Of a DNA stretch of 64,000 nucleotides, positions 1-64,000 are shown one piece after another (within the stretch, counting starts at the first letter, position 1; the number at the start of each line of letters is the position of its first letter). The translations under genes were made by a program, and so were the position numbers. The notes under the pieces were generated by a model, which had not been told where the DNA came from, ran no database searches, and saw nothing but the letters and a program-made list of their open reading frames with translations. The stretch comes from Mesodorylaimus sp. YZB2_4 (lineage: Eukaryota > Nematoda > Enoplea > Dorylaimida > Dorylaimidae): NCBI GenBank assembly GCA_030248295.1, contig JASANH010001278.1, forward strand, positions 737,501 through 801,500, read 5' to 3'.

Positions 1-2364
1 TGCACCTTATCGTTAGGAACACCTTACAATTTTTGGTTTTGCAAAGTTCGACTTGACGATTGGAGATGTTCCTTTGTTAAGCTGGAAGTATAGTTCGATG
101 CGATGCGCAAAAAAGGCGACGACATTTTGTCAACTAAAATTAAAAAGGTGCCTAAAACGTCGCATCCAACAACCACCAAACTTGGGCTTAGTCATCCATG
201 TGATCTCTGGTCCCAAATGATTATTATGAGAAGACGACTCGTAACTTTAATTATAAGCAGAAGAAAGAAAACATCAATGCAGTCTATCTCATCACATTCA
301 TTACACCAGAGTGGTTGGAGAAAAGCTGCGCAACAGTTAGTTGTTTCACAGCGGTCCATGCAAACGCCATCGGCTTAGGATGTCGGATCGGATTGTTCAG
401 ATCGGATAATCCCATCCGAATATTCGGATGGTGATTTTTCGGATCGGATTGGATATCCGATCAGATCCGGCCCTGAGCCGCAACTGTACTCGTAGATATC
501 ACTTTTTCCTCGATCCGCTTTTTGCGCTTGTTCCAACACATGTATTTGTAGGTATCGCCTGCACATTTCTGGTGGGTGGGAGGGAGTTGCGAGTGGGATT
601 GAAATGCCAGAAGTTGAAGTTAGGCCGTGTTCTTACCGCAGAAGATGAGATCGTCGAAAGAATTGGCGACCAAATCACGGCCTGATGCTGCTGCCAAAGG
701 TTGTGAGTCCGCCTTGAAAATACGCATGTTGTTCGCCCCGAATATGTCATCGATTCAATCGAGTACCCCGTGGAGGCACAACCCTCCATCGATTATTTAT
801 TCGATGTTTGGATCGGACGTCCTCAGCGAAACCGACGACGCTCTCATTTATTTGCCCATCACATCTCCATGCTTGATGCACTCTGTGGAAGGATGGAACA
901 ATGGTTTTTCAAAGTTGATAGGCCACCACAGTCCCCATTTGGAAATTAATTGATAGCCTGAAAATTAAGTAGACTGATATCGTGACTGCGCCAAGATGAT
1001 CGTGGTTCAGCTCACACATCGGATACTGAGCTTTTTATGTCCATGACTTGCTTTTTCTTCGGCTGACACGATTTGTGTTTTCAGTTGAAATGATCTGCTT
1101 TTTCTGTCGACAATAATTCTAGTTTGTTGGCTTATTCTTCCATTAAATAGGGGAGTCACAAAATTAGTCACAATCAGCAAACAATTGCCCGTGATTCGTT
1201 TTTCAAAATTATCATTTCTGCAAAATACACCACGCATGAAATTTTAGGTCAAACCTGGAGTCCACCTTACGATTTGTTATCGCTGTGTCATTTTGCACAT
1301 TTAGGTGGGAATATTTACTTTACAAATTCCTTATCAATTCCTTTTTTTGCTGCTTTTTATTGGCCTCGCTGATTTGATGAACTAGTCATGAAGATATTAG
1401 GCAAAAATGAACTGAACATGGCAGTGTCGAGAATGCTGCGGGTGCTGTTGCTGCTTAACCAAGATTTGCGATTTGCTTTTTGTACCACACGAAGCGAGTG
1501 GTTTCTCCCACCTGGCGAGTGTGATTTGGTTTGTTGTCCTCGCATGCACTTTTCGGGCACAATCTAATTCGAGTGTTGTGCGCGCGTAGATCAAAGAAGT
1601 AAGACCTCGTGGACTGGCCACTATAAACAAGAACCAGTCGCCGTCGGCAACAGTGACAAAGTAAAGATGTCGGTTGGAAAGTAAGAGGAGCAGGCCAACT
1701 GTTCTCTCCAATCTTCTTTTGCTGCGCGATTCGTGCCAGTTGGCGAATGTGCGCACGTGCGAATTGTGGAACCAGTTTTTGTGAATGCACAGATTTATGT
1801 GAAAGTGTGCGTATAGTAAGGGGCAGGGCGTGAGCTGCTGGCGGGTTCAGTGTCTTATTCTTTGCTTGTGTACGTATATATTCTCCAGTTTGCGCGACGC
1901 CTTCGCCTTGCAGACAAGGAGAAGACGACTGGCGAGAGCGGCAGTGCTTTGGCATAGGACGACGTCAAACGAATCGGCAGCCGTCACGTCACGAACGGTG
2001 CTACGTACTTGCTGCTCCTGTTTCACCTATTTCACTAGTCGTCAGCATCGATTTCGCGCCAGCCACCAACTCACAGCAGTTCAGTTTCTACATCTGCCAT
2101 CAAGCCTGAACCCAGCTCACTTCCATTTTCCAGACTACACCCCACCGAGCTCGCCTTTTATTGTTCAGAGACAAAGAGGCAGCGACTTCGGCTGTTCTCC
2201 TTCGTGAATGTCGTGCGCTGTGGCTGTTTTGAAAAGTGTTATTTTTGAACTGTAAACTGGACCAACAGTTTCTGAAATTTGAAAAATATTTTGCGACCCC
2301 AACGTAACCAAGATCCAATCAAGGGATCCAAAAAATCGTCCATTTTTCCAACAATCCCTTACCG
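1..2364. other. Region upstream of the CARD-kinase gene
   Basis: I see no supportable gene here. The longer frames (for example 1455-1955 minus and 627-953 plus) have no recognisable domain and no convincing splice pattern. The only structured element is the hAT-like terminus at about 366-480. The last few hundred bases before 2365 should contain the promoter and 5' UTR of the kinase gene, but I cannot define a start site. Confidence 0.5.
366..480. mobile_element. hAT-like transposon terminus / MITE fragment
   Basis: A palindromic stretch built from repeated GGATCGGAT / ATCCGATC units that ends in GATCCGGCCCTGA. Read on the minus strand it begins CAGGGCCGGATCTGATCGG, the style of hAT-superfamily ends (CAGGG with subterminal repeats). 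Only one end is clear, and no transposase was recognised beside it. Confidence 0.4.
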
Positions 2365-5300
2365 ATGCAATCGATCGATAATCACAGCTTTACTTCTCCT
2401 CGAATGGAGAATGGCAAAGGCAAAGACGATGCGCCGCACAGTGGCGATAGATTGGATGACTTGAGACATTTATATCGGAAATTTCTGAATTCACCAATCG
2501 GTCGCGCTGTGGACCCGAAATTGATTATGCCTCAATTATTATCGGCTCGTATGATCGATGAGGACGACGCCAAACAAATCCAACACGAGGCTACATTATC
2601 CCAAAGACAATACGTAAGTCGAAGCGGGCTGCTCTTAGGAAATCACCTGTTTTCCACAGAAAAATCAGCGGGAGTTTTGCCGTAGAACGCAAAATTCTGA
2701 TCACTTTTCCAGAAAAAGCATGCAAAGATGCTTATTTTCCACAAAAACACAGTTTAATTTCTTTGATTTCTTCTCCAGCAATGAATAATTAACAATCACG
2801 AGTTATTTACACAGACTCCGCGTGCGTCAAAGACGCTTTGGAGAGTAGGAAAAGGCCAAGTAGTCAATTATAGATTTTATTTTAATATAGAACGTTTCTG
2901 TTGACTTCTAGTGGCTTTTTATTCGTCTTTTGCCCACGCTCGGACCCGAGATTACTGAACGCCTAGTGGACATATTGAAATTAGCTGGCCATGGTCAAGC
3001 AGCCGGCATCTTACGGACATTGATCGAGGCGTATCATATCAGCAGTAGTAGCAGTACGAGCACACGGCACGAACATCATTTTCGTAAAAGTAGTCGTGTC
3101 CAACAATTTAGTTTCCAAAAATTAACTCGATCGACGAGTAATGGCAGCAGTGGTTTCTCGGAGGATTCGTCATTGCCATCACCGATCAGTGAAAATGGCA
3201 ATGCCGATATTGCTTTCCCAGCACCAGTTTTCACACGAATTGGTGGCACGTTTCGAGTGGAACAACACGATGAAAGTGGTAAGTCGAAGGTGACCGCAAA
3301 GAAATTGACTGCTTGAGAAAATAAGAAATAATTTCAGACTCTGTAAATTAGAGCAGTTTTTAAAATCTGACTCTAGAAATAGAATTTATATTTAATTTTT
3401 TTAAGATTCCGCATCATTCGCATCGGCTGCATTTGAAAAATTTAGTTCACGTGCATTTCGTTTACAATTCGAGCTTGATGCCAGACAGCCGACCTCGTCT
3501 GTGCCAGCTGTGGAAGCACAGGCGCAAGAGATTCGATTCGACGAATTGGCGGCCGGTGGATCGTTCGTGCCAGTCGAGAAAATTGAATTACGCGAATTGA
3601 TTGGACGAGGTAGCTTCGCCGTTGTCTATTGCGCTGTTTACGGGGGACGCATAGTGGCAGTAAAACAATTTCGAGATTATGACGATTTCACATTGGCCAT
3701 GTTCTGCGACGAGGTGGCCATCATGAGGTGAGTGGAGCCACAGATTCCATGATGCCATGATGAACCCACGCCCGTCCGCTAGCAAGTGCTGATTTTCACG
3801 CGCCCCACGTGGACTTATGCCATTCCACTTTTGTTACACGTGGCTTCCATGTCAGGGTCGACCCACCAGCTGTTTTGACCATACCCGTACCGTACCGCCT
3901 TGGCTCGGCGGTACGGTGGTTCGGTCGACCCTGGGTCCATCTCACACTTTACTTTAGTCCCCCAACGTGAAATGGATGATTTAACTCCACTCATTGTTAC
4001 TACAATAAAATCCTTCGCATAGCATAACCTATTGTATCTTTCTCATGAAAAATCCTGGCTGACGGAAGCCTGGTCACTGCATGACATATAGTTTAGTTTC
4101 GGCGCAAACTAATATAGAGGCAGAAAAAGCGCACAGTAGTGGCATTGATACATCTGTGACCCCCAACAAGAGCATGGCCGCTGTTCATGCTGGGAATATA
4201 ATTTCTTCTTCTAATTTTCTCACAGTTAGCAGTGAATGAGCGTTTAAAAAATGTTTGGGCCCACGCCCGTTTTTTCCATAGCTGGCTAGCAGTCAAACCC
4301 TGGGAAGGCTGTGCGGGGGCCAGCACACAGCAAAGACCCTCTGTGCGTCTCCACACGATGTTCCCATAAACTAATATCAGGTAAATCAAGGTTTTTTGAA
4401 CAACGATTTGCTCGATGCAGAAACGACCTCAAAGTTTTTCAAAAAGCAGCACAGCACTGACAGAAGCTTGCACAACTCAATAATTTGCAGTGCCTTTTCA
4501 GGGAACTCAATCACGCTAATGTTGTGCAATTTGTGGGCTTCACGCACAAAGCCAGTGATCGATTATTGTGGTTAATTAGTGAGTACATACCAGGTGGTTC
4601 CATGAGAAGATTCTGTATTGTCAAAGGCAAACAACGTAAATTAACTTTGAAAGAGAAACTTTCGGTGGCGATGAAATGTTGGAGCGGATTGGCTTATCTT
4701 CATACAAAAACACTTTGTCATAAAGATATTAGCCCTGATAACATTTTGGTAAGTTGCTTTCGTAACTTTTGCTTAGTTGATTTAATGTGTGGTGGATTTA
4801 CTTGGATGTACTAAAAATATTTGCATGTATTTGAAATTCCACAATTTTGATGATCGATCTCGTTTTCAGGTTTCCAATGATTTACTCCAAGTGAAAATTA
4901 GCGATTTCGGTTTAGCCGAATTTAAACAATTGATGACAACAATGGCCACGCAGGTGACTGGCACTCCCATGTATTATCCACCAGAATTCGCTTCCGAAGC
5001 TGGCATTATTCGGCATCCGAGCAAAAGTGATGTGTATTCGATGGGGGCCACCTTAGCTGAGTTATTCAGCGAGCAGTGGTTTTGGAGCGTCAATGGCAAA
5101 CCAAGAGCACAATTTCAGGTAAGCTAGCTTCTGAGGAGACAGCGCTGTCCTATCGCGTTAAGGCGTCAGCCTCTCACGCTGAGTGCGAGCTTGCATGGGA
5201 GGGTTCGACTCCCACCTGTGAGGGTTGTCGATCAGTGGGTTCCTTACCCCTTCAAGGTTCTGTATAAGTTCTGTAGGTGTCTTGAGCCACAGTTGTTACA

Positions 5301-6231
5301 GAAAGTGCCGTTGACTGAGAAATCAAGTAGGTTCGATACCCTCTCAGGTTAAAAGTTTTTTAAATTTTCAAACTTTTTTGCTACCACTCTGTTTCTACTT
5401 TAGTATTTTCTTAGCGCTCATGATGTGAGTGCGCAGTATTTAGCAAATTGTACAAGGCCAAAAGTATGTACTGGCGGCTCTTTATCACATTTTGTAATCA
5501 AAACAGCCATGGACAATAAACTAGGGCGTAAAGATCAGACAAAATGCGATGTCATGTTTTTAAAATAGTACACTAGTATTTAGTAGCCGTTACACAAAGA
5601 CTGGCCTTGAACTGTCTTTAGCCCCAGGGTAAAAGTGAGTTTTGGTGGGGTATGCTGTTTTAGTGCGACAGTCCAGAAATTTATTAGCATGGCAGTTCTA
5701 AAACACGTTTTTGCGTGTTAGGTATGCAACCCATCAATACTAGGATCGAAGTGAAAATTCATCGACTGACTGACAACAATTTGACATAAAAAAAAATTAG
5801 AACTAAAGTTTTACTCCCGTAATAATAAAATTTTCTTTCCCCCCCCCCCCCCCCCCCCCATCTCATATTTCTTTGTTCTGTTCGCACAATGACTACTATC
5901 AAATTTATTGCAGTATAAAATGTTGACATTTTAATACTGTAAATCTCTCATGCATGAAAGTGCAACTAGTTTCCACTTTGAAAAGAATGTGTCAGGTTGA
6001 ATAAATTATCTCCCGATTTAGGTCATGTTCGTCTTGTCTGAACAACGACGCTCGGTGGAAAAGGGAGCACCTGGTCGACAACCCGACTGCTGGCCTTATG
6101 TCCCGTCGAATGTGCAAAAAGTGTTAAAGGATGCCATCGCGCCTGATTATCACCAAAGACTCGATGCTGGCGATCTCCTACAGGCTACCGAAAAATTACA
6201 CGCCGAAGTGACGGCTATGCTCGAATCATAG
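2365..6231 (+). CDS. CARD domain plus TKL-like protein kinase (six exons, 547 aa)
   Basis: Predicted exons are 2365-2613, 2912-3278, 3406-3727, 4502-4748, 4870-5118 and 6022-6231. All introns are GT-AG, phases agree, and the total of 1644 nt ends in TAG. Residues about 30-125 read as a CARD: a helical stretch containing LLSARMIDEDDAKQI, then LVDILKLAGHGQAAGIL. A Ser-rich linker (about 130-250) follows. The kinase domain runs from about 265 to 540: P-loop GRGSFAVV (272-279), VAVK with Lys292, helix-C Glu308, catalytic HKD (386-388) with Asn393, DFG at 407-409 and GTPMYYPPE (426-434). The HRD arginine is Lys, and the Lys expected two residues after the catalytic Asp is Ser (DISPDN), which is unusual for a Ser/Thr kinase. 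CARD proteins act in apoptotic and innate-immune assemblies. By analogy with RIPK2 (kinase then CARD) this may be an adaptor kinase, but the domain order is reversed. Start chosen: the first ATG of the frame; Met14 (2404) is an alternative. Exact ligand and pathway are unknown. Confidence 0.85.
4262..4365 (-). repeat. SINE-A fragment in kinase intron 3
   Basis: A piece of the dispersed family seen best at 62405-62750 and 12510-12775. It has the shared order: a pair of GC-rich words around GGCTGTGCGGGGGCCAGC, then CACACAGCAAAGACCCTCTG, then GTGCGTCTCCACACGA. It lies inside an intron of the CARD-kinase gene, in antisense orientation relative to the tRNA-headed copy. Confidence 0.5.
5137..5290 (+). 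repeat. tRNA-derived SINE-B copy in kinase intron 5
   Basis: It contains a canonical pol III B box within a T-arm (GGGAGGGTTCGACTCCCA, stem TGGGA/TCCCA). A tRNA-like anticodon arm (CAGCCTCTCACGCTG) lies upstream. The same order of words recurs at 32535-32720, so I call it a SINE and not a tRNA gene. No full acceptor stem is seen. Confidence 0.55.
5839..5859. repeat. Poly(C) tract
   Basis: About 20 consecutive C bases in intron 5 of the kinase gene. One of several long G/C homopolymers in the window. Confidence 0.9.
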
Positions 6232-7934
6232 CTGGTGTCATTTTTTAACGGAAAATTTCATTTGAAAAACTGGATGCTTTTTTCCAAAGTGCTAAATACT
6301 AGTATCACGTGGGGCTTGTTCAGCTCAGTAGTAATGGTAAGATAAGCGAAATTGGGTTGCTGTAGACCGTTTCACAGTACATGTAATACACGGGACAGCG
6401 AGGAGAAGGGCTGACATGCTATAGAGTGCCATAGCGACGCCCGCAGGAAATTCAAAAGTGAAAACTTCTGAATTGGTCTCTTCCCTCACGCATGGAAGTA
6501 GTAGGATTTTTTAAGCATGCCTCTTTCGTTTCGCTGACATCCAAAAAGTTTGTTCGCCTGACTACAGTATATCCGTCTTCTATACCTTACATGTAGTTGG
6601 CACCTGACTATCTTCTTTTCCATGTCCGCCTCTTGTCAAGTAATATTTTCTCAAAGGCACGTTCCGAGTTCTTCTTTGGAACTAAACATGCCCTTTGCGC
6701 ATACTGGGCTGTAGGCGTACGTATTGAGATGGTTGTTGTGATACAGCACATTGTATTCGTCAGAAAGTGCGTGCGACAAAGGTTTTCTTCAAATCGAGTT
6801 AGATAGAGTGAGAATAGGTGGGGGGGGGGGGGGGCTGGAAAAGTGTCCTTGTTTTTTCTTCGTGTCAACATTTCTCACGATTGGCGCATTGCTTTGTAGT
6901 GATGCTGTGATTAATGTATTTATGGGTGTGGTAGACAAGGACGAAAGAGTCGCGTTGTATAGTTTCCAGTCGTGACGAATCATGGATTGTGCGTGCGATG
7001 AAAGGGGAAAATTCTGATATAAAATGAGGTCAATTGTATTGTTTGATGTTTGACTTTTTACTATGAGTATGTACAGAAACAGTGGAAGTGCTAGGTGCAT
7101 GGTGATGCTCGCAGGACTGTCACTAAGACAGTCTTTGGGGTCTTTCAAAAAGACCACTTGTCACACGTGTTTTTCCTGAAGCGTCAATGCTAGCAGGGGC
7201 ATCAAATTATCTGCATGACAAAACTGCGGGTTCAATCGAGTCCACTTACAGTCACCGGATAATGTCACAATTCGGTTATTATCACAGGTTTTTGAAGTCC
7301 CGAGTTTTTCCCCTATACTTAGTGTGTTTTGAGTTCGCTTATAATCACACTGAATTTGGCCCATTCCGTTTACTGTTACATAAATTTCTTGGACAAGCGG
7401 AACAAATATGAGAAAAGAATCACATTCTCACTCTTGGCGATCTGAAACAAGCGCAATATTGCCAAAAAAATCAAATTTGAACATTAGGTTTTGCACCAGT
7501 TTACAGTGTGGACGACGACGGAACTCACAATCAGCATGGCCCTCAAAGACAAGCTCACTTTTTGACTTTCCCTTGCTTGTATTGCGTCATTCGCATTTTT
7601 TTTGTGTGAAGCTGGCTGGATCCTTTCTAAAATGTCATGAGTTACTGATTTTAGCGCGGCTATTTGCTTTGGTGTTATCGGCGTCGAAATGACGTCGCCA
7701 ATTATAGCTTATCTGTGTATTACGCCCTTTGGGTGATGCAGTGCTAAACAATCGCTACAGACTGGCCTAATCCCAGTGTCACATGGGTGACAGCTACATA
7801 ATCTGAATTCTTGCGCTTTAGTTCAGCACTTGTCGTGGCCGCCAGCGGAGTTACATCAACGAAGTCTGTGTTTAACGCATCGATCCTCTCTCGAGCACGC
7901 TGACGACTCGATTCACTTCGAATCTTTATCGAAC
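6232..7934. other. Intergenic, kinase 3' flank to transporter
   Basis: I see no gene. It contains a poly(G) tract near 6819-6835 and a partial copy of the TIR-bearing MITE at 7231-7480. It should hold the kinase 3' UTR and the SLC22 promoter, but no clear element was identified. Confidence 0.5.
7231..7480 (+). mobile_element. MITE copy (5' part), same family as 10986-11496
   Basis: It starts with a variant of the terminal repeat (ATCGAGTCCACTTACAGTCA) and then follows the 10986 copy in order: GGTTATTATCACAGG, then AGTCCCGAGTTTTTCCCCTA, then TTTTGAGTTCGCTTAT, then CATTCTCACTCTTGGCG. The right terminal repeat was not found, so the copy is truncated. Confidence 0.6.
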
Positions 7935-9479
7935 ATGGACTCGAAGAAGGAACACAAGACTGATCATCCGTCTGATGCCACCTGTTCATCAATGAAGGCA
8001 ATAGACATCGACGATGCGCTCAATGCGACCAAGCCGATGGGCAGGTATCAAATATTGCTAACCATCATTTACACGTACGCTATGTTCCCACTCTCGGTCA
8101 ACAACGGCTTCATGGCCTTTAATGACACTCCCAAATTCGTGTGCACTGACATGGATTATTCAATCAATGGAACCATGACCCCAACAGAAGACTGTAGCGT
8201 GTACTACAATTGTTCAAAGGGCAATCTGTCCTACGTGGTCACTTACTATTCCATCGCCCACGAGTGGGGGCTGGTCTGCGATCAATCCTATGACATCAGC
8301 CTGATCACATCTGTGCAGATGGTAGGCGACCTCGTGGGGGCGCTGTTCATTGGCTATATTAGTGACACGTACGGACGGAAACCCACTTTCATTATCATCA
8401 TGGCCACACAGGTGCTCCTGGGCAGTCTATCGGCCCTCAGTCCTTCCTGGCCCGTCTTTGCAGTCTTTCGATTCCTGATTGGCTGCTGCGCGGGGGCTGA
8501 GATGGTAGCTGGCTGGGTTCTGGTGGCCGAATGGACGACCAATCGATACAGGTACCTCATGCGTGCCATCGCCTCGGCTACTATCGCTTCGCTCGATCAA
8601 GTCATGGTGGCCTACCTGACACAACATTGGACATGGTACGCTGTGGCTGGTAACTTGCAAGCAGTCCCTTTGCTTGGCTTACTCATTTTTTGCACTTTCG
8701 AAAGTCCGCGGTGGCTAGTTCAGAAAGGAAGACTGGCTGAAGCGGAAGTTTTATTGAGAAGGGTCGCAAAAATTAATCGATCTTCCAATCAGCTGCCTGA
8801 AAAACTGCAATTGAGAGGAAATCAGGACGGTGGTCAACAAAAAGCCAGACCTTGGGAATTATTCACTACACGACAACTGGCCCAATACACGGTTGTTTGC
8901 GTGCTGACCTGGTTCCTTATTTCGACAATCAACTATGGCATGTATTTCAACACTAGCTACCTGCCTTCTAACATCTACCTGAGCATGACCATTTTGGGCC
9001 TGGTGGGCATGCTGGAAGTGCCTTTAGCTATCTACGACGCATACAATCCTGAAATGAACAGGAAATGGACTCTGCTGATCGCTCTCCTCTTCAGTGTGGC
9101 AGCCAATGTGGGACTGGTGGTTCTGCTAGCCTTCGTCTCCGAAAGTGTGGCCTCCTACAATATTCTGGTAGCCATTGTGAATGTGATTGGTCAGCTGGCT
9201 GTCAATGTGGTCTTCGATCAAGCCTATTTGTACGCGGTAGAACTTTTCCCGACACTACTTCGATCTACAGCGGGATCACTGTGTAGCGTGGGGGCTCGGA
9301 TTGGCGCTGTTATCGCTCCCCAGATCCTTTATCTGCACGTACTTTGGCCAGCCGCGCCCTACGCCTGTTTCGGCCTGCTCAGCTTTTTTAGCGTGATTAT
9401 TGACTGGGCGTTTTTACCAAACACCAAGAACATGCATTTGCCAGACGCTACAAGCGTTAGTGTACAGGAAAATACGTAG
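7935..9479 (+). CDS. SLC22-type organic ion transporter (MFS), intronless, 514 aa
   Basis: One open frame from ATG at 7935 to TAG. The frame stays open further upstream but has no earlier ATG. Hydropathy suggests about twelve membrane segments. Segment 1 (about residues 43-70) is followed by a large extracellular loop with Cys residues and N-x-S/T sites (NGT, NCS, NLS), as in SLC22 proteins. The MFS motif after segment 2 is present as ISDTYGRKP, and the SLC22 signature after segment 6 is ESPRWLVQKGRLAEAE. Family members move organic cations, anions or carnitine across the plasma membrane. The substrate cannot be told from sequence. The gene has no intron although its neighbour has five, which may mean a retroposed origin or intron loss. 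A CTTTAG site near 7821 could be an acceptor for a 5' leader or upstream exon. Family call is confident, substrate is not. Confidence 0.9.
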   Translation: MDSKKEHKTDHPSDATCSSMKAIDIDDALNATKPMGRYQILLTIIYTYAMFPLSVNNGFMAFNDTPKFVCTDMDYSINGTMTPTEDCSVYYNCSKGNLSYVVTYYSIAHEWGLVCDQSYDISLITSVQMVGDLVGALFIGYISDTYGRKPTFIIIMATQVLLGSLSALSPSWPVFAVFRFLIGCCAGAEMVAGWVLVAEWTTNRYRYLMRAIASATIASLDQVMVAYLTQHWTWYAVAGNLQAVPLLGLLIFCTFESPRWLVQKGRLAEAEVLLRRVAKINRSSNQLPEKLQLRGNQDGGQQKARPWELFTTRQLAQYTVVCVLTWFLISTINYGMYFNTSYLPSNIYLSMTILGLVGMLEVPLAIYDAYNPEMNRKWTLLIALLFSVAANVGLVVLLAFVSESVASYNILVAIVNVIGQLAVNVVFDQAYLYAVELFPTLLRSTAGSLCSVGARIGAVIAPQILYLHVLWPAAPYACFGLLSFFSVIIDWAFLPNTKNMHLPDATSVSVQENT

Positions 9480-10600
9480 ACCAGTTGGGTGCCCAGAGTT
9501 ATAAAACTGTTCTTCAGAGTCATGCTGTACTAACAGTGGTGAAACCTGACATAATGATGTGGATTATGTACTTGTGATTAGGTTGGATCAGCATAGACAG
9601 ATAAAGTTTATGTTATGTCCTCATTCGTATAGCATGATCGGCATGGTCTTTCCGAACTTATGAAAGGGAGGTAAAAACATCCATTCACTGCAAGGATGAA
9701 GAATATGCTCAGCCTTAGCCTTGCCGTCAAAAAACGACTTTATTCCCGTCAGATACATAATTCGTCGGGTGGCGTTAGCTGATGTCATTCCGACCCAGTG
9801 CATTGGATATTCTGGTGTTGCATGTAAGTATAGGAGGAAGGAAATGGAGGGTTGCAAAGAGTTGCGGAATGGGAACCAGCATTGCACTGGAGAGGACGTT
9901 CGTTGAATTTGATGAAATTATCGATTGCTGAAAGAAAAAGAAATGAAGACGAAATCGAAGGACTTGCACAGATCACATCAGCTATTAGAGATCACATCGC
10001 ACATTAAGCATCTAGGTTGATCTCGCTGCTTTATTTCCGGATTCATCTTTTACTTATCTATCGAATGATCAGTATCGCTGTATTCGATCATTTGATCAAT
10101 ATCGATTGATAAATATCTACTGCTAGATAGGTGGTGTACTATTTATGGCATCCGGCCTCCCGAGGACCAGTTCCAGAATATTGATCGAGGAGGGTCTGGA
10201 ACAGGCTGTTACTCTGTGGATAAAAAGCGTAGGTGTAGATGGTCAACTGCATCGATCCTTTGCGCAGAGCCAGCGCTTGGAGCGTCACTCGTCAGGATGG
10301 TGTTTCAGTCATGGACTAGGATAAGGAATAATTGGTTGGCTGCTGTGTTTTGGCTTGGCGCAAAAGCTCCACTCCCTCTGAGAGGCGTGAACTGGGAAAA
10401 GAGCAGCCCTTCATTTACTTTTTCATTCACTTCGGCTAACATGCGAGTATTCTCCACTCCACTAGCCTCTCTGTCTGACCTTCTCGCCATAGCCTTATGG
10501 TCCCATTGAAACAGTCAGGTCCTCGTGCGTGTACGCTGAACCAACTGCGCTTTTGTGTAAAGGTTCGAATCAAGCCACGCAGCCCAGGGACTGGAATAGT
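9480..10600. other. Intergenic, transporter 3' flank
   Basis: No gene is recognised. AT-rich palindromic words (ATCGATTGATAAATATC and relatives, about 10060-10130) resemble short foldback repeats seen again at 13540-13620, 42055-42115 and 58880-58930. The short frames here look random. Confidence 0.45.
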
Positions 10601-10609
10601 TTTACACGA

Positions 10610-10960
10610 GTCCACTACGCCGGACCAAGGGACTCACGCAGGATCAAGAGAGCCAGCTGCAAACGTCGAGTCGTCGAGGATTACTGATCGGGAGTGACTG
10701 ATCCCCCAGGCAAGGAGCAGGGCCTTTATATAGGCGATGCCCGGGTCCAAGGACTAGTCATATCAATCCCTCGCATGTTAGGAAAACCAGTCAGCTCGGC
10801 CTCTCGGCCTCGCTCGGCCCTGACCAGGGAGGGAGACAAATAGTCTGTGCCTCGTGTGCACGCTAGATGTCTAACAAATAGTCTGTGCCTCTGTGCACAC
10901 TAGATGTCCTATGCAAATAGGACCAGCACTGAAGGCACCTATTACACCATTATTCTAAAG
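10610..10960 (+). repeat. TATA-containing dispersed repeat, possible solo LTR (copy 1)
   Basis: It shares an ordered set of words with 42745-43065: GACTCACGCAGG, a TATA-like CTTTATATAGGCGAT, a TAGTCAT word, GTGCACACTAGAT and a GGCACCTATTACAC end. Within this copy there is a direct duplication of ACAAATAGTCTGTGCCTC (about 10837 and 10873). A promoter-like core in a roughly 350-bp repeat suggests an LTR, but neither TG...CA ends nor target duplications were established. Confidence 0.4.
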
Positions 10961-10985
10961 CAGTAGCTGTACAGTTACCCCTACA

Positions 10986-11496
10986 CAGTCGAGTCCACTT
11001 ATAGTCACAGTCCAGTTATTATCACAGGTTGTCAGAGTCCCGAATTTTTCCCCTATACTTTGTGTGTATTTTGAGTTCTCTTATTATCACGCTGAATTTG
11101 TCCCCGTCCGCTTATTGTCACATAAATTCCTTGGCCAGGCGGGAGGAGTATTAAAAAAGCGTCACATTTACGCTCTTGGCTGTCTCTAACAAGTGCAAAA
11201 TCGTCAAAAAATTGGATTTCTCTCAAGAAAACGCTTTCATGGAGGCACATAGGACTTTTCTGCTTCAGCTTTGTTTTGACTGATCCTCTTAATTTGGATT
11301 TCTTCGGGTGCAAAAGCTTTTGAAAAGCGTTTCGTCTTTTAAAACGCGAGGGATATATGAAAATGATACGAAATGGTGATAACACGCATAAAAGTAGAGT
11401 TTTGGCCATTTTAGAGTGCACTTCGGTTTTAGTCACAGTCCGGACTGTCACATTTTCCTCCCGGCCGGAGCTGGTGATACTTAGCGGACTCGACTG
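10986..11496. mobile_element. MITE with terminal inverted repeats (511 bp)
   Basis: Left end CAGTCGAGTCCACTTATAGT (10986-) and right end 11474-11496, whose reverse complement starts CAGTCGAGTCCGCTAAGTAT. The TIRs of about 23 bp differ at a few positions. There is no transposase coding capacity. The CAGT start and the CCnCTTAT core resemble pogo/Tigger ends, an inference from TIR style only. The right end is followed by TA. Partial relatives lie at 7231-7480 and 48149-48215. Confidence 0.65.
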
Positions 11497-11885
11497 TACC
11501 TCGAGTGAAACTGGGCCGAACGTATTAGATCTGCACATTGTTTCTAAACAGCCTAAGAGTAGGATTAAATCTTAATATTTCTGCTTTTATTAACATGCCA
11601 TACTAGTTAATTTTACTGACTTGACTTGCTGCGACGAAACTTGGAAATTTCGAGGACACTGTTTATTTATGGTGCTGCATCCGTTCGTCGAGCATTAGTC
11701 TGTCTCATGCACTCCCCGCAATCCCTTGTTTACTAACCACCCGTCGGGTCTTCTAGAATTTGAGTCCATAAAATCTTTGTTAGAAGTTTTGGTTCTGGTT
11801 CAACCAAACCTTATTTACGCAGCTTCCTTCCCTTTGTGATGATTGTCTGGCTCTTGCTGGGGTTCACAATAGAAGAGGCCAAAAA

Positions 11886-11894
11886 TATATAAAT
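11886..11894 (+). promoter_or_regulatory. TATA box of the 58-aa secreted peptide gene
   Basis: TATATAAAT lies about 63-71 bp before the ATG at 11957. This gives an expected start site near 11915 and a 5' UTR of about 40 bases. Confidence 0.6.
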
Positions 11895-11956
11895 AGATGA
11901 ACACTCTCCTTATTTCAATTTACGCGAGCCAGCTTTGGTACAGAAAACCCTGCGAT

Positions 11957-12133
11957 ATGAAAAAATTGATAGTTCTGCTGCTCCTGAGTGCTTTAATCGT
12001 TTCAAGCGAAGCTGGCGCGCTGAGGAATCGAAGTCGTCCGAAGGCATCGAGACAGCGCTTGGCATTTGCTGTCGATGGAAACCACGTACCGCAGAAAACG
12101 TGGGGTGGCATCAAAGCGCCCAGCAAATTTTAA
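11957..12133 (+). CDS. Small secreted peptide precursor (58 aa), intronless
   Basis: I chose ATG 11957 and not the upstream in-frame ATG at 11897, because 11957 puts a textbook signal peptide at the N terminus: MKK, then a Leu/Ile-rich core, then SSEAGA with cleavage likely after residue 19. The remaining ~39 residues are basic (RNRSRPKASRQR), followed by LAFAVDGNHVPQK and a WGGIKAPSKF end. There are no cysteines. Arg/Lys-rich sites could allow processing to a shorter peptide such as an antimicrobial or neuropeptide-like product, but no known family was recognised. A TATA box (11886) and a poly(A) signal (12164) bracket the frame, which makes it a credible compact transcription unit. Confidence 0.6.
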   Translation: MKKLIVLLLLSALIVSSEAGALRNRSRPKASRQRLAFAVDGNHVPQKTWGGIKAPSKF

Positions 12134-12163
12134 CTACTGAAGACTGTCATCACTGACCATCAG

Positions 12164-12169
12164 ATTAAA
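12164..12169 (+). terminator. Likely poly(A) signal ATTAAA
   Basis: ATTAAA, a common variant signal, lies 31 bases after the stop codon of the 58-aa peptide gene. Confidence 0.5.
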
Positions 12170-12509
12170 GAGAAATGTAGACCAACATTGAACATTAACC
12201 TGATTTTGCCGATTTTGTGCAACCACCATATTTTTGTAGGGCTGTCAACAAAAAGAAGTGGGTGTGACAACATGATTCGTTTCGTGTGCTAATTCGTGCA
12301 GGATGACTACGCGCTAACTCCTATCAGTAAACCAAGGTCCATAAAAACCTGCTCGCTCTCTACTGCAATACTTTAGGTCTTTCAGGAAGTGCACTCCTGT
12401 AAACTATTGTATTACTTCCCTTTCGAATATCGACTCTTCCTGCATTAGATCATTATTGAAAACACTCTTAGCCTCAAATGTGCTTCTACGTTGGGTTTTT
12501 GTTCCTTTT

Positions 12510-12775
12510 TGGGGGCCGGAGTTGCCTCTAGTCTGCCAGCAATCAAGCCTTATAAGCTGGGTTGTGCGGGGACCAGCCCACACAGCAGCGAGGGCATCAT
12601 GGCCTGGGTGGGCTATGGCCTGTCGGTGTTCGGCAGCCGAGACTGTCTCCTTGTTTGGCGTCCTCCTCTCAACTCGCAGCATCTCTAGGGTACCAGGTGT
12701 GTGTCACCCACGGCCTGGCCTGCAAGGTCAGCGAGGGTTTGTGATTCGCAAGCCGACCTCCATCATTGGGCCGCT
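12510..12775 (-). repeat. SINE-A copy
   Basis: It matches 62405-62750 in reverse complement over most of its length, with shared words such as AGCCGAGACTGTCTCC, CACCCACGGCCTGGC and CGAGGGTTT followed by CCGACCTCCATCA. The GC-rich overlapping frames here are not genes. Its tRNA-like head is not retained at the expected end; a different GC-rich repeat begins at about 12775. Confidence 0.65.
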
Positions 12776-13540
12776 TGGGTGGTGTAGCGGTGAAAGGCGT
12801 GTGTCACAGTTTGGTAGGCGGAGCTGGAAACCGGTCAGCTGCGAGTTCAACTCTGGCCGTCTGAGACCCCGGTCAATTTCTATCTGCGCCTCGCACACCT
12901 GGCGGTGGGCGACTGACCCTTCGTCCCTTCGAGGAGAGGCCTTATTGGGCGAGAGGCTCTCGAATCCGGGTCCCCGCATGGTTACCCGGCGTAGCCACTG
13001 AAATCGCGGCGTTGCGACTACTGCAACCCCCTGCCGGCAGGCCATGGCAAGTGGTAGAGAGTAATCGATACTCTCCCCTGGCTAGGAGACGTCAACCTCT
13101 CCGGTTGATGGGCAGGTATAGTCGCGAGACTTGCCCCTCTCCAGCCGGAGATTTTGTCCCGCTGACTTCGCGGTCGGCCACACTCTCTCCTACGCCTGCT
13201 GGCATGGTTGCACTAACACGCGCCCTTGCCCGGCATGCGCCCCGGATGGACCCTAGTCGATGGCAAGATAAGGTCAACTAACAAGCCCCCTTGCCCGCGG
13301 GTGAAGGGCCAAAAATCGACCCTCCCCAGGACCGACCAGGATGGGTAAAAAAAAACCTTTATCACCGGAGATCGAATCAGGGATGAGTCCAGAATTTTTC
13401 TTCCAAGCAATACGGAGAGACCTGCCAAACCGCTGCAGGCGCGAACGCAAGGGGGTGTCGACCCTGAAAAGTGAGGTACAGGTAGCTTACCTTTACAAAC
13501 TCCGTGTAATCACGGCCTTGGAGTGGATATCCCAAAAAAT
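12776..13540. repeat. GC-rich composite repeat block
   Basis: It begins with a tRNA-like stretch (GGTGGTGTAGCGGTGAAAGG, then CGAGTTCAACTCTGGCC), so it may include a second SINE head. On the minus strand, near 13340-13390, there is a B-box-like GATTCGATCTCCGGTGAT. The frames at 12728-13045 and 13012-13281 look like by-products of high GC. I cannot set exact boundaries. Confidence 0.4.
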
Positions 13541-13679
13541 ATAAATACGATTTCGATATCGATATGTCAAATGAAATCGATATCAATTAGATATAGATCT
13601 GGACATAGATATCAACAGTAGTAACAGCTAGCCTTAAAGCAGGAGACATCAGAACTGTGTCGCTAAACAAGAACGAATA

Positions 13680-13805
13680 CCCGTAACCATACCCGCACCC
13701 GCCGACCCTTACCCGCACCCGTCGCCTCTTACCCAAACCCGTACCCATATCCGCCGGGTACGGGTGGGTTCGGGTTTGGGTACGGGTATGGGTACCCATG
13801 CAGGA
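13680..13805. repeat. CCCGTA/GGGTAC simple repeat with strand switch
   Basis: An array of ACCCG/ACCCGTACCC units (about 13680-13757) switches at about 13758 to GGGTACGGGT units (to about 13800). The two halves are imperfect inverted copies and could fold into a long hairpin or, on either strand, G-quadruplexes. Confidence 0.75.
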
Positions 13806-14249
13806 CTCTGCCCGCACCCACGACCCCCAAATCCTGCGTACGCGCCTGCGCAGCACCACCGCGGCCGCTGATCCTGCGTTCTTGAGGTACGTCTTGTATG
13901 GCTTTACGTAGAATAGTCAGAGCTTGTTCGTAATTTGGTCTTGTTGGATATATTTATAAGGGAACGTCTAATTCATAGAAGAAAAGAGATACGAAGATGC
14001 TGCGGGGGTTTCCCGCGCAAACTCCACACGGACTGCGATTTGTAACTGTAATCCTGCCCTGATCCCCCACTCCATGTGATAACGCTGAATAGTCTCTCCA
14101 TTAGCCATTTAGCTGGGTTTCGAATGTGACTTTGTTAAATGGTATATTGTGTCAGAGTTGAAACTGGCTTTCAGAGGAAAAACGCATGGTTCATCGGTAA
14201 ACTACAGTAAAAGCCCCCGATCTAGCCCGAAATACCACTCCGAATCTGC

Positions 14250-14465
14250 TTTTACCAGGCGCTCAAGATTTCCTGGATGTGGCAGACTTTGGGCCAGTTG
14301 GTGTGGGTGGACCTAGCAGGCAATACTCCTCGCTTCTAGGCGGGTGGAAGCATAGCACAATATCTACTGGTCTCCACCTCACCTGCTGAACAGACTTTCA
14401 AAAGATACAGTAAGACATCGAGACAGTGGCATGTGTTATTGCCTCTTGCATACACAACTATTGAC
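14250..14465 (+). pseudogene. Possible hAT transposase C-terminal remnant
   Basis: One frame at 14361-14460 reads YLLVSTSPAEQTFKRYSKT, which resembles the hAT dimerisation region (pattern VPAxSxPxERxFSxAG). No intact frame surrounds it. Very decayed, and offered only as a possibility. Confidence 0.3.
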
Positions 14466-14524
14466 ACTAAAATATATTAAATTTTCCACCTGTTAATACT
14501 CGCATTGAAGTGTCACAGCACACA

Positions 14525-14910
14525 AAATTGAACCACTTCGCCCATGACACGGACACAGGACGAGGACACTGACTGGACGAGGACACAGGACAAATCACAT
14601 TTGGCCAAAGCTGACACAGGTTCTGCACCCATCTAATTCGAGGGATGGAGAATCAGTTTTCGAAGGCATAACACGAGGGTAGGGAGGGAGGCTGGAGACG
14701 AGGACGGGCTGTAGAGGATTAGACACGGACAAAGACAAGGACACGTGCAAAACAAAAACAAAAAAGCTAGTAAAAAGCTTGAACGAACGGAACAGATATG
14801 ATACCCTAAGAACATATAATTGCTAAAAGCTACATTTTAAATACTTGACTGAGGCTGACAATGAGACGATGGACAACATAGAAAACGAGGACTGACGAAA
14901 GTGGCTTATA
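14525..14910. repeat. Degenerate GGACAC/GAGGAC-rich repeat
   Basis: Repeated words such as GACACGGACACAGGACGAGG, GGACGAGGACACAGGAC and GACACGGACAAAGACAAGG occur irregularly across about 380 bp. There is no coding signal. It lies downstream of the collagen stop codon. Confidence 0.55.
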
Positions 14911-15151
14911 AATAAAACGTGGACACTATGCGATTTGTCTATTGCACACAATTTGGCACCAAAATTTGGTTTTTGAAAAACCGATTTTTGGACGAAATTA
15001 AAAAAGATATGAATTTGGGATTCAAAAAAAAGATAAATTTTGTGCGGTTTATGGAAAAATCAAATGCTATGAAGCGACGAATAATAGAAAGCATAAATAG
15101 GTGAGGACTGTGGTTGGAATGGCTGGTCGTTGGCGAAGTCCCGGATCCATT

Positions 15152-16427
15152 TTAACGCCTTGTTCCGTCCTCGAAGAAAACACCGCCATCTAAATGAGGA
15201 AAGTGAGGGTATGTGAGAGCGGGAAGATACAAATGGGAAGGTGAGAGGTTACCCAAGGCGCAATATTTCGGACATATTCCCTTCTCTCCTGGGGGACCGG
15301 GGGGGCCTGGTGGGCCAGGGGGTCCGGGCAAGCCGTCCTCGCCGGGTGGTCCTGGTGGTCCTTTGGGTCCCTTGCCGCCTCCGTGGCCTGGTTCGCCGTC
15401 TTTGCCGTTGTCGCCGGGTGGACCTTGTGGGCCTGAAAAACCAAAATGCTTGTGATTCGTCGAACGAAATATGAATGACTGAGCTACTTACCAGGCGGGC
15501 CATCGTCTCCTTTGTCTCCCTCTTCGCCAGGAATAGGGGCTAAAATGCGAGGAGATATAGTCTAGTTTTCCCAGGTCTATAAACATGCACTCACGTTGTG
15601 GCGTGGCAGGTGGGCCTTGGTCGCCAGGTTGGCCAGGCTGACCCTCGGGTCCAGGTGGGCCAGGTGGTCCTGGTGGACCCTAGATAATACATCAGCTAAT
15701 GCTTCAAATTGTTGCTACCAAACCTTGCTTCACTGCGACTTACGGGGGGTCCAGGGGTAGCATCTGTGCCTGGGCGGCCTGGTGTTCCAGGTTCACCTGC
15801 ATCACCAGGCGAGCCAGGAGGACCATTCGGACCTGGTGGACCAGCGGGGCAGGGTTTGCACGGAGCTGGTGTAGGTATTTCGCACGGGGCCTCTGGAGGT
15901 TTTCCAGGAGTGCCGGGTGTACCTTAGAAAAACAGACGTCAGCTTTCTGAAACACAAGTTCTAAATCTGATCTTACCTGGTGCTCCAGGTTTGCCCGGTT
16001 TGCCAGGCTTGCCTGGTGGACCATTTGGTCCAGGTGGACCCGGCAGGCAACATCCTTCGCAACTAGTGGGTGGCAGCACAACACCGTACTGGTCGCCGCC
16101 GCCACCCGCCTGACGCCTGGTTCGATTGGCGGCAGGGACGTGATGGGCTTCGTTGGGCAATTTCTTCAAATACTCGACCTCGGACCAGATGTCTTTGGTT
16201 GAGCCTTTGCAATACTTGATTTCGTGTTGCATATGAGACCGGACATGTTTGACGTAGTTGTGGACCATAGGGAGTGTGATGCACACAGCCAGCACGGCCA
16301 CCACGCTGAAGGGCACACCAGCTTAGATGGGGCCATGATTACAAGACAGCCAAATCCCTCACCTGAACGAGACGGCCGAGTAGGCCACGAATTTGTAAGC
16401 TTTCATACGCGGGTCTCCTTCCAGCAT
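15152..16427 (-). CDS. Nematode cuticle collagen, complete (seven exons, 307 aa)
   Basis: Exons in coding order: 16427-16363, 16305-15977, 15922-15744, 15679-15595, 15539-15492, 15432-15253 and 15189-15152. They total 924 nt with consistent phases. Residues 9-65 are the nematode cuticle collagen N-terminal domain, with a membrane-anchor stretch (about 13-36, containing [11 protein letters not shown]) and [13 protein letters not shown] furin-type site RTRR (83-86) follows. Next come a CEGCC cluster, a first Gly-X-Y block, a second Cys region ([13 protein letters not shown]) and longer Gly-X-Y blocks. The C-terminal Cys knot is [11 protein letters not shown] and the protein ends EDGTRR. Cuticle collagens are secreted by hypodermis, cleaved at the RxxR site, trimerised, cross-linked through Cys and Tyr, and built into the exoskeleton. 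Seven exons is many for a family member of this size; Caenorhabditis versions usually have one or two introns. The stop falls only 38 nt into the last exon. The antisense frames over this locus are artefacts of Gly-Pro codon bias. Confidence 0.95.
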
Positions 16428-17229
16428 TTTTGCGACTGGTAGAGACTTGGACTAGACCAGAAGAAGTAATCCGAGAGGCCTTCTGATGGGAAGAAAGGAT
16501 GGTGGTTTTCGGAAGACGCACAACGATGGAACTAATGAAGTACCAGTCGGAGAGATGCTCTTATAATGGTCACCATCCCGTTCGTCACGTCGTTTCCGGG
16601 CGCAACGGTGTCACTGGTCTTCTGTCAGTAGGTCGTCACTCGAACTACATCTGCCTTGCGAAACTGGTGCAATCTGGTCCGCCCTCGGCTGCCCGCATGT
16701 CGACCATTTGACTTTTGACGAAAACGGAGACGATGCGCCGAAGATGGTGCCGAGCTGGGGCCTCGCAATTCCCATCAAATATTTTCAAGGATGATAAATT
16801 AGACATTGCCCTTTTTCGCAAAACGTGTTCGTATGATTCGAAAATCGGGACCGGGCATCGTTTTAAGAAATGATGCCTCCTAGGTACCCGCCTTTTAACA
16901 GGATGCGGCCAGGGTCAACCATTTTAGGTCTATTGTGGTTGGGGTGTAGGAATGGGGAAAATGCGAACAAACTAGGAGGCTGCCTATCAATTGCCCGAAT
17001 CTGCCATGACCATTTGGGAAATGGAGTGCGTGCATGGAATGGGGAATAATTTGGGGGCCGCCTCGCCCCACTGCATTCCCCCTTTTCGCTTGATGCGCCC
17101 GTAAGTAAGAAGATTTATGCACCGCCTTGTTGATGCCACGATGAGTGACTCCCATCCCATTTTCTCTCGCGTTTTAGGCATGGTTTTTCTCGATTGTGCA
17201 AGTGTTCTAAATTGAAAAGAAACAAATCA

Positions 17230-17341
17230 CAAGTAATTGTTTTCGTTTCGCAGCCTTGAAGCGTAAAACGAGTATCGCCATATCTCGAGTCGTCTTGGGT
17301 CATTTCTTCCCCATTTTCTTCATAGAATGACACAACTGAAA
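17230..17341 (-). other. Candidate orphan exon, unknown family
   Basis: On the minus strand a clean acceptor (CTCCGATTTTCAG) precedes an open stretch reading SFYEENGEEMTQDDSRYGD, then TRFTLQGCETKTITCDLF. The composition is protein-like and better than random, with two Cys. No partner exon was found and the family is not recognised. It may be a relic. Confidence 0.25.
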
Positions 17342-18428
17342 ATCGGAGATTGTTTCTCTGCGAAACAAGTTTTTCAGTTCAATAATTTAAAAAAACGTGA
17401 AAACTTTGAATGCTGTCATGGCTAAACCATATCGAGCAAAAATATAAAATGCAATGGTTTTTTTTAAAAATCGCATCAAAATGACGACCGTGTGGGCCGC
17501 ATGAGCCCGTTCTACCTTGCGTGTGCTCTTGGAATCTATGTACATTTACGTACTGTAGTTATGCACAGTTACGTAAGGGGCTCATGTCCCGAGGACTGTC
17601 TCTCCAGGTACACAAAATTCGCACGGCCTCCACTTAGAATCATTTGTTTCAATCCCGTTCAGAAACAGGTACATTTTTTGTGTGTAGCTAGCATTTGTGT
17701 TGTTGTAGATCTGGTACGCCGTGCTCACCTTGAAATAGATGATGTCTTCAGAATTTTCTTTCTTATTCAAACCTTTTGTCAATCTGTTTCGTTGAAACAT
17801 GTGTCTGCTAGTGGTAAGACGGCCTGGCTTATCTGGAGGCTCCTTATTTTTCAAGCAAGGTTAGAATATCTTTTTACCCTGACCCTGAATTTAACCGTCT
17901 TGCTTCGGACTTTGTAGACCTACACAGAATACAAATTTGTTCCCCTAATCTTCTACGTACGTGCATACAGTATTCAGTAAGGCAATCCCTATCGAAAATC
18001 CGTTTTCAGTCAGTGCAGATTTTGAGCCGTTTTGTAAGTGCAAAGGATTTATCTCTGATATTTTGCAGGTATCTGACGACGAGCACTCTAAGCGATGGTT
18101 TCTTCTAGTACAACACATGAAAATCTTTTTGCTCAAATCAATGGTAGATACAGTAGATCTGGCTCCCAAAAGAAGCCAGTGCATGCGCTCACAAGATCCC
18201 AAACGGGCCGCAAGGCGTCCCTTGAGCCTTGTATCGCAAGGCTATGTATGCACATCCGTCTAGTCGTGCCTTTGTGCTCTTTTTTTCCTCATTCTCATTC
18301 GCTTTTGACTGATTTATTTTCGCAGATCCTCATCCTTTGATTGTGATATGCAGACAGCAAATCGTACTGTAGTGCTGGTTGCTCATCAAAATCTCTTTTC
18401 ATCTTTTTGCATCCTTTTCTCCTTCCAG

Positions 18429-18560
18429 ATTAAAATTATCGCAAAAGGTGTTCAAAATTCTGAAGAACGAATCAGTGTCGAGTTCCAGGCCGAAATCTTG
18501 CCATTCACAAGGACCCGAGGCGATGTGCGTGCATTTCTAATTTCTCTGACTTTTTCAAAA
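18429..18560 (+). pseudogene. Galectin-like exon, isolated
   Basis: After a good acceptor (CTCCTTCCAG) the frame reads IKIIAKGVQNSEERISVEFQ, then AEILPF, then RGDVRAFLISLTF. It aligns by eye with the start of nematode galectin domains: an xLIVKG strand, a xRFxINL strand and a DVxLHxSxRF strand. The expected WG.E.R sugar-binding part is not found downstream, so this is a fragment or a pseudogene. Confidence 0.35.
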
Positions 18561-19606
18561 AATGCATACATTTCTGAGCAAAACGGAGCATGCCAATCGA
18601 GTCTTTTATGGGGACTACTTCACGTCCAAGCATGCATTCGACCCCTCCCTCCCTCCCCGGTGGAAGGATCTCGTCTCAGGTCTTGGCCGACAGGTCGACA
18701 CATACTGTGTATGTGCAGCCATGCTTCGCTACAATAAGCGCAGTTTCTTCATGCATATCCTGAATATTGGGCTAAAAATCGACGGTTCCTAGTTCGAGTG
18801 CTCTTGAGGCCCAAGTTTGCGAGAATTGTTCCATTATCATGTAGCTCTGTTATTGTTTTGGTTTTGCCATCATTTTATTAACATGCCTAATTATGAAACT
18901 TTGACAAACACTTACGACAGTGTAACTCCACACCATAACATGCAATCTATGGTTGTTGACGCTATGGCTAATGAGCCATGTTGATAGACCGTGTTGACTC
19001 TAAACGACCAGCCCATGCTCCACAGCAACCTATGGCATGTCCTGATTGTGTATGTATAAGTTCATTAGACATTAACCTTAGCGAAAGAGGATGCATTCAT
19101 GGAAACATCTCGCCATAAAAGGCCAGTTTCCAGTGGCTCATTGCATCACATATTTGAAAAAGCTTATTGTCGTATATACAATATTGCCCAGAGCAGGTGA
19201 ATTTCCGCCTTGTACAGAGTGTCACGCGAGGCGAGACGAGCTTGACAGAAAACAAGAAAGTTGGTCAGTGGCGAAGGAGGCTAAGTGCTAGACGGAGTGA
19301 CGCACGGCTCGATTTATTAGGGTACCTATTCTAGCCTAATCAGCTCCGATACGGTCGGAAGAGCCGCTATCCAGCCTTTGGCATATTTTGGATCTTTGAC
19401 GTCCTATTAAACGGATATGCGAGCCTCGCTCAAGCAATTCCCTAATGGGGATTCTCTCGGATCGCTCAAAGATCACGAAGGTTTAAAACTCGAAAATATC
19501 TCAGCAGATAAGAGTAGGCTTTGACACGATAGAGAGAGCAGCTGACAGAAAGAAATTGTGTCGGTCTTGCGGGGTTGCTTCAGTTGAATATCAAGCGAGT
19601 GGCCAA

Positions 19607-20728
19607 ATGAGTAACAACACGAGCAGCTTCGATTGCGGATTCTCGCCTAAATTCTGGGAGGCTTGTACTCTGCTCACCTACGTCACCTACACCATCGCCC
19701 CACCCATCTGCCTGATTGTGGGGCTGCCGAGTCATATTCTCACATTGATGGCGTTCCTGAAGCACCAGAATGCGGACACGGGATATTTCTATCAAATATT
19801 AACAACGGTCGCAAGAATGCTGGAAATTTTGGGCATGTTCCAATTTTCCATGTTCTTCGTGCATGGTGCTGGCCAAGATTGGAGTGGCGAGGGTGCAGCT
19901 GATGGGCCCGACTGGTACATGGGTAATTATGGGTTGATGTGGTTCACTGCCCATGTGCCACCCATGTTCGTGGCTGCTGTCACCGATGCAGTTGTGTTTG
20001 CATCAGCTGCCACTGCGGCCGACCGAGTGTTTGCTTTGGGAAAACCGTTCACCTACCAGGCCATCAATCACAAGAAGCACTCACGGCTGGCTGCATTGGC
20101 CTGCTTCCTCATCCCATTTCTCTGCGAGTTCCATGTGGTGTTCTCGTTTGATGTGTTCCCCCAAAAGGCTTATCCTACTAAATATTATGTTCAATACACA
20201 AACTTTTTTCCAAACTCTTCTATAAAAAGAAATTGGTCCAACACGGCATCAGTGTGTCGGTCTGTGGCTGAAGCTGTATTGATCGTGAGCAGCATATTTA
20301 TGGTTTATCGATTCAAGCAAAGAAATCAAAAAGTGCAACAATTGGCTGGTTCAATCGACGCTACGAAAGAAGCTAAGCGAAAGGCAAACGAGAAAACCCT
20401 TTTTTTTCTGGCCCTATTCCAATGCACCGCTACAACATTGCCCGGATTTCTGATGACAACATGGGACGTGGCCAATTACTTCGATCGTACCTTCGTCTTT
20501 TGCGCGGGTGCCATGCTCAGTTTGGTCACCGACCTGATTTTACAAGTGGTCAATGCTGTCGACGTGTACTTCATGCTGTGCATTAGCAGTAGTTTTAGGC
20601 AAATGGTCAGGAATGTCCTGAGAAAAGGTGAAGCGCATAAGACTAATGTCGCCAATAGCCAGCTGAATGCCGCATCAGGAGCGGCTAGTCAGCAAAGGCA
20701 GTCTGTCGTGTCGGCTGCTTGGAAGTGA
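19607..20728 (+). CDS. Orphan 7TM receptor, rhodopsin-like, intronless (373 aa)
   Basis: ATG 19607 is the first ATG in a frame with several TTG codons upstream. The N terminus has glycosylation sites (NNTSS). Membrane segments are visible at about residues 22-50, 62-85, 112-137, 155-175 and 220-240 and in two further blocks. The end of segment 3 carries AADRV (Asp139-Arg140), a DRY-type motif. Long loops and a Ser/Gln-rich tail with basic residues fit a G-protein-coupled receptor at the plasma membrane. The NPxxY motif of segment 7 is not conserved (VNAVDVYF). An AATAAA at 21037 may be its poly(A) signal. It may be a nematode-specific peptide or chemosensory receptor; the ligand is unknown. 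Confidence 0.75.
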   Translation: MSNNTSSFDCGFSPKFWEACTLLTYVTYTIAPPICLIVGLPSHILTLMAFLKHQNADTGYFYQILTTVARMLEILGMFQFSMFFVHGAGQDWSGEGAADGPDWYMGNYGLMWFTAHVPPMFVAAVTDAVVFASAATAADRVFALGKPFTYQAINHKKHSRLAALACFLIPFLCEFHVVFSFDVFPQKAYPTKYYVQYTNFFPNSSIKRNWSNTASVCRSVAEAVLIVSSIFMVYRFKQRNQKVQQLAGSIDATKEAKRKANEKTLFFLALFQCTATTLPGFLMTTWDVANYFDRTFVFCAGAMLSLVTDLILQVVNAVDVYFMLCISSSFRQMVRNVLRKGEAHKTNVANSQLNAASGAASQQRQSVVSAAWK

Positions 20729-22765
20729 AATTTGAGCTACAGGAAAAAAGGGGCCAGAAGACTTTTTGTTCTGGTGATGATTGTACAATAGTATCTTAAT
20801 TTTAACAAAAGCTAAATAGTTCTATTGAAAGGTGAACTGAACTTAATAATAAGCTGCGAATAATTGTGCAATGGCCGCATTGCTTATTGTTAGTTAGAGT
20901 GCACACCAAGCTGGCACCTGTCTCAGGCACGAATTCTGTCGTGTACAGTGCAACTGCTTGGGAAAGAAACCCTTTCTTCCATTGTTGGATGCTAAAGTGA
21001 ATTTACAGCAGAGCAGCAGGGTCGGGCACGAGATTTAATAAATGGAGCGCAATGATAAATCGCAGACGTCAATGTGCTGTAATAGCACACTTGATATTGG
21101 GGGGGGGTTATTCCTGTTTTTTTATTGTTCGTGCAATGTTTCTAAAATATCTGCACTGCACCCAAAAAATGTGAGCATTCTAGAATTGCTAGAAAGAATG
21201 GCTAACAATAAGAGGGGTTGTGTTGAGCAGTCGCAAAGCTGGATTTTTCTGTTGTAGGATTCGTGTATGAATTTCGAATTGAACCTGGTGCAATTGTCAA
21301 AGCGGCATAGTGCCGTTAATGAGAAATAAGCGTCTTTGTTTAATACAGAGAAACAAAAACACAAAATGCTCACAGTTGTTTGAATTGTCCCTTATCATTA
21401 CTTGATTGCACTCATTTCGTCGATTATTCTGGCATTTGCACTCCAGAAACAAGCACATTGTCCAAGTAGTTTTGTCAGGAGTTTCGGACAGCATGATAGG
21501 TGTTGCTTTAAAGAAAAAAAGATTCTCTTCTCGTATGTTTACAGTGCATCTGCCATAGGATACGTGAATATGCCCCAGTTCATGCATTCTTTTTTATTAA
21601 AACCCTGAAGTGGTTGATCGAGTTCGGGCTGGTACTCTGACTCTCATATTCCTATAGTAAAGCGCGCGAGTTTTGAATCTTGCTTTTGCGTAATCCTGTG
21701 AGCCTGTGGTAAAATGCTGTATGACTACTTTATGGCAATTTTCCCAACATGCCAGACAATTTGAGTTTTAAAGCTTAAAATTTAACCATGGGAATTCTTT
21801 GTTCAATCTCTGTTACTGAAAATGGGAATTGAATAATGGGAAAATGGGAAATATTGAATAATGGGAAAGTCGGAGTACCCAAGTACCCAGTGGGAAACCC
21901 AATCGCACCCTGCAATATATAGGCACATATTTTGTATCTTGGGGTAAAAAATTGTTCGTCCATGGTTTTGCAGTAAACAATCCCGATATACCCAGATATA
22001 CTGTTCACTCAAGGAAGAGTTTGCAAGAAGCGCGGTGGCTCAGCTCGTTGCGGCCTTGGTGCTGCACAGCAACCCTGACTTGAAGGCCGCAGCTCTGCTA
22101 TTGCTAAGGACGGCAGCTCATTGTCAGTACGCCGTTCCCGTGAGGAAATAGGGGCGGCGCGAGGCCCAACAAAAATTCGGAAGAACAATAAAGGTCTTAC
22201 AGACAAGCAAGAAGAATTAAAAATGACTGATGGCTTAGAGGAGGATTTTCTGCGTTTCCGCGTTTTTTGCCGATATATCATCATGGAACCTATTGACGAT
22301 AAATGACGGAGTCGCCATGATGCCTAGTGCATAGCGCTAAACATCGTAATTCGTATTTATGCCTGAATTAGTCATGTGACTCCTGAAAACATTTCTGACC
22401 TCCATCCAGTAGCTAATACGCCTGTCGGGGTGAGAAGGAATCGCGTCTATGTTTTATCACCTTAAAATGAGGGTCATTGCTCACTCGAAAGTCTTTGCTC
22501 TCGAGTGTACCAACAGGCCTAGTAGAAATATGCGGGTCTCCCCTGGTTTCGCCTCGCATGGAAATGGATCATCAAGCAGTCTGCAGATTAGCTGATTCCG
22601 GGGGGGTTGAAGGATGGTTGGGTTGTGCCATATCACATGACTGTTGGTTCCCCTATACCTCCATGGAAATTCCAGTAAGAAGCTCCCGAAACTTGAAGTG
22701 TTCGCACTTGACTCTAATCACACCCGCAAAAAACAAACCCTACAAAAACTGTACAAAACATTGCA
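20729..22765. other. Intergenic between two convergent receptor genes
   Basis: No gene is seen. AATAAA at 21037 probably ends the upstream receptor transcript. At about 22022-22110 the sequence GCGGTGGCTCAGCTCGTTGC begins a stretch with some tRNA A-box character, possibly another short repeat. A run of near-repeats of AATGGGAAAATGGGAAAT occurs at about 21815-21870. Confidence 0.45.
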
Positions 22766-23983
22766 TCACAGCATTTTCAATTCTACCGCTTTCACAGATT
22801 TTTGCGTGCTCACAGTAACTGCAGTACTGTCACCTTTCGTTCTGCTTAACATAATCCTCAATTTCTTCCGATATTGTGGCTGTGTGATGACAGTAACAAA
22901 CGGATTTCCAACCGGATTTAATATTAGTACCAAATAAGTCGCCCATACCAACCAGCTGACCCAATAATCTGTCCTGTTACTAGCTGTCAGAAAGACTAAT
23001 CGATACGGTATCAAAGTGCAAACGGCCCAAATCGTGGCACTAAACACATAAATTACTGTTTTGACATCTGAGCTAGTCGATGATGACGTCTCTTGTCGCA
23101 ACGCGTTCTTTTCCACCCCGTCACATATTTCAATTGAATCTAATCTTTTCAAACTTCCTTCCTCGCTGTCCATTCTCTTTCTGAGGAAATAAACTCGGAA
23201 TTTTCCCAATCGATTACGCGCCGGGACAGGAAATGACGCCAGTCGTGATCTCTTCGCAATTATATAAATTTTAATGCTAATTATTGCCGCTATGGTAATA
23301 GGAAAGACGAAAAACAAAATAAAAAAGGTCATATAGACTTTAGTAGCGTACGGTTCTTTCATATAAACATCGCAGTCGTGTCGAAAATCGATCAGTGGAC
23401 CAAATACATAAAATGTAGCCCAAGACAGTGCTATGAGCCAACATGCGCATATGCAAAATTTCCCACGACGAAATGTCACAAAAGTCATGTATCGAAGAGG
23501 AAATCGTAAGCAAATGAATTTGTCAATGTTTAAGCATAACAAGCTTAAGCTGGAAGCTACTAAGGGTAAATGTGTAATATACACGAAAAACATACACAAT
23601 CCTTTTGGAAATACTGGCTCTAAACATTGTCCGACAAACATTATTGGACACTGGATAGCTAGAAATGTAAAATCCGCAATGGCTACGCTTAAAATGCACA
23701 AATGCTGAGTTTCCCGTTTATCAGTTTTGAATAAAATTTTGAAGCAAAGAAAAATGATTGCCAAATTAGCTAAACCACCAGTAACGGAAAAAAATAAAGA
23801 TATGATGCCAATGATAAATTTAAAATTTTTAAAATGTGTTTCCGATGCCATATTGTCGATGTAGGAAATATTTGACACGGGTATTGAATCGGTGACATTT
23901 CCATGGTTCGTGAAGAAAAAAAAGATATTTCCAGATAATATATTGTCGAGCGATGGAATAGGGAGCAAAAATTCGCCCGCCAT
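22766..23983 (-). CDS. Orphan 7TM receptor, rhodopsin-like, intronless (405 aa)
   Basis: ATG at 23983 (MAGEF); the open frame extends slightly upstream without another ATG. The extracellular N terminus has N-glycosylation sites (NVT, NIS). Segment 1 is about residues 54-80, segment 2 contains CILSVAIADF, and segment 3 ends LCLNIDKFICLRFPLRY, with DKF in place of DRY. Segment 5 (about 215-240) is followed by a long Ser- and charge-rich third loop. Segment 6 is VFSATIWAVCTLIPYR and segment 7 is LILNPVGNPFVTVI, a variant of NPxxY. The Cys pair expected between loops 1 and 2 is available. The layout is like class A amine or peptide receptors, but both signature motifs deviate, so the ligand class is open. 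It is convergent with the receptor at 19607 and shows no close similarity to it. Confidence 0.8.
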   Translation of the reverse strand: MAGEFLLPIPSLDNILSGNIFFFFTNHGNVTDSIPVSNISYIDNMASETHFKNFKFIIGIISLFFSVTGGLANLAIIFLCFKILFKTDKRETQHLCILSVAIADFTFLAIQCPIMFVGQCLEPVFPKGLCMFFVYITHLPLVASSLSLLCLNIDKFICLRFPLRYMTFVTFRRGKFCICACWLIALSWATFYVFGPLIDFRHDCDVYMKEPYATKVYMTFFILFFVFPITIAAIISIKIYIIAKRSRLASFPVPARNRLGKFRVYFLRKRMDSEEGSLKRLDSIEICDGVEKNALRQETSSSTSSDVKTVIYVFSATIWAVCTLIPYRLVFLTASNRTDYWVSWLVWATYLVLILNPVGNPFVTVITQPQYRKKLRIMLSRTKGDSTAVTVSTQKSVKAVELKML

Positions 23984-26900
23984 TACCACTCTGAAATCCC
24001 AAAATGAACTGCCTCCAGATTAAAATAGAAGAAAGACCAGGCTGTGACAAACTGTTCTATTTGAATCGGAGAACTAAGGGGAGAGGAAATAAATTATTGC
24101 CTCTCCGATAACTCAGAGGAAACAATCTTCGCAGAAGTTTAGGAATTTGAGTTGAAAACGCACCCACCAGTCGTATATGGCCTCAGTTACATCAGGCATT
24201 GAAAGCGCAAATCGATTTTAGTCGTTGGTTTCGGGAGAAATTTCTATTAAGTTACTGACTTCTCCTTGGGACACACTTGATAGGCGCACTTTCGTGGGTG
24301 TAGCACTCAGCTACATGAAGAATGAGCTACTAAGAAGAGGCAGAAAATCAATCAGCGACGTTTTAGATTGCATATTCGAAACAGAATAGGCTTTTTCGAA
24401 TTGCCTACGCGCCTTTGGAGAACAAGACAAGAACCAATGAATACTAAGCACGCTAAAACAATAAAACAGCTTTAAGTGGCGCAGGTCGAAGGGTTAATTC
24501 CACTTTTGCTAAGAACAGCCATAGCTCCCAGGGCGGGGTGTTTTCAATCATCTTGAAAGGCTCGTTGCGTCGGCGCCTCGTGTTAAGCTAAAGCGTAACG
24601 GCGAATGGAATTGCAAATATTTGACACGGAGAAGGAAGACGTAATTTGTGCCATTTGCTGAGGCTGATTCTTCGACCTGGGTGTCTGCCCTGGGTCACAG
24701 GCCTAGCATCACTGATAGCGAGTAAAAATTTCTCGAATTTTGTATTCCGCTAGCATTAGCTGTTGAAATTTCGATGCTGTTTTGTGTTTAGAGGTGTTTT
24801 CGGAATCTTGCATTAGCTACAAGGCGACAGCCGACGTTGTGTCTGCTTTCCCCTCAAAGGTAAGGTTTTGTGAAGGTGCACCCGATAAATTGTGTGCGTT
24901 TGGGCTGGAAGACTGTATGTCCTCTTGAACTGACGAAAAGTTGCAAAATGGCTTGCATTTATTTCTTGCAAACCTTTTTGAGCGTAAAAGTAGCAGAGTT
25001 TACTGCAGAAATCGCTATGCATGATACTTTAGAATGAAGGAAGGGACCAGGGCATATATGCTTATTAGATTTTCTCCCTTTATCATGTCGATCATGTCGA
25101 AACACTTTGTCAGGTTGAAAATTTTCGTGACCAAAGAACGCTACTGGCCTTTCTGCACTTCGGTGCAGGGGATACGACAGCAGAGTTGGAGAAAGCCCTC
25201 TAAAGTTCTTGCGACAAGACATGTTTCCTAGTTTCTAGCGCCAGTTCCGACCTGGCCAGCGCCAGCGCCAGCACTTACGACTCTAGCAGGCAGTACTGTA
25301 AATGTGTAAACGATGACCGTGAAATGCAGTTGAGAAAGCAGCTGTTCCCTCCTGCAAAGTCAGCAATACACAGGGCTGAGTTATAAACGATTTTGCGCCA
25401 AAAATGTACCAAACGATCAAAACTTGTCCGAGTCACCTATTCTCTATTAAGAATCGTCGAGCAAAAACTTAGGTCTAGAACAATTAATTAAAAAAGGAAC
25501 GGAGCATTTCGAAAAGCAGCACTGAACTTCTATCCTTTTGTTTGGCTGAAAGCCATGAAGTCTTTGTGTGCACACGCACATCTTGTAAGGAAGAATAACT
25601 TCACGGTGTAAAAATTTCGCGGTTTGAGAAGAAATGTCCAAAATCCACAAATTTTCTTACAATATTCTTTCAAAAAAGGTCAAGGCAGAGCCGCCGTGGC
25701 CGCGTCCATAAAAGACGTCCTGACTTCCTTTTTAACTTGTTGACCCCCTTCCCTGTTATATCAGTCATTTGTCCGCATGACGGATCCTCCATGAATGAGC
25801 AACTAAACCTGAGACTCCCGAAAGACCCGCCGATTTTGCAAGGAAGCTCTTGCTATCAAAAATGCAAAAGCATGCTACAAAATCAGTGAGGGAGGACTGA
25901 CCGTCACATATTTCTAGAAGGCGAGCTCAAACACTGGCACTTAACTTTAGCGGATTTGAGCGGTTGCGGATTCACATCAGCCGTGTAGGGTGCTCTGTCG
26001 CGCAGAAAAGTTGCAAGCAGGAGGAACTCGGAAGCGGACGTCCACTCTTCCTGACCCCACCACTACCCCCTCTACGTTTTTTGTCCAAATCCTACAACGC
26101 TTCCCCTTCCTGACTGCGGATATCCTCTCTACATAACCCCTTATCGTTTTTAGCCACTTCGCCTGCCGCAAGAACAGCGAACATGTGTTTCTTTGTGATT
26201 CAGGCGTCTTTTGTTTCAAAAGCGAAGCAGCACGACTTCAAAATCTCATATTTTTACACACACACTCTTGCAGGACAAAATTTTCGCGGAAAATCAAAAA
26301 CCGCGAAATCCGCGAAAGTTTTACCCCACGGATGATTTTCGCCCTTTATAGTATTTTGTTGAACGCTGGGCATTTTTGCGGGTATATTCATTTAATATCC
26401 GACATTTGAACAAAATTGATAAAGCCTTGATCATCCGCCCCCCCCCCCCGGAATATAGCAGTTTGCTAACATTTGATTGGCGTCTTACGCATGCAACTGG
26501 CAGCCGCTTAAACTAGCTAGAAGAATCTACCATGTTAAGGCTATCCACTCAACATTTTTATGCGCATTTGATTGTTAACTGAGAGAACATACTCGACGAA
26601 GCTGCCTTTTGTAAGATAATGAGATCCTCAGCTGCAATTACCGTTTTGAGAAACAAAATTTCGAATTAAGGTTGGGTTTCTAAAACATCGTCCCGATATT
26701 CAACTTGACCAGTGATAAGTTTGACCCCTTAATATGTTTGCTCTGTGGTAAGTACCCTATGCCATGAGTATACATGGATATACTGCACGTCGCATCTTAG
26801 GGTCAAAATCGCATGAACGACAAAATTCCAGCCTGAACATTCGACTTCAGTCGCATACAGTCTGGACGAAGGCTATATTATGAAGCGAGCAAAATGCTGA

Positions 26901-28440
26901 AAATCGGTCTTGTCGCATCTTCATAAGTTACAAAGTACCAGGGTGCAGATTTCTAAAATGCAACCTGCGAGGGCTGTGAGGAATGCGACGCGTCCGCGAC
27001 TGTTTGCGACTGCAACGAAAGCGGGTACGCTGTCGCGGGCGCGTCCTGCAAGCGATTCTTTGTAACTTCTGCAGATGCGACAGGACCATTTTTATCGCTC
27101 CACAGGATAGGCTTTGTCCGGTGTTTGTATGTATATACAGGATAGGCTATGTTAATGCCTGCAATCGGAGTCGAAAGATCGTGAAATGAAATAGCTAAAT
27201 TTTTTTGGTTACAACACCGCCTTTTGCGATTCCCCCCCCCTCAACATATACCGCAAAATAATCTATGTAGAGCCTGCATTTTTTGAAAGGAGACGTCGAA
27301 AAACATGCCCGGTAAAATTGCCATAGCGAGGTCTTTTCTCAATATCAGGCAACGGTCGCATAAATGAGCAAAAAAATTAAATTTCAGCCTTTTCGCGAAT
27401 AGTGCTGTATCTCACTAGCGGTGGCAGCTACAGCATTCAAAATAGCATCAGATAACCCATTGACTTTTGGTCATTTTGGTATATCCTAGCCTGTTCCAGA
27501 ATTTTTAATGGTAGAGGATCCCGTCAATATGTTGAGGTCCAAAAAGCAAACACGCGAGTTTAAATTTTTCATTATAGAATGGCATGACACGTCAATTATC
27601 AAGATCAGAGCCAATGCTTTGAGACCTGATATGAATGCATCAGAGGATTGAAATGCTGATACAGTATAATTCTGTAAATTAAGTAATTCGCTGGCGTTGA
27701 TGCGTTGAACTTGTGTCAAACGACCTCATGAAGAAGATTCTACAGTTTTGATGCAGACACTGTTGTAACAGCTTGAGATATTTTTTGGCTTTCTTAAAAC
27801 ATTTCACACAGGAAAAGGCAAAAAATTTTTGTATTGCCTGGATTTTTAATTAAGCAGAGCTCGTTAGTGAATTTTTGCGAGAGTCATTCAGTCTTTCAGA
27901 AATTTTTTGCACCTCTCCACATTGTTGAACTACAGTAGGGCCTCGTGAGACAAGGCTTCTACATTTGAACTCGCAGTTTGCCATAATTGGTAGCCGCTCT
28001 GCACCAAAGAAACGACAACCTTGATGCGGATCGCCAAGCTCAAGATCAGATGCGGGAGCCTTAGACGCAGTGCACTATGGATAGATGTCGAATAAAAAAA
28101 AAGAATATAATATGCAGATTAAGTACTCGCGTTTTACTGTCAGCAAATTTTGGACCGCCATCTCAATTATTTAGGGAGCCGAAATTTTCTTTTCCTGATG
28201 TTCCATTCCTAGCATCAAATTTCGACTACCACTTATGTACATCCTGTAGGTGCAGAACTTTGCGCACCCCAGTAAAACGTGGGCGCTGAACCTGTATGTC
28301 ATAGTTATACTCTTTTCAATGTTCCGACATCGATTCTACTGCGCACTTCGCCTTCAAGAAATTATTTTATATGTTGATTTATGCTATATGAAAAAGAGAT
28401 GAGAAAAATGTTGAACTAAAATAACGTATGATAAACGATT
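23984..28440. other. Large gene-poor interval
   Basis: About 4.4 kb without a supportable gene. Noted: repeated words around TTTCGCGGA / CCGCGAAA (about 25612 and 26275-26330), a poly(C) tract near 26440 and another at 27231-27240, TGCGAC-rich sequence (26980-27060), and CTACAGTAGGGCCTCGTGAG at 27931, which looks like a DNA-transposon end. Short open frames look random. Confidence 0.5.
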
Positions 28441-28461
28441 TTCGTTTGTAGTTTTATCAAA

Positions 28462-28791
28462 ATGGACGTTCGCATTCTCCTCATTCCGATTTTCTCCCTG
28501 GCAATGGTCACGATAAAAATCATTCCTACGGAGGCCATCAAACCCCGAAATACGATAGGTTATGCGGTCAAAATCGCACGATTGTGCGACCATTGCCCTT
28601 CAGTATGCGCTGCTGACGGGCTGTATTTCCGCACTTGCACAGCTTACCTCTGGCGAGCTGGCTATGGTGCGTGCACTTGCGTCGGCCGACTTGATTATCC
28701 AAAAACGTCAGCTAGGCATAAGAGCAATTTATTTCAAAAGCTTCCAGCTATGCGTCGTCGTCGAAGTTATATGGTCAACCAAGAAAACTGA
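28462..28791 (+). CDS. Secreted six-cysteine peptide precursor, trissin-like (109 aa)
   Basis: ATG 28462 starts a signal peptide (MDVRILLIPIFSLAMVTIK, cleavage likely after PTEA). The next 50 residues hold six Cys with spacing C-x2-C-x3-C-x9-C-x11-C-x-C: LCDHCPSVCAADGLYFRTC, then TAYLWR, then GACTC. The start resembles the arthropod and mollusc neuropeptide trissin (CDxC-x3-C ... FRTC ... YL), although two of the trissin Cys positions are shifted. A basic cluster (MRRRRS) near the C terminus could be a convertase site. A TTTCGTTTGTAG acceptor ten bases before the ATG suits cis or spliced-leader splicing. The AATAAA signal begins inside the TGA stop (28791-28796). If correct, it is a ligand for a G-protein-coupled receptor; an antimicrobial or defensin-like role is an alternative. 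Confidence 0.6.
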   Translation: MDVRILLIPIFSLAMVTIKIIPTEAIKPRNTIGYAVKIARLCDHCPSVCAADGLYFRTCTAYLWRAGYGACTCVGRLDYPKTSARHKSNLFQKLPAMRRRRSYMVNQEN

Positions 28792-28796
28792 ATAAA
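28791..28796 (+). terminator. Poly(A) signal overlapping the stop codon
   Basis: AATAAA shares its first A with the TGA stop codon of the six-cysteine peptide gene, implying a very short 3' UTR. Confidence 0.5.
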
Positions 28797-29111
28797 GCAA
28801 GATTAACTAGTTAGTGGTGTCTTAAAATATTCTTTACCTTTGTTTAATGACAAAGAAAAAGACCTGGCTCGAAATTGGTTTAGTAAAATAAGACAAGATT
28901 ATTGGCATGCATTAAGATCATCAAACAGTTTTTACAAATCGCAAAACATTTGAAAAAGTTCACTACCACCAGCAGTTTTATCACATGCTTCATTCTCACA
29001 CGGAATTTGAAACAATGAGCTACCGAATGTGGCCTTATTTGAAACAAAATATTGCGAGATCACAAGTATAATATATGGAAAAGGTGATATTTATGGATGG
29101 AAATATAGCAC

Positions 29112-30165
29112 TCATACGAATATGGGTGGTAGATTATGAAACACTCTTGCGTGATGATGGAGTCGGCCATGACGTTGGCCAACGTCGACCACACGCTTAA
29201 ACGTGATCTTGCTGAAGTGAATGTTCGAGTAAAATTTATAAAATTGAATCAGTTTGTGCTGTCTCCGACGAATGTAGAGAATCGCAATTGAACAAATAAA
29301 GGCATCGATCATATCCAATAACCCAATCACGCAAGCATAGGCGAACGGCAAAACGTTGCGATTTTCCCAGCTCATCAATGTCCAACCTCACAATAGGGTC
29401 CCACGCAGGGTATTCTAATTTTGCTCGAATGCACAAGGCGTGCATTCGAGCAAAATTAGAAATGCTCTGAAAAACGCATGTCGAAGCATGACGAGCTTCA
29501 GGGGCTGCCCACAAAGTAGGAGACTTAGAGATTTAGCAATCAGACCAATTTCGATCATAAGGGTGCTTTGCGGGATGGCCGCAAAGCCGGACAGAAATCA
29601 AGTTATGATTTTTTTAAGTAGACATAGGGGCCCCGACAGAGGTCGACAGATGGCAGCCGATCACCAGCAATAACAAGGTCGATTATCCCGCCGTTTCTGG
29701 TCGGATTAGTGACAGTTTGGATTCCACCAATAGATGATACAAGGTAAAACAATCTCATCCTAAATGGGCAGTCCTTAGGGAGATCTATGTTGAAATATAT
29801 CATATGATCAATACGATGCAGCTGGGTTGAAAATGCCCGGGTCAAATACTCATCAAGGGCATCTAGCACTGCTACAGAGCATGGCGGAGGAATATAGACA
29901 ATCGAACAGATGACCAAAGAAGAACCATGGCCTATTCTCAGTGCCAGAATCTCCAGTTTCCCATTGACGATTCCATAATCAGGTGGGGACTTCAAGACAG
30001 ACACTGAGTGCCCAGAGTGAATATAAGGCGCAACACCACCACCCAAACCACACGGACGATCACGGCGAAAGAGTCGATAGCCAGTAATCAATACTTTGTT
30101 ATCAGAAACCAATGAGGTTAATTTTGTGATGAACATTGTGAGGAGGCCATTGTTAACAACAACGA
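29112..30165 (-). mobile_element. Non-LTR retrotransposon (LINE) remnant
   Basis: On the minus strand, 30136-29603 encodes part of an apurinic-type endonuclease: ITGYRLFRRDRPCGLGGGVA, a LEILALRIG strand, and later NPTRNGGIIDLVIAGD. 29514-29112 encodes the C-terminal part after the reverse transcriptase (LEYPAWDPIVRLDIDELGK, then IQFYKFY), which matches the plus-strand LINE near 39700-39930. The reverse transcriptase core between them is missing. Stops and frameshifts show it is dead. Confidence 0.75.
29413..29461. repeat. Perfect 22-bp inverted repeat with 5-base loop
   Basis: Left arm 29413-29434 (TTCTAATTTTGCTCGAATGC...), loop AAGGC, right arm 29440-29461 exactly complementary. It sits inside the LINE remnant. 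Confidence 0.9.
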
Positions 30166-31845
30166 GGGGTCTAAGGTGACTGATGGGATGGCCAACCGTC
30201 TAACGCTAAGAGCACCAATCCTGTAAGGATACATTATTGAGCTGCAATGAGAGCTTGGTGCGGCTTTGGGAAGTAATTAGAGTACACACACCACTTTTCG
30301 AGGAGAGCAATGGTTATTTGGGCATTCTGTATTCTAATAACTCATTACATACCCGCCCCACGTGTTTTCGTTTCTTGCTGATTCTTCGAATGCTTACTAG
30401 GCGCAAGGCCTAAATTGCTGGAACATTTGTAGTCGGTCAAGTGATACACAATCAAGAATCCGGGCCACCAAAACTGCGCTTCAATCTTCCTGTGCAGGTG
30501 AAATAATGCATGTTTTAGTTTAATTTTAGAAAAAGGAGCACAATCACAGACTTACTGTTGGGTTTTCTCAATGGCAAAATGGTCGCAATCCAAATCAGCG
30601 TACATGCTTTTCAGTATGATTCGCTTTGAAATCACATGACTAACAATTGCGCATCAGCGATCTTCTGTTCCCGAGTTTTCTTTGCACATTTGTCCGAATA
30701 CTTCAGAGATATACTGTAGGACCCGTCCATTCTTAATTGCGAACGACTAAGCTTTTCGTCATTGTGCTCGCTGCTTTATCGTCGAATCCATTTGGATAAT
30801 GACCGTAAGTCAACTACTCAAGAATCGCGTTGTGCGTTTTCGAGACCATAAAAAGGTGAAATATTAAATAGAAGACCACAAAGCGACGAGCCGCATGGAT
30901 GAGCGCAAAATTACCTATCAACCATCCTAAAGCTTTTGTGGCATCACTTTATAGAGGAAAGGACTGAGTTGCTTCAGCCTTGGGTGGGCAATGACCATGG
31001 CTGCTTTGAAATGGGCAAACATTCATTTCAAAGTATCCCCCACCCCCGGTTACATTGACATTAGGGGTTTGGCATGCGATACGTTTACCTTTGTACTAGG
31101 CATGGACTATGCCCTCTGGCCTGTTGGTGCACTGGTCCAGGGAGCCAGTCCCTCCCTCCTGAGTCAGGGCTAGCAGGCCGAGAGGGAGATCGAGGTCGAG
31201 TGAGTGGTCTTGTTGTAGGCATCGGTAGAGAACTCTTGAGTCCCTGGTCTGAACTTGCTCTGTGAGCACTTCGGGCTCAGGTTTGTCAAAACCCCCTATG
31301 CCGGCGGGCACGTGCGGCTGCTCCTCGAATTGTGAGTCTACACGGCCTTCTTGGTGAGGGATGGTAAAACAGATCGATCCGTGGACTGCGTGGGCTTCTT
31401 CCTGTGGCTTCAGCCATCCGCCAGTCAGCCCTAGTCCTATCCCAGGGCGAGCCAAGGATTTCACCTTTCCATCAATCGATTATGAGGCTTTATCGTTGCA
31501 TATTCGACTCTTGCACGCCATGGCGTCAACAAAGAACTTCCGAAATGTTCACCAAGACGAAAGATAACATGCAGGGGTAGTGCTGTCTTGACCATCACGG
31601 TCAGTTTCATAATTTACCGACTGGCGATGTCTCCAAATGACCCTATGTATTACAATTTTGCCTTTCCTGTGGACCTTAACATTTTCGGTAAGAAGATTCA
31701 ATTTAGTGCATCGCTGCAGATAAAACCACAGTTTACAGTAACTTTTGTCAAATCCATGTCTGCGAATTGCACGTATATCAAACGTAAAGTCAGTGGCAAA
31801 CGTAAGTGTCATGGACAAACGAAAACAGAAAGCGCACTTTTCAGC
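30166..31845. other. Intergenic with a GC-rich unidentified block
   Basis: About 31080-31460 is GC-rich, with a 122-residue minus-strand frame that I could not assign to any family. It may be a repeat. The rest shows nothing I can name. Confidence 0.4.
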
Positions 31846-33423
31846 TTATTGCGGACGGTACGTAAAATGTGCGCAGTTTGAATCCTTTTTGAAAATTCTA
31901 GCTTCTTGGCTATACCATGGAAACAATTCGCATCTTTGAGACGAGCTGTACCAATTGAAACTTCGACACCAGATGTGGCCTACGCATTGGTTGGTGCAGT
32001 CTTGCAGTGGGACATTGTTCAGAGATACGATCATACTTTCGTTCATACACTTCGAAGGAACGTATGAAAAGTCTTGCTTTTCATCTAAGATGCATCAGGA
32101 ATATTTTTGTGCACACTATTTCTTTAAAAACATGTGCTGTATTTCAACTTACTGTAAACAGTGCATAAAACGAGATGTTGATCTTCGCAATTGAGATCTC
32201 CAAAAACCAGGCTTTTTGAGGGCAGCATGCATATGCACTGCTCATTGTCGTAGTGACCACCCGGGTCCGTGCTGATGCCCATCATGGTATTCGCTCCATT
32301 CAAATTGGCATCTTGCCCACCATTGCCGTCATACCACAATATGTGTGGCAAGTCTCGTGTGCCTTCAGCATTGCCTTTCGCTGCCACCCACGCCCATTTA
32401 TAAACCCCACTTGCACCAAAATATTTCTAAATAAAATTTTTTGTATTGTAAGGCAAAGTTTTTGAATATGTCGTGTCAGTCATGCATATCGAGTGTTGTT
32501 CAATTAGCCCTCAGAATGAAAGCATAAATGGTGCCCACTAGGCTACGACCCGCAAGCCTAGCGGCTTGAGGCGTCTGCCTCTCACGCTGGGTGCGCACTA
32601 AGAGGGGAGGGCTTGACTCCCGCCTCGATACAAAATGATTGTCAAATATGCGTTCCTTAGCCCCCGAGTGCGCTGTGTAGAGTTTGGCTATGGATAAAAT
32701 ATGACATGACATGACATGACAAACCCCTTAGAAGCGATTTCCTGTGCATTGCTCTAGTCAGATAAGGTGAAAGAGAAAACATGGAAGCAGTCACTTTAAG
32801 AGGAGAACGATATCAGGACCAGTAAACATTTTTCGGCGTAAAAATCGAATAAGCTCACAAGACCGCCTGTTCTGCTGAGCCACCTGATGTTCCTCCTTCT
32901 TACCCGAAAACTCTAGCTTATAAGTCGACTAACAATTGCGATCCAGGAGGTTCATGATTTTACATGTCTTGCACCTGCTCAATGGTTTGCGCTGCCCAGT
33001 TTTATCTAAGAAGATCACAGCAGAGGCAGTGACTTAAACACAAAACCTTACTCTTACCCCAAACGAGTTGTAAATTGCGACCGCTTCGCTAAAAGTGTGC
33101 ACTTGGGCCAACGTGCCTCCGGTGAGCTTACAAATGTCAAAAGCTTCCTTCCAAGTGGCCACAGTATAGGATACTCCGTTCAGACTCATGGTTGGCTTGC
33201 CAGGAATTTTTGCCAAGTAAAAGCAACGACCGCCATTCACCGTGCCATTGTACGCGTTCGTGCACTCAATCACGAAAGCGGTTTGAGAAGAGTAGCACTT
33301 TTGGCCTGCACACAAAGTAATGTATAATTGTGATTTGAAGTTGGAAAAACCTTAATTACCTCGGCCAAGGTACAAAGGACTAAAAATAAAACATAGGAGA
33401 TAAACAAGACTGCCTCTTGTCAT
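31846..33423 (-). CDS. Secreted C-type-lectin-like + PAN/Apple protein, copy A (274 aa)
   Basis: Exons in coding order: 33423-33360, 33305-33058, 32426-32153 and 32084-31846 (64, 248, 274 and 239 nt; phases 1, 0, 1). Residues 1-21 are a signal peptide (MTRGSLVYLLCFIFSPLYLG). Exons 2 and 3 form one C-type-lectin-like domain: GGRCFYLA, then DICKLTGGTLAQVHTFSE in the first half. The second half has VAAKGN, WYDGNGGQDANLNGAN, EQCICM and FGDLNCEDQHLVLCTVY. The classical EPN/QPD and WND calcium-sugar motifs are absent. Exon 4 is a six-Cys PAN/Apple domain (C..DCTNQC, WCRSFNWYS, RCELFPW, NCAHF). Such proteins usually act outside the cell in adhesion, carbohydrate or protein binding, or immune defence; calcium-independent binding is the likelier mode. 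It is one of five related loci in 21 kb. Confidence 0.85.
32535..32720 (+). repeat. SINE-B copy with (ATGAC)n tail, in copy A intron 2
   Basis: It contains GGCGTCTGCCTCTCACGCTG and a B-box variant (GGGCTTGACTCCCGCC), shared with 5137-5290. The body TTGGCTATGGATAAAATATG is followed by four ATGAC units ending at about 32720. The pentamer tail is typical of LINE-mobilised SINEs. It lies in the intron between exons 2 and 3 of lectin-PAN copy A, on the opposite strand. Confidence 0.65.
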
Positions 33424-34719
33424 TTTAGAGGAGTTTTATTCCAACCAATGCTTATGTGCTAAAAATTTTTCCTTTCTGGTCATACTTTTTAGAACCACGG
33501 CAAATCATGATTGAAGTTTTGCTTGTCTCGTAACTGTTGGATACTGATCGCTCTATTCAGGAGCGACTCTTTCGCTTTTAGTCCATTCTTACTACACATT
33601 TGGGCTAAGGTACTGTTAGCTGATACAGCTTGTTCGAAGAAAGCATCATCGCTCACTGCTCTTCGGGATCATCTTTGTGCTTCTTCGAGCCAATCACCTG
33701 TTTTTGCTACTACTTACCTTCTTTGGGAGAGGTAAAATAGATATATGTGCATTTAGAATTGGGAGCTGGCGCCAGGAGACACCGAGAAGCCCATAAATTC
33801 ATCCTATTACATTTACGAGCGATTGTACTTTGGGCAAGCTTTTGTAATATCTGGTATAAAAAAGAGCAGAGTACAGGACAGCAAGGCAGCCTTTGATATA
33901 TCTGATAATTGCAGCAGAGCGTCTAGCCAGGATGGGCTCTTTTACTGCCTCTTCGTTCGTCTTGGTAAACTATGCATTTTCGAAACAGCCTCCACTCCAC
34001 CATCGAAGCGAATGTCGCCTCTCGCTACTGTTTGTGACCTTTTCGAAAATGTGCGCGCGGTCGCGAGAGTAGGCAGCGCACATTTCACAGCAAATATGTA
34101 ATGTACCCCTACAGGGTGCGGCATATATTCTGTCTCATCATAACTGTTGAAATCCTTCGCTCGGCCGAAACGGTTCCTAAGCCAGAACTCATAGATTGCA
34201 CCAAGGAGGGACAAGGCAGAAACGGTGTTGTTCCACTCTTAGTTTAAAAAAAAGTAGAAGTAAGCTCGAATCTATTCCTTTGATCGACCAAATCCCACAA
34301 ACCTTTTGGTGGTCCCGAATTAGGACCGAAGCGAGCCTAAAGCGGAATGAGTGCGCTTTTTTTAAGAATACCCTTTTCGAGTGTTGAGCTGAGCTTTAAG
34401 CGAAATTTAGAAGCATTTAGCCGCGGGGAACTCTGCAAAGTCAAACAAAATTCAAAATAGATCGCTCTCTTCCTAATTTTGAGACACTGAGAAGACTTGG
34501 GGCATAGATGTTCCGGATTTGGGCGCTTTACCCTTTACCAAAATCAATCGAAATATGCTAAAGTGTCATAGCGTTGCATTTCTTTGAGAAACGAAATGTA
34601 TCAAAAGCAAAAATATTTAAATTGGATCGCAAAAAATACAATGTAGTATCTATTTTCTAGTAGCACAGGCCTCGACTGCAGTTGGCGGTTAGTATATGGC
34701 GGGAATTCAAAATTTAACC
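33424..34719. other. Upstream flank of lectin-PAN copy A
   Basis: It should contain the copy A promoter. No gene or clear repeat was identified. Short frames (33511-33735, 33823-34101) show no domain. Confidence 0.45.
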
Positions 34720-34776
34720 GACCCGGCCGACCCTGGCTAATTTCGGAAAGCCGAGTGCAAAAAGCCCATCAGTCGC
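34720..34776 (+). repeat. MULE left terminal inverted repeat
   Basis: It begins GACCCGGCCGACCCTGGCTA and ends CATCAGTCGC. It pairs with 37996-38051. The outer dozen bases differ more than the inner 40. Confidence 0.7.
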
Positions 34777-34979
34777 GCGACCACTTCCAGTGCTGGTCGC
34801 GCAGCTAGTGCGGGGGGAGGGGGGGGGGGGGTCGCAGCCACTTTTCGTGCCACAGCCGCGGACTTTGGTTCGCTTCGCTTTTTTCGTATTTGTGTTCGAT
34901 GACGCAAAAGTAGAAACTCTTATGTTTTTTACTGGGCTCCCTCGAATACATATTAGTGAATCCTGTCGGGTCAGAAAAC

Positions 34980-35240
34980 GATTTTTTTGTGGTTTTTCGC
35001 TTACTGTACCATGCAAGACGAAAGAAGAATTTTTGGAATGGATGGAGGAGTTCAAGCGCGTTAGAAAAATCGATTGGAACAAACCGAATACTCAACCAAA
35101 TGTTACAAGATACGTGTATTGCCAAAAATTCGTTTGCCATAGTTCGAGCACATATAAGAAAGATGGACGACCAATTCACGATCCGCGGAACAGAAATAGC
35201 TTTTGCACTTCAAAACAGGGTTGCCAGACGCTCAAAGTGA
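34980..35240 (+). pseudogene. MULE transposase N-terminal fragment
   Basis: The frame contains KTKEEFLEWMEEFKRVRK, then TRYVYCQKFVCH, then KKDGRPI and a Lys/Arg- and Cys-containing end. This resembles the zinc-binding (FAR1/FLYWCH-like) N-terminal region of invertebrate MULE-type transposases. After about residue 150 of the open frame the similarity stops, so it is a fragment. Confidence 0.45.
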
Positions 35241-36889
35241 ATCCCGTCGCACGTGACTCTAAAAACCTTCACAAAACCTTCATCACTTATCCAAAAGCCG
35301 TCAATAATTCCCTCACAAAAAACGCTTGCGGTATCAACGAGCTGGAATCACAGCGAGGCCAGACAAAGGGAGCACCAAGCTTTCACTGAACGGCGCCTTG
35401 CTAGCTGCAACATTTCTTCGATAGAATCTAATGGCTCATAAGCATCTTCAAAAACAAGATTAGTACCTCCGGCTTCTTCAACCTCAACATCAGTAGCGCC
35501 TATTTCAGAATTAAACATTTTCCATTTTGGCGCAATAAGGGGGCTGAGCACCAGGAACTTTAAACCCGAACCTTGAGAACAAGACAGAATCTACATACTG
35601 CGTCACACACGAGTCCATGACGCGCTTTTTTAGATGAAGATTAACAGAAGTAAGTAGTACCCTTAAGTGTATGGTGAAGCAAAAGTCAAGAATATATTTT
35701 CAACCCCCATCCATATGGAAATACACATAAAAACTTCTTGCTTGGGCGATATGGCCCATATCTACCCGACCCTTGGTCCTGGAATGATCCAAGAAATATC
35801 ACAATGATCCCGAGATAATGAGCTATCGAATTTTATATTTAAAGTTCTCCTAGGTCCCATCATGCGTGAGATCCTGCCAGATTCCATCATTCGTGAGATC
35901 CCGTGGTGAAAACTCAGATTTCTTCGCAAAAAACTTGGGCTTACACTTGAAAAGGGAAAACAAACCTCAAATGATAAATTCACCAGAGATGCTCCTTGGT
36001 GTGCAGATGCTACAATATGCATATGCTGCATGCATTATTAATGCATCTGGAGGAGACAATTGCAAGGGCCCGAATTTTTTTAGCATTTTTTTGGGCCATG
36101 CTCGTCTTATGAGCTGGATTCTCGTATAGGATCCGTTTTTTCCCCACTGCTATTTTTGTCATACAGAAAAATTGGCTTGTTGTAGCGACGCAATAGATTC
36201 GTAAAGGTCATCCAGGCACAAAAGCGTGTTGTTTAGAAAAAATTAAGTCACCTGATTCTTACTAGTAATCTCACAATTAGAGTATGGATATATTGATTCG
36301 TCCCCTTTATAGTACAGATAGTAAAGCTGTGTATACAAAGAAAAAAGCTTGAATTCAGGGAGAAAGCCATGCACTTGCAAAAAAATTGGGACCGATAACG
36401 GGCAGCTGATCGATTTGGTGCTTTTTTTGCCTAGTGTAGAAGGTGCTTAAGAAAATCCCTTCATACCTCCACAAAATGGCGAAAACCTTCACCAAAACCT
36501 CCACTGACCAGTCCCCTCCACAAAAACCTCCGCTAGGCCAAAATCCCGTTAAAAATGACGGGAAACCTTCACATACGGCAACCCTGCTTCAAAACTGAAC
36601 GCTACGGTAAGACGCCACTGACCTTTATTTTGAATATTTTTCGCCAATTTTTCGTGTTGGCGAGTAGCTGCAGAGCTGGCACTTGGGAAAGACAAGGCAC
36701 CGGCTGATTCATTTTTCCATCATTCCGTGAACTGCTACCTGCAGCAGATCACCAGCCAGCTGTTCAGTCTGTGTCAGAGTCTGTCAGCACTTCAGCGGCA
36801 GAATTGGAACAAATGGACCTAATGGTCGTCGATTAGAATGAAGGGGATGGAATTGGAGAATCAGAGAAAGAAGAACGCAACCAACCTCG

Positions 36890-37232
36890 AATGAAGGAAT
36901 TGCGTTTAGAGTTCTCGAAGTATTTGGACGAACAATGCAAACCTGGTAATTGGGATGAGAATTTTTTGATGGCATTCGAGAAGTTTGTGAAGAGGACCAA
37001 AACCATGTCAACGGCTGCGTTTTCAAGCTTTGTGCTATCGTCAAATCGCGTTCGATCTGGTCGTACCATTCGTTTTCAGCCAACATCTATTGCTCGTCGA
37101 CTAACTGGAATCACTCGGGGATCCCAGCGTTTGCCGAGTGGTCGTCCTTCGAATTTACCAAAGAAACGAGCTGCTTTTAAGCGGCCTCATTCCTTATCAA
37201 CGAATGTAATGCAAAATCGTCCAAACGCTTGA
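36890..37232 (+). pseudogene. MULE transposase C-terminal fragment
   Basis: A 113-codon frame with LDEQCKPGNWDENFLMAFEK, then RSGRTIRFQPTSIARRLTG, a RLPSGRP segment and a basic end NVMQNRPNA. The RxxPTSIARR ... SGRP block is typical of the tail of this transposase type. The region upstream on the same strand (36780-36890) is broken by stops. The same element's catalytic core is missing. Confidence 0.5.
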
Positions 37233-37995
37233 CATTGTTCTGATTATGCATGTTATGATATGATGTCTCGCCACTTTTTCTGACGCAAATGGAAATTGCG
37301 TAGCGGTTGAAATTAACTGAAACATGAGCGACGCATTTTTAAGCAGACAGTACAAGCAAGACTCACGCAATACAAGCTAGTCCTTCACAGTGAAAAAAAA
37401 AGCTTGAAAGAAAATTGCAGAGTACAATCATACGACAGCTTCACATACGATACATGCCAGCAATGCCGCGTCATAAGACTATCATTTCTGGTAACGAACT
37501 GATAAAAGTTACATTGTTGTCCCCGGCCAGGCACAACCACTAACTCCGAGCTTGCAAATCAGATTCAGCCCCTGCAGTACTTATTTGTCAAGGCACTGCG
37601 ACAGAAGATCCATCATTCCGTCGTGTAAATCCTCGGCATAATTAAAATGGGCTGCTCAAAATGGCCAGTCGATTTGGAAATGTAGTCAATTGCTTTCGAA
37701 GTGGGCACAATTGACGAAGCATTTGACTTTGGCAAATAAACAATAAACTTTTTCAAAAAGTAGCTTGGACGCAACGAAGAGGCACAGATCCGGATTTTCT
37801 TGGAACCCGCACTGTATTTCCTGTGGTATGGGCATCCGCCAAAGATGATCTAAGCACTTAGATGATCTTTTTCTATGGCATACAACTGCGCACGTAAAGC
37901 GGACGAACATGCCGCGAGCGGACACACACAGGGAGCGCTTTGCGACCACGCACCCGGTTTCGTTGCGGTCGCAAACTATCGCGAGCGGGGGCAAA

Positions 37996-38051
37996 GCGAC
38001 TGATGGGCTTTTCGCACTCGGCTTTCCGAAATTTGCCCGACCCAGACGGGT
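37996..38051 (-). repeat. MULE right terminal inverted repeat
   Basis: GCGACTGATGGGCTTTTCGC followed by ACTCGGCTTTCCGAAATTTG and a GACGGGTC end, complementary to 34720-34776. Confidence 0.7.
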
Positions 38052-38152
38052 CCTTCTTAGTTCTTCTTAGTTCTTACTTTACTGCAATCCCAAGCGGCCA
38101 AAGCGCACTGACAGGGCAGACATGACAATTGACAAAAAAAAGGAAACAGATG

Positions 38153-38395
38153 TCACACAGAAAAAGACTTAAAACAAATATTCGTCATAAAAACACGCAA
38201 TGATGATAAGGCGATATCTTCTGGCAAGTCATTCCATAAAATCTTTGCAGAATGTTCAAAAGACTGTCCGTAAGAGACCGTTCGAGATTTCGGCAACACC
38301 AAATGATGACTTGCAGTATCTCTTTGACTAAAACGCTGACCAGAAATCGATTTGTGAATAAAATTTGAGTTATTGTTATTAAGCGAAATCAAATT
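38153..38395 (-). pseudogene. LINE C-terminal fragment, minus strand
   Basis: The minus-strand frame reads SLNNNNSNFIHKSISGQ, then VLPKSRTVSYGQSFEHSAKI, then LWNDLPEDIA, the usual end of LINE ORF2 proteins (…W N x L P …). It abuts the plus-strand LINE that starts at about 38404. Confidence 0.6.
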
Positions 38396-38403
38396 TTATC
38401 AAA

Positions 38404-40252
38404 TCGTCCTTCGAAAATGTCGACTCGCCGGCCTCCTCTTGGACAGCTTATCGCGGTCTGTCGCCTGACGAACGAAAAATTCCTGTGTTGTCCGACGAAA
38501 ACGATCGGCCATTTATTTCCGCCGCTGAGAAAGCCGATGCCTTGAACCAACATTTCTCCAAAAATTTCAATGATGTTTATTATGGCGAATTTCAACACCC
38601 TTTTATTGACATAGACGATTTTAGTGATTATTCTGAGTGAGGCGTTTATTGCTCGAGAAATCCGTCAGCTGAAGAACAATAGCGCCCCAGGAATCGATGG
38701 CCTGACGATTCTTATTATCAAACGAATTTCACCGAGTATCGCCCCGGCTCTGGTTATTGTCTTCAATCGATCAATCAATGACGACATTTTCCCCAATTAT
38801 TGGAAGCGCGCCCAGATCACTGCCATTCCGAAACCCGGGAATAAAAATTCTGTCAAGTCGTATCGTCCAATTTCGCTGCTTTGTATTGTCTCTAAAATTT
38901 TGGAGCGGCATATGGATAAACTACTTCGCTCATATTTGTCATTATCTCCAAATCAGCACGGTTTCTGCAAGCGGCGTGGCACGAATACTGCGTAAATACC
39001 TACAACACAATTCATCCATTATTCTTTGAACTCGAGAAATTCAAAATTCGTTTTTGGAATATTCTTGGATCTCCAGGAAGCCTTCGATCGTGTGCCCCAC
39101 GTATTATTATTAGATCGCCTAAAATCCGATCGTCGCATACCATCGAAAATTATAAGGTAGTTGGAATCCTATTTATCTGATCAATCTCAACACGTCGTAG
39201 TTGACGGTTCTGCTTCTTCACCTGCGAATGTGTCCTCAGGCATGCCCCAAGGCAGTGTTATTGGTCCGACATTATTTATCGCCTTCCTTGATCCGCTCCT
39301 ACACGAATTCAAATTGCGATTCCCGCACTTTTTATTGCCTGCTTACGCTGATGATACGTCGTTATCTGCACCGCTCAAAAACCTCAAAGAAGCCGAGAAA
39401 TTAATTCAGCCTGCCTTGGATTTTATCATGATGTGGTTTGGTCAAGCTGGATTAAATATCCACGTGGAAAAAACGCAAGCTATTATTTTTCGCTATGGTC
39501 ACAACCGGCTCAGTCAGCTCCCGAATCTGTTTTTGCAGGGCAGCAAGCTGGAATTTGTCGATCAGGTAACTTACTTAGGTTTTACGTTTTCTGGTGACCT
39601 CAAATTCAGTGAGCACGTGTCCATTGTTGCTCGTAAATGCAGCGCTATGATTGGTGCTTTACGACGCAGACTCGGTAAAAATGTGCATATTTGGATCCGT
39701 TTATAATGCATGCATACGTTCTGTACTGGAGTATGGCTGTGCTGCGTGGGATCCTGTTTTGCAATCTGATGTTGATGAGTTGGAGAAGGTACAGTTTTAC
39801 GCACTGCGGTTGTACTTAAATGATTTCACCATTTCTTATTAGGAAAGTCTTGAGCGTGCCGGTTGGATGTCTTTATCTGAGCGTAGACGTCGTCTGAAAG
39901 TGGTACAGTTTTATAAATTTTATCACGGGTATCACGATTTCAATAATCGATTTTTTATTCACAAAGATGTAATGTACGTGCAAGTGATAGGCGCTGTGAT
40001 ATCGATCATCATCTAATTGTGCCTAAGCCAAGCTTTGAGTCTTATCGTCAATGTTTTTTCATATTCTGGTGTTTTGCTTTGGAATAATGTGCCACTAAAT
40101 GTCGCCTGGGGAACGTATTTTTGGTTTTACCGTAATATCAACATGTGCTTATAAATTTCTCATATTTTATTTTAATGACTACGTCTTCTGATCCTCGAGT
40201 GCACTCTTACGTGTTTGCTCAAAAGTAAAGATTGATTGATTGATTGATTGAA
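38404..40252 (+). mobile_element. LINE fragment with reverse transcriptase and (TTGA)n tail
   Basis: 5'-truncated, 3'-complete non-LTR element. Frames read KNNSAPGIDGLTILIIKRIS, then IPKPGNKNSVKSYRPISLL, then HGFCKRRGTNTA, GMPQGSVIGPTLF and PAYADDTSLSA (the YxDD active site), then VDQVTYLGFTFSGDL. The C-terminal part (LEYGCAAWDP, then LERAGWMSLSERRRRLKVV) and a GATT/ATTG simple-repeat tail at 40228-40252 follow. Several stops and frameshifts break it (near 38639, 38993, 39703 and 39841). It belongs to the same family as the remnant at 29112-30165. Confidence 0.85.
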
Positions 40253-40254
40253 TT

Positions 40255-40860
40255 GGCTAGCAGATATAAGGGCACTGTTTGTTCCTCGACGCTTCACGAA
40301 ACCGTGCTGATGATCAGATAAAGACAAAAAGGGGCTGATCAGTCGATTAATGTGACGCTCGGGAAGTTTCGTTTCGAAGTGAAATCGGCTGATATGATTT
40401 CAGACTGTTCTTGTCGCCAGTTTTTGGGATCGGGGTCACTTCAGCGATCTTCCAAGAGTCAGGGAAACATTCTTCATCGAGCGATCGATTGAACAATAGG
40501 GTTAAAGCGGGCGTGATCGAGGGGGCGATGTTTTTGATAATGGGAACCGTCAGGCCATCATATCCCGGGGCGCTGTTTCTTTTCAATCCACGGATGTCCC
40601 TGAATACAGAATGTTCACCGATCATAAGGTCAATACTGTGACCGTCTTCATCAGATGCCGGATGAAAAAAACCATAGTCAGAGTTATTGAGGCTCATTGC
40701 AAATTGATTGTTCAATGCCTCAGCTTTCTCGCCTGGACTTAATAAAGAGCGATCAAATTCGTCGACCAAGGCTATAGTTTTAAAGTCGGATGGATTGAGC
40801 GATGGGTCACGATTGGCGGATATCCACGGCCAGATGGGTCGTCCCATGCACTAAAGTATT
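40255..40860 (-). pseudogene. LINE reverse transcriptase fragment, minus strand
   Basis: Minus-strand frames encode LSPGEKAEALNNQF, KRNSAPGYDGLTVPIIKNIA, then IPKTGDKNSLKSYQPISL, and after a small deletion the equivalent of HGFVKRRGTNSA. Same family as 38404-40252, in opposite orientation and directly abutting its tail. Confidence 0.75.
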
Positions 40861-41049
40861 TTTAAAATACAAGCTTTGGGCACTGCTGGTTAGAAATAGC
40901 TGAAATAGATCTTACGCCGAAAAAATTATTGGTTGCTATTAATTCAATGGTTTTATGAATTTGGGCCATGTACCCCTCCCGATTTATTGCAAACCCGAAA
41001 ACTTTCTGTCAAGTTGGCGCGAGTTTATTTATTGTTATTCATTATGCTC

Positions 41050-41272
41050 CATGGATATCCTGACACAGACGCTAGATAAAAGCAACGGCCGCCATCCACC
41101 ACACCTTTGTATCTTGTCGCACATTCATTTATGATATTGTCTGATTTGCACAGCATTTCTGACCTAAAAGCAACTGCATCATGCGGGATGACCTGAAACC
41201 CTTGTCCTCACCAATGGCGCAATATGGCGCGGAAACGAAAATAAAAATGAAGTTGTAAATTATCTTGCCCAT
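41050..41272 (-). pseudogene. Lectin-PAN copy E, truncated pseudogene
   Basis: Exon 1 (41272-41212, 61 nt) is intact: MGKIIYNFIFIFVSAPYCAI, with a phase-1 donor as in the other copies. Exon 2 starts at 41163 (GQKC). After GQKCCANQTIS a one-base shift creates a TAA, and the other frame resumes the family pattern (NECATRYKGVVDGGRCFYLA). Similarity ends near 41050. Exons 3 and 4 were not found. Confidence 0.75.
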
Positions 41273-41410
41273 GGATGCTGGCGATTGAGTAAAGATGCTA
41301 CGTAATAATCACTGTATATGCTGCATTTTCAGAATGGCTACAGACATGGCGTTCCAAATTTGCAGGGCAAAGGGACAATCACTCTAGCTTAGAGCTTTTA
41401 CTGTCCTCGC

Positions 41411-41653
41411 TTATATCGTTTGCGCTACATTGCTGCCACTTGGTCGGCCCGCCTTGTTCAGGTGGTCTGCTTCCCCGTTCAGATAGCGGCCGCACAAGCT
41501 GCGGTCTGCTCTTGACCGCGTTGTGGCCTGAACCCCCTCTATTCCATAGATTCTGGCTGGCTGGCTAATTTGCCCTCGGCCAATCACCTTGCCCATCACT
41601 GTCACCATGGCACCAGCAACAGCGACACCGAGGAGAAGAGCTATCAGATTCAT
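41411..41653 (-). CDS. Possible small secreted or anchored protein (80 aa)
   Basis: From ATG 41653 the frame begins MNLIALLLGVAVAGAMVTV, a good signal peptide or anchor. About 60 polar, basic residues with a single Cys follow. No homologue, promoter or poly(A) signal was recognised, and a chance open frame in a GC-rich patch is possible. Confidence 0.25.
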   Translation of the reverse strand: MNLIALLLGVAVAGAMVTVMGKVIGRGQISQPARIYGIEGVQATTRSRADRSLCGRYLNGEADHLNKAGRPSGSNVAQTI

Positions 41654-42054
41654 ATCCGCTCTCAAGCTTCCTATTTTGGACCTAGTTTAGAGTACCTTTT
41701 GATTGAGGATGTGATCTATATGATGGGTTTTGTTAATTTTACCATGAGGAGTGCAAAATCAGACAGCTGCTCTCCAAACACAAGTCTCATCAAGATACTG
41801 TCAGAATGCTCCTTTCTATACCACCAGTCTTTTAGCTTTCTGCTTGTTCATTCTAAGATCTTTTTTTAACATATTGGCGAGCACTGTTGACATTTTAGAT
41901 TCTCTATTATTGATGCAGGTGCCTCCTGGCGCCGCGTCTGGTATAGTATTTGGGTCGGTAATAAATGTGTGAGCTCTGCGAGACTGATGCAGCGCTTCAT
42001 CGTGCTCAATACCATACCTTGAACAGCGTGAAGTTCAAAAGTTAAAGCTCAGAA

Positions 42055-42115
42055 ATAATGGTATAATCAACGATATCATATCGTTTTATAAGACAAATAT
42101 CGTTTATCGTTAACG
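42055..42115. repeat. ATCG-rich palindromic patch
   Basis: Repeated CGATATC / ATATCG words (ACGATATCATATCGTTT, then ATATCGTTTATCGTTAACG) like the patches at 10060-10130 and 13540-13620. Confidence 0.4.
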
Positions 42116-42610
42116 CTAGGCTATGTCAGAGGCTGCTCAAATCAGGTGAAGAGTAGGGAGGGACTGCAAGATAGGATGAGAAAGACATGGCACTATGTAG
42201 ACGCACGGAGCCATGTACTAGACCTTCTTCAGAGACCTACCACTACAATGTAGCCGCTTTTGTCTCTTTTGGTCTGCCACGTCATCGTGAAGCCTGTGTA
42301 GGCAAGAAATGGCAGGCGTAGTAAGCTAGATTCGACATCGGGTACCCAATACGCGCAGTATTGATTCCGCAACACAGTACTCCCAGTTCTGTAATATCCA
42401 GCACTAGTGTTTAGAGTAAAATACAGTTAGATTTTACAAGACCGCACCAGGCACTGACACGATTTAGATAGACATACCAAGATACCAATCGAAGGTGATC
42501 AGTGCAATTGACGAAAAGCAACAACTATAACAAAAAACCTATGTCCTCGCACGGGTATGGACTGCTGGACGATGTTGTAGAGTGGTGACGTGCGATCACA
42601 ATCACGCAGC

Positions 42611-42740
42611 CTGACGTCATGTCATGCCATACTTTATCCATAGCCAAGCACTATAGAGCTCACTCGAGGGGTAGGGCGGAGGGCGAGGAGCTGTCGCCTG
42701 GGTGTCGCCGATAGTTTCATACCATGGCCACTCCGCCTAC
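42611..42740 (-). repeat. SINE-B copy (3' part)
   Basis: Read on the minus strand, CTTGGCTATGGATAAAGTAT then GGCATGACATGACG matches the tail end of the 32535 copy. The upstream part is diverged. Confidence 0.55.
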
Positions 42741-42744
42741 ACAT

Positions 42745-43065
42745 CCAAGACTCACGCAGGCGGCTGTGAGCCGCTTCTACACGCGTTGAAGTAACTCCAT
42801 GTGTGCAAGGAGAGATCATCCAGTCCGCACTCGTAAGTAAGAATGATCATCTGACTGGCCAATCGTGGAGTGCCTCTATATAAGCGATCCTCAGTCAGTC
42901 CAGGAAGTACAGTAGTCATGCCATTCTATCAGAGCCATAGAAAAAACTTCTCAACTCAACTTCTCGGACCTCTCTGGCGCTGTCTAAGAGGATATCGGGT
43001 GCACACTAGATATATTGTGCAGATACTGTAGAATGCACAGCGGCATCTATCACACTGATGCCGCG
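42745..43065 (+). repeat. TATA-containing dispersed repeat, possible solo LTR (copy 2)
   Basis: It shares ordered words with 10610-10960: GACTCACGCAGG, GCCTCTATATAAGCGATCC, TAGTCATGCC, GTGCACACTAGAT and a GGCATCTATCACACT end. It sits directly beside a SINE-B piece. Confidence 0.4.
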
Positions 43066-43273
43066 AAAGGCCAAGATATAACAGAATTATTATTTTCAGC
43101 TCATTTTTATATCATCTTAAAAGGCGTTCATTCCCATTTTCAATGAAATGCTCAGGCACTGCTTGAAACGATGGTTTCGTTCTCAGACTGGTTTGATCGG
43201 TTTTTATCAATGACTGTGTTTACTTTGTATGTGTCCCATGAGCTTGCTTCCGGCGTTTGGTTAAGAATAAAAC

Positions 43274-43297
43274 ATGATGACGATGATGATGATGAAA
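43274..43297. repeat. GAT microsatellite
   Basis: A short (GAT)n/(GAC) run: GATGATGACGATGATGATGA. Confidence 0.85.
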
Positions 43298-43802
43298 AGG
43301 TCACATGATTTTTGGTGAAAATGGTATATGACGCCTCCAGTGGCAATATTCTGTGCAGTGCATCCAACTCCTTGGTTTCACAAACTACCAATCGCTGTGA
43401 GCGCAGCAGACAAAAGAAAATCGAGTCCGACGAGTCAGAAGGAAGGTACTAGCCCCAATTAGTCTATTTCTCTGGCTTCCTCTGTCTTTGACTCTGGCTT
43501 ATTAGTGGTTCTAGCGAGCGCGGGGTTCAGCCCCCCAATATATAGCCCATCGTTCCGCTGCGACCGTTCTCGTCGCTCTCCATCGCGACTGGGCGTTGCA
43601 GCTGTGCGCCTTCTCCCACCATTCCACGTCCACCACGTAAGAGTAAAATATCAAGATTTTGACTTTGTCGTATAGCATTCATAGAATGTCTCTTCTAGTC
43701 CAGGCAGCCTTGCGCAATGTCAATCCTGCTTTTTCTCCTGACGAAAAGCTTTTCATTTTCTCTACAAGCAGCCGCAGTAAGTTGCATCTGGCATGATCAT
43801 GA

Positions 43803-43858
43803 CCCATGCTCACCTTAAAAGGTATACGTTCATGTGATACCTTTAAAGTGAGCATGGG
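43803..43858 (+). ncRNA. Hairpin of miRNA-precursor size
   Basis: The 5' arm CCCATGCTCACCTTAAAAGG and 3' arm CCTTTAAAGTGAGCATGGG pair over about 24 bp with one mismatch and one bulge, around a loop of about eight bases. The 56-nt total fits a pre-miRNA, but a foldback repeat relic is equally possible. I did not find a second copy in the window. Confidence 0.35.
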
Positions 43859-44124
43859 ATACCTTCAACATACACGGGCAGCATACGTATCCCTAAGCAG
43901 AGCTGATAGAGCTGGCAGGGTTACGGGAATTCAGTATCTGTAAGCAGTTATCTTATAAATTACTTTCCTATTCGCCATTAAAAACTTACTTTGCGCAAAG
44001 TTAAGTCACGAATTCGTTTTAGCGAGTACAAAATAAAGTAAATCAATCAATAGCCAAGAATGCCGAGTGATATCACACAGAGTAGGTGCAAGCAAGAATA
44101 CCACAGTCCGCCAGATACTTTATA

Positions 44125-46632
44125 TCAGGGCTTGTATGTGAAGTGTAGGCAAGTCGAATCTCTCTTGAAATTTGTTGTCTCGGGGCTATACCATGGAAAC
44201 AACTCGCATCTTTGGGTGGAACTATACCAGTTAAAACTCCGACACCAGATGTAGTCCGCACATTCGTTAGTGCAGTCTTGCAAGGAGACGGCGTTTTTGA
44301 ACGCAATCACAGCTTCGCTCATGCACTTGGACGGAACGTGTGAAAGTTCTTGCTCTCCATCTGCGAAAAAGAACGTGGCAGTTTTAGCTGGCAGAAAAGA
44401 ACATAAGAACTTACTGTAGACAGAGCATAGGACAAGGAGCTGTCTATCGCAGAAGTAGTCCCCAAATACTAATGTGCTATTCGCTCTCATATGCACGCAT
44501 TCCTCATTCGCGACGTGTCCAGGGGTGTTTGACCTGATTCTTAGCATAGTATTGGCTCCATTCAAAGAACCGTCGGGCGCGGCATCGCCATTGTACCATT
44601 GAACACTTGGAGCATCTGCCAATCCGTTGGGTTTGCCTTCTGCTGCCACCCAAGGCATTGTATCGATCGTGGAAAAATCTTTCTGAAACACAGCTTGAGC
44701 TTTACTTCACTAACTGACCGTAGGCCAGCCTGCCGCACAGTGCACGAAACCACGGAGCGACTCAACGCCTCATCGTCTAGGCTACCCAAGTGGTTCAGTG
44801 AAAAGTTGACGCAAGTGGATGGTGAAGGAATGGCTGATGTTTAAAATCCCTCCTCCTTGACCTCCGCTTTTCAGTCAAATCACAGCTTTTAGATGTGGAC
44901 AGCCGAACACCAAGATAGAAGAGAAGAGAAACTTGTTTCTGAGCATTTGTGAATGGGACTGGGAAAAGTTTCAAGTGGTCCTTTCACCAGACTGGACTTT
45001 CAGTACATAGTTATAATGTACAGCATATAGCGGATATCATGAGCCAGAGCAGCGACCATCGCCCTCGCCCTCAGCAGGACCACTCGGAATCAATCTCGCT
45101 TACAGTCCATCGTAATTTTAAGACGGTCATGGCTGCATTGTTGGGTGGAGCTTAATTCGGGCTTAAAAATTCGAGGCGCTCCAAACAGCGGCGGTTCGAG
45201 CCCTTGTCCAGCGAGGTTTAATGAAGTGATTTTATGTTATGATTGATGAAGTGATGCATTTTCATGAAAATCAACGGCCCCAATAGGGTCCAGACCTGAC
45301 ACGGGTGGGACCCTACCCGATAAGGAAACGTGGTCAGTCCGCAGACGGGCCAGCGTTTTGGGCAAGCTCGAATTAGAGCTTCAATGGCATAATAATGCTG
45401 TATAGTAGAACAATGAACCTTTATGTTTATGCCCGTCAGCGCTCATTAATGCTTGAGACCATGATAAAATCTATCTAAATAATGGGCCGGGTTTGAGCTT
45501 GGCCAAGTTTCGAAATTAAGCGGGTTATGACGGGTCAGAAAGTCAAACCCCCCCCCCCCCCAAAAATTGTATTACCGATCCTGATTTGCTGCTCCTATCG
45601 CATCAAAGTACGATGACGCGGTAAAGGTCTAAATTCAGGTTCAATAGGGGCAAACAAATACGAACAACGAGGAATGTACATTAATTTCGTCGCAGATCCC
45701 CTCCCTCCAAGGCTTATTTTCCTGCAGTGCTGCGAAGCCTACAGATTTCGCTCATGATCGACTGGCTGAGTTTATCAATGCGATGCCAAACCCTGCACTT
45801 CCAGTCATCTGGGTCCCGGCTCTGATGGGTGGGTTCGGCCCGTGAAGCGGGCTAGATTGGTCTACATTTTCAGCCCTCAGGCCTGGATGCACCCGATGCA
45901 ACCGATGCATGTAATTGCAAAGACAAGTGATCTAAGATATTCTACTTTACATAAATTAGCCTCTGATCTGTCTCATCAACTCAAACCTCTCCTCTAATGT
46001 CGTTCATATTGGTCGATCTCATTCTATTAGGATCTATACAAGATCTATTAATTTTGCCATACCAGTTCTCCTAAAATTGCCTTTACCGCCTGAGGGCTCA
46101 AAGTACACGTCCGTCAAAAAGGAAAGTTGATAAAGGAGCACCAGAGGGAGTCGAAAAAACGATGTTTTGGTTGGACGACCTTTACCCTTGCTGGCTATCC
46201 CGTATATCCGCTAGGAAATTGCATGCCGCTAGTAGATCAGACACTGTGTTAAAAGTCATTGTTCTTACCCCGAAAGAGTTGTAAATGGAGGTTGCTTCGC
46301 TAAAAGTGTGCACTTGGGCGAATGTGCCACCAGTGAGCTTGCAAATGTCAAAGCCATCCGCCCAGTTGGCGATAGTGTAGAACACTCCTCGCAGGCTCCT
46401 GGCTGGTTTGCCTTGCACATTTGCCAAGTAGAAGCAACGGCCGCCATTCACAGTTCCGTTGTACTTGGTGGTGCATTCTTTTATGAAAGCACTTTGCGAA
46501 AAGTAACATTTCTGACCTGCAAATAAAGTCAAAAAGTCAAGTCAGTTGAAAAGCAAGGCGATTTTTACCTGTACAACTAAAAATTAAACCAAAGAGAAAA
46601 AGCAACGCATTAATTCGATCAGCTTTATCCAT
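44125..46632 (-). CDS. Secreted C-type-lectin-like + PAN/Apple protein, copy B (271 aa)
   Basis: Exons in coding order: 46632-46569, 46516-46269, 44682-44415 and 44360-44125 (64, 248, 268 and 236 nt; same phases as copy A). The signal peptide is MDKADRINALLFLFGLIFSC. Lectin-like domain: GQKCYFSQSAFIKECT, GGRCFYLA, FDICKLTGGTFAQVHTFSEA, then PWVAAEG, WYNGDAAPDGSLNGANTM, EECVHM and FGDYFCDRQLLVLCSVY. PAN domain: C..DCTNECADYIWCRSFNWYS, RCELFPWYS and TCLHFTY. Exon 1 and exon 2 lengths equal those of copy A, showing recent duplication. Intron 2 is longer (about 1.6 kb) and holds a tRNA-like repeat and a C-run. As in copy A, no EPN/QPD or WND motif is present. Confidence 0.85.
45135..45260 (+). 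repeat. tRNA-like repeat in copy B intron 2
   Basis: GCGGCGGTTCGAGCCCTTGTC carries a good B-box (GGTTCGAGCCC), and a weak A-box-like stretch lies about 45 bases upstream. The T-rich body with ATGTTATGATTGATGAAGTG suggests a SINE, not a tRNA gene. Confidence 0.35.
45547..45562. repeat. Poly(C) tract
   Basis: About 15 consecutive C bases in intron 2 of copy B. Confidence 0.85.
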
Positions 46633-48865
46633 CTTAGATAATTTAATTACTGTTTTCACATAGACTTCCGCAAAGCAACTTCTTCTGGCACTTCACCTAG
46701 ATCTGTACGTGTACCAAAGAATCAAATCTCTGCCCAATTGATTATTTTGATTGATCTACAAAATATCCTGGCAACTGTTGCCATTGGACCCGCGGGGAAA
46801 AGACGCCTACTTCAGAGAATACAATCGCGCATGACTGGAACCTACTTATTGACGGATTCGCTAAAAAAGAGTCCGAATGTAATTTTCATTTACAGTAGTC
46901 GAGCCAAGTATTTAGCCTAATCGGTGTCCCCTGTCTGCTGAGTCATTCAAGAGTGGGACAGTTAGCGACCGTGGGTCTGCTGTTGGAACAATCATGCTGG
47001 TACTGTTTGCCTGTTCCATGACGACAAGCGCCAAATGGTCTCGAACTCGTCAAGTTCGAATTAAACTTTCGCCCATCACTAATGGGATGCTCTCGCTGGA
47101 GCAGGATTCCCCCCCCCCCCCCCCCCCCCCCCGATCTTGACATTTGTGTCAGATATTTGGGGTAGAAGTCGCACTGGGAAACTGGAGGCAGATGGAGCAC
47201 AGACGTCGCAAAAAGTTTGAAAAATGTTTGAATGCATGAAATCATCAAATATCACATATTTGGAAATTTTGAATTGTCATAGCAAAAAAATACAAAACGC
47301 ACCTCAGCTATACAGCTTCGATTGGTGTTGCACATTTAAGAAGACATCAGATACTATATCTATGGGGACAAATTTCAGATTTGCGGCAGTCAGGCCAGCA
47401 TGTACAGACGCCAGGCCTGAACCAAAGTCTCGCCTCGACAAGTTGCTAGACCAAAGAGTTTGCCACACTCTAGGTTGCTCACTTGACTACAAAATACATT
47501 CTGGAAAGAGTGAGCGGCAACTGACCATGTGATCAGAAAAAGCTTAGGGCAATCAGCCAAGCTCGACTGCACTACATTAGATTTGTAAAACTGAGAAAGC
47601 ATGCGCGGTAGCTATGGCACAAGCTCTGGCTGGTGCCTGAGCCCGGGCATCCAGGCATTCCTCCTGGTTGTAGGATCTAGAGGCATCCACCCGACGAGTC
47701 AGTCTCGCCTGAAGAAAGTTTATCTACCCGCTAGCCAACGAAGGCAAGCCAAGACACTGCTCCGTAAAGGCCTCCCATAAAGGCCTGTCTTGGTGGACAG
47801 GAGGACGTCCAAAGCTTGCTCGGTCTGGTTTTTGGACTCACGTTGGGCTGACATGTCCAGCAAACGCTCTCTACACATTGTACGTTGTCCCCACCACCAC
47901 AGCACAGTGTGAGACTGAAACAGCTGCGAGTATACAGTGTATGAGACTACTGAGAAAGAGACAGTATCTCACAGTATAATAAATCTGGAAGTAAACTCTA
48001 CTTTTTTTGGAACACTAAAAACTGCAACTGGTCAAAAAATGGCACGCAGTTTTTCTGGTTACAGTATGTCAGTATTTCAGCTGCTACAAATTCCTGCCAG
48101 GTATGTGAGCAGTGAACAAAACGCGCATCAAAACAGAGGCACATATACAGTCAAGTCCACTTACAGTCACGCCAGATGATGTCAAAAAATTGAATTTTCA
48201 CTCTTGGCGGGGATATGTCACAAACGGTGGGACCTATTACAATTTTTAAAATAAGTTCGATACATCATCATCTTGGGATCACTGTAATTTATTTTCGGTC
48301 ATTCCAGGACCAAGGGTAAGGGACATATGGGTGCTATCACCCAAGCAACACGTTTTTATGCGTACTCCTATAGGGATGGGGTAAAAAATATTTTTGACTT
48401 TTGTGTCACCATACTCGTACACTCATGGGGTACATACTACTGAGCACAAAAAATCATGAATTTAATGTTTTTACTTGGCAAGGTCTTGACCGATCCTTGC
48501 AGACACCCTATCTTAAAAGCTGGCTACCATTAAACTCACTCAAGCAGCCAGAAAATGGTGTTCCTTAAATGCCAATGTAGCCACAGATGCTATGAAACTG
48601 CAGGTTAAAAACTAATGCAAAACTTTTAAGTTCAAAACTTCAAAACTTGTGTCGAAACTTTATAAATGAAACCATAGAGCGACTCAACATTAGATAAGAC
48701 ACAAGAGATGTTTGTAATGTACATACACACACAACATAAAAGTTCGTTTATTGCAGCTTGGTATTTGAAAGCTCTTGAAATGGTGGTTTTTTAAAATTTT
48801 TTAGGTCACACAAAAACGATCTGTGCATAATGCCACAGCTGGCCACACCGTCAATCACCGTCAAT
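46633..48865. other. Spacer between lectin-PAN copies B and C
   Basis: No intact gene. It contains a poly(C) tract (about 47109-47132) and a fragment of the MITE terminal repeat at 48149-48215. Short frames are not supported. Confidence 0.45.
48149..48215 (+). mobile_element. MITE fragment
   Basis: ACAGTCAAGTCCACTTACAG, followed after a gap by TTCACTCTTGGCG, matches the left end and an inner word of the 7231 and 10986 copies. The middle is deleted. Confidence 0.5.
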
Positions 48866-48869
48866 CAAA

Positions 48870-49075
48870 TGCTTATAATCCACACTGTGATATCGAATTC
48901 TGCATGGTAACTCTTCGGGGACGTAGGTGTAATGGCCACAGTCGGGCACATTTCATGCGAGATTGGTGGTATCCACGAAAACAGATCGCATCGTTGTGTG
49001 TATAAATAATAATTGAACCCGCGACACCACAGCGCGGCGCCACACTTGCCCGTGCATTCAGTGTCACTCAAGGTG
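48870..49075 (-). pseudogene. Lectin-PAN copy C, PAN exon relic
   Basis: The minus-strand frame contains TECTGKCGAALWCRGFNYY, then TQRCDLFSW, matching the Cys and aromatic positions of the PAN exon in copies A, B and D. Upstream on the same strand the exon start is broken by stops, and the last Cys motif is lost. No lectin exons were found beside it. Confidence 0.65.
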
Positions 49076-50304
49076 TACTGTACGTCTCAACCATTTTTTC
49101 GTTCATGCGAATGTTCGAAATAAACTGTCGTGAAATAAACAGCTGCTACTGTAAGTGTTTAGGAAGAGCAAAAGAAAAAGTCATTTTTATTAAGTCTCGC
49201 GACTCCAGATCTTTGTTTAAGAAACGATTTTGGAGCTTTCAGAAACCAATATCTCAAGAAAATGTCAATATCTTTTTCAAAGATGTGATTTGAATATTCA
49301 TATCTATCTTTATTCAAGTTCGTATAAACACCTGACTTTGGTTGACCGCACTCTCTACCACCATGCCAGGCTTGGCTTGGTAACAAACGAGGTCAGTAAA
49401 TACTGTACGTACAGCATGTTCATGGGGCAGTTTATTTCTTTAGCTCCCCAATTCAAGCCGCCTAGCAGGGCAACATTAGCTGGGCATTTTTGCTTGCGCG
49501 GCTGAGATCAATTTTGAAATCGACTGGTAGTAGTTTAATTATTTTGGCTCGGTACATCACGACCATTTACGAAGCAAACATAAAATAATTACCCTGTGCC
49601 TACAATTAACGGGATTACTGCAAGCATTTTATTCAATTAGCGTGTCCATATGTTGGACATGGTCTCTTGAGTAGCTGGAATCAATTCTTTTCGTAGATCG
49701 AAAGTTGCTGATTATTTTGTCGATTTGGTGACCATGCCATACATTGTGACAATACGACACAATAGTACGAATTGTATGCTACTGCACTCTACTGTAACGA
49801 AGCTATGAATCTACCCTGCTCACCTCTCTGTCCACGCGTAGCAACACGACTACACAGTGTCGAAGAGAGTCAGGTCGATTCTTGTCATCACAGTTTTGAG
49901 AGGCTTTCTGTAAAGGGTCGACCCGGAGACTGCCAAGTTTCAATTTTTGACCATCTCCCCCTCCCCCCCACAATTTGAGTTTGATAGGTGAAAGGTAGAA
50001 ACTTTTTGCGACAGTTATCTGATTCCTTATTTATTTGCAAACCTGCTGATATGTCGTCAATCAGGAAAGACCAGAAAATTAGTGAGTTATGGCTGATATC
50101 GCCTAGGCACTTTCAAAAAAAGTTTTTTCGGATAATCCCGTGGAAATCGAGTTTGCACAAAACAGCCTTGTTGCGTCACTATCACCACTCATGCATCGAA
50201 TTCACTCAGAAAAATGGGGGATCAAAAACTTAAGCTTGGCAACTCATGTTTCACATGGGTCGAACCTTACAGAAAGCCTGTCGAACGGGTCTTCGATTTC
50301 AGGA

Positions 50305-52446
50305 ATGTCTATGGTTTCACAGTTCGTTTTTTTAATTATTGTCGTAAGCCCTATCAGCGGTAAGCAATCAAAGAATCCAATCCCGCCAATAAATTTTAAA
50401 AAGCTACTTCAGGCCAAAAATGCTACCCGACGCAAGAGGCCTTTGAAGATGAATGCACAACTTTGTATAAGGGAGTGGTAAACGGTGGACGATGCTTTTA
50501 CCTGGCTTTTGGTGTCCCCAATTTTCCATCACTGGTCATGAACGGATTCAATTACACCATATCGACTTGGGTGGACGGATTTCAAATATGCAAATTCCAA
50601 GGCGGAACATACGCCCAAATACACACGTCCAGTGAAATAACATCGATCAGTAATTCCTTCGGAGTAAGTCTACGATAATGGGTGGTTTCTGTTCAGCGTA
50701 AACCAACGAGCGACCATGATCTTTTTTTAAAAGTTTTTGGGCTTAAGCCCAATTTGCCTAGCCAGCCGGCAGCAAATCTAAGCAAGGCTGTGAGGGGATC
50801 GGCACGCACAGCAGCGTCCCTCTGCGCGTCTCCTCAAGGAGCACCTCCACGCGAGGGCATAGACGTGAAAAAGTGGGTGGTAATTTTTTTTTCTCAGTTT
50901 CTTTAAGATTCAACAACATATTTGATCTTATTCGTGATTTTTGAAATAAAACAGTGCTTCCGCCAAATAGCCCATACCTATCTATGTCAGGTCAACAATA
51001 GTGTGGCATATGTTTGAAATTTGTATGCTCCCATTTTGGTGCTGAACAATTAGACGAGTCAATGTCAAGAGTTTTACACTCACCGGCATTCAGGATGGCA
51101 ATAAAGTTTGGACAATAAATTAAAAAAGAGAGGCGCGATAAATTTTTATTGATGTCTGAAAATTAATATATACCAATCGTCGATGAAAATTTTTTGAAAC
51201 ACAGAAAAGTCAACACAGATGTGCAGTACTTCTTTGCTAAAACATGTAAGTATTCCTGTCAAATTGTCCTAACGTAGCTATCACTAAAAATTTCGAGCAA
51301 AAAATCATATTTCACCATTTAAAATAGCCCAGGACGAAGAGTTGAGTTTTGGGGACCTGAAAATTGACAATGACTCGTTTCTGGAATACCTTTCGCCGAT
51401 TTTTGTGGTAATTTTACTCACAAATTAAATAAATATGCAGAAACACTAAAAGAATTGATTAGGATGATAAACCAGCGGTTACAGTATGACCTGCTGCCTG
51501 CGCATCACAAGAAAAAGCGCGCGGTGCGTGCAATTCAACTTTCTCCGAAAATTCGATTTTCGCATTTCAATAAACGTGGATATGAATCTGAGCAAACCGA
51601 AATATATGTCAACCTTATTTTACAGGGGTAACACATCACAGTATACTCACTTTTTTCAATGTTACCCCCTCCCCCCGTGCAAGTATAGCTTTAATATTCA
51701 CCAAAAATGACTATAGGAAGTCTCGTTAAATTTCAATGCCAGTTCAATTGCAATTTTGCGATTAACTGCTGAAAATCGGGAGTGGGGTATTGTTAGACAT
51801 CGTATGGCAGTAAAAGTAAAAGACCGAAACAATGACTTATTGCAAATCAATTCCAATGAAAAACTGTTTCAGCAATATTTCGATACAGCAGATATTTTGC
51901 CAACTGCGAAGTGGACTTGGATTGCTGCAGCACGAGACTCCGGAACAGATTTTAATGATCCTCACAGCACCAAATATTACGATGGCAATTTTCTTCCTGA
52001 TCATAATTTAACAGCTGCAAACACGCTAATGGGTCGCCCGAAGCACCAAAAGGGATTCTACGATAATGCCCGCTGCATCCACGCATGGAATAGACCATTG
52101 GTGTTCGCAGACTATTCTTGCAAGAGGCAAATGATGATACTGTGCACTGTGTACAGTAAGTTTAAAGTGATGGCCAGTGCATTTGACAAGAGCAGCAGCC
52201 ATTTCAGACGAATTTCAAAATTTCACATACATCCCGAATACTTGCGTGTTCGAACCAATCATCGAGTCATTCAATAATGTGATAGATGTGGGAGGATGCG
52301 CCACCCACTGCGCCAGTCACATGTGGTGTCGCAGTTTCAATTGGTACCCTTCGAGCCAGAAGTGCGAGTTATTTAGTTGGACCGTGGCTGATGCAGGGAA
52401 TATCGCCATCGTCGCTGGCTGCGCTCATTACGAATACAATCCGTGA
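50305..52446 (+). CDS. Secreted C-type-lectin-like + PAN/Apple protein, copy D (275 aa)
   Basis: Exons: 50305-50359, 50413-50663, 51873-52155 and 52208-52446 (55, 251, 283 and 239 nt; phases 1, 0, 1 as in A and B). Signal peptide MSMVSQFVFLIIVVSPISG; the second Met at residue 3 is an alternative start. Lectin-like domain: GQKCYPTQEAFEDECT, NGGRCFYLAF, FQICKFQGGTYAQIHTSSE, then TWIAAARDSG, YYDGNFLPDHNLTAANTLMG, ARCIHAW and FADYSCKRQMMILCTVY. PAN domain: GGCATHCASHMWCRSFNWYP, KCELFSW and GCAHYEYNP. It is the most divergent intact copy and lies on the opposite strand. Introns 1 and 3 are tiny (53 and 52 bp), which suits nematode splicing. Intron 2 (1.2 kb) contains a SINE-A piece. Confidence 0.85.
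50745..50862 (-). repeat. SINE-A fragment in copy D intron 2
   Basis: CACGCACAGCAGCGTCCCTC, then GCGCGTCTCC, then GAGCACCTCCACGCGAGGGC matches the family words seen at 55738-56015 and, reverse-complemented, at 62405-62750. Confidence 0.6.
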
Positions 52447-53341
52447 GCGAGAGTAACGGAGGGCCAGCGGGGGACGATATAATGCACTCGGAAGTAGGGC
52501 CAATTCTGTATGTAAGCGACCGACAGGTATCTTTGCCTGACATCTTTGCTAAAGAGAGGAAATATTTTTAGCACAATATTTTTGCCTTTCTAAAATACTG
52601 TGTGTAAATAACTCGAATCACCGTCAGGTCTTTTCGCGATGTATAAAAACCTGCATGTTTCTCCATCACTCTCTCTCATCCGCTGACTAACTACAGTACG
52701 CACTGTACTGACTTTGCGGTAAACTGTCTCGTTGGCTCAGCCTGAATGCCACTCTTCAAAAAAGTCTGTTATCAGACAACAATTGGTTAGCCCAGCCACC
52801 GTACTTTGACCAAATGCAAGGCCACTAGGTTGGCTGGGCTCCCTCGGCGAGCACGCTTGCGAGTACGTTTCTAAAAGCGATATGCCATCTAATGTATGAC
52901 GGAATGACTACTACCGAGCTAGTTTCGACGATGCTTCGAGCATGCGGGTAACACTTATGTGAGCTGGAGAAAAGTGAAGTAGCCGCGTATCGATGAGACA
53001 TCAGGTGCACGGGCTAACGATTAGCATCGAGTAGCTACTCAACGATACCTGTGCTGGGAAATAGTTCTCGCGGTTTTACAAAACTACAGTACTTTACGTT
53101 CAAACAAGGTCTATATAGTCCTGGGAAGGTTTTTTTGGCGCCATTCGGGCACCGCTTGACGGATTCTGGTGAAATTTGACCCCAGCATGCGGGACATGGT
53201 ACCCGAGAACCCTTCGATATGACTTCGCGATATTTCGATCGGTTCGGGAGATATCGATCAAAAACGGCTTCTAAAGTGTGGACCCCGTACTGTAGAATAT
53301 GAGTCCGCAAGTCGGAGCAGGGAAGGGTTACTCCTCATATC

Positions 53342-53420
53342 AGCCTAAGGTTCAGTCTTTGTACCAGACTGAGCATAAGCCTGAGCCTAAGCCATATGCG
53401 CCTTAGCCTACGCCTAATAT
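53342..53420. repeat. Degenerate telomere-like GCCTAA repeat
   Basis: Words GCCTAAGG, GCATAAGCCTGAGCCTAAGC, GCCTTAGCC, TACGCCTAAT. These are variants of the nematode telomere hexamer (TTAGGC, reverse GCCTAA) in loose tandem. Confidence 0.4.
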
Positions 53421-55169
53421 CAGCGTATGGTAATCTATGTTGGGGACCAAACAGCAAAAGTGCCAAAATGCCTTACCGATAGGTTTGGTGCCGTAATAAG
53501 AAAAAGTCTGCCTCCGACGTAATCCAACTCTTCGTGCTGCGCGTCAAATAAATCTAGCTGGGTGATTTGTCTCTTGAACTTTCTTTATTCGCGATTTTCC
53601 AGTCCCAATTAATAATTTCCGGCCACAGGCTCAACCGAGGCGTGTCATTTATTGTTTAGTTGTTTAATTATTGGTTATAACGGTGCAGAGGAGCAGACAA
53701 TCGCTTCTGTCATTCGATAAGGTTCAATACAGGGGCCGGCGATCCAAATATGCTGCGCTCTGGTTCGCATGAAATCCTGTCATTGTTTTGCATGGTTCAT
53801 GGTTGTCAATCTCTTTTTTTTCTGGAAAGACTTATGTAATTTTTGTAACAGCGGACGATCATTCTTTTTCGATAGGATTTTTACAAAATAATCTGACAAA
53901 TTCAAAAAAGTGAGAAAAAATCTTACTATACCAGCGCTATGGCAGCCAGCATCGACCGAACACGGTTTTTGCATCGAACCGAACCTTACCAAACTTTTCC
54001 TCAAATCTCACCGAGCCCGAACTGAACCAAACTAGCCGAGCTGAACCCACCTACCGAACCGAACCGAATTTTCTACGTCCACCCACATCTTACATTCTAC
54101 ATAAAGTTAATCATCATCTTCATACTCGTATATCGAGTGTGCCATAAAGAATGACCCTCTATTGTTTTGTCTTTTGTCAGCCTCACCATGTATGCAAGTT
54201 ATCGCGATAAATTTTATACTATTATGTGCGCCATTCAATTCCAAGTCAGCTGGACCCATTTTACTTGTCAATATGTCCACCATCTAAACGCGACACAATC
54301 GAGAGTGTTAACTTTCACAACTTGTTTTCACGATGTCCAAACGAATTCGTTTCACTAGAGTTTGCCTAGTTCATTGCATGAGCAAATCAGCAAATAAGCC
54401 ACATCATTTGCATCAGGCGACGAAAACCTACGACGTCGACGGGGCCACATGGATATATAACAATGTTTCTCTATCTTATTTCTGCGGAAATTTCTATAAT
54501 ATCTAGGCAACTAACAAATGAAACGAAAATAAAAGGACAAAAATAGAGGCGGCGGAGAAACTAACGGCGTCCTCTAGAAAATCTGAGCGGAACTCCTTTT
54601 AAGACAGGGATAGGCGTCGTCTGGATTCACATCTGGCACGTCTGGCATCACAGTCATGGACGCAGAGTGCAGCGGAAACGCCAAGAGGCCCCTATCTAGA
54701 CAGAGGCCAGTTACCCTTCTCAGGCTAGAACACAAAACACCTCGACTGTACAGGACATTGAAGGGAAACAGCAATGCACACTCACGATCTCACCACCTCC
54801 AAACGACGACCGCGCCCCCTACCGATAAATTTTCTTTTATCGATCATCCAGGGATCCGACCAAAAATCGAAAGTAACATTTATACAAGTTTTTTAAAGCT
54901 TCAAATTCTCTACAACTTTCGCATCGAGGTCGAGGGTAGTCGTCGCTAGAATTTCGAAAAAATCGGTAAAAACCGTTTTCACATGTTAAAGAAATTATCG
55001 ATTATCTAACGATCGAATTAGAAATTAAACAAAAGCTTGACATGGTCTTCTAGAGCTCAAAATCGTCTACAAACTTTGTGTTGACCGCAATCGGCCTAAT
55101 AACGGAAAATTTCGATATAATTCACATGCAACGTTCTGATGTGTTGAAGGCCAGGTGCGACATTGGGTC

Positions 55170-55290
55170 CCAAAACCCAACCCATTTTTTGGGCTTTTGG
55201 GTTGCGTCGGGTCGGGTCGGGAATTTGGAAAGGGTGGTTTTGGGTTTTGGAGGTTTTCCAAACCTAACCCAAGAAAAACCACTTTTCCGT
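55170..55290. repeat. TTGGGT/GGGTC-rich patch
   Basis: CCCAAAACCCAACCC, then GGGCTTTTGGGTTGCG, GTCGGGTCGGGTCGGG, GGTTTTGGGTTTTGG and AACCTAACCC. A G-rich/C-rich patch with inverted halves like 13680-13805. Confidence 0.55.
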
Positions 55291-55737
55291 TTGGGGTCAG
55301 CCTTACAAGTCAAGTCAAGCGTTAGCATGTGGACATGTGCATGATATCATTCCCGTGATCGAAGACCCAGGCCTTTCGAGTGCCCAGTGCCCCAGCTAGT
55401 CAAATTCGGCATGTCAGTCTTAATGTGACGGAACCAAGAAATCATCTGTCATAGATAATATCGATCTCTGACCTGATCTCTCGTCGATTCCCAGTCACTA
55501 GGATGCACTAGAATACAGTGAATCTCTTTTGAAACGCACTCCTTGAATATGTTCCATATGAATATGTATGTCCTTGTGATGTCCTTAGCTTATGATTATA
55601 GAAATGATTCTGAATCGATACCAAGCTTGGAATAGCTGCGTATTACATCGGGGTCAGGTCTCACCGAGTTATAGGTCCACAAGCGGCTAAGGCCTCTTCT
55701 CATTTTTTAATAAATTTTGTGAGTTGACCTTGTGCCC

Positions 55738-56015
55738 CCCCCAGCTCCCAATGGACTTCCAACCCGTTTTGCCGATAGCCGGCCAGCAGTCATGATAAGC
55801 GAGGCCGTGAGATGACCAGCTCTCACACAGCTCCCTCTGTGTGTCTCCACTAGAAGCACCTCCACACGAGGGCATTCTGTGCCAGCACCAGCACCAGCAT
55901 CCCAAGATGATACTGGGCGATAAGGGAGGGACCTTCCAACTGACTCATTCGACGTCTGCCACTTGACGGCACCAGGTGAGTCACAAGGAGCCAGGTGTGC
56001 AAGGCCAGCAACGAA
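55738..56015 (-). repeat. SINE-A copy
   Basis: GCCGGCCAGCAGTCATGATA, CACACAGCTCCCTCTGTGTG, GAAGCACCTCCACACGAGGG and CACCAGGTGAGTCAC appear in the same order as at 12510-12775. A direct GCCAGCACCAGCACCAGC run lies inside. Confidence 0.6.
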
Positions 56016-56989
56016 CTACTAAATCGGCGTCTAAGACCAGTTCCCGTTCTGAGAACGAGCTTACTAAACAGTCGTCCTCAGCCTGAACAGAATTGCGGCC
56101 TTCTGGTCAGGGTTGCTGGCCCGAACAGTGCGGGACCAACGCCCCAACCCACAGAGTCACCGCGAATCCAGCAACTCATGCTTCCCCAAAAAAGCCATCG
56201 ACATTCCCGAGTGTCACAGGAGCTATAAGCGATCTTTGGTTCACAAACATAACTTTCAAGGAAAAGCATGGGCTTGTAAACTGTGAGCGGATTTCTACGA
56301 GTCAGAAGGGAGTAGGCATTGCTGGGTCGTTTTCATTGGCTTAGCTACTTTTTTCATGGAACTTCGGCCTTTTCGTCCTTTGGTGGGTGATACAGTATGA
56401 TGATGGGAGACTAGCACCTCTTTTTCGAGGAGCAGGGCTTGTAAGGTTTGAAAGTGCCTTGGTGAAAAGGATCCCTCAGCTGGGGTCATGTTATTTGAAA
56501 CTGTTCTTGACTTGTTATTTGAAATTTGCAGCTCGAAAATGCAATAGTAGTTGAGATATGAGCAGGACACTTCTAAAGTCATAGGTTGTTTTTTGGAGTC
56601 CAAAGATCGAGTTTGGAGGTGCAGTCAGATGTATCCCTGAAGCTCTTTTGAAGGTGCGGTAGATGAAGATGCGAGTGGGCGCGACTCACTCAGGAAAGGG
56701 TTCATTGTGAGGCCAACTTTCAGAGTTATGTCAAGTGCCCAAATGTGCTAGTTGGTGCCCTTGGGAGGCTAGGGGAGAGTTTTCCACTAAACCTCCCAAG
56801 TTGTCTCTCAGAGGAAACTTTCAAGAAAACCAATTATGCTAATGCTAAGATTGCTTTTCCTGCGGTCGTTTAGTAAAAACTGATAATATTTCAACAAAAA
56901 TGTGCGTCGTGCTGATGCTACAGTAGGGCGCTACAGTGCTTCTGAGATCAAAAGTGGTTCTTTTTTTTGTTTTAGTCCATTTTTTAAAA

Positions 56990-57130
56990 AAATATGGGTT
57001 TTATTGGTTGGGTTTGGGTTCATTAGCGAACGGGTTGGATTTTACTTTTCAAAAATTGGTTAGGGTTGGGTTTTGGGCTGGGTTCAATTTCAAAACTTTT
57101 CGGTTGGGTTTCGGTCGAGCTGTGCACCCA
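56990..57130. repeat. TTGGGTTT-rich patch
   Basis: TTGGTTGGGTTTGGGTTC, GGTTAGGGTTGGGTTTTGGG and CGGTTGGGTTTCGG. G-rich on the plus strand, similar in style to 55170-55290. Confidence 0.55.
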
Positions 57131-58244
57131 TGGTCGGACCTGGTTTGAAGGAGTCAGGACGTTTGGCTTTTAGATAGAGAAGATTTTAGCAGTAATGTCG
57201 ATGTAGTGTTTTTTAGCCTCTAGCTGGGTTGAGGTCGATTGCAGGGTCTATTAATTTCTCATGTACTATAAATGATTTTAAAAAATACATTTTTATGATA
57301 TCCCTTATATCACCAAAATGCCCCTCTCCTTAAAATCCCTGCTTATAAAAATCTGCATTGCGTCAGACCAGCTACATCAGGCTTCGATACAAGAAATTCA
57401 GCTGAGAACCCAGCTTCCAAATCAAACGCGAGTACTTGGATTTCAAGCTCTAATGACATATATACTATGAATGATAATCAATGATATTTCGCGAGCGAAG
57501 AGGTTTCCTTTTTTATTTGCAGTCAAGAATGGGGCAGCGGTACGAGATCAGGTTTCCGAGCATGAATTTATGATCAGATACCCGCTCTAGAACAGTTGTG
57601 AATCGATAGTGTCTCGATGTACCTGTGCAACTGGTCCAAAAGGCCATCTATTAGACACTTGGCCACAATGTGAGACATTTTAAACATTTTGCCGTTGCGT
57701 CATCTCACTGCATGCTGGAAACTTTTTAGATTATACAGAATGAAGTGGATTATAATCTGCGCCAGCATTAGATGGGCAAACTTTCGCGATAGTACCGTGG
57801 AGCTGACAAAGCCTTGATCACATCAGTGAGCGGAATCACAAATCCCAACCATTATCTTACCTTTTGGTCTGGTCCTCCAACAGCGCTGGTTTTTATGTCT
57901 AACGATAATCTTCTCTATCCTATTGATTGTCTAAGCCCCGCGGGTAACTGCGAAGCCCCTGGTAAATATCAGCCATCTTCTCTTGTCGTGGAAGAATGCT
58001 GCCCCACACTTCATTCTTAGCGCCGTGGGCGCCTCAAGTCCTCTCAAGTTGTGCATGTTTCTTGACATGCGACATTCTCTTTTAAGACAAGATTTCTGTA
58101 AGGGTCGACTCAGGAACGGTCTAGCTTCAATTTTTATCTCACCATTTTTCTGTGTGACCCATGATTGTGATAGTGTCGTGACGCAGCAGTGCTTTTTTTT
58201 GTGATGACTAGATTCTCGTGGGATTATTGCAAAAAAGTTTTTCC

Positions 58245-58370
58245 AATAGGGCTGGGCAATATGGACAATGACTCACCAATTTTCTGGTCATTGATGATCG
58301 ACGATGGGAAATGACCGAAAGATTGGTGAGATTGGTCATTGACGATATCAGGCGCCAAAGTTGGAGGGCC
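58245..58370. mobile_element. Possible hAT-like MITE end
   Basis: GGGCTGGGCAATATGGACAA begins a patch with internal inverted repeats (CAATGACTCACCAAT versus ATTGGTGAGATTGGTCATTG). GGGCTGGGCAATAT is a common style of hAT/MITE terminus. Confidence 0.35.
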
Positions 58371-60439
58371 CAGGACGACGACCGTTCAAATTGACGACTT
58401 TCAGACCTCCTGTTTTTCATGGAAACCGGGAGACGAAATGATAAAAGATAAAAAACCCGATGATTGGTTATCCCCGATCGAAATTTGACTTCTGACTGAG
58501 AAAATAGAGTGAAAAAAGTAACAGCCAAGAAATCCCAACAATACTTTTGAATTTCCCGTCTGAATTCGGTTGCTTTCTCTGGAAATCGCGGAAAGAAGGA
58601 TATTTTTCACTCTTGTTCGCTACGTGCCAAATCGTACAGAAAGCCTGTCTAAAAACGCTTTCGATGCACAGAATCTTACGACCCCGCTGTCGCGTTATCG
58701 ATCGTAAGCGCATTGGTACCGGCATGCAGACTGCGCATTGAAGTGACGCATTGAGCCAACTGGACGGTTTATCGCAAAGTCTCAACCAACACTCAACTGC
58801 CTGCCTGTCTGTATAACATGCGCGCGCGATATTCAAATCACGTGCCGTGTAAGACGTGCCGGGAAATAATGCTAGAAATACTTTATTTATCGATAAATGA
58901 AAAAGAATCGATAAATATCGATAATTAAAAAAGACATGAAAATTCTTCAGTGGAAAATATTCTTTTATGCTTTTTCGCCCACATGACCTCAACATACTCA
59001 CCATAAATACGACTCAGCTATTGTGCCCTTCTACATAGAATCCTTCGTTCCATCGCCCACACAGCTCTAACACACAATCAAAGAAACTATTCATGAATCC
59101 AATGAGCGTTGACTAATGTCAAACAAACGATGGCACACAACTATTATTTCTTGAGGCTTGCGCGAACGAAGAAGACCAGAAGAAAAATTGTTTTCCGACG
59201 CAGTCAATTAAAACTAAGGGTGCAAAGTGTGATAAGCAAGCCAAAAATTGCAAAACTTCTTATTCCAGTGCTGATGCTTTGGTGCACTACGAAAAAAAAA
59301 CCAAACCATGACAGAATTCATACACTCTCACAAGAGATATCGTACACTATTTCCTCGCTGCATATACACCTCGATTAATGCCGTGTGCACACTTGCTGTA
59401 GATGGGAAAGTGACAGGTCGATCTTGCAACAGTGAAGCTTGCAAATGTGATGACAGCATCTTGGTGTCCCGTTTGGCCGGCTTGTCCTAATTATTTCTAT
59501 AACCAGTAATCGTACCTGTTTGTGTAGGCCCATGTCTGTGTTTCAGGCCGGGAGAGCGGCATAGGTACAGTACTGTAGATCGAGACTAGGAGCTGAGTGG
59601 CGGTTCTACTATTTACACAACTTGCCTTTTTCGTCAAGGCTTGTACGAAAAATGCTACTCTTGGATGGATTTGGGTGTGCTCAAGCACCCAGCATTGGCG
59701 AAGTAAGTCCAACTTACAGATCAGTCAGAAATAAGCACTGTAGGCGTGGTCAAACTGTCAGGATCCTCGAGCGCTCAGTACAAGCTCTAATCATGAACAC
59801 ATAACTGTGTCTGTACACTATGTGAAACCTGCCGACCTACGCTTTAGTGCTCCTAATGAAAACAGGAAATGCAACAATCGTGCATCATAGCAACAGCGGC
59901 TGTTGGGCCAGTAATTTTTATTTTAACATCGATTTTTCTAGGGGCGATAAATAGAGAGGGTTTTAAACAAAGATGTAATTTTTTGTGCGGTCCTTCCAGC
60001 AATCTATTGCAAACAGCGAATCGCACTTGACGCAAAACCATCGCACTATCATGGCTATATGGTGGCTTCAAGTATGTCTGAAGTCTAGGCATTCCGCATT
60101 TGCTGGCTGAATTGCCCAAAGACATTCTAACTAACTCAACGGCTGGGCCCAACCGCGCTCATGCAGTTTGCATAATTTGAATTATGATATGCCGTCTGGC
60201 ACCAAAATTAGAGGCCGCATATTAGGTAGCCTCATTAGTATCTGGACAATTGCTCGCCAGGCCGGGCCATTTTTGGTCAATCAGGGTTTTGATGGAGAGA
60301 GAGGGGTTCCAAGCATACACCTAGCTTGAACTCTTTTTTTCAAGCAGCCCTTCCATTTTTTGTTTGAATTAGTTGGATTCACGCCCTTTTTGTCGACAGA
60401 AGAGCAGCAGGTAAATCTTCCAGCAAGGCTTTTTGTGTG

Positions 60440-60605
60440 CGTGTGCGTGCGGCACTGTGTGTGCTTGGACCAAGACACACAGTAGCGTCCCCGCATCACC
60501 GCCAGAAGTACCTGCACACGAGCGCATCCCGGACTAGACCAACTCGAGGGTGGCATCCTGAACCAACGCCAACTGGACACCGCCACTGCCGCGGCAACAC
60601 AGCGC
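60440..60605 (-). repeat. SINE-A fragment
   Basis: GTGCTTGGACCAAGACACAC, AGTAGCGTCCCCGCATC, then GTACCTGCACACGAGCGCAT. Weaker match, but the same word order as the other copies. Confidence 0.45.
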
Positions 60606-60680
60606 CTATGAATTGTATATGGCATACTGATCGTAAGTTTACAAAGTTATGAGATTTTTAACAAGAAAACTGTACTTATA

Positions 60681-61911
60681 TCAACAAAGCAACACCGCGT
60701 CATCATTAATTTGAGCCCCGATTGCTTCCTCGGGCTTTCCGAGCCTTTCTAAATATTCCAAGTTCCAAATGTCTTCCAGCAAGTGGAAATGTCGAGCAGC
60801 TCCATTATTAATTCTGTCGCCGCCAACTGGCCGACTTTGATTGCCACTAATAGCTGAGACTCGAATCAGGACCAGCTGCGGCGGCGATTGGTTAGTCTTG
60901 ACACATGGTGCTGACCGCAAAAATTCTCTGAGCTTTTTGTCTTTCCAGAAATGAATGATTGGGTACGTGAGGGTGGTGAGTGATTCCATAGTATTCAGTG
61001 CTATTGTCACTATCGTGTCCATGTAGCACGTGTAGGTTTCGTCAAGTTCTCTGTCATTAAGTAGGAAGTCGCCAATAAAATCAGTCGTCCACGAAAAGAT
61101 CGATAGGGCAATGTGCCACGTCAGGATCGCTAGCATGGACTGGGTGAAATTGTGATTGTGTTTCAAGCGCAGTCTAGCACTCAAATTTTGAGGCGCCCTA
61201 TCCAACACAAAGTCTTCGTTCAACTTTACAATTAGACGCTTTGCTTGATGTAATGTGACAACGATGTATACCATGAAGAACATTAAAGCCAGGGAGGCTA
61301 CAATGCGTGCAGGCATAGACCCCCTCAAATACCCACTATCCCCCCCGTGGCGTAACTCCAACACACGCCAAGACTACGCTCAGAATGCTGACCGCCACAA
61401 TAGATGCCCACGCAGTTTAACCATCTTTTCTTATCTCACTCTTCTTGTGGTAGAAGTTACTTGGGAAACGCGCGGAATGTCGTGCCAGGAGGGCAAATGT
61501 CAGGTCGATCATAATGGAACCAGTTCCGTTGACCACATTAACCCATTTAAACCAGGGAAAGTGGAGCAATCCATCGCCAGATTTCATGTCAATAAGTCGA
61601 TATAAACCTTTAATAGCCCCTTGGACAGACACGATTATGTTAGCCACGGTTACATGGTAAGCCAGCATCCGCTCGTAGATTTCCCAAGCTCGACATTGAT
61701 ACTGAGCCCGGAGCAGTAATGCTTCGAGAACAGTTCCCACACCACAAATGATTACCTCGAGTGAGCATAGAATGACAAAAATGGGGTCATGTTCGAAGTG
61801 TTCGCAGGGCTGAAAAATGTATTGATTTATTGAGACAGTTCTAAGAAATTATACTGTTTGGTAAACATAACTTACTGGTCCAGATAACGCGGACATATTT
61901 CCCGCCGACAT
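60681..61911 (-). pseudogene. Sra/Sre-like 7TM chemoreceptor, disrupted
   Basis: Exon 1 is 61911-61876 (MSAGNMSALSGP, phase 0). Exon 2 starts at 61809 after TTTTTCAG. Segment 1 contains FVILCSLEVIICGVGTVLEA and segment 2 contains YERMLAYHVTVANIIVSV. Segment 3 contains NGTGSIMIDLTFALLARHS, followed by YHKKSEIRKDG. A TAA (61417-61419) then interrupts, yet segment 4 (WASIVAVSILSVVLACVGV) continues in the same frame. A run of seven G (coding strand, about 61342-61348) shifts the frame; with six G it would be in register with the rest: SLALMFFMVYIVVTLHQAK, LSARLRLKHNHNFTQ, two more segments and a TYPIIHFWKDKKLREF end. The LSxRLxLxxN and YPII...K motifs are typical of the nematode Sra superfamily, expressed in sensory neurons. 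Two lesions suggest a pseudogene; a sequencing error could explain the G-run but not the TAA. Confidence 0.7.
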
Positions 61912-63000
61912 TTTGCTCAGATCAGTTTATGAAACCGTTTTGTTTCCCTCGAAGAGTTTAAGCGATGAACAGTTCGCATCTTAGGACAACGAGTATGGGG
62001 CATAGCCGCTCGAGCCAGACGTCTAGCAAAGGCGAATGCACCCATTCTTAATATTATTCTGATCGACTTATCCTAGCAGACCTCTTTTCATTAAAATGTC
62101 CACATATTCTGTCAAGAGCTAAAAATAAGTTGACGTTCCTGAGTTTCTTCTCATCTGCATGAAACCAAAACAAGCAACGGTTCGATGTTAAATTAAACAG
62201 CCCATCTTCCGCCGCCGGAGATTATCGGAAACAAAACAGCAAACGATTCAACATGATTCTTTCCTTTTTTGCTTATGGACGTTGAATGAGTCATGTGTTA
62301 CACGGATTTTGGAATTTTTGTAGGCTGAAAGTAAAGTAAGGTCAACCAGATAAAAAAACAGGGCAAACCACGCTAAATTTAGATGGCACTGCAAACATTT
62401 CGGCATTCTTGCACTCGTATTAATTGGTAACGAGTGCCTGTGCCCATCCCGGGTTCGATCCCCGGTGATGGAGGTCGGTTTGTGAACCATAAACCCTCGC
62501 TTGCCTTGCACGCCAGGCCGTGGGTGACTCACCTGATACCGACGAGGTGCTCCAAGTTGAGAGACGGGAGCCACACGAGGAGACAGTCTCGGCTGTCGAA
62601 CACTGACAGGGTTCACAACCCATCCGCCATCGTCCGAGGAAGTCGGTGTCCTGTGCAGGATGCCCTCGCGTGGAGAGCATCCTGGTGGAGACAGTGCTGT
62701 GTGTACTTGTCCAGCACTGGTGGTTGGGTGGTGGATCTAGCAGATTCTCTAATAAGGAACTAAACAAAACCAAAAGTGCCGGAAATATATCGGGTGCGCC
62801 ATAGAGAATGAGAGCCTCACAGAAACGGCTAATTTTCTTCGGAAGCAGTCGCGTCGTAAACCTTACACTAACACAGGCAGATAGAGCATTCAATTCTGCA
62901 TAGGGCAGTTACTTATCGTTAGTGTCCATCGCATTGTACAGTTGCTTGCACAAAGAAATGAAAAGTCAAGACCTACGAAATTTTGTTGTTTCGTAGAGTA
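61912..63000. other. Intergenic, chemoreceptor upstream to Tc1 remnant
   Basis: It holds the chemoreceptor promoter region and the SINE-A copy at 62405-62750. No other gene is seen. Confidence 0.45.
62405..62750 (+). repeat. SINE-A copy with tRNA-like head
   Basis: The best-preserved head: ATTGGTAACGAGTGCC (A-box-like) and CCCGGGTTCGATCCCCGG (B box in a perfect T-arm), 62405-62470. The body is shared with 12510-12775 in reverse (CGAGGAGACAGTCTCGGCTG and others) and with the fragments at 4262, 50745, 55738 and 60440. A pol III-type SINE. Confidence 0.7.
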
Positions 63001-64000
63001 ATAAAGGTAATGGTCTCCAAAAGATTTTGGAAGAATTGGATGGAGCCGTAAGTCTAAAAACAATAAAGCGATGGTGAAAATGATCGCCGAACCTGGCACG
63101 ATCGAGCTGCATGAATAGCCTCGTCGTCCGCGCAGCGTTCACACAAAGGAAATGATTCGAAAAGTGAAGGGCCGTCTGCGGAGGAAAAAAGGAGTGACCG
63201 CTGCAAAATTTGCTGGCGAGCTCAAATCATCGAAAACAACGATGCGGCGAATATTGAAAAATGTGGAAAGATTGTGCATCCATTTCTTCCTGACAACCAT
63301 TAGGTGAACCGAAAGAAGTTTGTAAGGTGGGTCTAGAGTCGGTACACAAAATCTGATTCCATGCGCGTCCTATTTTCTGATGAGAAGATATTTGATCTAG
63401 ACGGAATTGGCAACTCCCAAAATGATCGCACATGGGCTCCAAACCGTGCAGCAGCCAAAATGAAGGGTGGAATCAAGCCAAATCAGAAGTTTTCTCAAAA
63501 AATCATGGTCTGGTTGGGCGCATGCACTGAGGGTATTACACCGCTGGTCATTTTGGATAAAGGTACAATCAATCATTCCGTTTATATGTAAATGGTATTA
63601 CTAGAAGCCCAGAAATATGGAAGCAAGGTATTTAGGAACAACTGGATCTTTCAGCCAGATGGTGCGGAGGCTCATAACGTAACCCACAAAAATTCTCAGA
63701 AATAGTGCAAGGATCATTTTCCTGATTTTATCAAAGCTATATAGCACGATTTGAACCCATTAGACTGTTCAGTTTGGGAAGAATTTGCTCACGCCATGAA
63801 CTGGGATTAAGTAAAGTCAAAGGCAACTCTGAAAGCTGAATTAAAGATTGCCGCAAAACAAATTCGTTTGGATATTGTGAAAAAAGTTGTGAAAGTTGGT
63901 ACTCTCGACTATATCGCGTTCTGAAAACGAATGGTGAATATTCTGGCAAGTAAAATAGGCCAAGCTGACTCAGAATTGAATGCTGAACAAAATGGTATAC
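63000..64000 (+). pseudogene. Tc1/mariner-family transposase remnant, runs to window end
   Basis: Plus-strand frames broken by stops carry the DNA-binding end (RRPRSVHTKEMIRKVKGRL, then GELKSSKTTMRRIL), the first catalytic Asp block (MRVLFSDEKIFDLDG), KIMVWLGACTEGITPLVI, a decayed second Asp block near 63655, and NPLDCSVWEE with SKATLKAELK after it. At least six stops or frame changes exist, so it is dead. Terminal repeats were not identified, and the right end may lie beyond the window. Confidence 0.75.

Follow-up and report, generated by a model that had tools for sequence, protein, structure and literature searches.

Do the lectin-like genes that lie close together in one region of the genome of the dorylaimid nematode Mesodorylaimus sp. 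YZB2_4 form a family of their own, and what kind of protein do they encode? The region is part of a 64,000-nucleotide stretch of contig JASANH010001278.1 (assembly GCA_030248295.1, positions 737,501 to 801,500, forward strand), referred to here as the window. A preliminary description of the window, made from the sequence alone, recognized a tandem cluster of five genes, A to E, for secreted proteins combining a CTLD with a PAN domain. The interval that they occupy, 31846-52446, extends from the last base of exon 4 of copy A to the last base of exon 4 of copy D.

Intact genes and relics in the window

Copies A, B and D had been described as intact genes of four exons with intron phases 1-0-1, and the spliced models bear this out: each of the nine introns has GT-AG borders, the phases follow the 1-0-1 pattern in all three genes, no internal stops occur in the spliced frames, and the predicted proteins comprise 274 (A), 271 (B) and 275 (D) amino acids. 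Copy A, on the minus strand, consists of exon 1, which encodes the hydrophobic N-terminus (33360..33423, 64 nt, placed in the spliced model with a GT donor), exons 2 and 3, which encode the first and second halves of the CTLD (33058..33305, 248 nt, 143 bits with the exon-2 profile, A being among its seeds; 32153..32426, 274 nt, 117 bits with the exon-3 profile), and exon 4, which encodes PAN_1 (31846..32084, 239 nt, PAN_1 43.2 bits in the frame of the exon). Copy B, also on the minus strand, includes exon 1 (46569..46632, 64 nt, spliced model), exon 2 (46269..46516, 248 nt, 142 bits), exon 3 (44415..44682, 268 nt, 116 bits) and exon 4 (44125..44360, 236 nt, PAN_1 32.1 bits), and copy D, on the plus strand, the respective exons at 50305..50359 (55 nt, spliced model), 50413..50663 (251 nt, 128 bits), 51873..52155 (283 nt, 98 bits) and 52208..52446 (239 nt, PAN_1 40.5 bits); the exon-2 and exon-3 scores of B and D are those of profile seeds. 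The lengths reported previously for exons 1 and 2 of A and B and for exon 4 of A and D were reproduced.

Copies C and E, which had been called relics, are indeed broken pieces with partial profile matches, both on the minus strand. Relic C (40910..41272, read by eye) retains exon 1 (~41272-41212) and a frame-broken exon 2 (~41163 to ~40910) in which the exon-2 profile match is limited to positions 7-44 of 82. Relic E is a frame-broken exon 4 (PAN; frame 48865..49086, profile match ~48967-49074) that scores 23.8 bits with PAN_1 (cut-off 21.4) and matches positions 23-58 of 77 in the exon-4 profile. The interval separating A from C contains a reverse transcriptase fragment. A search of the window with Rfam at gathering scores produced no match, and, among 133 matches to nematode cuticle collagen N-terminal domains in the genome (E<=0.001), which mark it as that of a nematode, one is in the window. 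The genome contains no exact match to the SL1 leader, which could reflect either a lineage without SL1 or missing repeats.

A PAN_1 module joined to a putative divergent CTLD

Comparison of the three spliced proteins with Pfam upheld the PAN assignment throughout, PAN_1 (PF00024) scoring 36.4 (A), 31.4 (B) and 37.3 (D) bits against a cut-off of 21.4, whereas the lectin assignment was upheld in A, where Lectin_C covers residues 71-193 (22.7 bits, cut-off 22.6), but not in B or D, for which Lectin_C was not reported at a limit of E 10 (the HMMER filters drop most matches above ~0.1). Domain scans of 10 members hand-picked from 27 modelled genes gave the same picture: at E<=0.1, PAN_1 was found in all 10, Lectin_C in three, with seven lacking a match, and NCBIfam models in none.

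Another line of evidence on the N-terminal half comes from profile-profile comparison with nine CTLD sequences from loci L001-L008 of the same genome. The global score was 37.2 (probability 86%); in 80 column shuffles it never exceeded 13.4, and the reversed profile reached 5.4. The local score was 36.4 (shuffles at most 19.5, reversed profile 11.2). The four core CTLD cysteines pair in this alignment, and they are nearly invariant in the family (C80, C168 and C192 in 27 of the 27 members, C184 in 26). Much of the score comes from the best local match, 25 columns around the first helix, and a smaller comparison gave a probability of 25%. Matches to PDB profiles were weak (bitiscetin was the best, at E 0.037, followed by a myosin-binding-protein domain and conglutinin), and a close relative among the solved structures (mannose receptor, tetranectin, bitiscetin, conglutinin) was rejected. 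The family matches these solved CTLDs weakly in sequence and shares the order of the core cysteines with them, but differs from them in the lack of WND, one extra cysteine, the PAN domain that follows the CTLD and, in our reading, additional residues inserted after the N-terminal hairpin and ahead of the first helix. These weak profile matches tentatively suggest that the N-terminal half is a CTLD.

The absence of the canonical EPN/QPD and WND motifs, pointed out previously for the window copies, extends to the family: a string search of the whole proteins of 27 members detected WND and QPD in none, EPN in one, QPN in one and EPD in three. Judged by these motifs, the family would fall outside the calcium-dependent carbohydrate-binding C-type lectins, which combine EPN or QPD with WND. 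In nematodes generally, only a small part of the CTLDs contain the residues thought to be essential for sugar binding (PMC5297725).

The gene models also support the proposed order of hydrophobic N-terminus, CTLD and PAN. An exon 1 with maximal mean hydropathy >=2.0 was called in 17 of the 27 genes, a weaker one, probably called wrongly, in six, and none in four, whose exon-2 lengths are accordingly not true exon lengths; the export signal is judged here from hydropathy. The proteins have an odd number of conserved cysteines, 13, and 25 of the 27 stop 7 residues beyond the last one, just past the PAN domain. The PAN_1 match is common to this family and to the PAN/apple modules of plasminogen, HGF and prekallikrein, and apple modules likewise have six cysteines; unlike those proteins, members of the family carry just one PAN, placed C-terminal to a CTLD, and their gene models include no protease or kringle.

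A large dispersed family with a shared gene structure

The window had been taken to hold one local tandem family of five, and it is this part of the preliminary description that fails. A motif pattern for exon 4 produced 90 exact matches in the genome and one for exon 2 produced 105, compared with 0 and 1, respectively, for the reversed controls, so the family is more than chance; both counts take in relics and likely haplotype duplicates, and all figures for family size are either lower bounds or motif counts. The exon-2 matches are spread over at least 42 contigs (among the 100 matches listed of 105). In the midpoint-rooted tree of sampled genes, the closest relatives of A are on contigs C40 and C32, D sits at the deepest split, and none of A, B and D is the closest relative of another. 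The motif counts and the tree thus reject a self-contained five-copy cluster, and the window copies make up a minor portion of a far larger family scattered over the genome. A dense array of canonical CTLDs is located separately in the same genome (contig C21, ~900-951 kb).

The shared gene structure, in contrast to the local confinement, holds well beyond the window: the four-exon organization recurs in 28 of the 30 sampled genes, and, with phases left free, intron 3 is in phase 1 in all 30 and intron 2 in phase 0 in 27, the exceptions being one intron in the equivalent position with GC-AG borders and two introns with a common altered donor. Strong matches to copy A were the source of this sample, and divergent members are therefore under-sampled. 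Intronless members, suggested by frames of ~300-340 aa that span exons, were rejected since the gaps and splice sites identify short readable introns. Across the 30 sources examined, 18 of the 49 exon groups lack the full exon 2-3-4 set, although some of these groups are fragments of a single gene or fall at the end of a stretch.

Relation to known CTLD proteins of nematodes

The arrangement of signal peptide, CTLD and PAN was previously unrecognized in the window's description, but a combination of CTLD with PAN/CW has been reported in nematodes, where C. elegans has 16 CTLD+CW genes and six other species have none (PMC5297725); what is new here is the PAN_1 type, the copy number, the 13 conserved cysteines and the variation centred on exon 3. 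C. elegans class IV proteins (1-2 CTLD with 1-2 CW, that is, PAN_3) likewise pair a CTLD with a PAN-superfamily module. However, A, B and D match PAN_1 strongly, whereas PAN_3 reaches 10.7 bits in the exon 4 frame of D (cut-off 21.1) and is not listed for exon 4 of A or B or for the three spliced proteins, and the ~100 motif copies (relics and haplotypes included) compare with those 16 genes. By its module, then, the family would not belong to class IV. It resembles the nematode clec expansions (283 genes in C. elegans; PMC8051790) in being a large CTLD family but differs from them in that most of the scanned members escape Lectin_C. A CTLD-PAN_1 radiation was not found among the matches listed from the open-licence literature, and the excerpts of papers on Parapristionchus, Romanomermis, secretomes, a Trichinella PAN protein and ultra-large families describe no CTLD-PAN family.

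Variation, constraint and candidate functions

Median identity among the 27 modelled members is 51%, which makes a single function shared by all of them an assumption. The dN/dS values of the 12 closest pairs, 0.18-0.43, indicate that their proteins remain constrained. Site entropy is higher in exon 3 (1.95 bits) than in exons 2 and 4 (1.28 bits; Mann-Whitney p 6e-7, with adjacent sites not being independent), and variation is concentrated in the loop-bearing second half of the CTLD. Segment dN/dS is below 1 throughout the 12 pairs, exon 3 included (highest value, 0.84), and therefore does not demonstrate diversifying selection; the raised entropy could represent relaxed constraint.

On balance, we consider it somewhat more likely than not that these genes constitute an expanded family of nematode glycoproteins, small and probably secreted, with a hydrophobic N-terminus, a divergent long-form CTLD and PAN_1, and with a role in ligand recognition. 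Their most likely task is recognition or adhesion in soluble form, probably without calcium, by a CTLD face that varies among members and is followed by a better conserved PAN. The proteins would be exported in soluble form and may be linked by disulphides at the additional N-terminal cysteine. Paralogues would differ in the CTLD loop surface that they present and in the ligand that it contacts, be this a microbial, dietary or matrix surface, and would do without a canonical calcium or sugar site; the more conserved PAN would dock to a common partner or hold an oligomer. Class 1-1 extracellular modules can be assembled by shuffling, and such an origin fits the phase 1 found at the borders of both the CTLD unit (exons 2 and 3) and the PAN exon. 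The copies would then have increased in number and decayed in a birth-and-death process.

More tentatively, and as a possibility rather than an expectation, the family may be a diversified soluble recognition repertoire of ~100 or more genes, with a variable CTLD loop surface supplied by one exon and a conserved scaffold that consists of the invariant N-terminal hairpin motif, the 13 cysteines and the PAN core, perhaps with covalent dimers formed through the extra cysteine. Such a repertoire would be comparable in design to the fibrinogen-related proteins of snails, CTLD and PAN replacing their modules.

The strongest competitor, which we still regard as unlikely, is that the proteins help to build the cuticle, the glycocalyx or the matrix of the gut lumen, polymerising by way of PAN while the CTLD acts as a scaffold and not as a receptor. 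The extra conserved cysteine fits cross-linking, and PAN modules are thought to join in protein or carbohydrate binding (PMC5297725); arguably, one would not usually expect a structural component to exist in ~100 divergent motif copies that vary mainly in exon 3. A mostly neutral expansion, in which duplicates, perhaps arising near retroelements, keep one ancestral redundant function, would be in line with the common incomplete pieces and with the reverse transcriptase fragment between A and C, but the constraint on the 12 closest pairs makes it rather improbable. Similarly doubtful is a role as secreted effectors acting on a host, given a parasitic species: larvae of Trichinella reportedly invade the gut cells of their host by means of a C-type lectin (PMC9580147), but no result of our analysis indicates parasitism. 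Reproductive systems typically carry large, fast-turnover, secreted cysteine-rich families, and seminal or egg-coat proteins diversified by sexual selection would conform to that pattern, but none of our results favors this origin, to which we assign a comparably low probability.

Implications

The recognition reading has a precedent in CLEC-41 and CLEC-42 of C. elegans, which bind bacteria and are antimicrobial in vitro (PMC8051790). An immune role would be plausible. More broadly, the family perhaps serves the recognition of diverse extracellular molecules. If its function is structural, it still documents a large CTLD-PAN_1 radiation, one unseen among the open-licence literature matches listed. 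For the question of how nematodes discriminate among microbes, a large family with one rigid gene structure and one more variable exon offers a direct test bed for a gene-encoded recognition repertoire in these animals.

Intact genes and relics in the window

The window carries three intact genes of a family whose proteins combine a probable C-type-lectin-like domain (CTLD) with a PAN domain. Copies A (33423-31846, minus strand), B (46632-44125, minus) and D (50305-52446, plus) were spliced by hand into four exons apiece, with GT-AG introns in phases 1-0-1, and encode proteins of 274, 271 and 275 aa, respectively, with no internal stop; two further copies, C (about 41272-40910, minus) and E (frame 49086-48865, minus), belong to this family as well but survive as broken fragments. 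Splicing and family matches reproduced this division into intact genes and relics, which had been proposed in the preliminary description, and the exon lengths reported there are exact; these genes are real and were described correctly. As read from the sequence, the domain order is N-terminus, CTLD, PAN.

Between A and C lies a reverse transcriptase fragment (RVT_1 match, frame 39161-39703, plus), with reverse-transcriptase-like residues seen by eye at 38615-38992 (plus) and 40350-40850 (minus), the latter without a Pfam match. Elsewhere, the window encodes protein kinase exons (4461-5124, plus; PK_Tyr_Ser-Thr, 59 bits in 4461-4811, with kinase-like residues by eye in frame 4786-5124), a major facilitator superfamily sugar transporter (7791-9476, plus; 562-aa open frame; Sugar_tr, 100.9 bits), a nematode cuticle collagen (15942-16322, minus; Col_cuticle_N, 65.2 bits) and a rhodopsin-family 7TM receptor in a single long open frame (22769-24019, minus; 7tm_1, 76 bits).

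Family size and gene structure across the genome

The nematode cuticle collagen N-terminal domain is matched 133 times in the assembly (145.1 Mb, 1067 contigs), including once inside the window, which marks the genome as a nematode's; the exact SL1 leader had 0 matches in it. The initially reported scale of five copies proved too small. The exon-4 motif pattern WCRSFNWY has 90 exact matches in the genome (reversed control, 0) and the exon-2 pattern NGGRCF[YF]L has 105 (reversed control, 1), the 100 of these that were listed being spread over 42 contigs; relics, such as relic C, are included in these counts, and a small number of the matches probably arose by chance. A protein search with A gave at least 181 matches (141 of 714 candidates scored), and a PAN_1 search at least 149 (150 of 606 scored), not necessarily all from CTLD-PAN family members. 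Some contigs (e.g., C168 and C803) resemble second haplotypes, so the genes may be fewer than the matches. Exons 2, 3 and 4 also follow one another in two more diverged members, on contigs C171 and C164 (NGGRCFFL or DGGRCFFL form). Separate from this family is a dense one-strand Lectin_C array on contig C21 (about 899-951 kb; loci L004, L006 and L007). Four consecutive PAN_1 matches on one strand of contig C283 (about 103.5-105.1 kb; locus L009), among them the best scored in the PAN_1 search, may represent a different sort of multi-PAN gene.

The window and 29 loci chosen for strong matches to A (other loci, such as L028 on contig C159, were left out) were searched with exon profiles that used A, B and D as seeds. 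This gave 122 distinct exon matches in 49 groups, 31 of them complete for exons 2, 3 and 4 in the expected succession. In the 30 complete groups that each fell within a single retrieved stretch, with phases left free, the best phase of intron 3 was 1 in all 30 and that of intron 2 was 0 in 27. One of the three exceptions, C32:463467, keeps the intron position with GC-AG splice sites; the other two, near-alike copies on contigs C168 and C803 (loci L016 and L017), share an altered splice donor after exon 2, where their relative on contig C314 has GT. These two are probably haplotypes of one gene, the alternative being a recent duplicate in decay. Modal lengths across the 27 completed models are 248 nt for exon 2 (14/27), 271 for exon 3 (11/27) and 236 for exon 4 (22/27); exon 1 is most often 64 nt long (9 of 17 hydrophobic exon-1 calls). 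Given this regularity, the shared gene structure first noticed in the window holds as a rule among the sampled genes.

In the 27-gene tree, where the midpoint root serves drawing only, the deepest split is that of D with its neighbour C12:805046, and A joins C40:3861 (98/77), then C32:708887 (96/93), and only then B (86/87). Given these scattered positions, the window members are an old, mixed set; the five genes on contig C138 form one group (100/99), so genes there do duplicate locally.

Domain identity and conserved cysteines

The PAN_1 assignment is secure by profile matches: spliced A, B and D score 36.4, 31.4 and 37.3 bits (cut-off 21.4), and all ten members that we picked from the 27 modelled genes match. 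Lectin_C was reported for spliced A (22.7 bits, cut-off 22.6) and not for B or D, so that the profile check proposed for the three proteins bore out PAN in all and the lectin domain in A; at E<=0.1, Lectin_C was found in 3 of the ten. PDB searches were weak, with CTLDs as the top four of five hits for A alone (best E 0.082), and bitiscetin (E 0.037), a myosin-binding-protein domain and conglutinin, in that order, for a ten-member profile. Stronger evidence came from profile-profile comparison of the CTLD half of the 27-member alignment with nine CTLD sequences from loci L001-L008 of the same genome: the global score was 37.2 (probability 86%) against at most 13.4 in 80 column-shuffled controls and 5.4 for the reversed profile, and the local score 36.4 against at most 19.5 and 11.2, respectively. 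The 25 columns spanned by the local match surround the first helix, and a large share of the CTLD signal therefore comes from that region; an earlier, smaller comparison (ten members, six CTLDs) gave a probability of 25% (P 7.6e-4). Sequence support is thus weaker than for PAN_1, and we judge the lectin-like half very likely to be a CTLD.

The 27-row alignment has an odd number of conserved cysteines, 13, with seven in the CTLD half (25, 36, 49, 80, 168, 184 and 192, A numbering) and six in PAN (208, 225, 229, 235, 247 and 266); eleven are present in 27/27 rows, 184 in 26/27 and 266 in 26/26. We read C36-C49, C80-C192 and C168-C184 as consistent with long-form CTLD pairing. This leaves over C25, close to the N-terminus of the mature protein, which might link two chains. 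In four rows, that of A among them, an extra cysteine at 170 brings the total to an even number. The reported lack of EPN/QPD and WND motifs extends to nearly all of the modelled genes (WND 0/27, QPD 0/27, EPN 1/27, EPD 3/27, QPN 1/27), making conventional calcium-dependent sugar binding unlikely for most members.

Exon 3 variation and possible function

Variability is higher in exon 3 than in exons 2 and 4 (mean entropy 1.95 vs 1.28 bits; Mann-Whitney p 6e-7, sites treated as independent), with a peak at positions 152-191, the region of the ligand-binding loops in CTLDs. For the twelve closest pairs, dN/dS is 0.18-0.43; within exon 3 by itself, one C138 pair has a value as high as 0.84 and another has 0.16. 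These values show constraint that is looser in exon 3, and fall short of proving diversifying selection.

The proteins are predicted to be secreted because the first exon is hydrophobic and an anchor is missing: in 25/27, the protein ends 7 residues past the last cysteine, leaving no room for one. Domain knowledge, exon-3 variation and C. elegans precedents suggest that the CTLD loop face would bind varied ligands, and that PAN would bind a common partner or oligomerise. C. elegans CLEC-41 and CLEC-42 are described as bacteria-binding and antimicrobial in vitro, and their paralogue CLEC-4 as apparently linked to feeding behaviour (PMC8051790); by this precedent, function may differ among CTLD-PAN paralogues.

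Among the papers listed from the open-licence literature, a body outside which most subscription journals lie, none described a large CTLD-PAN_1 family in its title or abstract start. Of genes combining a CTLD with CW, a PAN_3 module, 16 are reported for C. elegans and 0 for six further nematodes (PMC5297725); compared with those proteins as described there, the present family has PAN_1 and a different copy number. Its interest lies mainly in its size and in the design of a conserved scaffold with a variable exon.
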